Of a stretch of 64,000 bases of DNA, positions 1-64,000 are shown one piece after another; position 1 is the first letter of the stretch, and each line of letters opens with the position of its first letter. The translations under genes were made by a program, and so were the position numbers. Source of the DNA: Pomacea canaliculata (Eukaryota; Mollusca; Gastropoda; Architaenioglossa; Ampullariidae). The notes beneath the pieces were generated by a model. That model saw only the letters and a program-made list of their open reading frames with translations, searched no databases and had not been told where the DNA came from. Location: assembly GCF_003073045.1 (NCBI RefSeq), contig NC_037599.1, positions 4,848,247 to 4,912,246 of the forward strand, written 5' to 3'.

Positions 1-174
1 TCTATGACACAAGACTGTGCTTGTTAAATGTTATAAAAAAATTGTCCCAAAACGGGTTAATAACGATTATTTAGTAGTTTGGTTTTAAATTTCACACGAA
101 TGATGTTGAAAGCTCAAATGTATCAAATGGCAGCTGACTGCGAGTGTTTTTAAATAAATACCGAGATGGCTCAC

Positions 175-3100
175 CTCTGAGGAGCTTGCCTTTTTCTCGC
201 CGAGGAAAGTGTAGGGACTCAGGAGGGTTTCCATGAGGTACTCTAGACCCTCAATGCGGCCACCGACCTCCAGGAGGTTGACTGAATGTCCGAACAGTTC
301 CACACTTAAGTTGGCGCTCAATGAACGGGGGAGGGATGATTGCGAAGACCAGATCAGGTTGGATTCGGCCTGGGCACCTGAAAATGTCCAACAATTCCAA
401 TTTTGTTGACGATGTTTCAAAATACAAAAAATATGAACCTTTTGATAAATTTTCACTTTTCTTAATAATAATTCTTTAATATTTAGGACCAAGATTGCTT
501 ATTGCTGCTTCGAGAAAATTTACCTATTAATGTCTTATCAATGTACCTTTCCTTTAAATTAATTTTGCATGATTAGACCTAATTTACTAGATGAGGTCTG
601 CTAAACCCATTTTGGCGATTCCCTCCTGTACCTGTGTTTATCAGCTTGAGGAAGGCAGACTTCTCATAGTTGCGAGAAAACTTGACGGGGTTCAGGTCAA
701 ATTCCTTGTTGATTCGAACGTTCTTGACCATCTCTTTGATGCTTTGTTTCAATGGGCTTGATGTTTCCTGCAGGTTGTGAAGGTGTGTGAGGACAAAGGA
801 CCCGAGCTTTTAAGGAAAAATGTAGAGAATTAGTTTCAAATGTTTGCTCTAGGATAAAACTGTCTTACAACTCATTAATTATACCAATAACTTAACAATC
901 TGTGCAGGAAGCGATATTTTCTTTTAAGGGATTCTTCGGCGAATGGACTTTTAATTTTGTATTACCTGAGACTTATCAGGCTCCCCTTCGATGACAGTTT
1001 GGATCTGATTCAGAATGTCAGGAGTTGCACACGTCATCAGTTGCAGGTAAGCCGCAGTGCGGAGTTCAGCATCCTCACTTCCATCCTTCAAGATGTCCAT
1101 CAGCTTGCTTCTCTGCATCACAGTAAACAGACAAGAATTAAGAGACCTTGTTTCCTCGCTTCTAAAAATATTCGGAGAGAGAAATAGAGAAAAAAAATAT
1201 TTCTTTTCCATAAACTTGTTTTCTGTTTAAAGAATATTAAAGCACGCGCTGCAGGTTTCGTCTTTACTTACATCACTGTCACATGGCATGCGGCGGAAGG
1301 ACCTGGCGGCTGCCACTCGCACCTCCATGGGGACTCGATCAGACAGACAGCGGGTGACGATGGAGGTGGCACGGCTGTGACCAGTATTGCCCAGAGCACT
1401 CAGGGCCACCAGGACCTGACATCAGTCCAACTGATTAGTCTAGGCATCTGTGAAGCTCACTCTGAACCTCTAACTTTCAAAACCCGATCAAAATTACTTA
1501 AAATAAGCTACATATTCCCACTACAGAAGCAACTGAGATGGTATATATCTTTAAAAGGATATATCTTGAAATGGATATATCTTAAAATAGAATATAAATC
1601 TCTTCCCCTGCCATGTTGGAATTATGCCCATGTTGGAATTATGGCGGTGTACGGCTTTCAATGAAGTTTTTGTTGTTTACCAGAGCAAGAAACATGATAT
1701 TTAGCCGCAGCAATACTCACGGTCTTGATGGTGTTATCGTTGACGTAGCAGCTGCTGCCGATGTCCTTCTCGAGGGCTGCGATGATGGCGGTGACGCCGA
1801 AGTTGGTGTCGCAGTCGTCGTTTGATTTGCAGTAGTTGTTGACAAGAGCTGACACTGGCAGCATGGCTCGCTGTTTCAGGGCGTCAGCACTCAGGAGCTC
1901 CTGAACAAAATAAATTTTTAATTAATACGAATGCTGACCCGCAAGCTGCCCTACACCAACCCCTCCTCCATTACAAAAGACTAAAATTTAAGGGGGAGCG
2001 ATTCTGTTTCTGGCGATGTGTTTGATGTCTGGAGGATTCCTCTTCATGTTTACCACGTATTCCGTGATTTGCTTTTGTTTCATTAAATTTTTTCTTTAAT
2101 ATTCTCTTTCTTTAAAGAAATCGAAACAAATAATTTTGATGGACTGGTCTAAGCCAGTTCAAGTAGACTAAGCGATTGTGACTAATTAATGGCTGGTTTA
2201 TCTAAATCCAACTCACCTTGACGGAAGTGAGCATGTCGGATGTTGGTTCCTTGATGAAGGCCAGCAACATGAGCCACAGACTGACTTCATTGCCAGTAAC
2301 ATCGCCACGAATCATTAATTCTTTCATCATGGCTACCGACTGGCTGGTGCCGGCCATGGGCAAGGTGTCAGTGAAGAACTTCCTGCAAGCACGTGACATG
2401 ATAGATATAGCTTGAGTGCTCTCGCTCCCTCTTTCTCAAAACACACACACTGTCTTTGCTCGTCAGAAATCAAATTGTATAAATAGCTGATTTATGAGTT
2501 TGTTTTGTTTGTTTGTTTGTTTGTTGTTGTTGTTTTTTTTTGTTGTTGTTGTTGTTGTTGTTGTTTGGTTTTTTTTTTTTTTTTTTTTTTTTGATTTGTC
2601 GATCCCCACACTTTAGAACTCGACAAAATCAAGAGAAAAAAAAAAGTCCTTTCAACAATTCATTCCTGTAGCTTACAGAGTTCGCTGGTTGTTGCTGCTG
2701 CAGATGACTTTGCTCTTCAGCTGGTTGTAAATGTCTCGGATGTCACTGATGTCCATCTTCTTCACGATTCCGACGAGCTGCGAGAACATTCGAGGCACTT
2801 CGGCGTGCACACCATCCTCGGTGACGGAGCACAGCTGGTCCAGCGCGCGCTGTGCACGAGCTCGCACATCACTTTCGCTTCCGAGGTTGTAGCCGTGGTC
2901 AAAGGGCATTTGCACTCGAGTCTGGATGCCATCTGGAAACAAAATTGCACAAGTGAAATATAAATATTGTCATTATCCACTAGAAAAATAGTTTGCTTCA
3001 AGATAAAAAGTTAATTATCTCGATTTTTGAAAATCTTGAATCTGCTTGCTGTTTTAAATGGAGTTTCACGTTAAAGATATTCCAGTAAATTAAAAGACAG

Positions 3101-5645
3101 ACCACGAGGCTACAAGGCCGAGGGAATGGAAACACGAGAAGTAGAAGTCTCACCACTGCGTGTAGTGACCCCGCGTTTCTCCGTCTTAAAGGTCAGTCTC
3201 TGAGTAACGGTCGTGCGGGCGCCGCCGCTCTGGAGGAGAAAGGCCGGAAGGTGTGAGTCTCATCGCACGTGCTGGACCTCAGGATTCGGCTTGACACCTC
3301 CTGCGTGCACTGGTGCTCGCTCTTCATCAGCGGCAGGGACTGCAGGTCCTGCAGAGGGAAACGGAGTGTGACTAAAACGCAGATGACTTCAGAATCTTCG
3401 GTATTCTCAATCAGCTTCATTTACAGACCAGCCGCCTCATTTTCCCAATATACCACTTTGAAAAACTTCCCTTTCCCCACTTTTTAAAAAAGTATTCTAC
3501 ACTACAATTGTCTTTGTAGAAGTGGGTTTAGGTTTGAGCAGTCGTTTGGTTAAACCGATTAGAAACTTATTTCTTACCGAAGCCATCTGATAAGGAGTGG
3601 TCTGGATGCTGCCGATGTAGTCGTGGCGGTCTGTACAGCCCAGGAGGTCCTTCGAACGCTTGATGGACATGGTGTACCAGCCGTTGCTTGTCACCTCGTA
3701 CTTGGCTTGACAACGACCTGTGACGTCAGCCTAAGACAACAGAGAAGGTGGTCTGTCATTGTGGGAGTTCACAAACTCATGCCCAAGTCATTTCCGCTCA
3801 TTTCATTCTCATGGCACGAAGCTAAGACAGGTCCAGAACCATAAAGTGGAAAGAGTTTACAAGGGAGGTAAAACATGGCAGTAAAAAGGTGTGAGTTATC
3901 GTAATCAGCCAAGATGTTGCCTACCTCCTGCACAGTCTCGCTGCCCTCGAGTCTCTCCATGGAGTTCTGCAGGGCGGACAAGACACCTCGCTTCACATTC
4001 AGCGCCCAGCCATCCTCTCTGTTGTCAGGGCACAACTCGGCAACAACGCCATCTTGGTAAGAGAAGCGAAGTGGAGTTGCCTCCAGCACCCGTCGCAGCT
4101 CCTGTGAGCGGGGGGCGGGAACCAGCTGGTCATCCTGCAGTGGGCTTGATTCGTAGATGGTCATGTCCCTGAGCTGGTTTGGGGTAGAAATACACCTTTA
4201 AAACTTTTGTTTAATTCTTCATGGCAAACCACTTTAAGTTAATTTACGGATATATTCACCTACTTGAACTACTCGTAGACTGAAATATCTATAAGCATGT
4301 GCATAGAAGGAAAGGGAAAAAGGAGAACAACAAACCCTCTTACCCCAAAAAGAAACAATGAAGATTATTGAGTAGCATATAGAAAAAGAAAACACAAAAT
4401 TGTTGATTCCACCAGCAATGAACCATGCTAAAAAGAAAAAAAATCTTCTGCCGACAGAAGAACAATCTCCACTCTACGTGAGCTGCACTCACCACTAGGA
4501 CGAGGTCACACTGGCTTATGACCTCGATGTCGGCTCGTCCTCTGATGGCCAGCAGGGCCTTGTTCTCGGACGCTCCGTCCATGGCTGTCTCTGTCCGCAC
4601 ATCGTAGTCATAGGTGTAGGTCTTGCCAGTCTCGTAGTTGAACTTCTGGGAAGCTGCAGAGCACAAGACATCGGTCAGAACACAGACCACAATCAAAACA
4701 CAAAACCCTGACCACAACCCAGACCCTGATCATGAACAAGGGTGAGAACTTGTGATCAGAAAGGGAAAGAACCAGCGGCAGTTCGTGATGGGACTTGTCA
4801 GGAAGATAGACTAGGATGTTGTGTTTGACTGGTTGTGTGTCAGAGAAATAACAAAGACGACCATGAAGGGACTATATCAGCTGGTTAATTCACAAACGAT
4901 TGTTAAAACATCCGCTTAGAATGAAAAAAAAAACAACTTACGTTTGCATGTCGTTGCACAGTTACTGCTCCAGTCTCCAAGTGGGACTGCACCGAGAAAA
5001 CACAAAGAAAATTTAGTAAAATGCAAAGAGAACTTATTATTCGGCTTATTGTTACCATCATCCTAAAAGGAATACAGTTTAGGACCTGGCATAAAATCTG
5101 TCATTATTATTATGGTCTTATACCAGTTAGTTAAAGTCATCTGAATGAAAGTTATTGAGTAGAATATAAAAACATAAAAGATGAAAAATATTTCAGAATG
5201 ATAAAGGTTGCGGCTTATTGAAAAGAGAAAAGTCTGCGCGTGTGTACATGCATGAAGTAAAGAATTGGTTGTTGGTACATAGTCTAAGTCTAATAATGAA
5301 ATCTGTCAAACAGAAGAGAGAAAAAAAAAAGAAAACTAAAACATAAAGAACCAAAGAGTATTGTTTGAAATAAAAAAATAACACACACACACAACGCGTT
5401 CCAGTTTAATAATTACCAGTCCTTGCTAAGTGCATGTATACCATTCATAAATAGCCACAAACATCCTACATCCGACTATCATCCCATTGAAACAAAACAA
5501 GCTTAAGATTTATTCCCTTTAAAAAAAACAAGCCATAAAAAGTCATATTCAACAAAGAATCAACAAACATTAAGAACTTGAAGCTGACTTCACCTGCTGT
5601 TGCGGACCCCAAGAGAAACGAGAGGACCAGAAGTTTGGCCTCCAT
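175..5645 (-). CDS. Vitellogenin, N-terminal part (13 exons; 3' end outside window)
   Basis: Yolk precursor and large lipid-transfer protein, secreted and taken up by oocytes. Exons in coding order: 5645-5594, 4986-4942, 4653-4493, 4173-3925, 3730-3578, 3348-3154, 2932-2677, 2382-2217, 1900-1721, 1415-1272, 1112-966, 806-632, 377-175. These are about 708 codons. Exon 1 encodes a signal peptide (MEAKLLVLSFLLGSATAG). The 45-base exon 2 gives a Cys-containing linker (DWSSNCATTCK). Exon 3 starts the vitellogenin N-terminal lipid-binding barrel (PSQKFNYETGKTYTYDYDV), and exon 4 has the family stretch LNVKRGVLSALQNSM. Later exons are the helical domain (LQETSSPLKQSIKEMV, DLNPVKFSRNYE). The DUF1943 and von Willebrand D regions must lie beyond the left edge. 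Exon 6 appears one base short: the frame of DETHTFRPFSS does not continue into SGGARTTVTQRLTFK, and all neighbouring phases fit if one base is missing. Identity as a vitellogenin/LLTP is firm. Confidence 0.93.
2497..2592. repeat. GTT/poly-T simple repeat in vitellogenin intron
   Basis: GTTT and GTT units run into a poly-T tract, in the intron between vitellogenin exons 7 and 8. It has no coding role. Confidence 0.9.
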
Positions 5646-5753
5646 GACGATTGTATCCTGCGTGTGTCCCACCTCTTCTCTTCGCCTGGAAGGCAGCAGT
5701 CCAAGCCGGGAACAAACAGTAGCTGTCTTGCTGGGGATGCTCGTGGCCAGCCT

Positions 5754-5761
5754 CTTATATA
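5754..5761 (-). promoter_or_regulatory. TATA box of the vitellogenin gene
   Basis: On the minus strand the sequence reads TATATAAG, about 110 bases upstream of the ATG at 5645-5643. A transcription start about 30 bases downstream would leave a 5' UTR near 80 bases. A TATA promoter fits a strongly induced yolk gene. No hormone-response element was identified by eye. Confidence 0.6.
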
Positions 5762-8057
5762 CCACTGTCGCTGCGCCCAGGGAGACAAAGGTCGGCCCCA
5801 CTGATAACTGGGACAAAAGGTCATTGGGCAACAGACCTTAACCCGCAGCACTTCATCTGTGCCCAGGCCGTATCAAGCTATTCTTCAGCTGGCAAAAAGT
5901 TCAGATGACCTAACTAGAACTGTCCTAAATCAGATTAGCTGATAAATAATAAATACTGCAGAACCAGGATGGTGAAGTGAGAAAAAAGATGCGCAAAACA
6001 TTGGGACGACACCATTGTTTGAAAATCTTTATTGATGTCAGACAACGATTATGCATTTTCAGTTGTGTTACCAGGAAGTGATTTTTGTGCTTGGCAAAAA
6101 TTTTATTTATTAAACTTTATAAGTTTTACAGTTCTAGCTTTCAATTCAAACAAGACTGCCTGCAAATGTTTCAGTTTTCCCGTAATGTTTTTTTTTTTAT
6201 CACATTGACCCTCATGTTCATGTAAACTTTGAAAAAAAATAAATGAATTATAATTTTATTTTCTTAACGTCACTCGTTTTGAAATCTTCACAGGTAGGGA
6301 GAATGTTTGTGACAAGGTAGAAATGACTAGTTGGGATAGGCTGGCTATGCCTCCATTTTCAGTAAGGTTGTAGGTGTAAGAGTACATTAATTAGAACACT
6401 GTGTCCTGCTGATTGCTTCGTCAGGTAGATAACAAGTGGTTGACCATGCTAGGTCCTCGTGCCTAGCTGATAAAACGCAAGGTGAAAAGTTATCGGGATG
6501 CTAAAGGTTAGCAGGTTAAACCTGGACGTGGTCATGTGAAAAAGTTGAATAGTTTTCTGTCATTTCATACTCCCTCTAATTCTGACTCTTGACCTTTGTT
6601 ACTTTTTTACTCTTTGTACAACTGCCAGGTGCGCACATGTTCTGTATACATACAATGAACTCGCTGTGTTTAATGAAGGGGTCACAAAGGTCGCTTTCAT
6701 GATGATACAGGAATTGTTAATGTTGCTTTAATGTTGAGATAGGCAGCTTTGTCAGCTGGTGGTCATCGGTGGTACAGTGATTTTTTCTGTATTTTTCGAC
6801 TGGTTCAAACTATCCTGGGAAAAACATCTGTTTTCATGTAAGTGAATTTAGGACAAGTTTTATTTACAAAATGCTAACTCGCTGTTTGGTAACAGGTTTA
6901 GGAAAAAGATTTAGAGACAAAGTACTGACCGCTGTATTTTATAATAATTGTCAGAAACTTTGAGCTCAATATTTTTGTCGAGTCAGTCATTTGATATGGT
7001 TTCTTTGAAGAGTCGTGTTCTGCAGCTATCTAAAACACGTAAATGTACTTTCAGGGAAACTTCCTTGTTCATTATTAAAAAATTTTCTTAAATATTTCTT
7101 TTCTGTTAGAATGCTTTGAAGAAAATATGGCCGAGGAGATGTCACAATATGAAATCATCTCCGAAAAAAGTGTTTCTGCTTTCCAGCGTACGAACATACA
7201 AACGGTCCTTTTGCCATTCATTTCATGGGGCAAAGTCTGAACTTATCCCAGTAACCCCGCCCAGTGTAAGTATTTCTTCAACAGTCAGTATGTCAACAGC
7301 TGTTGACACTCCAGGCTCTGGCTGTCAGTACATGTTTAGCTTGGTAGGTCACTCGAAGGACCATTCCCCAAAATGTAAACCAAAATATCATACAACTATT
7401 CCTTTGAGACAGGATTGTAGCCATTGCCATGCCTCCTGACCTAAACAAAGAACAGTTTGTAGATTGTAACCCGGAAATTCTTGCTTACACAAACTTTATG
7501 GAAGATAGCAGCCATGGAATGCTTGTTGACTTGCACACGAGCTTCAAGATAGAGAGTAACCAGTGAAATGTTTGCTCGTGAGTACACCTACTGACACACC
7601 TGTCCTGTTGTTTCATACGGTGAGGTGCGGGCTTATCTTTACATAAATGATGTATTTATGTTTGTACGGAGCTGCGAGATGAAAAGAAAGTTTCAAAAAA
7701 AAAAAAAAAAAAAAAAGCAGAGAGCATTCAGGTCCCTGCACGTGCAAGCGCATGTACAAACAGGAAGGTCAGGAGGGTGTCCTTGCAATATATAGGTTTG
7801 AGGAAAAGCGAAGATGATGTGAAAGTAGATCAGGACATTTAAAGTCATCACGACCTTGGTGACAAATAATTTCTTGTTCAATCTGTGTGTTATCAATCAA
7901 TTGGCTGCTGCGCCATGACATGGTGCATTCAAAGTTCAGCACGTGCTGAGGTCATGCAAGCCACGAAAACTGGGAACACGTAGGACATTCGTAATGGCTT
8001 TTCTTGTCACTTTGCTAACCCTGTACAAAGGAAACTCTCATGGTAGTGCCAGCTACC

Positions 8058-8126
8058 CCCACACACACACATACACAAACACACACACAAACACAAACAC
8101 ACGCACGCACACATACACGCACACCA
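8058..8126. repeat. CA-rich microsatellite
   Basis: Imperfect CA repeat (ACACACAC, ACAAACAC and ACGCACGC variants). A short open frame across it is low complexity and not a gene. Confidence 0.9.
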
Positions 8127-8747
8127 TTATTGAGTACCCTCATCCCGAATCGTAGTTCGACTTATTTTGAAGCCAACAATTAAGCAGTTAATGATTCACA
8201 TAAACTATCATTATGAAGTTTTTTCCAACAGACACCTGGCCAGACGAGATTTACTCAGGTAAAAAAGAGATTTATTCGGGTAACCAAGGAGGTTGAATGG
8301 TTCTACACTCAAGAGTCGGCAACAGCGCCTAGAATCGGGAAGACTGGATCCCTGGACTTTTCCAAATGTACCCTGTATGTCCAAGTGGCCAACATTTGAC
8401 TGTCGCTTGTGCAATGAATGTTGGTGCCATAAAAGTGTTCACCCACACTGCCTTGCGAGGGAGAATCGTGAAGGTTAGAGGATTGCATTAGATGAGAACA
8501 TTTTTTTGGAAGGTGACCAACATTTATTAAGATAACAAGATTGCGATATCAAAGTTATTAAGCACGGAGAAAGCCTCCTAATTACGATTAGCTCCCCTGA
8601 TCAGATTACTTATAAAGATTAGATAACTCATATCTTTAATCTGTCAACAGCTGACGTCAAACTCTTTGGGAAAATTTCACGGCAGTTAGAAACTTGGAGA
8701 CCTTCTACTGCGCATTGCACACTGGCGACACAAACATTGCACGAGGA

Positions 8748-8806
8748 CACACACACACACAAACACACACACACAAACACACACACACAAACACACACAC
8801 ACACAA
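8748..8806. repeat. CA-rich microsatellite with regular CAAACA interruptions
   Basis: Repeated blocks of ACACACACAAAC, a higher-order arrangement of CA units broken by AAA at regular spacing. Confidence 0.9.
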
Positions 8807-9367
8807 TGCGATCTCACGCTTGATATAAGAAAGCAGTGCGGATGGAGCACAAGGTTCAGCGCCTGTCAGAAGCCCTGTAAGCGAGCTGTGCGGGCAAAGA
8901 TCACATGGTGGGGACTTGTGTGATATCCGCTACCAAAGGTCGTGTATTTGTTTCCACGTGCCGGTGCTTGAGACCGCGCGGCGCTGCTCTCTCCGCTCCA
9001 CAATAGATGCCGTGAAAAGCGCGTGGCGAACTTCGGTCCCTGGTTCAACGCCCAGAAAAGCCTCGTCAACAACTGTAGGTCAGCGGAGAGCTGGGCGTTC
9101 TCGTAAACAACTAAACAAACAATAAAATCGGTGAGGGGCAAGGTCTACACCAGTATTGGGACAGTCAGCTGTACGTCTGTGGTGCAAAAAGTGTTTAAGG
9201 GTTGAGTGCTAGCTCATCTTTCTGGTTTTTCTAGCTCATGTGTTCAGTTTATTTATTATTTAGTATAGTCTGGCGGGTAGAAATCGCTGACTAGATATTT
9301 GTTACGGAACTTTCACAAGAGCACGGGGTCAACATTGCAACTGTTATTTTTGTTCTAAGGCATCTAC

Positions 9368-9500
9368 AGCAGTCCGTTAGCTCAACGGTTAGCGCCTGTC
9401 ACCAATACACTGAGGATTAGCTGATTCAGATCTCGTCTCGGACACGCTGTTCTTTCTCTGCATGTGGCATCTGTTGACAGGGCTGGCTGCTTTGATTTGC
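9368..9500 (+). mobile_element. tRNA-derived SINE (copy 1, head region)
   Basis: The segment TTAGCGCCTGTCACCAATAC, followed about 35 bases later by TTCAGATCTCGTCTCGG, looks like RNA polymerase III A and B boxes of a tRNA-derived head. The same arrangement and the downstream CTGCATGTGGCATCTG block recur near 53880 and again at the window end. That makes it a dispersed family, not a functional tRNA. This copy loses similarity to the longer copy after about 9500. Confidence 0.65.
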
Positions 9501-11868
9501 TAGCTCGGCGTAAAACACATATCCTCTTGGAGAATTAGGTGTTTAATACAGAGATAAGATGTTTTGTTGTAACTATGCCGATTACTTTTTTCCCCTCGCG
9601 CTCAGTGGCCGACGAAGGTGATGATAGTTTAAGTGGCATCACCAACCCTCGTCAAATATGTGAAGCGGTTTTGCAGTGTAGGATCCTGAGCATGCGTTTT
9701 CAGCTTCGATCAGGTTGTAAGTGAACATAAATTAAACATTTCCTCTCGCTTCTGCCACATATCTTGATCTATGACATCGAGCTATGACATCGCCGATGAT
9801 CTGCGATCAGTTATCGTTAACTCGCAATAACGACAGTTTTTTTTAAAATCATAGATAAACGAAACTTCGTCAGAGCCTGTTATCTGTTAGATAGTGGAAG
9901 TTGGGTACATACAGAAGAACCAGCGGACTGCTAAGCACTGCCGTGACGCAGGTAACAGATAAGGGCAGCCGTGGTGTCGAAAGTGGTGATGGTGGTCGTG
10001 GTTGAAGAGGCGCTGGAGAGGGTGTCAAAGTGATACTTGCAATGGAGATAATTGTAAACTAGAACAATCATAAGTTTTTGGTTGACTTACATGGTCACAG
10101 AGAGAGAAAGAGAGGTGAAGGTAGATTTGATGGTATTTGACAGGTGTGTGTGTGTGTTTGTTCGTGCTTAGCGACGATGTGGATTGATGGCTCGAGTTGG
10201 CGAGGGCATGGATGGCTCAGCGGCAAAGGAGAGGAAAAAAATCTTTCAATGGAAGACACTGCCTCTTATCACTGAGAACACATCTTTAATTTTATTTTTA
10301 GTAATTGCATCGAACTACGACATCATACAAATATAGCAGTAAAATTGTGCAGAATAAACGACACGTACAAAGTTAAAATGATGACGATTGCATTAATGAT
10401 AGCTGCGCCGATGTTTCATCAGTTGATATCAAGCTGGCTTCTTGCCAGTCTACCAATGATTTACTGTCCAGTTTTTTTCTCCGAGCCTGAGTCTCGCCAA
10501 TCACTGAGGAGGACCACTCGTAATCTCTGGCCGCTAACTGCTCCTCCAAGTTGTTATCGTCATCTCCGGCAGTCTCGCACCCAGAGGTAGCGACCATGTT
10601 CCCCTCGTTCTCCTCATGTTAGTCTACTTGGGACTCGTCAGCTCTGAGACATTTCATCTGGGCACCATCTGGCTTCGACCCGCGGCGTTCGCTCTGTAAG
10701 CTGCTGGCCGCTTGTCCCGAGTTTTTGACTAGGCCGAGGGCTGGAGGATGCTGATGCTCGAGGTCAATGCCTGGGGTCAGGAAATCGTTTCAATAGGTTG
10801 GTAGGCACAGTCCGGCCTGGATGCAACTGGTGTTGATGTAGACACGTGCTGTATCGCCGCCAAGTTCCTGAAATATACAAGCAGTAACCCGGCGCTGAGA
10901 ACTTTGGTCAAGTACTCAAAAGGGCGTGTTGTCACTCCTCGTTATGGCAATAAAAGTTGGATGTGACATGCATTTAATTTACAAACTTGGAAAACTTCAA
11001 ATTTTACGTCTTTATTCAGGTCCATTTGTGGATATTTTTAGTTAAAGTGAATAAAGCAGTGATAATGTCAAGCAGCAGTGAAGGAAGATAAGTGGTGCAA
11101 ATTCTTTGCCTTCTTCCCACCTCACAGTCAGTATTGCATCTCGTACGATAAAATATGGGCGAGAAAAAATTGAGGATAGCAAAGAGAGGTAAAGTCCAGT
11201 CAGACCTACCTTCTTTCCAACTTTTCTCCTATCCAACAGCCCGAAATCAAGCAGCATAAACATATATAAACCCCAATGATCGTGGAAAGAATGGAGATGA
11301 AGGGGTTAAAATAAGGTTCTTCCTCAACCTCGCTGCTGAGGACTGACAGACATCAGGGTGTTTATATCAGTACACAGCATGCTTAACACAGTATTGCAAA
11401 CATCGAGTAAGTATTCATGTCACTACACAGCATTCACAACACAGCATTGCAGACACAGAGCAAGAGTTCATTGATACAGATCATGGACAACAAGTTGTTG
11501 TAGATACTGAGCAAGTACTTGGCAAGTACATTCAGTCAACAACACAAGCTCCATGTTTAGAGGCTGAGCTCCTTCCTCCCACCCCAGCCCACCCACCAAA
11601 GAAATGGTATTCCTTGGAGACTGTTGTGTCTTTGCAAACTTTGTTAGCTTTTAAAGCTTTTACAAATTTCTGAAGACAGAAATTAGGTTTTTTGAAGTAG
11701 GCGGGACCCATGACAGCAAGATGAAGCAAGTGGTAAGGCATGGGAGACAACTATTTAAACACGGATGTAAGAGGATGATGCGTAATACCAACGCCAATGG
11801 CGTGTTACACATTGATAGTAAAGAAAATGTATTTTTTGTCTGAGACAGTGGCATTGCTAAATAAGGTG
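9501..11868. other. Intergenic DNA between SINE and foldback element
   Basis: No complete gene seen. It contains a decayed exon-like stretch (listed separately). At 11360-11520 there are loosely repeated blocks of about 55 bases built around ACACAGCATT and GAGCAAGTA, a degenerate tandem repeat. The remainder has nothing I can support. Confidence 0.45.
10373..10868 (-). pseudogene. Exon-like stretch, possibly decayed; family not recognised
   Basis: On the minus strand a plausible acceptor (pyrimidine-poor, ending TTTCAG) precedes 10868. The following frame reads QELGGDTARVYINTSC, then an in-frame stop near 10780. After a second stop it continues into an acidic, Ser/Gln-rich segment that includes LEEQLAARDYEWSSS. 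GC content is higher than in the surrounding DNA, which is why it stands out. It may be a last exon ending at the first stop, a decayed exon, or chance. No family is recognised and no partner exon was found nearby. Confidence 0.2.
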
Positions 11869-12250
11869 TCCAGTCACTTAATCCCCAGACACTTCATCCC
11901 CGACACTTCATCCCCGACACTTCATCCCCTAGACTTTTAATCCCCAGACACTTCATCCCCAGACACTTCATCCCCGACACTCAACAACAATTTTCATATC
12001 ATATTGTTGAAGAACATTAAATTTACTAGCTTATATAAACTTTAACTAATGTTGTAGATGTTCAAATGACGTTGAAGTTAATAGCATGATTTGAATTTGA
12101 ATTTCAATTAAATTTTTCGCTGACTTCATAATTTTTATAGTTAAGGATTTAGTTTAGGGATTAAGTGTCTGGGGATGAAGTGTCTGGGGATTAAAAGTCT
12201 AGGGGATGAAGTGTCGGGGATGAAGTGTCGGGGATTAAGTGACTGGGAAC
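11869..12250. mobile_element. Foldback/MITE-like element with long inverted repeats
   Basis: The left arm (about 11869-11995) reads CCAGTCACTTAATCCCC, then repeated GACACTTCATCCCC units. The right arm (about 12160-12250) is its reverse complement and ends GGGGATTAAGTGACTGG. Between them is an AT-rich spacer of about 165 bases. Each arm is itself a tandem array of a 13-16 base unit. There is no coding capacity, and no clear target-site duplication was assigned. Confidence 0.75.
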
Positions 12251-14065
12251 CGCTAAATAAACATATAAGTATAACGACTTAGCTTCGTTTATTAATAACT
12301 TTTTTAGCATAATTTGAAAGTGCTCATCGGCATCTGATATATTTTTCGCAGTTAACTTGTCTATTATCTTACCTGAACATTTCTTTCTCATACACGCACG
12401 CATGAACCACGAAGATCAGGTCTTAATCCGTGAGAAGTCTCTTGGTGACGATACTAGAAAACAAGTTTTTACGATTTGGGGTTCCCTACTAAGAGAAAAG
12501 AGAAAAAAAGCGAGAAAAAATATACAAGAGAAAAAAGCAAATATTTCATTAAGGAGATGCAGTTATTTTCAGGTCAAACCAAAAGATTATGTGAAAGAAA
12601 GATGAATAGACAGCTGGTGAATGATTAAGTACACACATATTTGAGACTTTGCTTTTTCAAGCGGATGTAAAATAAAGTGGGAAATGAAAATGCACTGGCA
12701 CGGGAGATAAACGCATTATACGAGATGAACACATTGACGGAGTTATATACCTTGAACCACACACTATGCAGACTTCCCTTCCCACTTTACCATTCCCACC
12801 TAGCCCCCTCAAAGCTAATGAGCTTCATAAAATGTTGCTCGTATATAGCACTAATTGCTTGTTAAAGCAATCCACACACACACACTGACACAATTTAAAC
12901 AAATAGAAAAAATTAATAAAGAGAAAACAATCTTAAGTAAGTTAGGAAAGGATTATTTTATGAAACAAAATTTGTTAAATTTGTAGCAATTAGAACCTGA
13001 ATGCTTTCTGTAAACGAAGCAGCTGTAAGTACTTAAAGCAATTAATATAAAAAAAAAACTTGCTGTGCTCCTCACTTTTTCAAGTTTTTTGCCCACACTA
13101 ACCACAACCACCATCATTCCACTAACGGTGACTAACCCATCCCAGCTTGCGGAAGTCATACGTTGAATTTAACTCGACATAAGGGCGTAAACATAAAATA
13201 ACACACAATCGAAAGTTTGGAGCTTTTTCTTTAAAGATTTTTATTTATTTACCTTTATATATAAACGTATTTACTGAAACCAACCCAGGTAAACGTTTTA
13301 AATACTTTAGTGGATAAAGTGCACAAAATATCAATGTTTGTGTGTGTAACCACACAGTAGCGAACACATTCCAGCCGTGTAACAATAACACAAGATATAC
13401 ACTAGTATAGAGTAAAAATGAACAGTCTGCTAAAATTATGGAGCTGACAGTGCATAGTAATAAATCAGACAACATCTTGTGTCACGAACTGCACCAAGTA
13501 CTGGCTTACACCCAGGGGGTGGTGACAGGTGGTGTGGTGGTTGTATACAAGACAGCAAGTACCGAGCCAAAAGGTGAATTCCGACAAAATTTGTCTATTT
13601 TGACTATTTAATAGTCTGTGGGAGCAGAGGCAGACGCCAGACGGGTTCTTTGTGTCTCAACCTTTTTCTTCTCGTGGGAGGAACAGTTTTTAAACACTCC
13701 TGACAATGCAGATGTTGTTGTTTGTTGGTTGTTTTTGTTGTTGTTTGTTTGTTGTTTGTTGCTTTTAACTGTTATTTTTGTTGGTTGTTTGTTGTTGTTT
13801 GTTGGTTGTTTTTGTTGTTAGTTGGTTGTTTGTTGTTGCTTGTTGGTTGTTTGTTGTTGCTTTTAACTGTTATTTTTGTTTTGTGAAAAAGGAGGTTCAA
13901 CTGTATGACAAAATTATGTAATTACAATAAGGTTTAAGTGTATGGCAAAGTCACGTGACGTTGATAAGCAAATTTGACAATAACTAGTCAAAGTGAGTAT
14001 GTGATCTTGCAGCCGACAGGTTTACTAATGGAGTCCGGATCAGCAGTTCGTCCAGCTTGGGAGGT
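12251..14065. other. 3' flank of PGAP6 and intergenic DNA
   Basis: AT-rich DNA downstream of the PGAP6 stop codon. It probably holds the PGAP6 3' UTR: on the minus strand AATAAA-type signals occur in the A-rich stretch near 13235-13255. It also contains a GTT/GTTT simple repeat. No further exon was supported. Confidence 0.45.
13705..13885. repeat. GTT/GTTT/GTTG simple repeat
   Basis: Runs of TTGTTTGTTG with internally duplicated blocks (GCTTTTAACTGTTATTTTTG occurs twice). A short hydrophobic open frame across it is a product of the repeat. Confidence 0.85.
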
Positions 14066-17000
14066 TCAGCCGTACACAGTGACGTCACTAGGGGCAGGGG
14101 GGCCGCGGGCCGGTGTTATCAGAGGGGTCCGTTCAGAGACGTTGACATAATCATGAGAAGCTGGTGCGGCGTCTGGTATCTCATTGTAAGAAAGGATGGA
14201 CTGGATGCTGGTCGCCTGGTCTGCAACACATCAACACACGAACATCGACAGAGTTCATATGCAAAGACTGCCTAGAAAGCCTTGGTGCAATCATTGTCCA
14301 CTAGTGGTCAGTACACTGAATGTTTTATAGACAAGTCTCTTTTCAGATAAAAAGAAAAACAACATGAGATTAAACAATTCAGGAAATAACAAAAAAAACA
14401 AACCTCTCTCTCTCACCCCATCTCTCTAAGCGTGTGCATATGTGTGTGTGTATGTGTGTGTGAGGAGAACGATACTGCCTCCCTTTAGTAGGATTTCATG
14501 TTGTCCCATTATTTAATTTTGAGTAAACAATCTTATAATAGCCACAATGAGAACACAGAAGTTACACAAGCATTAACACAATAGTATAATAAAATTAATT
14601 CAAACATTAGCTCTGAGTAAGAGGATTTCAACGTTACCCTAAATCAGAACAATATAACACTTCAAAGTCTCAATACAACGACCTACAAAAAAGTTTCATC
14701 CAGAATAAAATGGAAAAAAGGAAAAATAAGCAACAACAACAACAACAACAAAAAAAAAGAATCCCCACCCGAGATTTTATGTATAAGTGCGCAACACTTG
14801 AGTACGAACCTTCACCGTATATATCCTTTGGCCGGGGTGGGATGAGAAAACAAGGAGCCAGCATGAGAGCGAAGTGCCAGAAGCTGTGGGAGTACTGGTA
14901 CTGTGACATGTCAGTGACACTGAAGTTGACCACGATCCCGGTCAAGGCCAGCAGCGAGCCTGGCAGCAGACAGAACAGGTATCGCCGCCATGATGGGAAG
15001 AGACTGCGGCGACGCCTCATCTCCAGACCCTGTTGATGGCACAAACAAACATCATCCTTGGTCCGCCTTCACCTCCTCTTCCTCCTCCTGGCTCAATATC
15101 TCATTGTTTATTGCAATTTTTATTATTTAACATTCTGGATTTACCTATTTTAATTACAGACTTCTATGATTTAATTATTAAATCTCAAGGTACATCACAA
15201 GAATACACTTTGATCACGACATGTGCCTATATATATAGCTCACGTCTGTACAAACGTCGCCGGTTGTAGACACAAGAGGCAAGACGACGACCGACCACTA
15301 ATTTTTATTACTGGACTGCTGACAAACGATTTTTTTCCAGACTACTAAAACGAGGCAGGTGTGTACAAAGCTTCCGGTTTAGTCACATTTATTGTTTAGG
15401 CTCGCCGAGACTAACAGCGGAGAGCTTCGCAAGAGGCTAAGCGTTGGTCTCGGTAGACAGACAGCAGTCCACCTATACACGTCCGCGGACCGACAGAGGG
15501 CGCTGTGGTCCGCGCGCCACTCACCCAGCTGATGACGAGCACCAGGCCGGCCACCGCCACCAGGATGACGTGGGCCACGGTGTTGTGTCGCTCGTTCTCA
15601 TCGCTCTGCACGGCAGCGACGACCAGCGCCCCGCACATCAGCAGCAGCGTGCGCCACGACTCCCTCACTCGCGCCATGGTCACCAGCAGCGCCCAGAAGC
15701 TCAGCACGGAGCCCAGAAAGTCGCAGAAGCTGAGGGTGTCGTAGTCTGTGATGCACAGTCCGTACACCTCATTAGTGTCGCAGGCGTGGTAAAACTTGGA
15801 CCGAAAAAATAGATGAATAAAAATAATTACAATTATTTTTTAGATATAAAAATAAAAAGGCACATGACTGTCATAGGAGTAAACGAATTTGTTTTTTGGA
15901 AAAAGGACTACATTTGTAACAATAAATATAAATAAAAATTAATAAATTTAAAAATGAAATCTTTGAGACCATCGGTGTGGTCAGCTTACGGTGGAAAAGA
16001 AGAAGGTGAAAGTAAAGATGGCGGCTAATGTGAAGAATCGTCGGTGCAAGGCCAAGAGGATGGATGGTAGGAAGAACAAGTTGCTTAATGTCAGAAGGTA
16101 CACGGCTTGTAGTTGCTCCCCCTTGCTGAGGCCGTACGTGGCGTCGCTGCACGTCATCCCTCGGTAACCTGTCACACGTGGAACTTCCTTCCTAGCCACT
16201 CGTGCGATTTATTTGAGACACTCGTTTTAACAACATATTATTATTGTTATTACTTAATCGCTTTGCGACGACGACGGTGATAATGGTGCTGGTGGTAGTT
16301 AAGGAGATGAAAGTGAATTCGACGGTTCAGTTAACGATTATAAAATTACAGCCTGTGGTTCAACGTGTTATTTATAAAGAGTCATTTAGTCAACTACTTT
16401 TAAAATAATTTAAAAAAAGAAAATTATCATTGAAATATCAAAACAAATTAAATTCAAATTATTCAGTCAGCACTCAGTGGAACCTACCGGCCTGACAGAC
16501 ACACGCGGAGAAGACTGTAGTGGCTTCTGAGAAGAGTTGGCACTGACCAAACTGACCACACTGTCCAAAGCTGCACTGGGTTAACCTCAACGACACGTTG
16601 ACCATAGGGGCTGTGCTGCATGGCTCAGGTCCTCTGCCAGGTAAGATGACACATGAAATCAATCATCACGGGTCTTAACGAAGGGTCACCAACGACTGCC
16701 TCGCTGACCTCGTATACTTGTACACGGAAATCGAAGGAAGGAGAAAAGTGAAGAGGGAGAAATAATAGACGGAAAAAAGAATTAAAGAAAGAAAAGGAAA
16801 GAAGGAATGCATTTAAAAGAAAATACAGGACTTACCCTTTGCCAAAACACTGACTCCGCAGCGCCAGGTACCACACACCTGTGCTCGGAAAAGGCAGGTA
16901 GGAGGAAGCAGAGGTATAGGAGTCGTTCACAGCCAGGTGCAGGCCGTCGGGGCAGTTGTCCAGGCTGCTGTTGTAGGGCAGTCGCCGGGGCATGGCGCAC

Positions 17001-20000
17001 AGCCACACCCTCCCTCGCCACTGAGGACAGAGAAGTACAGTCGTGCATCAGCAGCTGGCGAGGGCTTTTCTTCGACCTCCACGTGTAATGCTATGGTATT
17101 CTTTCCCCAGAGATTGATTTAAAAGAAAAAAAATATACACTGACCCTTTCACAGCTGGGTACACCAGATCCCTCCCCCGCCACCCTTCGTCAGGTCTGCC
17201 CTAGCATCCGGGGCATGAGGACCCTGCCAACCCAGCAGCAGTTATGCTTACCCGCCTGACGTCATCACGTGGAGTTAAGCAGTAAAATACAACAGTCGGG
17301 TGGGTGCTGGGTGGTTTGATGTGTGGGGGGAAACAACGTCAAGCGGTGTTCTGATTCTGCGTCCACGCCCTCACCTCCTCTGTCATCAGCTGCAGCTGCA
17401 CGTACAGCATGCCCCCAGTGTCCACAGTTTCCTGCAGGGTCAGGGTTCGAACATGGGTCGCGTCGTCCGGCACCACAACTTCAATCGGCCGAACAGCGCC
17501 ATCTATGGACCACAAGGCAAAGTCCACATCGAAGGCGAAGTCTTCGCTCTGAAAGGAAAGGGTAGCGTGACACGATGGACAACTTACTGTTAAGTCACCT
17601 GCTACAGTAAGCTCCCTTGAAAAAATGAGTTATCTTCTACATATCTTTACAAAAAGAACCTAAAAACATTGCTAACAATGTTTTCAAGACAAAAAATTGA
17701 AGACTAAGAAGACACGATGAACATCCATCAAAGCACGTACTGTTGGTGTATTAATGCGCCCCAGCCTTCCAACGTTCACACACGCCAAGAGGTCATCGTC
17801 TGACCCGAGACCCATAGAGACACCGGTAGAGTTGTCTCGCTCTGTTCTCGTCTGCCATTCGTTGGCTGCACTCTCCATGTCATTGCCATACATCAGCATC
17901 ATGCTATGGACCGCATCGGTTGTGTCTTCAGCCTGGCAGTCTTTGCAAGTTCAGCAGGACACGTGAACAAAGATTAGAAAAAAATGCTACTTTCAGTAAC
18001 AGTCAACATTTTTCACAGACTTCATCTTTTTGTGAGGCCATTATCAGGAAAAATTTAACCGATGCCTCATACTAAGAGAAAGTTAGCCATTGTTAGTGAA
18101 AAAGAGTTACTGAGTATAAAATTTCAGTGATTTTTTATTTGAAACGCTGAAAAGAGATAAAAGGAAGCTCCTCCCTGAGGACTGTTATACACCATCTGTC
18201 CATCAGTCAGTTGATCACTCACCTTGAAATCTATAATTGATGGAAAAAGTAGCATTTTCCACTCCATCCGTGTTGTCTAATAACAAGGTAACGTAGCTGT
18301 CACCATCTGTAGTAGGGGAGACCACTCTCAAACGACATGGCTGAGCATGCGCACTGCAGTTTACGGAAGTTGACACACTTCCGTCACCAGACAGCGTGTC
18401 GGAGGCTGACATAATGACAGGACAGATGTCCACTGTGTCAGCCGTGCAGTTGCTGACAGCAAGTTCATACTCAGTAGCAAAGGCTGGCACTGGCAGGCTA
18501 AATATAGAACATTGTGATGAGCCACTGCTCAGCATTCACATAGGAGGAGGAGGAGGACGAGGAACAGAAAGATTACGTGGTGACTGATAAGTAACAAGAC
18601 TGGTGTCAATTTCTTTCGATTCCAAATCACAAACTCGATGGTTTCTTCCTCAAAGTAATCTCCCTTGAGTCTAACATATTTTCACCCTTCTCTGCCATGC
18701 TGCTGTGCATTGCCATGTCCTCTTTATGACCCTCCATACTCCATAGCCTCTACGCCTTCAAAACGGGTTCCCTTGATAATCCCTTCGAGCTTGGGAAAAA
18801 GAGAAAAGTCACATGGAACAGAATCGCCCTGAGCATCTGGCAGTTCCTGGCCGAGAAGAACATCGCCATACTGGAACAACCTCCATATTCACCTGGTCTT
18901 GCTCCATGTGAATTCCTTTAAAGAGGAAACCATCGAGTTTGTGGTTTGGAATTGAGAGAAATTGTTTGTGACACCAGTATGTTACTTTTTAGACACATCT
19001 TGTAAAAGGAAAAAAAAGGGAGGGAAATCTTGTCATAAACGGTTATATGAAATGACACGTCACATCAAAACTATGACACATGGCATTTTTAATTTGAAGC
19101 TAAGTTATTTACTCATAAACAAAGAACACCTGAATTAAATGACAGAGCGAGATAGAGAGAGAAAAAAATAAGAATAAGCAAACCATGATAACTCAGGTGT
19201 AGTCTTTCAAATGGAATATTAACACGTGCGTCTCCTTTCGCAAACTTTTAAAAAAACTAAACAGGTTCCTAGTACAGTAAACAGTCATCAGCCAGACAAA
19301 CAGATAAGCAATCGACAGACAGACAGGTAATACCTGTAGGTGACTGCTTCCCCTTTCCTAAGAACGAGACCGTTAATCCCACGTGTGTCGAGTGACGTCA
19401 TGCCGGTCAGTACTGTGTACACAGCGCGAACGTCCATGACGTAGTCGCCAGCTAACGGCTTCCCCCAGCGGAGCTGCAAGCGAGAATAACACAACTTTCA
19501 GCTCTTTGCCAACAAAATACTTTAAAGGATTTATTGGTTGAAATTTAGGTTCTTTGCTTAGTTAAGAACAGCCTGAGGAATCACGAGCACAGCTTGGGTA
19601 GTGGGACTGAGGGCCAGCTGATGAGCCACTGACCGCTTCGACGACGTCCTCCACTGGGTTCATCACAGAGGCCAGCAGGTAGACAGAACCGGGTGCTGGG
19701 GACTTCAAGGTTAGCACCCAGGTCTTCTCGCTCGTGGTGACGTTGTGGGTCTGCTGGTCGCTAGGCAACGTGAACTGTCCTGGAACAGCTTCATCGTACA
19801 GGTGAACCACTGGGATACCAGCACGCCGCAGCGCTCTGGACAGAGATGGTACAGTCTGAGGGTGTATACATAGAAATAGAATAGTTTGAGGGTACATACA
19901 TAGAGATGATACAGTCTGAGGGTAAATAGAGTCTGGCAGGACGATATTCATTGAAAAATGTACGAAATCAGTTTTGTGTTTGTACGTGTGTGTGTATGCC

Positions 20001-22502
20001 TGCTTCCACTCACATCACGACTGGCTTCACTGGCTGGTTGATGCCCTCGGCGGCAGGAAAGCTGACCTGGAAGTCAACTCTCAGGACCTGCGAAGGAACC
20101 TGGAAGCGCAGAAGGCTGAAGGAGTCCTGCTGTGCATACTGCAGCACGTGCTGTCCGAACACCCACTCATACTGCTGCTGCATCACCGGCCTCCCTGCCA
20201 CACACCCTCCACAGTTTAAAGAGGGCCTCCTGTTAGGTCTTTACACATTCTAAGGGTAATCACTTATTTGTTCTTTATTTATGAGTATGTATCTGTACTA
20301 AGTAGTGAGTGGTATAAACAGATTCCATTGCCTTTGAAGTTAACTTGAAACTGAGAAATTTTAAGATTAAGAATAATTTTTCTCATTGCAATTTAATCTC
20401 AGATGGGCTTCTTAGAGCTAGTTTCAGTTAGAAGGAATGAAAAGGAAAATATGTTAAAACCAGAAATCGGAAATTGGTTTTCGTGACTTATTTTTGTTAG
20501 ACTTGACTGTTTATTCCAAACAGGAGATTATTTCTCTCACCGCTTAATATTTACATCAATATATTCCGTCTACACAAACAAGTGGATGTCTGCGCGAGGT
20601 TATGGTCGGGGTTACAACAGTTTGCATTGGATGTGGTTGTTTGCTTCCTTGAGAGGAGCTCGTAAAAACACGGGACCTTTTAAATCCCACCACAGTGAGA
20701 CCATAACCTTCCTCTGAAAAACGCTTTCGATATCGTTTGAAGCGAATCATCATGTCGGGACCAAGACCTTTTGCGCCCCACATTGTTATTAAACAATTCA
20801 CTTCTCATCATCAGTTTCGCCGTGATGTAGCCTTAGTTGCTGGCACAGAACCAACCCAAATTTGATGGCTTGGTTGTCCATTTTTAACTTGTAAAATCTC
20901 TAAAACTCAACCAAATCGCTTAATTTTTGTTTTAGAATGAAGCTAGAACTGTCAGCTGACACATGACATACAATAACGATGCGAACAACTCTAGAATCCC
21001 CAAAATGAACTAGCTCCATATATTATAAAAATTTGTCATGACTTTTCTAACAACCCAATATTTTTCAGTCTTTGACCTGTCAAAATGTGTTTGTGTGTGT
21101 GTGTGCTAAGAACTTATTTTAGACTCTTAATATTAATAGTGCCTCCCTCCACTCTGTACTTCTCCTCTCCTCCTGCTGAACTGTAGCAATAGACTTTGGT
21201 TCATGTATCAGGCGGGAAGTCCATGGTTTTCCCTTTCGGTTTCAACGTGTCTGGTATTTCTCTGCGGTTAGAAGTGACCCGTTAATCAGTTTAAGACTTT
21301 CATCTCTTACCGGAAACGAATTCGCTGTCAAGATGTCTACACGTTCGTAACCCTTAACCCTGCACAAGAGGTCAGGCGTAAGAAGTCCGAAACATATTTC
21401 GTTGAATTAAAAAAATTAAATAGGTGATTGTGCAATAAAGTTATTTTGCTACCCAGAAAGGGGTGGAATTTTATTGGGTGCACGTTCACGTGAAGATTAC
21501 TAATGTTGCTAGACTTGGTTTAGACGGAGAGGTCGACATTTTTTCACAGAAGAGGCGAGCAGTGAGGAGCGATAAGCTCTCATCACACAATGATGATCAA
21601 GCCTTCTGCTGGCTTCTGGACAGAAGATATATACACATATACACGAGTGTACTATTTCTCTCTCTCTCTCACACACACACACGCACGCATGAACGCACGC
21701 GCGTGACCACATAAATCTTCCAGCACTGTCACGCCCAATCCCTAGTTCTTAATATTTTATGTGCTTTACTACAAGGAAGCGAATGCATCACGAACATTAT
21801 AGGTTAATTAAGGTTTGTGACCGATGATGGCGTTCACACAAGAGAGCGAAATGTGTAAATTGTCAGGTACTCTGAGCTCCGATCGTCGAGCGACGACAGT
21901 TACTCCGAGCCTTCTCTCCTAGTCCAGACACAGACTGTGTATAACCTTTTAGAACATTATTTTGAGGATGTAAGCTTGTTAATGTATGTAATGTATATAA
22001 TCATATTAATGGTACATGTAAGTATTTTATTTTGTGTAAATAGTGTGGCCACCATACCAGGATAGAACAATTATTGTTGGATTATCAATGAGGAGATTAA
22101 GCACTGGAGAGAGCGTGCAACCCTCGAAGACAGAACCTGGCCAGACACCCGGTCTGTGAGTCCATCGTGACAGGGATTGCAACTATATGAAGTCTGCCCT
22201 TCCACTACATTTGTTATGGCTTCAGACATCGTTTGCCTTCCCGTGAGAAAGTATTTTTGAAATACTTCCTTCGTCGCGACCCCCTGTTCCTGTCTTTTTC
22301 TGTGCTGCTCCCCCGAGTATAGCTCCTTGTGGGGGGCACTTCCGCGAATAGTGAAATGCATCAGACAGGCAGACGACACACAGGTGACGAGGTCACAGGA
22401 AAAAATGTGCGGCTTACCTGCCAAGTCCTTGCCAAGTGTCGCCCCGGCAAGGAACAGGCTCCCAGCAAGAAGTGGGAGGATCCTCCATCTTTCCTGCTCC
22501 AT
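14066..22502 (-). CDS. PGAP6: PGAP6/TMEM8 family protein (GPI-specific phospholipase A2-like), complete, 13 exons
   Basis: Exons in coding order: 22502-22418, 20194-20014, 19835-19634, 19473-19334, 18497-18223, 17940-17741, 17548-17375, 17020-16836, 16633-16488, 16168-15990, 15794-15525, 15029-14816, 14220-14066. They total 2406 bases, or 801 residues plus stop, and all phases join; human PGAP6 is about 770 residues. A signal peptide (MEQERWRILPLLAGSLFLAG) precedes a large N-glycosylated ectodomain and one EGF-like module (CGQFGQCQLFSEATT...CVCQAG). A seven-pass CREST-type membrane domain follows. Its presumed catalytic residues are all visible: Ser and His in FFFSTFYHACD, Asp in CDFLGS, His residues in YSHSFWH. 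The C-terminal tail (DQATSIQSILSYNEIP...) is cytosolic. Known PGAP6 cleaves GPI anchors at the cell surface and releases proteins such as CRIPTO. Assignment is firm; the substrate here is unknown. Confidence 0.95.
18589..18987 (+). mobile_element. Internally deleted mariner element in a PGAP6 intron
   Basis: About 65-base inverted repeats flank the element. The left arm contains CTGGTGTCAATTTCTTTCGA and the right arm its complement ending TGACACCAGT. Between them the plus strand encodes a transposase remnant, QFLAEKNIAILEQPPYSPGL. This matches the mariner signature around the second catalytic Asp (…HPPYSPDLAPCD in the family). Only about 400 bases remain of a normal 1.3 kb, so it is non-autonomous. 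It lies in the intron between coding exons 4 and 5 of PGAP6. Confidence 0.85.
20195..22417. other. PGAP6 intron 1
   Basis: A 2.2 kb intron between the signal-peptide exon and the first ectodomain exon. It contains a short TC/CA tract at 21655-21690. An 81-codon minus-strand open frame (20556-20801) has no recognised similarity. No regulatory site was supported. Confidence 0.7.
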
Positions 22503-23265
22503 TATGGCGATGTGCAGGTTGAGCTTCAGCGAGAGATGACTGACTTTCGATGTGTTGCCTGCAGCAACTCTGTGTTTACTGTGTCGCTTGTTGTCAGTAC
22601 GGTGACATATGTATCGAGCTGGCGGGGATTTCCTGAACTGCGTGCTCGCGGGTCGACTTAGCGACCACAACGAGGCTGAGGGTCACGCGCTCGACTAGCA
22701 GACGACAAGTCGGGAATTGTTCTCAACGAGCTGCTGCATGAGTTGTTATATTATCCTTTTGTTTTTGTAAATGAGCGTTTTCCTTGCTTTTTGGAACAAT
22801 AGTCATGTAACTGGTCTGAAGCGGCTGGTATTGTCTCAGTTCGTCCTAAATGGATTTAACTAATATAGGTGTATATATATAAATGCTGTTTTGCACAATT
22901 ATTATATTAAAATAATTATTAACTTTCTATTTAATATTACCTTATCGTTCTTTTGCATTTAATGCAGATATATTATTCATTTAGGAACTTATGTGTGTTT
23001 ATCGAGACTGTGTCTGATTGTGGACATACATATTAAAAAACAATATTACCGCTTTTAACCGCTTGCATACATGACAATAAATTATTATGACGATTGGCGC
23101 CATTTGAACCAAAAAAGACATTGAGACAGGAGACATAAAAAGAAAGGATAAAGTGGGGTTTCGATCTTTAGCAAAACTCAAACCAAGCCAAAGGAGACAA
23201 AAAAAAAAACAACCAAAAAAAAAAACAAACAACCAAAACAAAAACAAACAAACAAACCTCGATAA
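22503..23265. other. 5' flank of PGAP6 and spacer to the KY-like cluster
   Basis: Head-to-head spacer between minus-strand PGAP6 and the plus-strand KY-like cluster. The PGAP6 promoter and 5' UTR should lie within the first few hundred bases, but no TATA box is evident, as is common for housekeeping genes. An A-rich tract with AAAC units lies at 23193-23258. Confidence 0.5.
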
Positions 23266-23269
23266 GAAA

Positions 23270-24690
23270 ATGCAATTAGGATCATGGAACTACAATACTA
23301 GGAGACAAACTCGACTACAATGCATTCATTGCTCGTCAGAAGAGGAGTCATCGGTCAACAACTGAGACAGAATTTCATGTCTCTTAAAAAAAGTTTATTC
23401 TTTCTTCGTCTCTCTCGCTCCCTTCCTGCGTGCGTGCGTATAAAATGGCAAAACGTGTCGAAGAGTTTGTAGTAGAAGTAAGTCTGATGATGGTGGTCTT
23501 GTGAAATGTGACTGCGAGTTGACAAGTGACTGTCGGGTGTGACGAGCATATAAAGTCTCAAATTGTTTTCTTCCACGACTTCCATCCATTGTGAGAAGAC
23601 GAGACTGACGAGAGGGCCAAATTCGGGTAAATTCAACTTTGTCACGTGATTTGATCTAGGTTATTAGTTCGTGGATAGACTTCGCTGATAACCGCGGGAG
23701 ACAACTCATTTTGGCGACCGTGAGTGAACTGAATACAGTTGTGTCCCCGGATCGGCGGGTAATGTATTCACTGGCTTAAAATAGCAAACGGACATTTCCG
23801 ATAGCTATATATAGCTACATCTAGTGGTGACTGACACAAACATTGAGAATGCTAGAAGCAGAATGAGGAGAAGTCCAGCGGAAGCAGCTTAGGATACAAG
23901 GGAAGATGAGTGAATTATGGGCTACTGGAATTCACTTCGTCACATATATTTCTTTTGGAAACTGAGAAACCGTTTTGTTCTATTTTTTCCACTTTTTAGA
24001 TCCCAGCAAACCACTGATAAGGGTGCACGACAGAATGTATGTCAAGAAGAAATGCTCTGCTGTGAACTGGATTTAAAAAGAATGGAATGCCTGTGCCGAT
24101 TGCAAATCACTAAGCAGCTTATCACATTCAGGATTAAACTCGATCATTTCTTGGGACTTTTTCTGTTATCATCTCTGATTGACTTATGTGTTTGTCTTTT
24201 CTAACCTCTAAACATTTTGGGAGAGTGTATCATATAGTTTCACAGAGTATATTCAACTGATTTTAAAGACGACGAACAGTATCTGAAAACAATGACACAT
24301 CATCTGCATCAAACAAATGAACATAGAACATCAAATCTGGCTGTAGATGAAGAGCGAGAGAGAGAGGTGGGAGGAAAAAAAGAGCGATGAGCTTAGCAAG
24401 GATATAAAAGCCAGACAGAGGAGATGGTCTCACTAACATTGAATGTTGCTGAAGGCATCAGACATGTTGTTCCTGATAGAAGGTCTCCAGCATCATGTCT
24501 GCTTTGATATCTGACACAATGTTAGTGCTGTTACTACTTCAAGTCCTACTCATCTACTCATCTATTAACAGACAGAACACCACTCAATCAAGAGGAATGA
24601 CTATCATGGAACGAATACCAGCCTCTACCTCTAATGAATGCGTTGTATATCTAATTATTCACCTCAGCATAATGTAGAATAGATTAGTAA
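23270..24690 (+). pseudogene. Decayed 5' unit of the KY-like cluster (copy 0)
   Basis: A degenerate duplicate of the start of KY gene 1, including its introns. Matching parts in order: ACTACAAT...CTAGGAGA near 23288 (also 25280); an exon-1-like segment at 23560-23627 (FHDF...ETDER, with an in-frame stop); the exon 2 end with donor and following intron (23690-23790); intron blocks at 24060-24200; a TATA-like promoter segment at 24403; and an acceptor CATCTATTAACAG followed by the first bases of exon 3 (24573), after which exon 3 is lost and intron 3 sequence resumes. No downstream exons follow before the next unit begins near 25 kb. It cannot encode the full protein and is the third member of the tandem array. 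Confidence 0.7.
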
Positions 24691-26485
24691 ACAAAGCAAC
24701 ATTCTAAAACCCTTTAAAAAATACACAAACTATAAAGCATGTAGATAATCATGCAAATATCAGGTTTATAAACACAAACAATATTGTACGAAAACTATAA
24801 CAAACTTAACTGCTTTAACAGTGGGAGCTAATATAGTGATTATGATATAGCTAATATAGTGATTATGGTTTTTAAAGGCTTCCTCAGAATGACATAAAAA
24901 TCCAACCATTGCCGAGTGTTTGTTTGCTAACCACTCTTGTCCTGATAGTACTAAGGGCTACTGGCAGCTGACAGCCAGACAAGCTGTAAGTATACTATTT
25001 GTAACACACGAAATGATTTTATTGACAATTTCAAAGATCGGTTCACTTAAAAGGACAAGAGGAGGGGAAGGGGAATGTGAGCCAGCAACTAAGGCTCCAT
25101 CCTGACAAAGTAGTCATCCCTGTAAACAGATGCCACATCTGAAAGAAGCTAGTTCTTTCTATAAATAGAACGGGTAAACAAAAACTGAAACCAGCCAACA
25201 TGTAGAAGTTTTATCAAAGAAAAATAAACTGTCACGTTGTCAAAGCCCTCGCAAGCTGCCACCACGACAAGATAGATACGATGGAACTACAATTCTAGGA
25301 GAGACACTCGACAACAATGCATTCCTTGCTCGTCAGAAGGGGATCAACAGTTTTATCTCTTAAATAAAGAATTAAATGTCATTTATAACTACTTTCACTT
25401 TCTAATGAAATGTGGACATGTATAACCACACTGAACGAGTTCTTATTTAAGTAAGTTCAAATCTCTTGTGATAGGTGAGTGATAATGTTTGTCGCTTGTT
25501 GAACCGGGAAGTCTGGCAGTCGCTGATACTGAAGTCCTCGATAAGAGTCCACAACAGACATTACTTTCCACCAGCACCACCAAGCGGGAAGACAACTTCT
25601 CAGTCTCGTTCTGCAACAAACAACAAACACGTTTCCAGGTACTGGTAATTTTTTTCTTCACCATATCAATTCTTGCAGTAGTTAACATAGCTGCTGTTTC
25701 CGACTCAAATAGTTTACTGAAGTGAAGATGCTTTGGACCATGGAGAACATCACTGCTGTTGGCTCGTGAAGACAACAGCTAGGCACACTGCATGGCTAAG
25801 TAGATATTATGTCTCCTTTTTAATATCCCCTACAATTTTATTTCCAATGGCAAAATGTCAGGAAGCTGAAATGTGGATTTCATGCAGTTCTGCGTTACAT
25901 ATTCACCTGATGAATTTCTTTTGTCGCAAAAATTGGAATTCTGCGAAAATTTCGTTTGTTCTCTTAAGATCAGGATATATTTATTCCCTCGTATTTATTA
26001 ACATACAACGACTTAGAAGAGAGGGGTCATCCTGTAATTTGACTGGAAAATTGCCAAGTAGAACAGCCTGAAGTAGAGGTAGGACTGGATCAAAATCGCA
26101 CTTATGTTGACCGACCTGGACTCGATTATTCGACAATAATTTGACAACCTATATACAAATAAAATTTACGGTGGCATTTACAAGTAATAACAAGAAAGCA
26201 GGATCTGTTTAGGATAGAGAGTTAAAACAAGAAAAGCAGAAGAAAATAAATCATTTTCATAGTAAAACCTTTATTTATTAATGTGTCTTGTCTTTCCTTG
26301 GTGGGTATGTGTGTGAGAGAGAGACAGAGAGTAAAGCGTGGCAAGAAAACCTTACCGGAGAGTTTGTAGCAGGAGGAAATCTGATGATGATGGTCTTGTG
26401 AAATGTGACTGGGAGTTCAGGGAATTGTGAGGTGTGACTGCATGGTGCATGCAAAGTTACAAATAAATTATCTTAACATTCCAGA
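24691..26485. other. Spacer and 5' region of KY-like gene 1
   Basis: From about 25130 to 25370 this matches both copy 0 (near 23280) and the upstream flank of gene 2 (near 47100-47220, shared CAAGCTGCCACC block). It is therefore part of the duplicated unit and probably holds promoter or 5' UTR sequence. Exon 1 of gene 1 is preceded by an acceptor-like CATTCCAG, so an upstream non-coding exon is possible here. No firm promoter was found. Confidence 0.5.
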
Positions 26486-29400
26486 ATGTTCCACGACTTC
26501 TATTCAGAGTGGGAATACGAGACGGACGAAAGGGACAACAGATTCAGGTAAAATTAATGTTGTCACGTGGTTTGATGTAGGTTACCTTAGTAATTACTTA
26601 GTAATTACAGGAACCGCACAACGGCATTAGGATAGTACATGTGAATCCGTCAGTCGACGGTTTCTGTTGATCATAAATATTCAGTGATGCCCTTGCAACT
26701 GTCTGCAGGACCTGTGGCAGTCTGTGCAAGGACCCCCATGTCCTCCACCTGCACCGCCTGTCAGCAAGAAAAGCGAAGTTTTTGAGGAGGTGGACTTATA
26801 TGCTGCAGATAACCGTGGGATACCTTTCGTTTTGTCAATGGTGAGTGAACTGAATGTATTTGTGCACCCGTACGCGCGGGTAGTACGGTCCAAGGCTTAA
26901 AAACCCTGGAAGCAAAATAAAGGCAAGCTTGGGAGAAATGGGTTTGGATGAGTGAAGGTTTGTTTGGGCAGTTGAAATTCCCGTCGACACAAATAACCCC
27001 TTTAAGAAACTTTTCAACCGTTTTCCCACAAACCTTTCACTTTTTTAAAATAACTGCAAATTGTTGATATGGAAAAACATAAAAATACATGACAAGAAAT
27101 AACGTTCGGGTGAATTGGATTTGTAAAGAAATGAAATGCCTGTACCCCTTGTGAGTCACTCATTACCTTATCACCAAGTGTTATATGCAGGTCGATTCTT
27201 GGGCCTCATTTTCTTCTATCATATCTGATGGACATGTTTGTCTTTCTCACTCCCTCGCTCTAACTTCTCTCCCTATTTACTCTAGCCCGTAATCTCACTC
27301 CCACCCACTCGCCCACACACACAGGATACAGAACTCGAACTTTGAGTAAACCTGAGTAGGAACACATTGCAAGAAGGAAGTGAAAAATACAATCAGATCG
27401 CTGGTGCACTAAGTAAGGTGTTCAATAGAAGCTTCAACTCTCGATGTTTTATCTTTCAATGGGGAAAATAAAGTGTAGTACTAGTGTAGACAGTAGTATG
27501 CTCCTGTGGTGAGATATACAGCAGTGAGAGGAGAATCACATACTCGCACACCGAATGTGGAGCATAATTTTTTTATTCCTCCTCTTTAAAAAAAAAAATA
27601 GAAAAACTGTCATGTTAACATTAGGTTACTATAAGACGTGATAGAAAACCTCTAACACGAGGAGTAGTTATAAAACATTTTCACTCATTACCTTATCACC
27701 AAGTGGTATTTGCAGGTCGATACTTGGGCCTCATTTTCTTCTATCATCTCTGATGGACATACAATATTCTAAAATTTCAAACAATATATTCAGGTGATTT
27801 CAAAGACGAAAAGCAGTATCTAAAAATAATAACATGTCATCAACAGCAAAACAGAATGACATCATATCTAATTGTAGATGGAAAGGGAGAGAAGGAGGTC
27901 GTGTTTGGGTGGTACGTGGGGGAGACTAAGGTGAATGCTGGGAGGTGCTTAGCAAGGATATAAAAAGCCAAACAGAGCAGATGGTCTGACGGACTGAAGA
28001 CTGAATGTTGTGAAGGCATCAGACATGTTGTACCTGATAACCGTCTCCAGCACCATGTCTGCTTTAATATCGGACATGATGTTATTGCTGTTACTACTTC
28101 ATGTCTGTGTTATAAAATAGAAAGGAACAGAATGCACAAGTCCTACATTAACATTCTTCTTGTGACTGAACATGTACTCATCTATTAACAGTCATCAGTT
28201 CAACACTCAATCAGCTTCGATGACCTGGTGTCGTTTCTGACCAAAGATTTGACGACAGACTCGCAGAAGGTGAGAGCAATTTACAGGTGGATAAACTACC
28301 AGAACCTGACAGAAGCAAGCTGTTACGCCCGAGACCACCCTGTTTCTCTACCTTACGGATGCCTGAAGTACGTCGTTGAGAAACGAAAATATCTCTCGGA
28401 ATTGTTTGCCCACCTTTGCAGGTATGCTGACTAAGGTAATGTACATCTTTTTTGTATGAAAGAAATGCTGATCTGACTAACCTTTATCCAACTGGAATAA
28501 GAAGTGTCCATGTAAATGCCATACCCTTCTTTTGATGAATGCATGTATACCTAATGATTCAAGTCAGCCCACCCTTGGACGTTTACACACGTTTACATGT
28601 ATATATATATAGTTTTTCTCTGATAAGCGTTGGTAATGATCAACATGCGCCTTTAAAAAAAGTATTTCTGTTTTGCAGCAGATTTTATTTTTTCTGATGA
28701 TGTACAGTGGAACCTCGGTTAACGAACTTAATCCGTTCTGGAAAGCTGTTCGTTATCCGAAATGTTCGTTATCCGAAACAATTTTTTCCATAAGAAATAA
28801 AGGAAATAGATTTAATTGGTTCCCAGCCCCTGTTGATTCGCTAATATTTGAAAGTTACAGGCTATATAGGTATTTGTCTTAATGAGAACAGTTATAATGC
28901 AATATAAATGGAGTTAAATAAACATAAAAACATTAACGAAAGCATTTAAACATCAGAAAACTTGCCGTTTTGACGGCGTGGGTGGATGGAGGTGTGGGGA
29001 GGAAGGGGGTGGAATTACTGTTGGATTCCCCCTCCATGAGCACACGTGACATAAAATCGGGGGTGACTTCCTTTTTCTGTAGCTTTGAGGTTAAAGGAAA
29101 AAACTTGTCCAGTGTCTGTTCCTTCTGCTTTTTATGTAAAACTCTTCGTAATACGACTTCACACATCCGACAGACGCATGCCACCTTCATACTTTGAAAT
29201 CATTTCCTTTTTCAATTCATTTGTTGGCCGCTTCCTTGTGATTACCTCACTGCTATTAATTGCTCTTAATCTTTTTTGGAGCCGATTGAGGATTGTCTTA
29301 TTAAAATAAAGCACAAAAATCCCTAAATAAGAAGAATGCGCATAGAAAGGAACGACTGATCGTAACTGTGTCTCGAGCGCGAATGATGACATGCTGGTCG

Positions 29401-32400
29401 GTCACGTGTGGTTCACGTGACTGTTCGTTATCCGAAATTTTGTTCGCTATCCGAGACAAATTTTTAACGAAATTTTTGTTCGTTAACCGAAATATTCGCT
29501 ATCCGAGGCGTTCGCTAACCGAGGTTCCACTGTACCTCCTTTTATAGTATATCACAGGATCACAGTCTCCGCGATCTCCTGCTGTTCATGCCGCTCACTG
29601 AAGTGCATCTTTCTTGAACAGACTTGCTGGGCTTCCATGTGTCGTGGTGCGAGGAATCGACCACAGACGGCTCAACTATAAGGTTCCGTCAAGGTCCCCA
29701 AACAGCACGTGGAACGCGGTGTACGCAGACGGCTCGTGGCGCCTCGTGCACCTGGAGGAAAGCTTCATAGAAAAAGGCGGAGGCAATTTTGTGGGTGGCT
29801 GGGTGATGGTGGAGGACGCTGGTAAAGCTACCCGTCAGGAGATGGGATAGTAAGAAGAAACACAGACTGCACATTTTTATTGTGTCACTGTTTAGGATAA
29901 CTGTTTATCTCAATGTAAATAAAAACTTCTTGCGGTAATAATCATAAAAATGTTTCATATTATTATGAAGATTCTTTATTATATGGGAGACATGTGATAC
30001 CTTAAAACAGTGATGCCCAACCTTTTTCGGCCTGCGGGCCATATACATTTACGACATGCGTGTCACGGGCCGCTTCACCGCAAAATTACAATAAAAGAAA
30101 AAAAAAGAGCAGATACCAAAAAATAAAAAAAAGACTGAGAGACGCCCCTCCGTAGGGATAAATACTTCGTCTTCCCTTTTTTTCGTTCTTTTTTTTTATT
30201 TTTTTTTTTATATTACTAACATGCCGATTTCCTGCATTGTGGGCAGAAGTTTCGCGGGCCGGATATGGCCCGCGGGCCGTAGGTTGGGCATCCCTGCCTT
30301 AAAATATCCCTATATCTACAGTCATTTACACATGCAGATTCTTAAAAATCTGTAAATTAATGTCCTCTTCGTCTCAAAAAGTAGTTACATGGGGTGTGAC
30401 AGCAGAACTGATGAGTCTTTTGATTCTAAATACATACGATGACATTATTCTCACAAAGTAGTAAATTTCATCACTAAAATGTATTCACGTAAAATTAATC
30501 TTATTAATAATAATAAATCTTTCATGATTATTTTTTGAAGCCACTACATCCCTCAGTATTACAGACAGAAATCCGACGATTTTTTCTTCTTCACCGACCC
30601 CGAGCACTTTGTTCACTTCTTCCTGCCTGAAGAGGGACAAGAAGCATGGCAGTTGCTGCAAAAGCCGCTGTCGTTTGAAAAGTTTGCAAGAAAACCGATT
30701 GTGGAAAAAGACTATACTCAATCTGGCTGGAGGATGTCTGATGAACAGACGTTTGTCACAAAAGCGCCTGAAGGTAGATGTGCCATCAGGTTTGATGATG
30801 TTCCCAGAGATGAGTCACTCAATCAGTACAAACTCTACTTTAACCCAGATGAGTCAGAAGCCTCATTGCCTGAGGAGTTACAGCTGGAATCATATGTTGT
30901 GGTCAACTCATCACCAAAGTCACTCATCTTTCGCCTGCCTGTACCTGGTTTATATCAAGTGCACATCCTCGACAAACACGGGTCGGAGCTAATATACTTA
31001 TTGTTAGAGTGCTCAGGACCAATCAAGAAACAGCGACCTCTACCCATCACACCGGAAGCCGGATTTGGTTTCGGTACCGAAGCGCAGGACGCTGGCCTGT
31101 CAGAGCCATCTCGTGAAGACGGGATGCTCGATGTCCGCGAAGGGGAGAAAATTCGCTTTAAATTCCGCACTCAGCCCTCCACGAATGTGCGGGCCAGGCT
31201 TGTGCACCACGACCGCGGAAGTGACGAGTTCACCAGTCGCGTTGCGCATGAGCAAAAAGGTGATCAGGTGACCGTCAGCGTCAGAGTCCCGTATGATGAC
31301 CACAACCCTGAGTACGGACTGCAGATTGACACCTGGGAAGGTGGAAACGACAGTGACTACATCAACGTCCTCAACTACCTGCTGACGCAAGACCAGCAGC
31401 TGACGAGCACAGTGAAAGGCAGGAAAGAACAGGTATTCAATTCGTGAAATAGTAGACCACAGGGTTTGGCTAATCTTCACTCCGCTGACCGCCATCGCAG
31501 GCTCCGATAAATAAAAAAGAAATAAAATAGACCCTAAAAATTAATTTTAAATAAGGTGAATTCCGACACTCAAATATTTAACTAGCCATTTGTCCTGTCG
31601 CGCACTCAGATTCTCTTCTACTCAATTTTTGTCAAAGTTGACTTCAAGTGGAAAATTCCGCTTATTTTTTAGGAATCAACAAAAGTTTCCACCATGCATA
31701 CTCTTATTTGACATATTACTCACCTGCCGAAGAATGTACAGAGAATGTCAATTAAATAAAAATTTTAACATTTTTAGACTAGTTAATTGCTTAAAGGGAT
31801 CAACAGGCTGCAAAGAGTTTATCTTTCTTTTCCGTCTTCTTCCCCCAAAAAACTGCTAACCGTAAGTGATGTGATATATATTGATGTCGTCACCTGTTGA
31901 CATACAAAGTGATTTGTTGACTTCTTTCTTTGAATGTTTGATGTCGTCTTTGTCGACAGACATCTAGATGTCATATACGATAATAAACTGCTATGCTTTC
32001 ATTAGGTGGTCATTTTCGTATGTCACCCTCTAAACTGATGTGCTGCTCACTTTAATTGATTGGCTGTTATCGTCTGTGTGGGAAGATTCGCGATGAGCTG
32101 AAGCTGGCCATAACCGACATGACGCCGAGGTCCTTGAGAACGCCCTTGTCAAGTACTGTGCGTCCGGAGGTGATGACAAGGGCAGACAATCTCATGCGAA
32201 TAAGAAGAAGAAAAGCAAGACCACCACCACCACCACCACCAAATACCTACTCCTGAAGGCCTGTCGCCGGCTAAACGATCTGCATCGTCAGGGTGAGCCC
32301 CTGGTTCAACCAAATAATAAGAAAAATCACACGCAGCAACATATGAACACAAATTGCACGGGCAGATACAGAAAAACAGTTACACAGAGAGGATGAGTGA

Positions 32401-34468
32401 TTTTATTTGACCTCCTTTTGGTTAACAGTGCAAAACAGATTTTACTATGCAAATGCACAAAATATTGTCGTGACTCTATGTATTTCGCTGGCGGTTGTGT
32501 CTCGTGTACCGCAGCCATAGAAACGGCTTCTGAGGGAAGCGACCTCAGTGCCCTGGAGACGGCGCTGATGTTGGCGGAGAGGTCTCAGCTCGCCTACTTC
32601 CTCAAGCGCACCACGTGGTACAAGCAGGCCAAGGAACGCCACAAGAAACTGCGCCGCCTGTCGCTGGTGACAAAGACTGAGAAACTTCACCCCAAACATG
32701 TGAGACAATTGAAACTTTAAATGTATTTAATCAACAGTTTGAAATAAACGGTGGGAGCAAACAGCTAACACCACGAACAATGTGCATGCATGAAGAATTG
32801 AGGAGTGGATAAACAGTTCTGTTGATCATGCAAGATATTTACCGCAGAGACAGCTTTTGATGCTAGATTTTAATATTTCAAATGTAAACACCTCAAAGAG
32901 AAAGGGAAAGAGAATGGATTAAGAAGGCATAAAGAATGTCTGCTGAATTTCTCCCGTCTGATGTGTGGCACTGGGAAGTAGGCAACATAAGCAGGAGATG
33001 AGTGTATCGGGTTGAGACAGGAGGATTTTCTTTAGAGATTGAATACATTATACGCTGGTATCATTAACCTATGGTTAACGGTTGATAAAGTGTGAGCACA
33101 CTTCTAAGACATTATCGGTAAATGATATCGCGGAAAATATCATCATCTATAATTGTAGCAGAGAAGGATTATCAAGTAATAATCAACTTATAAATAAACG
33201 TTTTCAGGTGAGAGAGATTAGGAGGTACACCCGTCCCCATGCAGCCGTCCGGGACACACTTGTGGCCACCTACATACTGTTGGGAGAGCCACCGGACCAG
33301 TTGAAGGTACTGGGACTTGTGAAAACAAGATGACAAAAAAAAATAAATAAAAGTTAAGTAGGTTTTTAAAGTCAATACGTATAAACTTAAACTGGCAAAA
33401 ATAAAAGTTCAGCAGAAGCTAGTTGAAGCTGTAAATAGGAAATCAACACCAAGTACTTCCCTCTAAAGTAACGAATACAACAATCGGGTATCGAACGTTA
33501 ATAACAGCCTACTATTTACTGTAGTTTTTATATTCAAATTGTTGTTTATTATTACAAAATGGTTATCATGGAAAAGTCTTTACGTGGTTGACTTATGACT
33601 GTTAAATGATCACTTTAATTATAAACCTGTACTGCAGCTTGGCACATTTGGAGAATGGCGCCAAGATGTTTAAAAAAGAATCAGGTGCTGTTCAAAATGT
33701 CAGGTGGTGTTCAATTACATGTTTAAAGAATGTGTCTGTTTGTTGACAAAAGTGGCGTGAAGTGCGAGCTCTGCTGAGCATGCCCGGTTCCGATTCCATC
33801 ATGGAGCGCATCAAAAACAATCATCTCGAGGACCTCGACGAGGAGAGAGTTCAGAGAGCAGCCGCACTCCTCGGTAACTTCCGGTGGGAAGAGGTGCGGG
33901 CGGTCAGCATCGCGGCCGGTGCCTTCTATCAGTGGGTGAGTGGACGAGACTGCTATCTACAGGTATCTACAGTTAGAAATAAGTTGGAATAAATTGTTCA
34001 TCAGGTCGTCCAAATAAATCGGTCAAGGTGTGAGTTGTAGTATTTCTACTTCTACCAGCAGGTAAATAGCCATAGCAAGACACTTGAAGATCAAAATATT
34101 CCAGGAAGACGATCACACAAGGAAACGGTTGTCTTTGTCACAATCTGTCGCAACTTTAAAACCGTAAAGCTGGCCAAGATGATTTGTATTTGTACCTTCT
34201 GTTTTTAACAAATTAAACACACACACATTCACCACAAGACCACGATTAATTAATTGTGCGATTGACACATCAAAATCTTTGAAGTAACAATTACTACACT
34301 TTTCATGCATCGCTGCACCGATAAAGCTCTGTAATGTACAGATATCTCACATCTGTCCATGTATAATTTCAGAGCAAGGAGGTCGTGGAAAATTTTCAAA
34401 ATTCACAAGCAACCCCAGCGGATCCGACTTTGAAAGAAGAAGAGCCAAAAGAGGAAAATGTAGCATGA
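26486..34468 (+). CDS. KY/hillarin-like pseudo-transglutaminase with dynein-stalk-like C-terminus, gene 1
   Basis: Exons: 26486-26547, 26709-26840, 28192-28421, 29622-29849, 30541-31432, 32086-32169, 32515-32699, 33208-33306, 33753-33935, 34373-34468; about 730 residues. In order: an acidic head; a Pro-rich stretch (PPCPPPAPPV); a transglutaminase-like core of the hillarin/kyphoscoliosis-peptidase type (ISFDDLVSFLTKDLTT, KVRAIYRWINYQN, ELFAHLCRLAGLPCVVVRG, NSTWNAVYADGSWRLVH); a hillarin-type segment (FFFFTDPEHFVHFFLPEE, AWQLLQKPLSFEKF); a beta-rich region (exon 5); helical hairpins (exons 6-7); a part resembling the dynein microtubule-binding tip (RPHAAVRDTLVATYILLGE, WREVRALL, VRAVSIAAGAFYQW); and an acidic tail. 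The usual Cys-His-Asp residues look replaced, which suggests no protease or transglutaminase activity. Exon 1 and exon 6 each look one base short against gene 2. Family placement is good; function is inferred as a cytoskeletal scaffold. Confidence 0.82.
27165..27762. repeat. Direct duplication inside KY gene 1 intron 2
   Basis: The block CACTCATTACCTTATCACCA...GGTCGAT.CTTGGGCCTC...TCTGATGGACAT occurs at about 27163-27240 and again at about 27683-27762, with few differences. A more diverged version lies in copy 0 near 24115-24190. It is a local tandem duplication within the intron. Confidence 0.75.
27959..28117 (+). promoter_or_regulatory. Possible internal promoter with a short hydrophobic open frame
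   Basis: TATAAAAAG at 27959-27967 lies in intron 2 of KY gene 1. About 65 bases downstream is an ATG frame encoding MLYLITVSST followed by MSALISDMMLLLLLHVCVIK and a stop at 28117. The same TATA (24403) and the MSALISD coding stretch recur in copy 0. It could drive a transcript starting just before exon 3, or be chance conservation after recent duplication. No convincing donor joins the short frame to exon 3. Confidence 0.3.
28705..29532 (-). mobile_element. Internally deleted Tigger/pogo DNA transposon in KY gene 1 intron 3
   Basis: Terminal inverted repeats (CAGTGGAACCTCGGTTAACG and its complement) are flanked by TA on both sides (28703-28704 and 29533-29534), the pogo/Tigger target duplication. 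Internally, repeats of TTCGTTATCCGAAA extend the arms. The minus strand still encodes the transposase start (RKRPTNELKKEMISKYEGG, helix-turn-helix) and the transposase end (RRVLHKKQKEQTLDKFFPL). The middle of the transposase, including the DDE core, is missing. It is 828 bases long and non-autonomous. Confidence 0.9.
30008..30296. mobile_element. hAT-type MITE in KY gene 1 intron 4
   Basis: The element begins CAGTGATGCCCAACCTTTTT and ends with the near-complement AGGTTGGGCATCCCTG. GC-rich subterminal blocks read GGCCTGCGGGCC and GGCCCGCGGGCC. It is flanked by a perfect 8-base target duplication CCTTAAAA (30000-30007 and 30297-30304). At 289 bases it has no coding capacity. The intact duplication implies a fairly recent insertion. 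Confidence 0.93.
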
Positions 34469-36153
34469 TCCACGGAAAAATAAAGAAAAGAAAGAGAAAA
34501 GAATAACTCTAGAAAGAGCGATAGCTCGCACGAGTTCTTCGCTTAGCGGAGCTTTTCCTTGACCTGTAGGTATGTGATATACGATGGTGTGAGTATGACG
34601 ATCTAACTCCAGGATGGCTTCAGGAATCATACCTTCTGAGTGAAGGTTTTCTTCACGCCGAGCATTATGTGATATTTATTAGCAAAAAAAAAATTAAAAA
34701 CTAAAAGATTAAAACACATCGCCTACATCAAACCAAAACTTTGGAAGGGAACATCCGAATTACCTCCAACTTTTTTTTTATCCAACCGAGGTATCAATAC
34801 TGCATGAACAAATTACATTCCTATGAAAACTTTAACCTTTTGCTGCTTCTTAGAAAGTTGTCTTGGAAACGAGGAATTAGAGATCAATGCCAGCAGGTGC
34901 TAGGAGGTATCTGAAAAATATTCTTCATCTTCAGGTTTCCGAAAGCTATCGTCGCTACAAGAGATACTGCAATATTTTTATTGTTAGCAAGGACAATTAA
35001 GAACCACAACTTCGTATTTTTTGCTAAGAGTTACCGCCCATGTGGTTCTCTTGCTGAAAGTGGTGGGCTCAAATTACAGGAGAATACTAAAGTAGTTGGT
35101 TATATTACAGAAAAAAAGGAACAGTCGTGATAATGGTGATATTAAACTGTGGGTACATTACAGGGGTTGGCCGAAACGAAGCGAAATTCGTGAAATAAAC
35201 GGTTAGTGAAATGTTTAGAGACAACTCGTCTTTTTTAGTTTGAAGCGTTGTCATTATCCCACATACCCTCTGTAACCCTTAATGGATGTCATGTGATTGA
35301 AAATGAAAAGTAAAGTCACGCACTCATCACTGGAAAATAGTATATAGAGAGATTTAAAAAAAAGAATAAAGAAAGTGATTATTAATGAATATTTATTTCA
35401 CATCACATTTTGGTTTAGTCAAGTTCGTTAAGATAAGATTTCGGCATCTCGCAACCATCTTAAAGAATTGAAAGGTGCATGTAGGATCTTCATTAGAACA
35501 TAAACAGTAATTATATTTCAGTACTTGAAAATAGTTTATTTACGATCTTGTGCACACTTAAACTGCATCATAGGTTTCATATTGTAGAATTTCTTGACAT
35601 TAGAAAAGTGTTTTTATGTAAACTAAACAGTCTATAGTCTATAATATGACTAATTTATCCAAAACAGGTTTCATTTGGCTTTGGCAATGACTTTTTGCTA
35701 ATGGAAATAAACTTTGAATTATAAGCAATTGCTTTTTTTCTGTTGGAGATCACTGTTTTTATGAGTCAGAATGTTTCGTTTGTAAATCCTTCTGATGTTG
35801 TGTATCTTATGTCAAATTGATATGCGCTTTCGAATTTTTAAATTAAAAAAATATTAAATATTCACGACAATTTTCAAAATTCATTAAAAATCCGATTCCA
35901 ACTCGACTTTGAAAATGCCGGGTGCGGAACCAAAATACGTTGATCCTGGAATGGTCCTGGGAGGCGATTCTTTTTTCCATTATGGCTCCAAATCTTCATC
36001 CCATACACTTAAAACGTGTAGCTCGAGGTTACACTATACATGTACTACAAGTTCTAAACTATATTATTCACTTCACACATCTTTCTCTCCTATGTTTTCA
36101 ACTTCCAACTTACGTAAGTCCTAATACAATCCCATAAGTATTACATAGAAAGA
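34469..36153. other. 3' flank of KY gene 1
   Basis: AT-rich DNA after the gene 1 stop. AATAAA motifs at about 34479 and about 35705 are candidate polyadenylation signals. From about 35868 to 35960 there is weak similarity to the gene 1 last exon and its flank (TTTTCAAAATTCA..., GATCC...). I find no gene. Confidence 0.45.
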
Positions 36154-36312
36154 TGTCATACTTCGTCTAGGCGAGGTTACTCCAACAACGGGTGAGCACC
36201 GCGCAGTATCCAGGGTGGATGGACACTACCCTCTACTACACACCAATCTCACTTACTCGGGAGATGTACACTCCTCTCTCTATCTTTCTCTCTCTCTTTC
36301 TCTCTCTCTCTT

Positions 36313-36346
<34 letters not shown>

Positions 36347-36580
36347 GTTCTCTCTCTCTTTCGCTCTCTCTCTTTCGCTCTCTCTTTCTCTCTATCTTGG
36401 GCCTGAGTAACTTTTCAGAACATTTTCCAGCCAAAACCTAAGGGTGAACTGTGTTCACTACACACTTTCTGTCACCGTTAACACTTTCCAACTAATGTTT
36501 TCATACATTCAACATACACCTTTGGTCCATGAGCCACCTAACGGTTAAACACACCAAAATAACACGGACTGGGCTTGACA
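36154..36580 (-). mobile_element. Fossil LTR of a retroelement
   Basis: A 427-base segment starts TGTCA on the minus strand (36580) and ends TGACA (36154), the usual LTR end symmetry. It is preceded on the minus strand by a purine-rich tract (AAAGTGAAGGAGGGAGGA), as expected just before a 3' LTR. It contains a long CT/GA microsatellite (36272-36398). No matching second LTR was found in the window, so the element is incomplete. The family cannot be fixed from what remains; Gypsy-like is likely. Confidence 0.55.
36272..36398. repeat. TCTCTTTC microsatellite inside the fossil LTR
   Basis: Near-perfect TC repeats interrupted by TTTC and GTTC. Open frames on both strands here (Ser/Leu or Glu/Arg repeats) are artefacts. 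Confidence 0.95.
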
Positions 36581-36802
36581 TTCCTCCCTCCTTCACTTTA
36601 AAAAAAAAACTTTTTATGTTTAAGCGTATACAATTTTTTTTCCTTTTTTAACTGCTTTATTAGTTTTCAGACGTTTTACAAAATCAGATAGTGCAGCTGT
36701 CTCACTTTCTTGCAAACTCTCATAGTTCTCTTATTTTTGCCCTTGACGTCCGGATCAAAGTTCATTAGCTGGTATTTTAATTCTTTGCAAGCCGTCCCAT
36801 TG

Positions 36803-37333
36803 CTATAAACACCGGTCTTTTCTGGCCTTTGCTGGTAGGGTCTTGAGTTTAGTCAAGTTCTTCTGATGGACTTTAGACAAGATTCCCCTGACTACTTTCT
36901 TTTTTTTCTCTTCTGTTTTCTCTCCAAATTGACACTTCGTTCTCAGATACACTTTCCTTGTTTTTCTCTCATCGTACTTTTGTTCGAGTTCTCTGATTTC
37001 TTGGGTCAAACTCTCCTCTATTCCGTAATAATAATTGCTCTCTGATTTCTCTTCCAGAGTTTTCTCCAAGTTTCTAACACGCAGCTGGACAATTTCTAAG
37101 TTAAATTTCGTTTCCAGATAAGCTGTTCTTTCTGTCTCCATGTTTCTCTCCAGAGATTTCCGTTTTATTACAGTATTCTCAAGGTCTTTCTTCATGCTTT
37201 CTTCACGCTCCTTGAATAATGTGATTTCCACTACTGCTTTCTGCAGGTCGTCAGACTGATTCCTATGCTCTAGTTCTAATTCGCGAATCTTTTCTTCAAA
37301 GTCTCCAACGGTCACCCACTGTTGTTTACACAA
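36803..37333 (-). CDS. Coiled-coil open frame of 176 residues, unknown; probably part of a retroelement remnant
   Basis: An uninterrupted minus-strand frame rich in Glu, Lys, Leu and Arg with heptad spacing (FEEKIRELELEHRNQSDDLQ, IRELEQKYDERKTRKVYL) predicts a long coiled coil followed by a basic tail. It lies directly upstream, on the same strand, of the purine tract and LTR at 36154-36600. It may therefore be internal sequence of that element. A processed copy of a host coiled-coil gene is the alternative. No enzyme motif is seen. Confidence 0.4.
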   Translation of the reverse strand: MCKQQWVTVGDFEEKIRELELEHRNQSDDLQKAVVEITLFKEREESMKKDLENTVIKRKSLERNMETERTAYLETKFNLEIVQLRVRNLEKTLEEKSESNYYYGIEESLTQEIRELEQKYDERKTRKVYLRTKCQFGEKTEEKKKKVVRGILSKVHQKNLTKLKTLPAKARKDRCL

Positions 37334-37339
37334 TTCATC

Positions 37340-38730
37340 TCTTACATTACGACAAACATCTGTCTTTATTGGTCCCAGTCACTAATCTCTCTCTGCAATC
37401 TGCCTTCACCACGCTCTGTATTTTCTGTAAAGTTCTGTAAATTTTATTGTAACGCTTTCATCACTCAGGTCGTTGAAATCTCCTGAAGATTAGCTCCACT
37501 CGCCATATTCTGTCCATCTCATCAAGCCAAGCTAATTATCATCGCAACTCTCTTCTTGCTGGCTGTCCACATTGATAAGGTTTATAAAATATAAAATGTT
37601 TACTGGCTGTTATCGTGTACCTCATCTTTATGTTGTTTAGTGTGTCTATATGTACCTCTCTGTTTACTGGCTGTTATCTTTTATTTATCATTATTGGTCT
37701 GCGCAGACAGTGCAATCTATCTTGGACGTGATGCTGCGCGTTAATAAGTTCCCATTATCATCATTATTAAACAACTGTCGAAGGATAAACTAATCCAAGG
37801 GACGTAAGCCACATAAAAAGGTTTCGCGTGTTATCTCCCATTTCTGTGTGTTTTGGTACGTTATCCGAAATCAAAGTTGTTTTCTCAATAAAGATATAAA
37901 GAATTAAATATATAAAAAAAGAAGAAATACTATCCCACTGTTTGAAATTATTTAATTTGCCTGATTCTTTGTTACATTTATCAAGATGCATCCCGAGGAA
38001 ACTGTTTGTTTGCAAGTAAATCACATGGGAAAGTGAAGCATGCACCATTTGATTTTTTCTGTTCATAAAAGCCTTCCTAATCTTTCCATTTTTATTCTAA
38101 CGCTTTTCTGATGAAAGATGAAGTTACGTTTACACCAGATATAATGATGTCTTTAATGATAATAATATATATTTTCCATATCGTATCACTTATTAGCAAT
38201 AATGGTAGCTAGAATGATCTAGACGGGCTTGGGCACAGTCGTACGGCGGTCACCGGCAGGTCAAGCGGGGTTAGATGCCTCATCAAAGCGCCCGAGACGT
38301 CGGGCAACACCTAGCAACAGACCGCTACCACATTTCATTCATAACACCTAGATGGGGATGAGGCTGGGCTTCTTTTGAAGTGTGTTGACGACAGCACTTT
38401 TACAAACGAGGGGCTACACCACCATTTGACAAGGAGGTTGATGATGCGAATGATAACTATAAATATAATCATCAAGTCAAGAAGATGAGTGTATCGCGTA
38501 GAGCAGAGACGTTAAATAACCTGGACAGCCAACTCAGGCGCGGGAACACATCTCTTGTGTCGCGCATGCGCTGCACCAGGTTTGTCATTCGCCTGAGGTG
38601 GGGACAAACGAGCGGTCGACCGCTGTGCCACCCGACTGACATTCTACGTGTATTAATTTTATGTTTCAACGTACACAGTGAGACAGATTAAAACATTTTA
38701 AAGAGTAAGAACGTAGAAAAAAGAACGGGT
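37340..38730. other. Gene-free spacer between fossil retroelements
   Basis: Mostly AT-rich, with two GC-rich islands at about 38222-38335 and 38470-38640. On the minus strand the second contains GTGGCACAGCGGTCGACCGC, which resembles a polymerase III A box, so it may be another SINE head. No supporting B box or second copy was found. Nothing else is supported. Confidence 0.35.
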
Positions 38731-38732
38731 AG

Positions 38733-39161
38733 GCATCAAACTATTTTAAAAAATCAAATAAAGCCCCGATAAGTAAACATAATGTAAACTGATTCATAAG
38801 ACTACAACAACAGTTTTAATACATGTGTGGGTGCCACACTAGCGCCCTCTGTCAGTACGCTGACCAGGAAGTACAAAAGTCTGTGATAAGGTCAGTCGGT
38901 CACCACCCTTCAAAGTCTGAGGTCGACCAGCGCCACCACGCACTCGACAACTGCTCGGCTTTGTTTGGAACAAACAACATTGTAAGGTAATCATGATGTA
39001 TTCTTTTATAGTTTCAAGTTAAAGTGAAATTCCATTTCAAAACTTTAAGACAAATCTCGATTACACTATTATCTAAGTCGTTTTCTGTAGGTTTTTCTTC
39101 TGGATAGTGCCTGTCTGTTACGCGCATTTCGTTGCCAAACTATTCAATCGCAAGCCTAAAC
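38733..39161 (-). repeat. Left LTR of the Gypsy-type array (incomplete)
   Basis: Matches the middle and right LTRs from ATCAAATAAAGCCCCGATAA to CGCAAGCCTAAAC but lacks the part next to unique DNA that the other two have. This LTR is therefore shorter, and no target duplication can be checked. Confidence 0.85.
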
Positions 39162-40198
39162 GGTTGCAGAAGACTTGACCTCGGTTTCTAAGGGGTGTTT
39201 TTTTTCAGGGGTGTTTTTCGTTGCAGAGGAAGCGTTTCGTCTATTTTTACTGGTCAGATCCTCCACAGTGTCCATTGACAGAGTGGGTAAGGACACCTTG
39301 TCATCTGCTGTTGAAGATGGAATTAGTGCAAGATTGCAATAGCTAGGTGCCTGAGGGAGCAGATAAGATTCCGATTGCACAACCGGAATTTGAATTTGAC
39401 TTTGAGGAGTCATTTCAAGCGAGAGGATATCCGCAAAACTGATACATTCGCCTCTGAAAGTTTCTTCTATTATGGGTACGTTGACGAGGGGAACTACACG
39501 ATTGCGTCCCTTAGCTGACGGGTTTTTTTTTTTTTTTTTTTTTTTGCATATGTCACAAGTTTGGCAATACTGGCGTACGTCCAGGCCGCCAAAAGTGGCT
39601 GAAGACTCTTTCGAGAGTATTTCTCGCGCCTTGGTGTCCGGCGAATGGGCTGTCATGGGCATATTCCAAGACAGTAGATCTTAGAACCTGTGGCACAACT
39701 ATTTGAGTGACATCTGATTGCTGTGGCCGTTGAAAATGTCTCCACTTTGAAGGAGCTGTTTAACCAGTCGGTTTTCGTAAAGTAAGCGTTAGGGTGCGAT
39801 CTTCCCTCTGCTTTTGGATTAACTCCGATTTAGAAATGCCTACTGCTGGTAAGGCTGGACTCAAGAGTGTGGGTGCTTGGTTCGCTTCCCTCGTGCTTTT
39901 GTCACTACTGCAGCGCTTGTTGATGCGGGTTGGTATTCGGCTGTGAACGTTACCTCTTGCACGCCGGGAACGTTGCCTATGATGACATCAGTTACTGGAT
40001 TCTTGATTACACGTGTAAGAGGTCCAGTGAAGAAAGGCGTGTCCACCTGCACTCGTGCTAGAGGAAATACTTCCTTACGTCCTCCGAAGGTAAGACACGT
40101 TTGGTTTTTCCCCAGATATTCTGTAGGTGCACTAAGCTCGCTCGAATGCCAGCTGTAGTCGCTCCAGTATCCCTTAGGAACCTGCACCGCTTTTCCTT

Positions 40199-41802
40199 TT
40201 ACCATCCCGGGGTAAAGAGGCAATGACCCCGCCTCCAGCGTGGTGGTAGAACACAAGACTGCGACGTTTGCCACTTCCTGCTTTCATCACACACCGAAGC
40301 GGGTTGAGGTCGTTGTCTATTATTGGCACAGAAGCGTGCTTTGTGTCCATAACCTTGGCATGTAAAACATTGAAGTCTTGTACTTGGTTTGACAGAATCA
40401 GGCTTGGACTGGTTTGGCGATACTGTTCGTTTTTGTTCTCTCAACGGCCGCCGGTGTACTGGTGGCGAGTTAGTCGATGGTCTACTTCTGTTGTCGACTG
40501 GTGGGGTCCTAGGAGAGTAGGTACTAGGAGGGGTTGGTCTATTAGTAGTCATAGTAGCCTGGCAGTCCTTGGGGTTGTGCAGCTTGCATTCGCAAACATG
40601 GTTGTTTTTCTGTCGGCGCGCTATGTTCTTACTGGGATGGGCCTTCCGATACTTCTCAGCCCACTCTATCATTTCTGCTGCCGATTTAGGATCCCTTTCC
40701 TTTAGAAATACTGCCATATCTTTAGAAATGCTCTGCATTATCTGTTCTCTTAAGACGAGGTCTCGCAGGCTTTCGAATGACTTGTCTATCCCTGCCAACG
40801 TTATCCATCTATCCAGTAAACTTGTTACTCTAGTCAGAAAAGCGGGCATAGACTCTCCTTCAGCTGGTCTCACTGACCTCAGTTTTTCTCTGAATCCGTC
40901 TTCTGTACACTGGAATTTCAACAATAATTGTTTTCTTAACTCTTCATACTCCACTTGTCCCTGCACACAGAGTGCGTGATATAACTTGAGAGCTTCCCCC
41001 TGAATCGTAGCGGACAAATGTAATGGCCACAAATGTCTGGGCCATCGGAGGGCTTCTGCATGGGCTTCAAAACGGAAAAGAAAAGAATCTATGTCATCTA
41101 GATCTTCCTTTAAGAGAGGTAATTTCGGAATAAATCCTTTAGGGGTTACTTTTCTTACTTGTGCCTCGCCATTAGGTTGACCATTTCCTAACCTAAGTCT
41201 AGCTAGTTCAAATTCCCTCTCTCTTTCTCGCTCGCGCTCCTCCCGTTCTGCCTGTTCTTTCTCTCTTTCTCACTGAATCTTTTCTTTTTCCAATCTCTCC
41301 TCCTTTTCTGCCTGTTCTTTCTCTCTTTCTCGCTGAATCTTTTCTTTTTCCAATCTCTCCTCCTTTTCTGCCTGTTCTTTCTCTCTTTCTCGCTGAATCT
41401 TTTCTTTTCCAATCTCTCCTCCTTTTCTGCCTGTTCTTTCTCTCTTTCTCGCTGAATCTTTTCTTTTTCCAATCTCTCCTCCTTTTCTGCCTGTTCTTTC
41501 TCTCTTTCTCGCTGAATCTTTTCTTTTTCCAATCTCTCCTCCTTTTCTGCCTGTTCTTTCTCTCTTTCTCGCTGAATCTTTCCTTTTTCCAACCTCTCCT
41601 CCCATTCTGCGTGTTCTTTCTCTCTCTCCCTTTCTGCCTGTTCTTTCGCTCGTCTTTCTTCCCTTTCATTTCTCTCCCTTTCAAGCCTCTCTTCCCTTTC
41701 CACCTTCTCGTATTTCTCTATTCGCTGAATTAAGTACTTAGTGAGCGACTCGCCCGTTAAACCTATGCTCTCCCCTTGCTCTTTAAAGGCCTCAATATCC
41801 AT
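40199..41802 (-). other. Gag region of internal copy A (fossil)
   Basis: The N-terminal part begins MDIEAFKEQGESIGLTGESL and runs into Glu/Lys/Arg coiled-coil repeats. A capsid-like helical region (WPLHLSATIQGEALKLYHAL) and a CCHC knuckle (CFTCQGYGHKARFC) follow. Treated as a fossil; it looks broken, with a few breaks. Confidence 0.8.
41225..41620 (-). repeat. 60-base coding minisatellite in gag, copy A
   Basis: About six tandem units of 60 bases, each encoding a 20-residue charged block (EKEQAEKEERLEKEKIQRER). Predicted as a continuous coiled coil. Confidence 0.9.
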
Positions 41803-42590
41803 GATTACTTCTAAAAAGAAAACACAAAATTTCTAATTACAGAGCTATACCCTGCCACTAGTCAGAAACAAGTTAGCAAACTCAAATTTACCAGTGACAA
41901 CACTACCCTGCAAAACTCTCACGTTCAAAATTTTACCATACTACACTTAAACAAAATATCATCAAAGGTAAACTGAATATCATTAAAGGTAAAGTGCTTC
42001 TCAAGGAATTTGTCAAATCGTTTTTAAATTCCCACTCAAAACTAGGATATGAATCACAGAAAGAACTAAATATCATTATAAGTTCACTCTCAGCATCACA
42101 TGGCAAAGTGAATTAGAGAAAGCCCAAAAAATTTCTCTTAAAATTTTAAGAGAGCAAAAGCGACCCTAAAAAGAAAAGACTTCTTACTCCTACTCACTCG
42201 CACATCCAATCAAGAAGAACAGAAAAACTTAGCGACAGACGAGAGACAGGAAGGCACAGTAACTAGTTCCTTACTACGGGTAGAACTATACACACCCGGG
42301 GACCCGTAAAACTGGAGACGGGATCACAGCATGGGGTAACTACACATACCAAATAATTAATCAAAAAAATACAAAGAGCTGGTAACAAGTTCTGGCAGCA
42401 CTTTTCAAAATAATGTCATGAGGCAATGGGTGGCAACCGAAAACGGTGACCACAACACACACACAAGAATTACTAAAAAAAAAAAAACTGTATTGCTAAC
42501 AGAAAATGATCAGCGACAAAGGACAGCTTCCGCACAACACAATACCAAACGAGACAGACCCACGACAGATCACGTCGGGGTCACCAAATA

Positions 42591-43133
42591 TGTCACACGC
42601 CACGTCACACACGGTATTCACGCGCATTCAAACAATACACAAGACAACGATCTGTCCATGAGCTTCTCGTCTTACTTTACTAACAGCCCGCTGGGCGCTG
42701 GTGCATCAAATTATTTTTTTAAAAATCAAATAAAGCCCCGATAAGTAAACATAATGTAAACTGATTCATAAGACTACAATAACAGTTTTAATACATGTGT
42801 GGGTGCCACACTAGCGCCCTCTGTCAGTACACTGACCAGGAAGTACAAAAGTCTGTGACAACGCCAGTCAGTCACCACCCTTCAAAGTCTGAGGTCGACC
42901 AGCGCCACCACGCACTCGACAACTGCTCGGCTTTGTTTGGAACAAACAACATTGTAAGGTAATCATGATGTATTCCTTCATAGTTTCAAGTTAAAGTGAA
43001 ATTCCATTTCAAAACTTTAAGACAAATCTCGATTACACTATTATCTAAGTCGTTTTCTGTAGGTTTTTCTTCTGGATAGTGCCTGTCTGTCACGCGCATT
43101 TCGTTGACAAACTATTCAATCGCAAGCCTAAAC
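42591..43133 (-). repeat. Middle LTR of the Gypsy-type array
   Basis: About 543 bases, shared by both internal regions. The minus-strand end reads ...GTGTGACA, next to the primer-binding-like site. It differs from the right LTR at only a few positions. Outer edges are approximate. Confidence 0.85.
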
Positions 43134-44185
43134 GGTTGCAGAAGACTTGACCTCGGTTTCTAAGGGGTGTTTTTTTCAGGGGTGTTTTTCGTTGCAGAGG
43201 AAGCGTTTCGTCTATTTTTACTGAAGTCAGATCCTCCACAGTGTCCATTGACAGAGTGGGTAAGGACACCTTGTCATCTGCTGTTGAAGATGGAATTAGT
43301 GCAAGATTGCAATAGCTAGGTGCCTGAGGGAGCAGATAAGATTCCGATTGCACAACCGGAATTTGAATTTGACTTTGAGGAGTCATTTCAAGCGAGAGGA
43401 TATCCGCAAAACTGATACATTCGCCTCTGAAAGTTTCTTCTATTATGGGTACATTGACGAGGGGAACTACACGATTGCGTCCCTTAGCTGACGGGTTTTT
43501 TTTTTTTTTTTTTTTTTTTTGCATATGTCACAAGTTTGGCAATACTGGCGTACGTCCCTCCGTATGCCAGGCCACCAAAAGTGGCTGAAGACTCTTTCGA
43601 GAGTATTTCTCGCGCCTTGGTGTCCGGCGAATGGGCTGTCATGGGCATATTCCAAGACAGTAGATCTTAGAACCTGTGGCACAACTATTTGAGTGACATC
43701 TGATTGCTGTGGCCGTTGAAAATGTCTCCACTTTGAAGGAGCTGTTTAACCAGTCGGTTTTCGTAAAGTAAGGCGTTAGGGTGCGATCTTCCCTCTGCTT
43801 TTGGATTAACTCCGATTTAGAAATGCCTACTGCTGGTAAGGCTGGACTCAAGAGTGTGGGTGCTTGGTTCGCTTCCCTCGTGCTTTTGTCACTACTGCAG
43901 CGCTTGTTGATGCGGGTTGGTATTCGGCTGTGAACGTTACCTCTTGCACGCCGGGAACGTTGCCTATGATGACATCAGTTACTGGATTCTTGATTACACG
44001 TGTAAGAGGTCCAGTGAAGAAAGGCGTGTCCACCTGCACTCGTGCTAGAGGAAATACTTCCTTACGTCCTCCGAAGGTAAGACACGTTTGGTTTTTCCCC
44101 AGATATTCTGTAGGTGCCACTAAGCTCGCTCGAATGCCAGCTGTAGTCGCTCCAGTATCCCTTAGAACCTGCACCGCTTTTCCTT

Positions 44186-45670
44186 TTACCATCCCGGGGT
44201 AAAGAGGCAATGACCCCGCCTCCAGCGTGGTGGTAGAACACAAGACTGCGACGTTTGCCACTTCCTGCTTTCATCACACACCGAAGCGGGTTGAGGTCGT
44301 TGTCTATTATTGGCACAGAAGCGTGCTTTGTGTCCATAACCTTGGCATGTAAAACATTGAAGTCTGGTACTTGGTTTGACAGAATCAGGCTTGGACTGGT
44401 TTGGCGATACTGTTCGTTTTTGTTCTCTCAACGGCCGCCGGTGTACTGGTGGCGAGTTAGTCGATGGCCTACTTCTGTTGTCAACTGGTGGAGTCCTAGG
44501 AGAGTAGGTACTAGGAGGGGTTGGTCTATTAGTAGTCATAGTAGCCTGGCAGTCCTTGGGGTTGTGCAGCTTGCATTCGCAAACATGGTTGTTTTTCTGT
44601 CGGCGCGCTATGTTCTTACTGGGATGGGCCTTCCGATACTTCTCAGCCCACTCTATCATTTCTGCTGCCGATTTAGGATCCCTTTCCTTTAGAAATACTG
44701 CCATATCTTTAGAAATGCTCTGCATTATCTGTTCTCTTAAGACGAGGTCTCGCAGGCTTTCGAATGACTTGTCTATCCCTGCCAACGTTATCCATCTATC
44801 CAGTAAACTGGTTACTCTAGTCAGAAAAGCGGGCATAGACTCTCCTTCAGCTGGTCTCACTGACCTCAGTTTTTCTCTGAATCCGTCTTCTGTACACTGG
44901 AATTTCAACAATAATTGTTTTCTTAACTCTTCATACTCCACTTGTCCCTGCACACAGAGTGCGTGATATAACTTGAGAGCTTCCCCCTGAATCGTAGCGG
45001 ACAAATGTAATGGCCACAAATGTCTGGGCCATCGGAGGGCTTCTGCATGGGCTTCAAAACGGAAAAGAAAAGAATCTATGTCATCTAGGTCTTCCTTAAA
45101 GAGAGGTAATTTCGGAATAAATCCTTTAGGGGTTACTTCTCTTACTTGTGCCTCGCCATTAGGTTGACCGTTTCCTAACCTAAGTCTAGCTAGTTCAAAT
45201 TCCCTCTCTCTTTCTCGCTCGCGCTCCTCCCGTTCTGCCTGTTCTTTCTCTCTTTCTCGCTGAATCTTTTCTTTTTCCAATCTCTCCTCCTTTTCTGCCT
45301 GTTCTTTCTCTCTTTCTCGCTGAATCTTTTCTTTTTCCAATCTCTCCTCCTTTTCTGCCTGTTCTTTCTCTCTTTCTCGCTGAATCTTTTCTTTTTCCAA
45401 TCTCTCCTCCTTTTCTGCCTGTTCTTTCTCTCTTTATCGCTGAATCTTTTCTTTTTCCAACCTCTCCTCCCATTCTGCCTGTTCTTTCTCTCTCTCCCTT
45501 TCTGCCTGTTCTTTCGCTCGTCTTTCTTCCCTTTCATTTCTCTCCCTTTCAAGCCTCTCTTCCCTTTCCGCCTTCTCGTATTTCTCTATTCGCTGAATTA
45601 AGTACTTAGTGAGCGACTCGCTCGTTAAACCTATGCTCTCCCCTTGCGCTTTAAAGGCCTCAATATCCAT
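44186..45670 (-). other. Gag region of internal copy B (fossil)
   Basis: Same order of parts as copy A. A 404-residue open frame covers repeats, capsid-like region and zinc knuckle. The region is otherwise close to copy A at nearly every base and looks broken, with one or two breaks. Confidence 0.8.
45225..45480 (-). repeat. 60-base coding minisatellite in gag, copy B
   Basis: About four units of the same 60-base repeat found in copy A. The unit number therefore changed after the two copies separated. Confidence 0.9.
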
Positions 45671-46455
45671 GATTACTTCTAAAAAGAAAACACAAAATTT
45701 CTAATTACAGAGCTATACCCTGCCACTAGTCAGAAACAAGTTAGCAAACTCAAATTTACCAGTGACAACACTACCCTGCAAACTCTCACGTTCAAAATTT
45801 TACCATACTACACTTAAACAAAATATCATCAAAGGTAAACTGAATATCATGAAAGGTAAAGTGCTTCTCAAGGAATTTGTCAAATCGTTTTTAAATTCCC
45901 ACTCAAAACTAGGACATGAATCACAGAAAGAACTAAATATCATTATAAGTTCACTCTCAGCATCACATGGCAAAGTGAATTAGAGAAAGCCCAAAAAATT
46001 TTTCTTAAAATTTTAAGAGAGCAAAAGCGATCCTAAAAAGAAAAGACTTCTTACTCCTACTCACTCACACATCCAATCAAGAAGAACAGAAAAACTTAGC
46101 GACAGACGAGAGACAGGAAGGCGCAGTAACTAGTTCCTTACTACGGGTAGAACTATACACACCCGTAGACCCGTAAAACTGGAGACGGGATCACAGCATG
46201 GCGTAACTACACATACCAAATAATTAATCAAAAAAATACAAAGTGCTGGTAACAAGTTCTGGCAGCACTTTTCAAAATAAAGTCATGAGGCAATGGGTGG
46301 CAACCGAAAACGGTGACCACAACACACACACAAGAACTACTATAAAAAAAAACTGTATTGCTAACAGAAAATGATCAGCGACAAAGGACAGCTTCCGCAC
46401 AACACAATACCAAACGAGACAGACCCACGACAGATCACGTCGGGGTCACCAAATA

Positions 46456-47000
46456 TGTCACACACCGCGTCACACACGGTATTCACGCGCATTCAAACAA
46501 TACACAAGACAACGATCTGTCCATGGGCTTCTCGTCTTACTTTACTAACATAGCCCGCTGGGCGCTGGTGCATCAAATTATTTTTTTAAAAATCAAATAA
46601 AGCCCCGATAAGTAAACATAATGTAAACTGATTCATTAGACTACAATAACAGTTTTAATACATGTGTGGGTGCCACACTAGCGCCCTCTGTCAGTACGCT
46701 GACCAGGAAGTACAAAAGTCTGTGACAACGTCAGTCGGTCACCACCCTTCAAAGTCTGAGGTCGACCAGCGCCACCACGCACTCGACAACTGCTCGGCTT
46801 TGTTTGGAACAAACAACATTGTAAGGTAATCATGATGTATTCTTTCATAGTTTCAAGTTAAAGTGAAATTCCATTTCAAAACTTTAAGACAAATCTCGAT
46901 TACACTATTATCTAAGTCGTTTTCTGTAGGTTTTTCTTCTGGATAGTGCCTGTCTGTCACGCGCATTTCGTTGCCAAACTATTCAATCGCAAGCCTAAAC
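46456..47000 (-). repeat. Right LTR of the Gypsy-type array (5' LTR of the element)
   Basis: About 545 bases, nearly identical to the middle LTR. Similarity stops sharply at 47000, where unique host sequence begins; this marks the insertion edge. Confidence 0.85.
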
Positions 47001-47814
47001 TAATTTGAAAGACTCGACATGATTTTATGATGGATCGTGGCATTTCTAGATTGTATAGACAGTTTCGGAGATCAGGTCACTTACCCAAAGGTTGAAACGG
47101 CAGGTAGCTCTGTCTATAAACAGAAATGATAAACTGTAACTAAATGTAGAAGAAGGAAAAATAAAGGCAGAATAAATCATCACATTGCCAGTATCGTCGA
47201 TGTACTCTCAAGCTGCCACCGCGATCCAAACAAACGCAAAGACAAAAAACTCAAGTAAAGATAAAATATTCCCTCACCTCCTTCCCTAAGTCAAGATTCA
47301 GTCCCTATGTAACTCATAGCAAGATACTATTGGAACACCAATATTCAAAGAATATCACTCCATTCGTCTAATCATAACACACACAAACACACACTCGTTC
47401 TGTCTCATCTCTGAACATCTCTCTCCCTCTCTTGCTTTGGAAAACATTTTGGAAGAAAAGCTTTTCTGATAATGAATGTTCCCCCCTCCCACAAGAAATC
47501 CGCCAGTTCAGGCTCTGTAAGATTAGAGGTGGCCAAGGAAAAAAAAATCATGATAAAATTTGGTATAGAAGTTTTAAAAGATATTAGTTTTAAATGCTCA
47601 TCAATAAAGGGGGAGATAATATCAGTTAATGAATATCCTTCTATATTAGCTATTTACTTTTTTGTGAACCTTTAAAAGTGATTGCATACAAAAAGTAGTG
47701 CCGGTCAGGTATTGCCGACATGGAGATAAGCTTGGTCACTGATAAAGACTGGTATCTGATAAACTCTTGCTGCTCCAACACGGAACACATACTTCAGCTC
47801 TGTCCTGAGAGTAG

Positions 47815-47876
<62 letters not shown>

Positions 47877-48041
47877 CTGACAGCACTATATTAGTTTTCT
47901 GAGACCACTACTTTTTTTGTTTCGTTGTGTGACAGACATCTTATCTGACATCTTGGAAGCCATGCAGTACAGGGGAATTATTGTGTAATCTCACTGAAAT
48001 TATAGTGAAAAGCGACCAGTATATCCAATTAACATTTCAGA
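47001..48041. other. 5' flank of KY-like gene 2
   Basis: The part at 47090-47235 matches the upstream flank of gene 1 (25140-25275), so it belongs to the duplicated unit. A GTT microsatellite follows at 47815-47876. Exon 1 of gene 2 is preceded by an acceptor-like CATTTCAG, which allows an upstream non-coding exon. No promoter was recognised. Confidence 0.5.
47815..47876. repeat. (GTT)n microsatellite
   Basis: About 20 perfect GTT units. The open frame through it is an artefact (poly-Val). Confidence 0.97.
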
Positions 48042-51000
48042 ATGTCCCGCAAGTTCTGTCCGGTGCCGAATTATGACAAAGATGACAGAGTACAGCAAAT
48101 CAAGGTAAATTAAAACTGTTTGTAAATTATTCTGGGGCTGTAGTTATGAAACAAAAGTAACTCGTTTACTCCAGATCAAAATCGGGAACTCAATGAAAAG
48201 CATCTTGTTTCCCAGGTTATAAAGTAGTGTCCAGACCCCGCAAGACACTGCTTCGTGTTTCTTTATCCCAGGGCACAGCTTTATAACAACAAATCCAGGA
48301 GTAAAGCAACTTTGGGATCTAGACACCGCTTTATAATTTTGGAAACAATACACTTGTGCTTGAGTTTCCCATGTTACCACAGGCAACGAATTATCCCTTC
48401 TTCATTACTCCCGCCACTGGAGAACAACAAGGATTACACCTAGGTGACATCACGGTGCTTTGCATCCTTAAAGAAGCATTAGAATAGTGAAATCGAATCG
48501 AAATTGAGGTAAATATTGAGTTTTAATTTAAAAAGCATTCATAAATCTGCCCTTTTGAAACTGTCCTCAGGAGTTGTCCAAGTCTGTGAGAAAACTCACA
48601 TACCCTCCACCTGCACCACCTGTCAACAAAAACTGGGGAAAGGAAGACTTCAGTGTTATTGATAATTGCGAGAGAAAACTGGTCTTGGCGACTGTGAGTA
48701 CTGTAAATACCAGCTAGCAAAGAGTGGTCTGCTGTGAAGTGTATGTGCCAGGAAGTAGAGGGTCCATTCGTATTCCGGTCATAAACACACGCCACCCTTT
48801 GACTGTGGTCGTTTATAAACGCACACACACACACACCTTAACTCAAATGCACAACGACACGAACACAGGCAAACCTACACACAGTCACACATCAGATCGC
48901 GCGCACGCATACCAAAAGGTAATTTCTCACATAGCTATATCTCTGCTCCTTTATTAACAGACAGAAGATCAACACTCAATCAGCTTCGATGACCTGGTGT
49001 CGCTTCTGACGAAAGATTTGACGACAGAAGTGCAGAAGGTACGAGCACTTTACATGTGGATAAGCTGGCAGAACCTGACAGAAGCAAGCTCTTACACCCG
49101 AGACCACCCTGTTTCTCTACCTTACGGCTACTTAAAGTACGCTGTTGAGAAACGAAAATATCTCTGGGAATTCTTTGCACATCTCTGCAGGTGCGTTATA
49201 ACTCGTCCTTAGAATTGCAGGTGCAAATTTTGCTTTTCACCATGCCAATGATCTTGTTTCTGTAATGATTTTATACAATGCCTGTCTTGTCTTGAGAAGG
49301 ATTTTACTATTTCCTCCTCTCTCTTCCCCCTTTCTCTCTCTCTGCTGATGGTTACAGGTGAATGTGGTAGTCTTCTATATATAGACCATAGAATTACAAT
49401 ATTTTTAACGCCAACAAAAATGGCCTACCTTACCGTGACATTCAGTCTATTGAGTGGTTTTTAGGGTCAACATGTATACTAGCCCACACTTCTCATGATT
49501 GTTTTGTTTCTGTTGACGAATGATACCTTATAGTCTATAACTGCTTCTCTAATGAATGTTATTGTTTGCATAAAACTGTTTCTCTGCTATATAATTTTTA
49601 TGTAGAAACAAATAACCGCTTCTCCACCAGAAAATGTTGTTATTGTTTCTTTATTGATAAATGTTATCGAAATGTATTATTGTTTCTCTTATGACTTATA
49701 CTATCTAGACCAGGGGTGGGCAATTAATTTTCCCAAGGGGCCGCATGAGAAATTGGGATGGTTTAAGAGGGCCGGACTAATATAGTTAAGTCAGTTTTAC
49801 CTAGTACTGTATATATAGTATATATACTATCCTTCGCCAGCGGGCGGGCCGGTCAGAGACAGGAGGCGGGCCGGATCCGGCCCGCGGGCCGGCCTTTGCC
49901 CAGGTCTGATCTAGACTGCCGAATTTTATTTCTAGCTCTAGACATAACTCGTGTTGTCTGTCTGACTGGGCAGACTAGCTGGCCTGCCATGTGTTGTGAT
50001 CCGTGGAATGACCAAGTTAACTGGCTGGAAGGATTCGTCATCGTCACGGTCACCAGACAGCACGTGGAACGCGGTGTACGTGGACGGATCCTGGCAACTT
50101 GTGCACATTGTGAAAAGTTTCTTATCTGAGTCCACAGGTGGTACCACGCGTGCCTTGATGAAAGTGGGGAAGATTGCAAAGCAGTCCGTGAGGGCAGAGG
50201 GTATAAATATTAACAGGCTTCATGAATATTTTGAGATACCATCGTATAAACTCTCACTCATTTTTTTACTTTTGTAGTTTTGTTTGCAAAAGTGCTTTAG
50301 ATTATTCTTTCTTAAACTATTGATCTCCTAAGACAATTAGCTCTTCCATATCTTTTTTTTTCACTCAAGCATGATATGGTAACGGATGTGTTTTGACAAC
50401 AAATTTTTATGTTGGCGCTGCATTAGAATCAACCATTCAAGAATGAGTAATTAATTAAAGCATACTTTGATAATTCTTTAATAATTTAATTATGCTTCCT
50501 TGATCATAATGTGGTCTGTTCTTGATTGTTGAGTGAAAAGACATATTCCGAACCCTTCTATACATCGATATTCGACGACTTCTACTTCCTCCCTGACCCT
50601 GCACACTTCATTCACTTCTTTATGGCTGAAGAGTACAAAAAAGAATGGCAGCTGCTTGAAAAGCCATGGTCGTTTCAAAAGTTCACAAACACCCCGTATG
50701 TCTACCCATCGTACTTTAATTCTGGCTGGCGTTGTCCGAAAAGCTGAATTTTATCACCAAAGCGCCAAATGGTAGATGCGCCATCTGGTTTCAAGATGTT
50801 CCTAGAGACGAGGAACTTAATAAATACTTTCTTTATTTTGATCCGGAGTCGTCAGATACTCCTATATCGGATGAGCTACTAACGAACTCCTGTGTGGTCG
50901 TCAACGCTTCCCCAAAGTTACTGTTCACACGACTACCTGTAGCTGGTTGGTACCAACTGTACATCAACAACAAAAACGGCTCGCCACTTCTGTTCCTGCA

Positions 51001-53466
51001 CATTGTGTGCTCAGGACCAATCAAGAAGCAACCTTTTCCCTTTGCCCCAAAAGGTGGGTTTGGGTTCGGTAACGAGGCCCAGAGCGCAGGCCTGTCAGAC
51101 CCTCTTCTCCAAGACGGGGTCATCAAAGTCCGAGAAGGGGAAAAAACTCGCTTCAAATTTCGCAAACCGACATCCAAGGAAGTTCGGATCAGGCCGGTGC
51201 ACCATGATCGCGGAAGTGACGATTTCATTAGTCGCGTTACGCATGAGCAGAGTGGTGATCACGTGACCGTCAGCGTCAGAGTCCTGTATGATGACCACAA
51301 CCCTGAGTACGGACTGCAGATCGACACTTGCGAAGGTGACAGTGATTCTGAAAACGCCCTCAATTACCTGCTTACCCCTGATCAGCAGCTGTCAGGCATC
51401 TTGAAAACAAAAAAATCCCAGGTAATTCAGAAGACAACCTGAGAAAATATTTCAGATTTTGCTAACCTTTAACCAGCAGCCTTAGAATTCTTTGCTTTAG
51501 AATAAATTTCTTGGTTCTAGAAATATTGCTCGTTTTAAGAATGCTGGAATCTGTTACGCTCGCTCAGTCTGTTGTACACTCGCTTTGCCTGGAGAAGAAA
51601 ACGTTGGTTGTTAGACATCACTCCTTCCCAACTGGCATAGCGTGGCACAGGTTAACATAAACATTGCATTTTTTAGACAGTACACTACACTATGTAAGAC
51701 TATTTAAATGTTCAAAGTGTTATTTTCCATTTAAGGCATCTTGATGACACTTTGTACAGTGATGAACTGTTCGCTTTCACTAATTAATAACTGTCATCTG
51801 TCTCCGAAGGCTCGTGATGATCTGAAGATGGCGATAGCCGACGACGACACCGAGGTACTTGAAAATGCTCTTAGCGAGTATCGTGCGTTTGGTGATGATG
51901 GCAAGAGCAGACAACCTCGTGACAACAGTGAATGACTACTCCTACCTGCCTGCCATAAACTGCATGGGATGCACCGCCAGGGTAAACTGCAATGCACTCC
52001 CTCATGCGCAATGAATGTGCAAATTAGCGCGTGCAGCAACGCATAAGGAAGCGTGGGCACGAATCCACATGTGAATAAAATGAGACAGTGTAATGGTAAT
52101 GGTAATTGAGAAACACTAATATTCCCTAACCCTGACGAAGATGATAAAGGATGAGGATGTTAATGTATATATGCCTATATACACAATACTTTATATTATG
52201 AACTTTTATATTTCGTTAGAACAAAATCTGTTACTGGTTCTGTGTTCCTGTGATGCAGCCGTCGACTCTGCTTATCGTCAAAATGACCTCAAGACACTGG
52301 AGGAGGCGCTGTCGTCAGCGGAGAGGTCTCAGCTCGCCTACTTCTTCAAGCGCACCACGTGGTACAAGCAAGCGGAAGAACGTCACAAGAAGCTTCGTCG
52401 CTTGTCTCTGATCACAAAGAACTTCACGAACCTTCGCCCCACTCATGTAAGACATACATACATTCACTTTTTTCCATGACGTGTATGCAGTGACATTACA
52501 AGATTTTATTTTCAAATTACTCAGATGGGTGATGAGGCTGTGGAAATATTATATTCTAATTTTACCTTTCTGTATTAAGCGTTTTTGAGAAATTTGCAAC
52601 TGAATATAACTGTCCAGGTGAGGGAGATCAAGAGCTACAGTCGCCCACATGTTACAGTGCAGGAAACACTTGTAGCCACTTACATACTGCTTGGCGAAGA
52701 TCCGGACATGCTCGAGGTAACTGGAAACCATTCTGGCAAACAGAATCGAAAACTTTTCGGTCGAAAAAACTCTCGGCTGTTTGATATCTCCCACAAACTC
52801 TTCTAACAACGATTTTTAGGGGGGAGATACTACTTCATTTGAATCAGGCTCATGCAAGTGAAATGAAACAGATTTCTGATTTCAGGTTGCTGGACACCAC
52901 AATACATGGACAACGTCTTACCACACCCTAACACACAAACTAGCGCCATCTCTTTTGTCGACGCACGCACTCTAAGCGCTTATAAACTATTCACAGAAAC
53001 AACTACCAGCTATCATTCACCTATGTGCACCCACGCACAGAGCCCTCTAAAATATTCACTAACACACGCTCACATGCAGCAAGGTTCTTGAAGTGTAAAA
53101 GCCAGCTGTCTGTGCGCTTGCGGACAAGATCAAAGGGCAGTGGGACGCCAACTGTTTTTAGTGAGGAGTACAGGAACTTTGCGGTGTTGCCCCAGTGTGA
53201 AACGAGTGCTCGTTCCTATTCTCTGTTTCTTATTATTCTTTCCGAAACTGCTGAAAAGTATCGCGATTGCTTTCAGAGAAAAAGTCTCAGCTGCGCGTTT
53301 GTAACCACTTTTATCTTTGGCATATTCTGATTTTGTTATGCTTCCTAATGTCTTTAAATGTACTCTGTGCTGAGTGCATCGCTCAACTCGAATGTTGCAC
53401 TCCTAAAGTATATAAAAAACATAGAGCTTATTTCTCGATTAAGTACATTTCGTTCTGTAAATCCCC

Positions 53467-53540
<74 letters not shown>

Positions 53541-54394
53541 GTTGTTGTTGTTGAGCGAATTGTAGAAGATGTTCCTGCAGCATTGTGGGCGAATAGTGAC
53601 AAGCTGGTCAAGGAAGTGCTCTCTGTCTGCAGAAGTGGAGAAACGTGCAAGCTCTGCTGCGCATGCGTGGTTCCAAAGCCATCTTGGAGCGCATCAAGAA
53701 CTGGAACTTTGAGGACCTCAACGAGGAGCGCGTTGAGAAGGCCGCCGCACTCCTCCGTACGTTCCAGTGGGAAGAGGTGCGGGCGGTCAGCATCGCGGCC
53801 GGTGCCTTCTATCAGTGGGTGAGTGTCTGGACGAGACTGTCGATATAATGCCGCAGATAACTATATATATCTAAGCTAGTGTAAGCAACGGTTAGCGCTG
53901 TTAGCGCCTGTCACCAATACAGTGAAGGTTGGCTGCCCTGAGTTCATTTCTCGTCTCGGGCACGCTGATCTTTCTCTGCACGTGGCATCTGTTTACAGGG
54001 CTGGCTGCCCTCCGCCAAGGACGGTCCCAAGCCCGGCTGAAAAAGGAGGAGGGTTGGGCGTGGGGCCAGCACGCCCACCCCGTAAAAACAAATCCTTGCT
54101 ACTAAAACATCGACAACAGTAAACTGTCGTCGATGGCCTATGCACCAGGAGGTGCGAAGGGCAATAATAAATAAATATAATAAGTGTAAGCTTATGTAAT
54201 GTTATCCAAAGAGATCTCATATTTCGACACAAAGCTTTAAAACAAAGGTGTGAATGGATAACTAATGATATTTGCCTGGACACGTGTGATTCCAGAGCGA
54301 TGCTGTCGTGAGACAATTTCAAGATTCAAGAGAAACATCCACGACGTCGGCTTCAGAAGAACCAGAAGTAAAAGAAACGTCTTCAGCAGTCTAA
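48042..54394 (+). CDS. KY/hillarin-like pseudo-transglutaminase with dynein-stalk-like C-terminus, gene 2
   Basis: Exons: 48042-48104, 48571-48693, 48961-49190, 49974-50187, 50541-51421, 51810-51891, 52259-52446, 52618-52716, 53636-53818, 54296-54394; about 720 residues. Layout and phases match gene 1. The start is MSRKFCPVPNYDKDDRVQQIK; the Pro-rich segment reads TYPPPAPPV; the core includes KVRALYMWISWQN, EFFAHLCRLAGLPCVVIRG and DSTWNAVYVDGSWQLVH. The hillarin-type segment is FDDFYFLPDPAHFIHFF with EWQLLEKPWSFQKF. Helical hairpins ARDDLKMAIADDDTEVLENA and AVDSAYRQNDLKTLEEALSS are followed by the dynein-tip-like part (RPHVTVQETLVATYILLGE, VRAVSIAAGAFYQW). The tail is Ser/Thr/Glu-rich and ends SSAV. 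Exon 5 looks one base short near 50730 (after NSGWR, before MSEKLNF in gene 1 terms). Everything else joins, so an assembly indel is plausible. Function is inferred as for gene 1. Confidence 0.82.
49711..49908. mobile_element. hAT-type MITE in KY gene 2 intron 3
   Basis: Starts CAGGGGTGGGCAATTAATTT and ends GGCCTTTGCCCAGGTCTG, with GC-rich GGCCGC and GGCCCGCGGGCC blocks inside. It is flanked by a perfect 8-base duplication ATCTAGAC (49703-49710 and 49909-49916). Its 198 bases are non-coding. It differs in sequence from the hAT element in gene 1, so the insertions are independent and later than the gene duplication. Confidence 0.93.
53467..53554. repeat. (TTG)n microsatellite in KY gene 2 intron 8
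   Basis: About 28 near-perfect TTG units, roughly 80 bases upstream of exon 9. It produces long poly-Leu/Val/Asn open frames that are not genes. Confidence 0.97.
53880..54185 (+). mobile_element. tRNA-derived SINE (longest copy) in KY gene 2 intron 9
   Basis: The head (CGGTTAGCGCTGTTAGCGCC, then GAGTTCATTTCTCGTCTCGG) matches the copies at 9368 and 63905. The body contains CTGCACGTGGCATCTGTTTA, a GC-rich block (GGGGCCAGCACGCCCACCCC) and CACCAGGAGGTGCGAAGGGC, then an AATAATAAATAAATATAATA tail. About 300 bases from head to A/T-rich tail is the normal SINE plan. It sits between exons 9 and 10 of gene 2. Confidence 0.75.
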
Positions 54395-55896
54395 TATTGG
54401 CGCCCAGTGCTATCAATTCGTGTACCTCCAAAGTACTTAGCAAGCTTGTGTTGTCTTCTTTCTTTTGTATTGGTTTGGTTTGATTTTTGTTTGTACCTCA
54501 TAATCCTTGAATATTTAAGAGCTCGGATATTTGTATTACGATGAATGTACGATTTTAAAGTCAGTTGTTTGCCAGAACCTCATAAACTGTCAATTAAAGA
54601 TAAGTTTACAATGCGTTTTTCCCTCTGCACTCCGTTTTGGTAATCTTCCAAAGCTTTTTCCAATGGCTAACATTTCATATCCAAACATTCCAAAGGCGTT
54701 TTTTTATTTAATTTGAATCTTCATGTATTCACTGTTCTTTTTTTCATATTTTAAGGCGTTAATTTATTTTTTTTGGTTATGCAAAAGGATCTTTCTTTTA
54801 TTATGGCTATTCGAAGCATAAAAATCTCATTTTTCAATACTGAATTTCAATATAAATACCAAAATATTCATAAAATTTTGTAACATCAACTTTCCTTGAA
54901 TGATTCTATAATTTTGGATCAAATTTTTGCAGAAAAATTAACCACGCAGAGAGAATGTCAGAAATATTTTTTTCATTTAGAGAAAGCGTAAGACACTATC
55001 CAGAAGCAAGACATTTACATGTAAATATATGTGTGTTATATGTAAAAGCACATTATCCATAAAAAATTCCCAAAGATAATTTAAGCACCTGTAAGTTTAG
55101 TAATAAGCACATAAGTTCACATCTGTTCAGTTGTTAGTTTTTTATAGTATAAGGAAATGAATATGAAGATATATGTGATGTTTTCTATCCAGTGTTGTTT
55201 TTTGCGAATAATTCAAAGTCGTCTGCTGTTCTGAAACTAGATGGAAGGTGTTGTCGGTCGGCGAAGTAGAAAATAATAATAAACTCTCTGCCTGGTGTGT
55301 ATCCTTCAGATGATTTATTCTTTCTGTTATGGAGCTCTCTGAAGTATAGATTTGATCACCTTTGATCTATTGTTGTCTCAACGATCAATTGTTTGGGAAC
55401 GCAAGCACAGTTATTATGTTATTGTTTTCCTATGTATTAAACAGTGACACAAAAGGTTTCCATATCTGCCCTCACCCATTCTGTCAACAGTAATGCACTG
55501 TGGGCTGTAGATAAGGTCCGTAGCTGTCAAAACGCAAATGAGACAATATTTGCCTTTAGAATCGTCAAAAGGGCAGCCTTACGATCAAGTCAAATTTTCA
55601 AACATTTCTCTAACAAAGTCCTAGATATTTATTATGATAGCGGACAATGTATAAACAAAAATCGCAGTAAGCATCACTGAGCATCTCACCTTGGACTGTA
55701 GGAGTAAGAAAGATCACTCTGGACAAACATAGCAGACGAACTTGGAAAAGCTAAGCGAGTAGTCTCCCCGTGACTAAAAGAGGGCGCATCGACATTTGCC
55801 CATTTACAGCAGCCGGCGGCTGGAACCAGAGGCTAGGAGCTTGTATTTTCGACCCGGGGAGCTCACACAGGCTCGAGCACTGTTTTAAAGCGCAAA
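54395..55896. other. Intergenic DNA between KY gene 2 and the TRIC gene
   Basis: AT-rich. The first part should hold the gene 2 3' UTR; the part from about 55700 becomes GC-richer and should hold the TRIC promoter and 5' UTR. No TATA box is seen near the TRIC start. I find no other gene. Confidence 0.5.
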
Positions 55897-58800
55897 ATGG
55901 ATCCACAGACGTTTTTAGATGTAGCCACAGTTGTGACTAAACTTAAAATGTACCCATATTTCGATGTTGCGCATTATGTTTTGTGCTGCTTGGCAGTGCG
56001 CGATGACATCGTTTCACAAGGTGAGTTGCCTGCTGCAGAAGTGCTTCCAGACGCAGTAGACATTAAATCGAAAAAAGTCGGTAGAAAAAGAAATCTTGAC
56101 AAAAGGATGTTAAGAACTGCTCTCGAAATGTGGACTTGGAACTATAGCTTGACGCAAGTAAACTAGGAAGACCTAAAATAGACATTAAGGATATTATACT
56201 GATAAGTGATTCAGTAGCACGGTAGAAGCAATGTCAGTAATCTTCTTCAGTGTTGGCTGCGCAGCTCTTTCGGCACAAAGAATGTTGTTCTTGTGCCTGA
56301 GTAATGTATCTGTAGCATGATTCAAAATTATGTCAGTGGCAATTCACAACAGTTATGAGAATGTTTACTTAAATTATTGAAGTCGCTGATGATGTTGATA
56401 ATGTTATTGGTTCTTGGATCTCTGCTACATTAATTTGTAAACATGAGTCAGACCTCAGCTTTAGAAATTTGCATTAAAACCAAAACAGATCATTAAATGA
56501 CAGTATTGTTTACATTAAAGTTACAAGAAAAAAGTTCATCCAATATTATAGATGCACACATTATCCTCCATTTCACTGACATCCACACACAGAAACACTC
56601 CCTTTCTCACTCTCTTTTTCACAAACGTTATGCTAATTATACATTTAAGCAAACAATATTCTGAAAAAGAACATGATAAAACTATATACAGTGTGTAATG
56701 TAAAAATAAACCAGCTTCATTAATACATTATCTGCTAAGAAGTGTTTATTAGTGTAGTCAGAGAAGTTGGTTACTTAAATGACTAAAACTAATTAGTGCT
56801 GTGTATGTTAGAGATCTCTTACACACCACTAATTATTTTTATTCAATATACTCATAGGCAACTAACAGAATGCTATATAAGTATAAGTGCTAGATGAGAA
56901 AGAACCAGCTTCAAAGTACATTATCAACTGAGAAGTTTTATTACTTTAGTGAGACAAGCTGGTTATTTGTTTTCAGTAGAATTTCTCTCTATTTTCCTTT
57001 CATTTCACTTGAGACCAGTTGCAAAAACATCCTGTTTACAGCTTTATTTATAGCGAGATATTGCACAGTTCTTTTCTGAGTAGAATGCAAGGAAGGAAAC
57101 ATCTGTAGACTGTGACATGCAGGCATCTGCAAAACTAAATGTTAGCAAAAGGTCATCAGATAAACATCCTTGTCTGGTATATTTACTTCAGATACATCTT
57201 TCATGATATTGTTTGTGAAATACAGCTGTTCTTTATTTGCTAGATTTGGCACTCTTTCCTCTAAAAGTCTAAAGAGCTCTGGGGATTATGGAGACATTGC
57301 TAATATTGTCACACTTTAAGATATTTTAACATTCTATAGCCCTATTGTTTTCTTATCTGCCATTGAAAATATTGGTCTGCTGTGTTTACAGCTAAGAATT
57401 ACATGCCTTATCAAATTAAATCAAATCAAACTTTATTGTCTTTCCAAGGAAGTCCAAAACAGTTTTCTTGTGCTCACAAGCCCAACCATATATACAAACA
57501 TAATATGAGCATAACAAACATAATGTAAGCATAGCAAACATAATATGAGCATAACAAACATTATAAGCATGAAAAAACATAATTGCCAGATATACCCATA
57601 CAATACATTCAACACACGCATATCTACACCTTCTCTCACATGTGAAACCTCCTAAGGAGGATGCTTGGTAGTATGGCAGCCGTAAGAGTCCTTATGCGCT
57701 CTTATTTAGGATCCCTTTTCACAAGTCATTATCTATTGATGTTAGTGTACTTTTGGTGCAGAGTTTTGCCATTTAACAGCAGACCTTTTATTTAGGTCAG
57801 AGATGTTAGAGAATGTGTTCTTCAGAATCATGTATCTAGTGTTTCCATTTTCCTTTTTCTTAAAACTTACTAGTGGAATGATCCAAAACTGAAACAATTG
57901 AAATATATACTGAGTTGGACTGTTAGAGTACAATGTCATTATCAGTCACTCATAAAAGTTGTTTTATTCTTTCACTAGCTCAAACCGCTGCTGGCCAGGC
58001 CCTAACATTTCAGAGAAAGCACCCGCTGTCCAGCTGGCTGTCATCTATGCTGGTGTGCTTTGCAGGAAGCATTGTGGCTAATTTTCTATTGGGAGAACCA
58101 ATTCTTACACCATTCAAAGACCAGCGTGATCTTGCCACAGCTTCTATAATCTGGTGGGTGTAAATCTGTGTAGCTGTGTGTTATAATGCATAACATTGTT
58201 TTGTGTGATTATTTAGAAAACTTTAAAATTGACTTAACTTTGGAAAATACTTTTAAATCCACAATTACTTTAAAAAACCAAATAAATAATTTATTTGGAA
58301 AATGATAAAGGAACCTCATAGCGCAAATATTGTACTGTATTCATGCTGTTTGTACCAACTAGCATGCTTCTGAAAGCAAAAACTATTTTTATGCTAATGT
58401 ATATCAGAGAAAATGCATAATTATATTAAAATCAACATTTGGTATGAGTGTAGTTTTGAGAGCATTGTGGACATTGCCCAATCATATTTTATGAACTGGC
58501 TGATAATCCTGGTTGTGTGTGTAGGTATATGATCAACTATTGTCCTTTCGACCTGGTCTACAAGCTTGCAAAGCTATTACCTTTTAAGCTTCTGATATGC
58601 ATGCTAAAAGAAGTGCAGCGCGCCCACAAAGTGTACCACGGTGTTGTACACACTGCAAAGTTGTATCCCAGTGCCTACGTGGTTATTGTTGTCATCGGGA
58701 TAGTTAAAGGTTTGTATGGGTTTCAAATTAGGAAGTAATCCAGTGGGTAAAGAAGAGATCTCAGATTATGAATGAATTAATATTTTACCTCACTTGCTAA

Positions 58801-60173
58801 AGATATTTAAAGATCTGAAGGGGTGGAGATGGGTGATTAGGGAAGGTGGCATGATTGACAATTCATTTGTAATGATAAAGCAGACCCTAATAGTTTGTTT
58901 TCACTGAAATGCAGATGTTCAATAGTGCAGGTGAGAGCATGGCTGTGACTTCACAGAGGAGATATGTTTTTAAAGATGATGTTTTGATAACTCTGGCCTT
59001 TCATGTTTGTCAGGTAATGGAAGTGGCTTAATCAAGAATTTTGAACGACTTGTGCGGGGTATTTGGATCCCAGGAAGCAATGAACTTCTGCAACCCACTT
59101 TGTAAGTAGAAATCTTCTTCAGATCAATCTTGTCTTTAACATGTTCCTGTATCAGAATAGAAACATAAATTCACTGACTTAAAGTAGGTAGCACCAGTTG
59201 CCTAGTGGTAGCCACGGAAATGCACCAAAAAACCCCAAAATATAGTGTTTTTAAACTGATTTTTGGTACATTATACTTGTTTTGTTGTGAGAAAATACAC
59301 AAAATGAAGGATTGGACTTTCCACTGAGGGTTAGGAGAAAAATTTACATTTGAAAAATATAGTAAACTTTAATATGAAAAGTCTGTTGCAAGAAACGTTC
59401 ACCTGTCAGAATGTTCATTTTTTGTTGAACAAATCATTGGCTAGAACTTTGCAATTATGATGACACCTCTCGCCATCCATTTAAAGTTGAGTACCATTGA
59501 AGTTGTGCACAGCCGAAAGTTCGACATAGCTGATGATGCTGGCTTGAGACATAGATCTGTATATACAGATGATCTCTACAGATGATCAACCTACAAATAG
59601 TTTATATATCCCTGAACAATCCTTCTATAGCTGTATCTGTTGTAGTTTGTTGTTGTAGTTTAAAAGATATAGGTGTTTCTAACAATATGGTAATTTCATA
59701 TTTTTCCATAAAAAAAAAATTAGAGAATTATCATCATTGCCGAAGGGTAAGGGGTGGAGTGCTACATGAAATTAGTGTAGGATGCATTTTAGTTAAATTT
59801 ATTTCTCCGAGGAATCTTTTTTAGCTTTTGGTGTCTTTTTACTGTTTCATCTTCTGTTGACAGTGTGACAAAGGAGTGCCTTGTAGCTTCCATTATCTTT
59901 TTGCTGGAGCGTCTTGGCTACATTGCTGTTCCTCATCCCCTCATTTACTTTGGTGTGGTCATCTTCTTCGTCTACTTCAAGATTTCATCCCTCCTTCTTG
60001 GGATCGTTGACCCATTTGTGCCACTAGAAAATCTCTTCTGTGCTATCTTCATGGGTGGTATGTGGGATGCCATGAGGCGTGCTGTCAAGACAGAGCCTGT
60101 AAAGGAGGAGGACAAAGATGGTCTCCTTCGCAATGATGTTATCAAGTCAAAAGAGGAAAAGAAGAAGGAATAA
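55897..60173 (+). CDS. TMEM38: TRIC channel (trimeric intracellular cation channel, TMEM38 family), complete, 5 exons
   Basis: Potassium-permeable channel of the ER/SR membrane that balances charge during calcium release. Exons: 55897-56020, 57979-58153, 58525-58709, 59014-59101, 59864-60173. They total 882 bases, or 293 residues plus stop, the normal family length, and every phase joins. The start MDPQTFLDVATVVTKLKMYP precedes seven predicted membrane helices. Family motifs include SSWLSSMLVCFAGSIVANFL, LLGEP, the lipid-binding KEVQR (KEVxR in TRIC-A and TRIC-B), NFERLVRGIWIPGSNE and PLENLFCAIFMGGMW. The cytosolic C-terminus is charged and ends KKKE, a good KKxx ER-retrieval signal. Vertebrates have TRIC-A and TRIC-B; I cannot assign this single gene to either type with confidence. 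Introns are AT-rich. No defects seen. Confidence 0.95.
56021..57978. other. TRIC intron 1
   Basis: A 2 kb AT-rich intron. It contains a possible retroposon tail and a 20-base minisatellite (listed separately). The motif GAGA.AAG(C)TGGTTA.TT recurs near 56760 and 56950 together with CCAGCTTCA...ACATTATC, a loose direct duplication about 190 bases apart. No hidden exon was seen. Confidence 0.65.
57414..57575. repeat. Minisatellite of 20-base units beside a possible non-LTR retroposon 3' end
   Basis: From about 57495, units of ACAAACATAATATGAGCATA repeat nearly four times with small changes. Just before it, CAAACTTTATTGTCTTTCCA and TTTTCTTGTGCTCACAAG resemble the 3' ends common to some invertebrate LINE/SINE families, with the short repeat as a terminal repeat. 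The repeat is certain; the retroposon assignment is tentative. Confidence 0.6.
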
Positions 60174-63100
60174 AGACCGAGAATGAAAGAGCAAGATCAC
60201 AGTCGAAAGGTCTGTTGGTGTGTAAGAGAAACTGTGTCCTAATTCTTTTGCCTTTCCTACTTTGCCAAACACAATTTTTCCTTTGTTGAGGAATGACTGT
60301 TGCGATTTGTGCTTAGGTGATAGTATACATTTCTTAATTCCATAAAGTATTTTGACGTTCCAGTACAACACCAAAGGTTTTCCTTTTACCCTTTAGGCCT
60401 TTGATTGTTGTGAATGTAAAAATGAAATTTTGTTACGCATCAGCTAGTGGAATCTGATTTTATTTTTCCCTTTTTCTCTTAGATAGCTCATGATCATATT
60501 CATTTTTTTCACTTGATTGGTGTCAATATGATCATAATGTTATGATTTATAGGAGCTTATGATTATGGCTGGATTGGTAATATGTTTTTCCTTGCTGTCC
60601 TGTATCAAAGAAATTAATTTAGCTATATTGTTGATTCTCAACGAATTATTTTCATCTTTTTCTCAATAATCTTTGCAATAAATGTCAGTTTAAAAGGTTT
60701 TTTTTCAAAAATGGTTTTTTTATGCTTAAATTTATATAACACTTTTCATATTTAAAGTGAAATTATTTGAATCCTCATCTTTCAGGCACTTTTAAATTAA
60801 GCAGTTTTTGAAAATTTGCCATATCAAGGACTGTTGGTTTGGATAAGTTAGCTGGTCTCAGAAATGCCTGTACAGTGCCATATATTCCCAGAAGTAATTT
60901 TTCATTACAACAAACTTGATCAAACCAGCTGTGATTTTCTCAGCAAACCTGACCTTAGCCATTGTACTTATCAAGGAAAATGGTAAAGTATAAAGATGAT
61001 CTAGGGGGAATAATGTCCTTTGGCCAAAGTTAAACAGTGATATGTAAGGAATGGTTGCAGAGGTGGTATTTATTTTTTTAATTTTTTATATGCTATCCAT
61101 AAATGGTCTGCAGATTTTCAATCAAGTTAAGATGACAAATCAACCATTGGTGATGGTGTTTGCATATTTGTAAGAGCCGAGATGACAACTATCAATTATC
61201 GAAATTGTATTTGATATTGTTTTTATAGGTAGTATGTAAAACTGTGGCTTAAGGCTATTTTCATTATGTTTGCCTTGCCTGTTAAATCATTGCTTTCGTT
61301 TTCACATCAGAACTTTAAATTCATATCAAGGCTCAGTACTAAACACTCACAGATGTAATTACTTAAATGCACATCATAACTAGATTTTACATCAGTGCTC
61401 ACTAGTAAACATTCTCTTGTGTGACTACTTAAATGTCAGTTGGTATTGTTTATGGTTTTAGAGGATAAGTGTGAGTTCTTATATTAGTAGTGTGTGTGGG
61501 TGCCTGTTCAAAAATGCAATGAAAGTTAATCTTCAAGTGGTGCAGTGTTTCACAGACCTTTAAAGGACTGAAACATGGTAATCATGGGAAACTGCCATTA
61601 AAAAACAAATAATCTTGCTCCAAATACCCTTCTTAGCACATTGTGCGATAACAATACTCCAAGCAGCATAGTGTGGCAGTACATATTTCCAGAGCTATCA
61701 TATTGCTCCCAAAATGCTCAAGCACTGCAACGTTGCCCTGCAGACTCTGTATATCTACAAACTGCCTGGTTTGCAGAATTATGATCCTAGAGACTGAAAT
61801 TATTTCTAATCAAAATAACCAGTCTGTCAGGTCGCTGCATAATTTAGTTTCTCTACATTTGAAGGACATGATTATGAATACTGCTGGTTTAAAGTAGCAG
61901 CTTGTCTGTTATTCTAGATCAGAAAGTAGATTTAGTGTATGTTTCATTTTTGAAATTTTCAGCTCTTTGGCAGATTACAATTTGTTTCTGGTGCAAGACG
62001 AGATAAAGGTGTGATGGTGTATTTATCTGGCATGTTGGTGCAATTAAAATATTTTGATTGGAAGAATTTTTTTGGCTGTGAATACTTGACAGTTAAAGAG
62101 CATAAAAATTACTTTTCGGCAGGGATGTTACGAAAGATTTGAAATTTGTGATTTACACTGTGGGGCAAAGAAATGATTTTCCTGTTGATGTGCAACATGG
62201 CTGGCCAAGAATTTTTGTCATTGACAACTCTGCCTCCATGTCTTACCTGTTTAACAGTGTCTCATTGTCTGGTCCAATAGTGTGCTCTTTGGTAGTTATG
62301 AAGTTTCAGTCACTCTCAGTTCTAATGTTTTTGTTTTGTGTGATGATATTTTCCTTTATACATGTGTTTTCCAGAGTGTGTTTTTAACACCACATGTAAC
62401 ATTGTATTCAGATGGCATATCCATAGATTTTCCTTGTAACTTGAGTGGCATGAAAACTAGTAAGAAACATGGCCTTCTAATAAATGTGTCTGTGATTAAG
62501 CCATTGCAGCTGCAGCAAATGAAGCTTAAGTTCGACAAAGTGACTTATATCAGCAGAGGATATAGTCTGGGAACTCCACATTCCATTGATGTTGTACAGC
62601 TGAAAGATGCTCCTAAGACCTGAGTGAAAGAACTTTTGAAGCTAGATTATAATCTAGATAGTTCATTCATTTAAAAATTGAAAGCAGACAACAGGAAAGG
62701 GGTCCACCTAGGTGTGTTTAAGTCTAAAGGTACATTTTATGTGTCAGCATGGGTACAGACAGACAGAAGTTTCATTGGAGGGAGTCTGGAAGGTTTCATT
62801 GGTACCCTATTTTTTAGTCCACCTTCCCTCCTCGGCTCACACACTTTATCTCCCATTACCCTGTCCACCCCTCCCCCACCTCACCTAGGAAGGTAACCTT
62901 AACAACTTTTGGAATGTGCAAAGCTATAAAACATATTTATTTAACAATTAGACTGTCACTCTGCATGTTGTAGTATGTATTTATGACATCAGATAATTTG
63001 TGATTAAAAAAAAAGGATTTTTCCACCTGAAAAGCTTTGCTTCATGTTTCACTCATTCCTGTTCCTCAGATTGTACCTGTACCATCTTCCTGCAGCATGG

Positions 63101-63900
63101 TAGCTATTCCCTGAATCAAAGAACTATAATGATTTTTAGATAACATTGTGATGTGCCCTACAAATTAAAATGTTATCTCATTTGCCTTGTAAAAGAACTT
63201 ACTGGTGTTCTCTGAATTTTCCTGCCTGCTTAATCAAAATTATGATTAAAAATGTCACTTCTGCAGATTTTCCCAGCTTGTCCAAATGTTTGAACAAAGA
63301 CATCTTCAGTATGAAGGATTGTTTCTTAATAGTGTACAATTTTATTCATGAATATCCCTCAGAACATTTTGTGGGAATGGCATAGATGCCAGACGTTAAA
63401 AATTTTGATATTCATGATTTTGGGTGACTGAGGTCTTGATCTCAGGCCATCTGTCTGGTGATGGTTTCGCAACATGAACAGATGTTAAAAACAGATTTTA
63501 TTTGGTAATAATTGATGCTTTACATAACCAACAGCTATGGTACTTGTTCTGATTGTTTTTTCTTTGAGTTTATCCCTAGTCATGCCTGCACACAGTCATG
63601 GACAAAGAGAAACATCTGACCATAGAAAAACCAATGCTTTCTATAGTCACTGAAAAGTTATTTTACGCGTACATTTTTGCGTATACTGAAGAATTATTTT
63701 AAGCAGCACTCCTAATTTGTTACTTTTTTATATATATTATATAAAGTGTGCACGTTGATGCTGTGTGTCATATTCTACACTAGAATAGATGATAACATTT
63801 TCTAGTCTTCCAAATAAATATACCGATGATGTTCATTTGGACAGATTGCCAGAATAGACTCTTTAAACTTTTTTTACATCATACAACTTTTATTCTAGGA
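60174..63900. other. TRIC 3' UTR and downstream DNA
   Basis: AT-rich DNA after the TRIC stop. AATAAA at 60677-60682, about 500 bases downstream, is a good polyadenylation candidate. A longer 3' UTR is possible. Open frames at 62139-62623 are short, overlap each other in different frames, and show no family or splice support. I see no further gene. Confidence 0.5.
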
Positions 63901-63904
63901 TTTC

Positions 63905-64000
63905 GTTGGGGATGGACTGATGGCGTGATTGTTAGCGCCTGTCACCAGAACGGTTAGGATAGTCTGTCCTGGGTTCAGATCTCGGGCATGCTCTTTTTTT
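63905..64000 (+). mobile_element. tRNA-derived SINE (copy 3, cut by the window end)
   Basis: GTTAGCGCCTGTCACCAGAA followed by GGGTTCAGATCTCGGGCATG matches the A- and B-box regions of the SINE copies at 9368 and 53880. The B box (GGTTCAGATCTC) is the best preserved of the three. The element continues past the right edge. Confidence 0.65.

Follow-up and report, generated by a model that had tools for sequence, protein, structure and literature searches.

A dynein microtubule-binding-domain homologue in KY/hillarin-type genes of the snail Pomacea canaliculata

The window analysed here is a 64-kb stretch of a snail genome (C10:4848247-4912246). Two genes in it encode a protein that is a new architecture made from two known domain families: a transglutaminase-like core and Ig-like region of KY/hillarin type, and a C-terminal domain resembling the microtubule-binding domain (MTBD) at the tip of the dynein heavy-chain stalk. 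This combination had been proposed in a preliminary description of the DNA, and it is supported by profile matches and by the same exon order at other loci in the genome scanned (440,159,624 bases in 24 contigs). A literature search, covering mostly papers outside subscription, found no paper on a dynein MTBD and a kyphoscoliosis peptidase in one protein.

Exon structure and state of the two window genes

The features of the two genes, all on the forward strand, are as follows.

26688..26770, +, gene 1 conserved block 5' of the core, probably part of an N-terminal exon; blastn, 75% identity to gene 2 48548-48632; its ends are not mapped borders
28192..28421, +, gene 1 transglutaminase-like core exon 1; in-frame join to the two exons that follow; PF01841; 87% identical to gene 2 at the DNA level
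29622..29849, +, gene 1 transglutaminase-like core exon 2; STWNAV where the His motif is expected; PF01841
30541..31432, +, gene 1 exon of the KY segment and Ig-like_KY; PF23265, 52.1 bits
32086..32169, +, gene 1 first helical-repeat exon; borders as read here; one base shorter than gene 2 near 32118
32515..32699, +, gene 1 second helical-repeat exon, running into the MTBD
33208..33306, +, gene 1 MTBD exon A; aligned with H1 and H2
33753..33935, +, gene 1 MTBD exon B; aligned with H3 to H6
34373..34468, +, gene 1 last exon, short and acidic, carrying the stop codon; has a counterpart in gene 2 (blastp E 0.015)
48961..49190, +, gene 2 transglutaminase-like core exon 1; homologous to gene 1
49974..50139, +, gene 2 transglutaminase-like core exon 2; 3' end not a mapped border
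50556..51421, +, gene 2 exon of the KY segment and Ig-like region; a base fewer than gene 1 near 50729; 5' end not a mapped border
51810..51891, +, gene 2 first helical-repeat exon; borders as read here
52259..52446, +, gene 2 second helical-repeat exon
52618..52716, +, gene 2 MTBD exon A
53633..53818, +, gene 2 MTBD exon B
54296..54394, +, gene 2 last exon, short and acidic, carrying the stop codon

The three core and KY-Ig exons of gene 1 join in frame into 450 residues, and the KY exons of gene 2 are homologous to them and lie in identical order. The intervals 33208-33935 and 52618-53818, which had been taken for the terminal exons, do hold exon sequence, and the Pro-turn and Trp-helix motifs ascribed to them were located there in both genes; each interval consists of two exons, A and B, and an intron. 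The expected 0/0 two-exon cassette was found as described, with AG/GT borders and phase 0 for A and B in both genes. Across the family, exon A has a GT donor and exon B follows AG in phase 0 in 8/8 members, and a donor follows the last Trp codon in 9/9 (GT in eight, GC in one). Contrary to what had been stated, the genes do not end in the MTBD exons: the next stretch conserved between them after exon B is the short exon with the stop codon, which encodes 31 residues in gene 1 and 32 in gene 2 with an acidic end.

Comparison of the two copies by the Nei-Gojobori method showed purifying selection between them, with dN/dS of 0.36 over all 598 codons. The value was 0.35 for the KY part (418 codons), 0.39 for the repeats (86 codons) and 0.40 for the MTBD (94 codons; bootstrap 0.24-0.71), where exon A gave 0.18 and exon B alone 0.72. 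Set side by side, the two genes each show one missing base, gene 1 in the repeat exon at 32118 and gene 2 in the KY-Ig exon at 50729: either the two were disrupted recently, or the assembly is in error, or exon borders are misplaced. The two copies might accordingly be decaying pseudogenes of a family that is itself real. A third copy, at C13:1.238 Mb, likewise has a frame change in exons A and B, and decay in the window would fit a functional family at the other loci. In the members at C11:13.72 and C13:1.25 Mb no interruption was seen. We hold this possibility to be somewhat short of an even bet, given the dN/dS over 598 codons and the open exons and intact splice sites elsewhere in both genes. 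Long-read assemblies can contain single-base gaps, and those seen here may be artefacts of this kind. That the two window copies are intact is the reading we moderately favour.

Exons A and B: homology with the dynein microtubule-binding domain

The C-terminal exons had been described as resembling the dynein tip, and searches with sequences and profiles bore this out. When the joined repeat-A-B sequence of gene 1 (156 residues) was compared with the PDB by phmmer, all 19 matches at E<=10 were dynein heavy chains; the best had an E value of 7.8e-5, five were below 0.001, and 17 aligned to the last residue of the query. The reversed gene 1 sequence, used as a control, gave one unrelated match at 0.42. 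The joined C-terminus of gene 2 matched 17 entries (best 0.0016), 15 of them dynein, the others being a designed TIM barrel (0.0058, with no single stretch passing) and UPF0728 (0.55).

A stronger signal was obtained with a profile of eight paralogues from the same genome, which were chosen by likeness to the window genes or adjacency to KY loci and not by likeness to dynein. It matched 74 PDB sequences at E<=10 with a best E value of 3.2e-10, and all 60 matches listed of the 74 were taken as dynein heavy chains. Most of these are so named; the rest appear as MKIAA0325, DHC2 or AAA+ ATPase domain-containing protein, and one, of 4583 residues, is labelled Radial spoke head protein 9 homolog. 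Alignment of the family with five dynein tips by hhalign gave 98.4% and 9.7e-15. As a non-circular test, a profile built from five dyneins alone was run over 9,282 open reading frames from the window and sampled non-dynein loci. At E<=1 it found nothing but exons A and B of the KY-MTBD family, with values for gene 2 and gene 1 of 4.3e-4 and 8.8e-3 for exon B and 0.019 and 0.054 for exon A.

The check suggested earlier, an HMM search, thus succeeded with the family profiles, which match dynein MTBDs significantly, and failed with the Pfam model it had named. PF12777 did not match gene 1, and its match to gene 2 (E 0.026, 14 bits) lies below the cut-off of 24. None of the 38 matches listed in a genome scan with this model falls in the window. 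Five of eight family members were listed, one of them above the cut-off; this member, at C13:13.41 Mb (25.4 bits), has no KY exons found upstream.

Structure prediction, the other check suggested, was uninformative on single exons. Helices are predicted in them in the order H1-H6, with low confidence (pLDDT 70.8 and pTM 0.43 for exon B, 67.1 and 0.32 for the repeat plus exon A). Searches by Foldseek and VIA with the model of exon B, a single exon of 62 residues, returned no fold match.

Convergence of helical sequences would be another source of the likeness to dynein. The sub-threshold Pfam result agrees with it, as does the weak signal of gene 2 alone, where two of 17 matches are non-dynein. 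We consider it extremely improbable in view of the profile and hhalign values, the absence of any false match at E<=1 with the dynein-only profile, and the single unrelated match of the reversed control. The domain is very probably homologous to the dynein MTBD and situated in KY genes.

The intron positions were also compared with those of snail dyneins. In two of these (L001 and L008) an intron lies about 10 residues after the Trp, with exon ends compared by eye, and in the KY-MTBD family an intron lies just before the Trp. This difference in position does not support a shared intron as a trace of exon shuffling from dynein.

The KY/hillarin core and its linkage to the MTBD across the genome

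The assignment of the N-terminal half to the KY/hillarin family was confirmed by two Pfam domains in gene 1, both above cut-off (23 bits for PF01841, 27 bits for PF23265). The joined 450 residues scored 26.7 bits for Transglut_core and 50.1 bits for Ig-like_KY, and another Pfam scan gave 29.6 bits for PF01841 and 52.1 bits for PF23265. No Pfam domain was detected in the gene 2 piece 50720-51442, which is part of the KY-Ig exon; it shares 63% identity with gene 1 over 235 residues.

The Cys-His-Asp triad of active transglutaminase-like peptidases is incomplete in both window genes. In the HSWNA motif Ser stands in place of the His, the Asp is replaced by His, and the Cys is absent in the motif register used here. 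In a motif-pattern search, the catalytic His was replaced in all 11 distinct MTBD-linked KY cores found, namely the two window genes, those at C10:13.41, C11:13.72, C13:1.24 and C13:1.25 Mb, and five members of a gene array on C11; the earlier designation of the core as catalytically dead agrees with this. The Asp is kept in two of the 11 (C10:13.41 and C11:13.72 Mb). Two cores on C5, from genes without MTBD matches, keep both His and Asp.

Loss of the Cys, in the same register, was also seen in one KY gene on C4 without an MTBD, and is not specific to MTBD carriers.

Genome-wide, MTBD exons lie downstream of 19 of 29 KY-Ig genes, on the same strand and no more than 10 kb away, at distances of 1.2-7.0 kb; the other 10 genes are unpaired. 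These figures come from grouping 45 KY-Ig matches into 29 genes and 61 MTBD-exon matches into 33 loci; all locus counts are lower bounds, some counted exon A matches have E values of their own up to 7.7, and two matches on contig C2 (E 7.94 and 0.90) were left out. Outside dyneins there are at least 33 MTBD loci, of which 23 lie in one array of about 350 kb at C11:15.26-15.61 Mb. All 14 KY genes of this array are paired with an MTBD locus, and nine further MTBD loci in it have no listed KY match; outside the array, 5 of 15 KY genes are paired. Gene 2 and the gene at C11:13.72 Mb are further KY-MTBD cases by direct reading, having been missed by the KY-Ig scan. Blind reading of the 3' side of a KY gene on C3 revealed both MTBD exons (A, 3.8e-7; B, 1.2e-8). 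No MTBD exons were found in the 6-7 kb 3' of the KY genes at C5:32.48 and C10:8.43 Mb and of both KY genes on C4.

KY, helical repeat and MTBD follow one another in this order at other loci in the same genome too, and the last repeat is continuous with exon A, the two being a single exon at four loci. The MTBD loci at C10:0.36, C13:13.41 and C13:13.59 Mb carry helical repeats, and no KY exons were found in the 14.5, 14.5 and 7.1 kb upstream of them, respectively; a repeat-plus-MTBD form without KY may therefore exist. These three loci would also suit a reading in which the KY and MTBD exons belong to separate adjacent genes that were duplicated jointly. This is very unlikely, since the last repeat runs into exon A, the frame of gene 1 stays open from repeat exon 2 across exons A and B up to the stop, and the 19 same-strand pairs occur at five places outside the array as well as within it.

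A putative microtubule linker and its relation to known systems

Six salt-bridge residues of the MTBD are named in PMC7042235; its numbering was matched to yeast chain 6kio, the residue letters agreeing in this placement. At the position of E3122 in H1, eight of nine family members have Glu and one has Asp. Arg or Lys occupies the position of R3124 (H1) in 5/9 and that of R3152 (H3) in 6/9, both window genes included in the latter. R3159 is kept as Arg in three of nine (Arg in gene 2, Ser in gene 1) and K3117 as Lys in one; at R3201 none of the nine has Arg in register, and six have one a residue earlier. Net charge across the nine ranges from +7 to -9, two members being net acidic over the tip, and by alignment the H3-H4 loop is three residues longer than in most dyneins. 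The contact-residue pattern is compatible with microtubule binding, and is not proof of it.

The lost contact positions (R3201, K3117, R3159), the wide range of charge and the longer loop may instead point to an MTBD-derived domain that no longer binds tubulin and instead mediates protein interactions or caps the helical repeats. We see this as an alternative with perhaps one chance in three. Against it, the H1 acidic residue is present in all nine members, snail dyneins themselves vary at R3152 and R3201, and the MTBD is under constraint like that on the rest of the protein (dN/dS 0.40, against 0.35 for KY).

The preliminary description had also stated that the second stalk coil is absent, and searches agree. 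Downstream of nine members, four of them covered over 1.5 kb only, the best match of a CC2 profile had an E value of 2.3; the same profile gave 1e-25 to 3e-34 on dyneins as a control.

The reading we prefer is that of a KY-derived family in which the MTBD still binds microtubules and the protein works as a passive anchor or cross-linker; judged from sequence, we give this working microtubule linker a probability of roughly 0.58. In this family, helical repeats, the H1-H6 homologue and an acidic tail come after a transglutaminase-like core lacking the His and a KY Ig-like region. The microtubule affinity of the protein would presumably be fixed, because neither a second coil nor an ATPase ring would be there for switching, and the KY half would hold another cytoskeletal partner. 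Candidates come from known relatives: according to PMC6078408, mouse KY is a transglutaminase-like protein of the Z-disc in a network with filamin C, its enzyme activity is without direct evidence, and what it does specifically in muscle is described as not established; leech hillarin, according to PMC3081291, is at the axon hillock and reportedly acts with septins. There is an even chance, in our estimate, that the large snail family (at least 33 MTBD loci, 23 of them in one array) carries the tip, in most of the members examined, on a dead KY scaffold as a motor-less tie from microtubules to KY, filamin or septin systems.

If this is true, the dynein tip is a portable microtubule-binding module outside the motor. 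It would work without the coil sliding that sets affinity in dynein, and would show which of its parts suffice for binding. KY/hillarin proteins would be tied to microtubules, and KY-MTBD genes would have undergone a burst in one lineage.

Comparison with known systems places the family as follows. The dynein MTBD (PF12777; PDB 6kio, 6kjo, 6rzb and 3err, in which the tip is joined to seryl-tRNA synthetase) is homologous over about 100 residues, from H1 to the Trp ending H6, with the H1 Glu and the proline turn in common; the snail family differs in its extra residues between H3 and H4. Dynein heavy chains have two stalk coils between AAA modules, whereas no second coil was found in the snail family and, by searches other than AAA-specific ones, no ATPase modules were seen. 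FAP246 is an axonemal protein of the ciliary central apparatus. It was the sole match at E <0.1 (2.5e-6) when the KY-segment profile was compared with solved structures (Chlamydomonas cilia; PDB 7n6g, 7sqc), and shares the KY-type segment F.F..P...I.....WQLL; the match is limited to about 55 residues, and FAP246 is not among the 60 matches listed of 74 for the family MTBD profile. The KY/hillarin family (PF23265 and Transglut_core) has both Pfam domains in their usual order in common with gene 1, and the MTBD-linked snail members differ from it in having lost the triad His and in adding C-terminal helical repeats and the MTBD.

Sequence between and within the two window genes

Between gene 1 and gene 2, the two KY/hillarin-like genes of the window, lie two near-identical units (window 38713-46851). 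Repeats of about 300 nt, common to both units, are located at window 38713, 42685, and 46552 and share 89-100% identity. The ORFs of the units run on the minus strand; they encode a SCAN-like domain together with a stretch of CCHC-like sequence. The two units are probably tandem LTR retroelements having one LTR in common. Each ORF starts with a 60-nt tandem repeat, which encodes a Glu/Arg/Lys-rich stretch and differs in copy number between the units:

window 41161-41759, 60-nt tandem repeat at the start of one element's ORF
window 45148-45627, 60-nt tandem repeat at the start of the other element's ORF

Within gene 2, the intron preceding exon B, one of the two exons encoding the dynein microtubule-binding domain (MTBD), contains a long TTG-type trinucleotide run (window 53500-53560).

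Related loci elsewhere in the genome

Genome profile searches revealed an array of approximately 350 kb on contig C11, distant from the window, which is on C10. It holds at least 14 genes with the Ig-like_KY domain (KY-Ig) and at least 23 MTBD loci; almost all of these are encoded by the minus strand. A KY-MTBD copy on C13 shows reading frame shifts in exons A and B, as assembled.

C11:15260174-15615167, KY-Ig/MTBD array, loci L026, L028, L030, L032, L034, L036, L039, and L040
C13:1238737-1238844 and L042, KY-MTBD copy with a frame change in exons A and B

At three further loci, MTBD exons follow helical repeats, and no KY exons were found within the 7-15 kb upstream of them; these loci perhaps represent a KY-less architecture:

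C10:359007-361296, helical repeats followed by MTBD exons
C13:13408417-13408986, helical repeats followed by MTBD exons
C13:13586682-13587170, helical repeats followed by MTBD exons

Similarity of the KY segment to FAP246

The profile of the KY WQLL segment (window 30541-31432) matched the Chlamydomonas protein FAP246 with an E-value of 2.5e-6. This match hints that KY-type segments and ciliary proteins may be connected.
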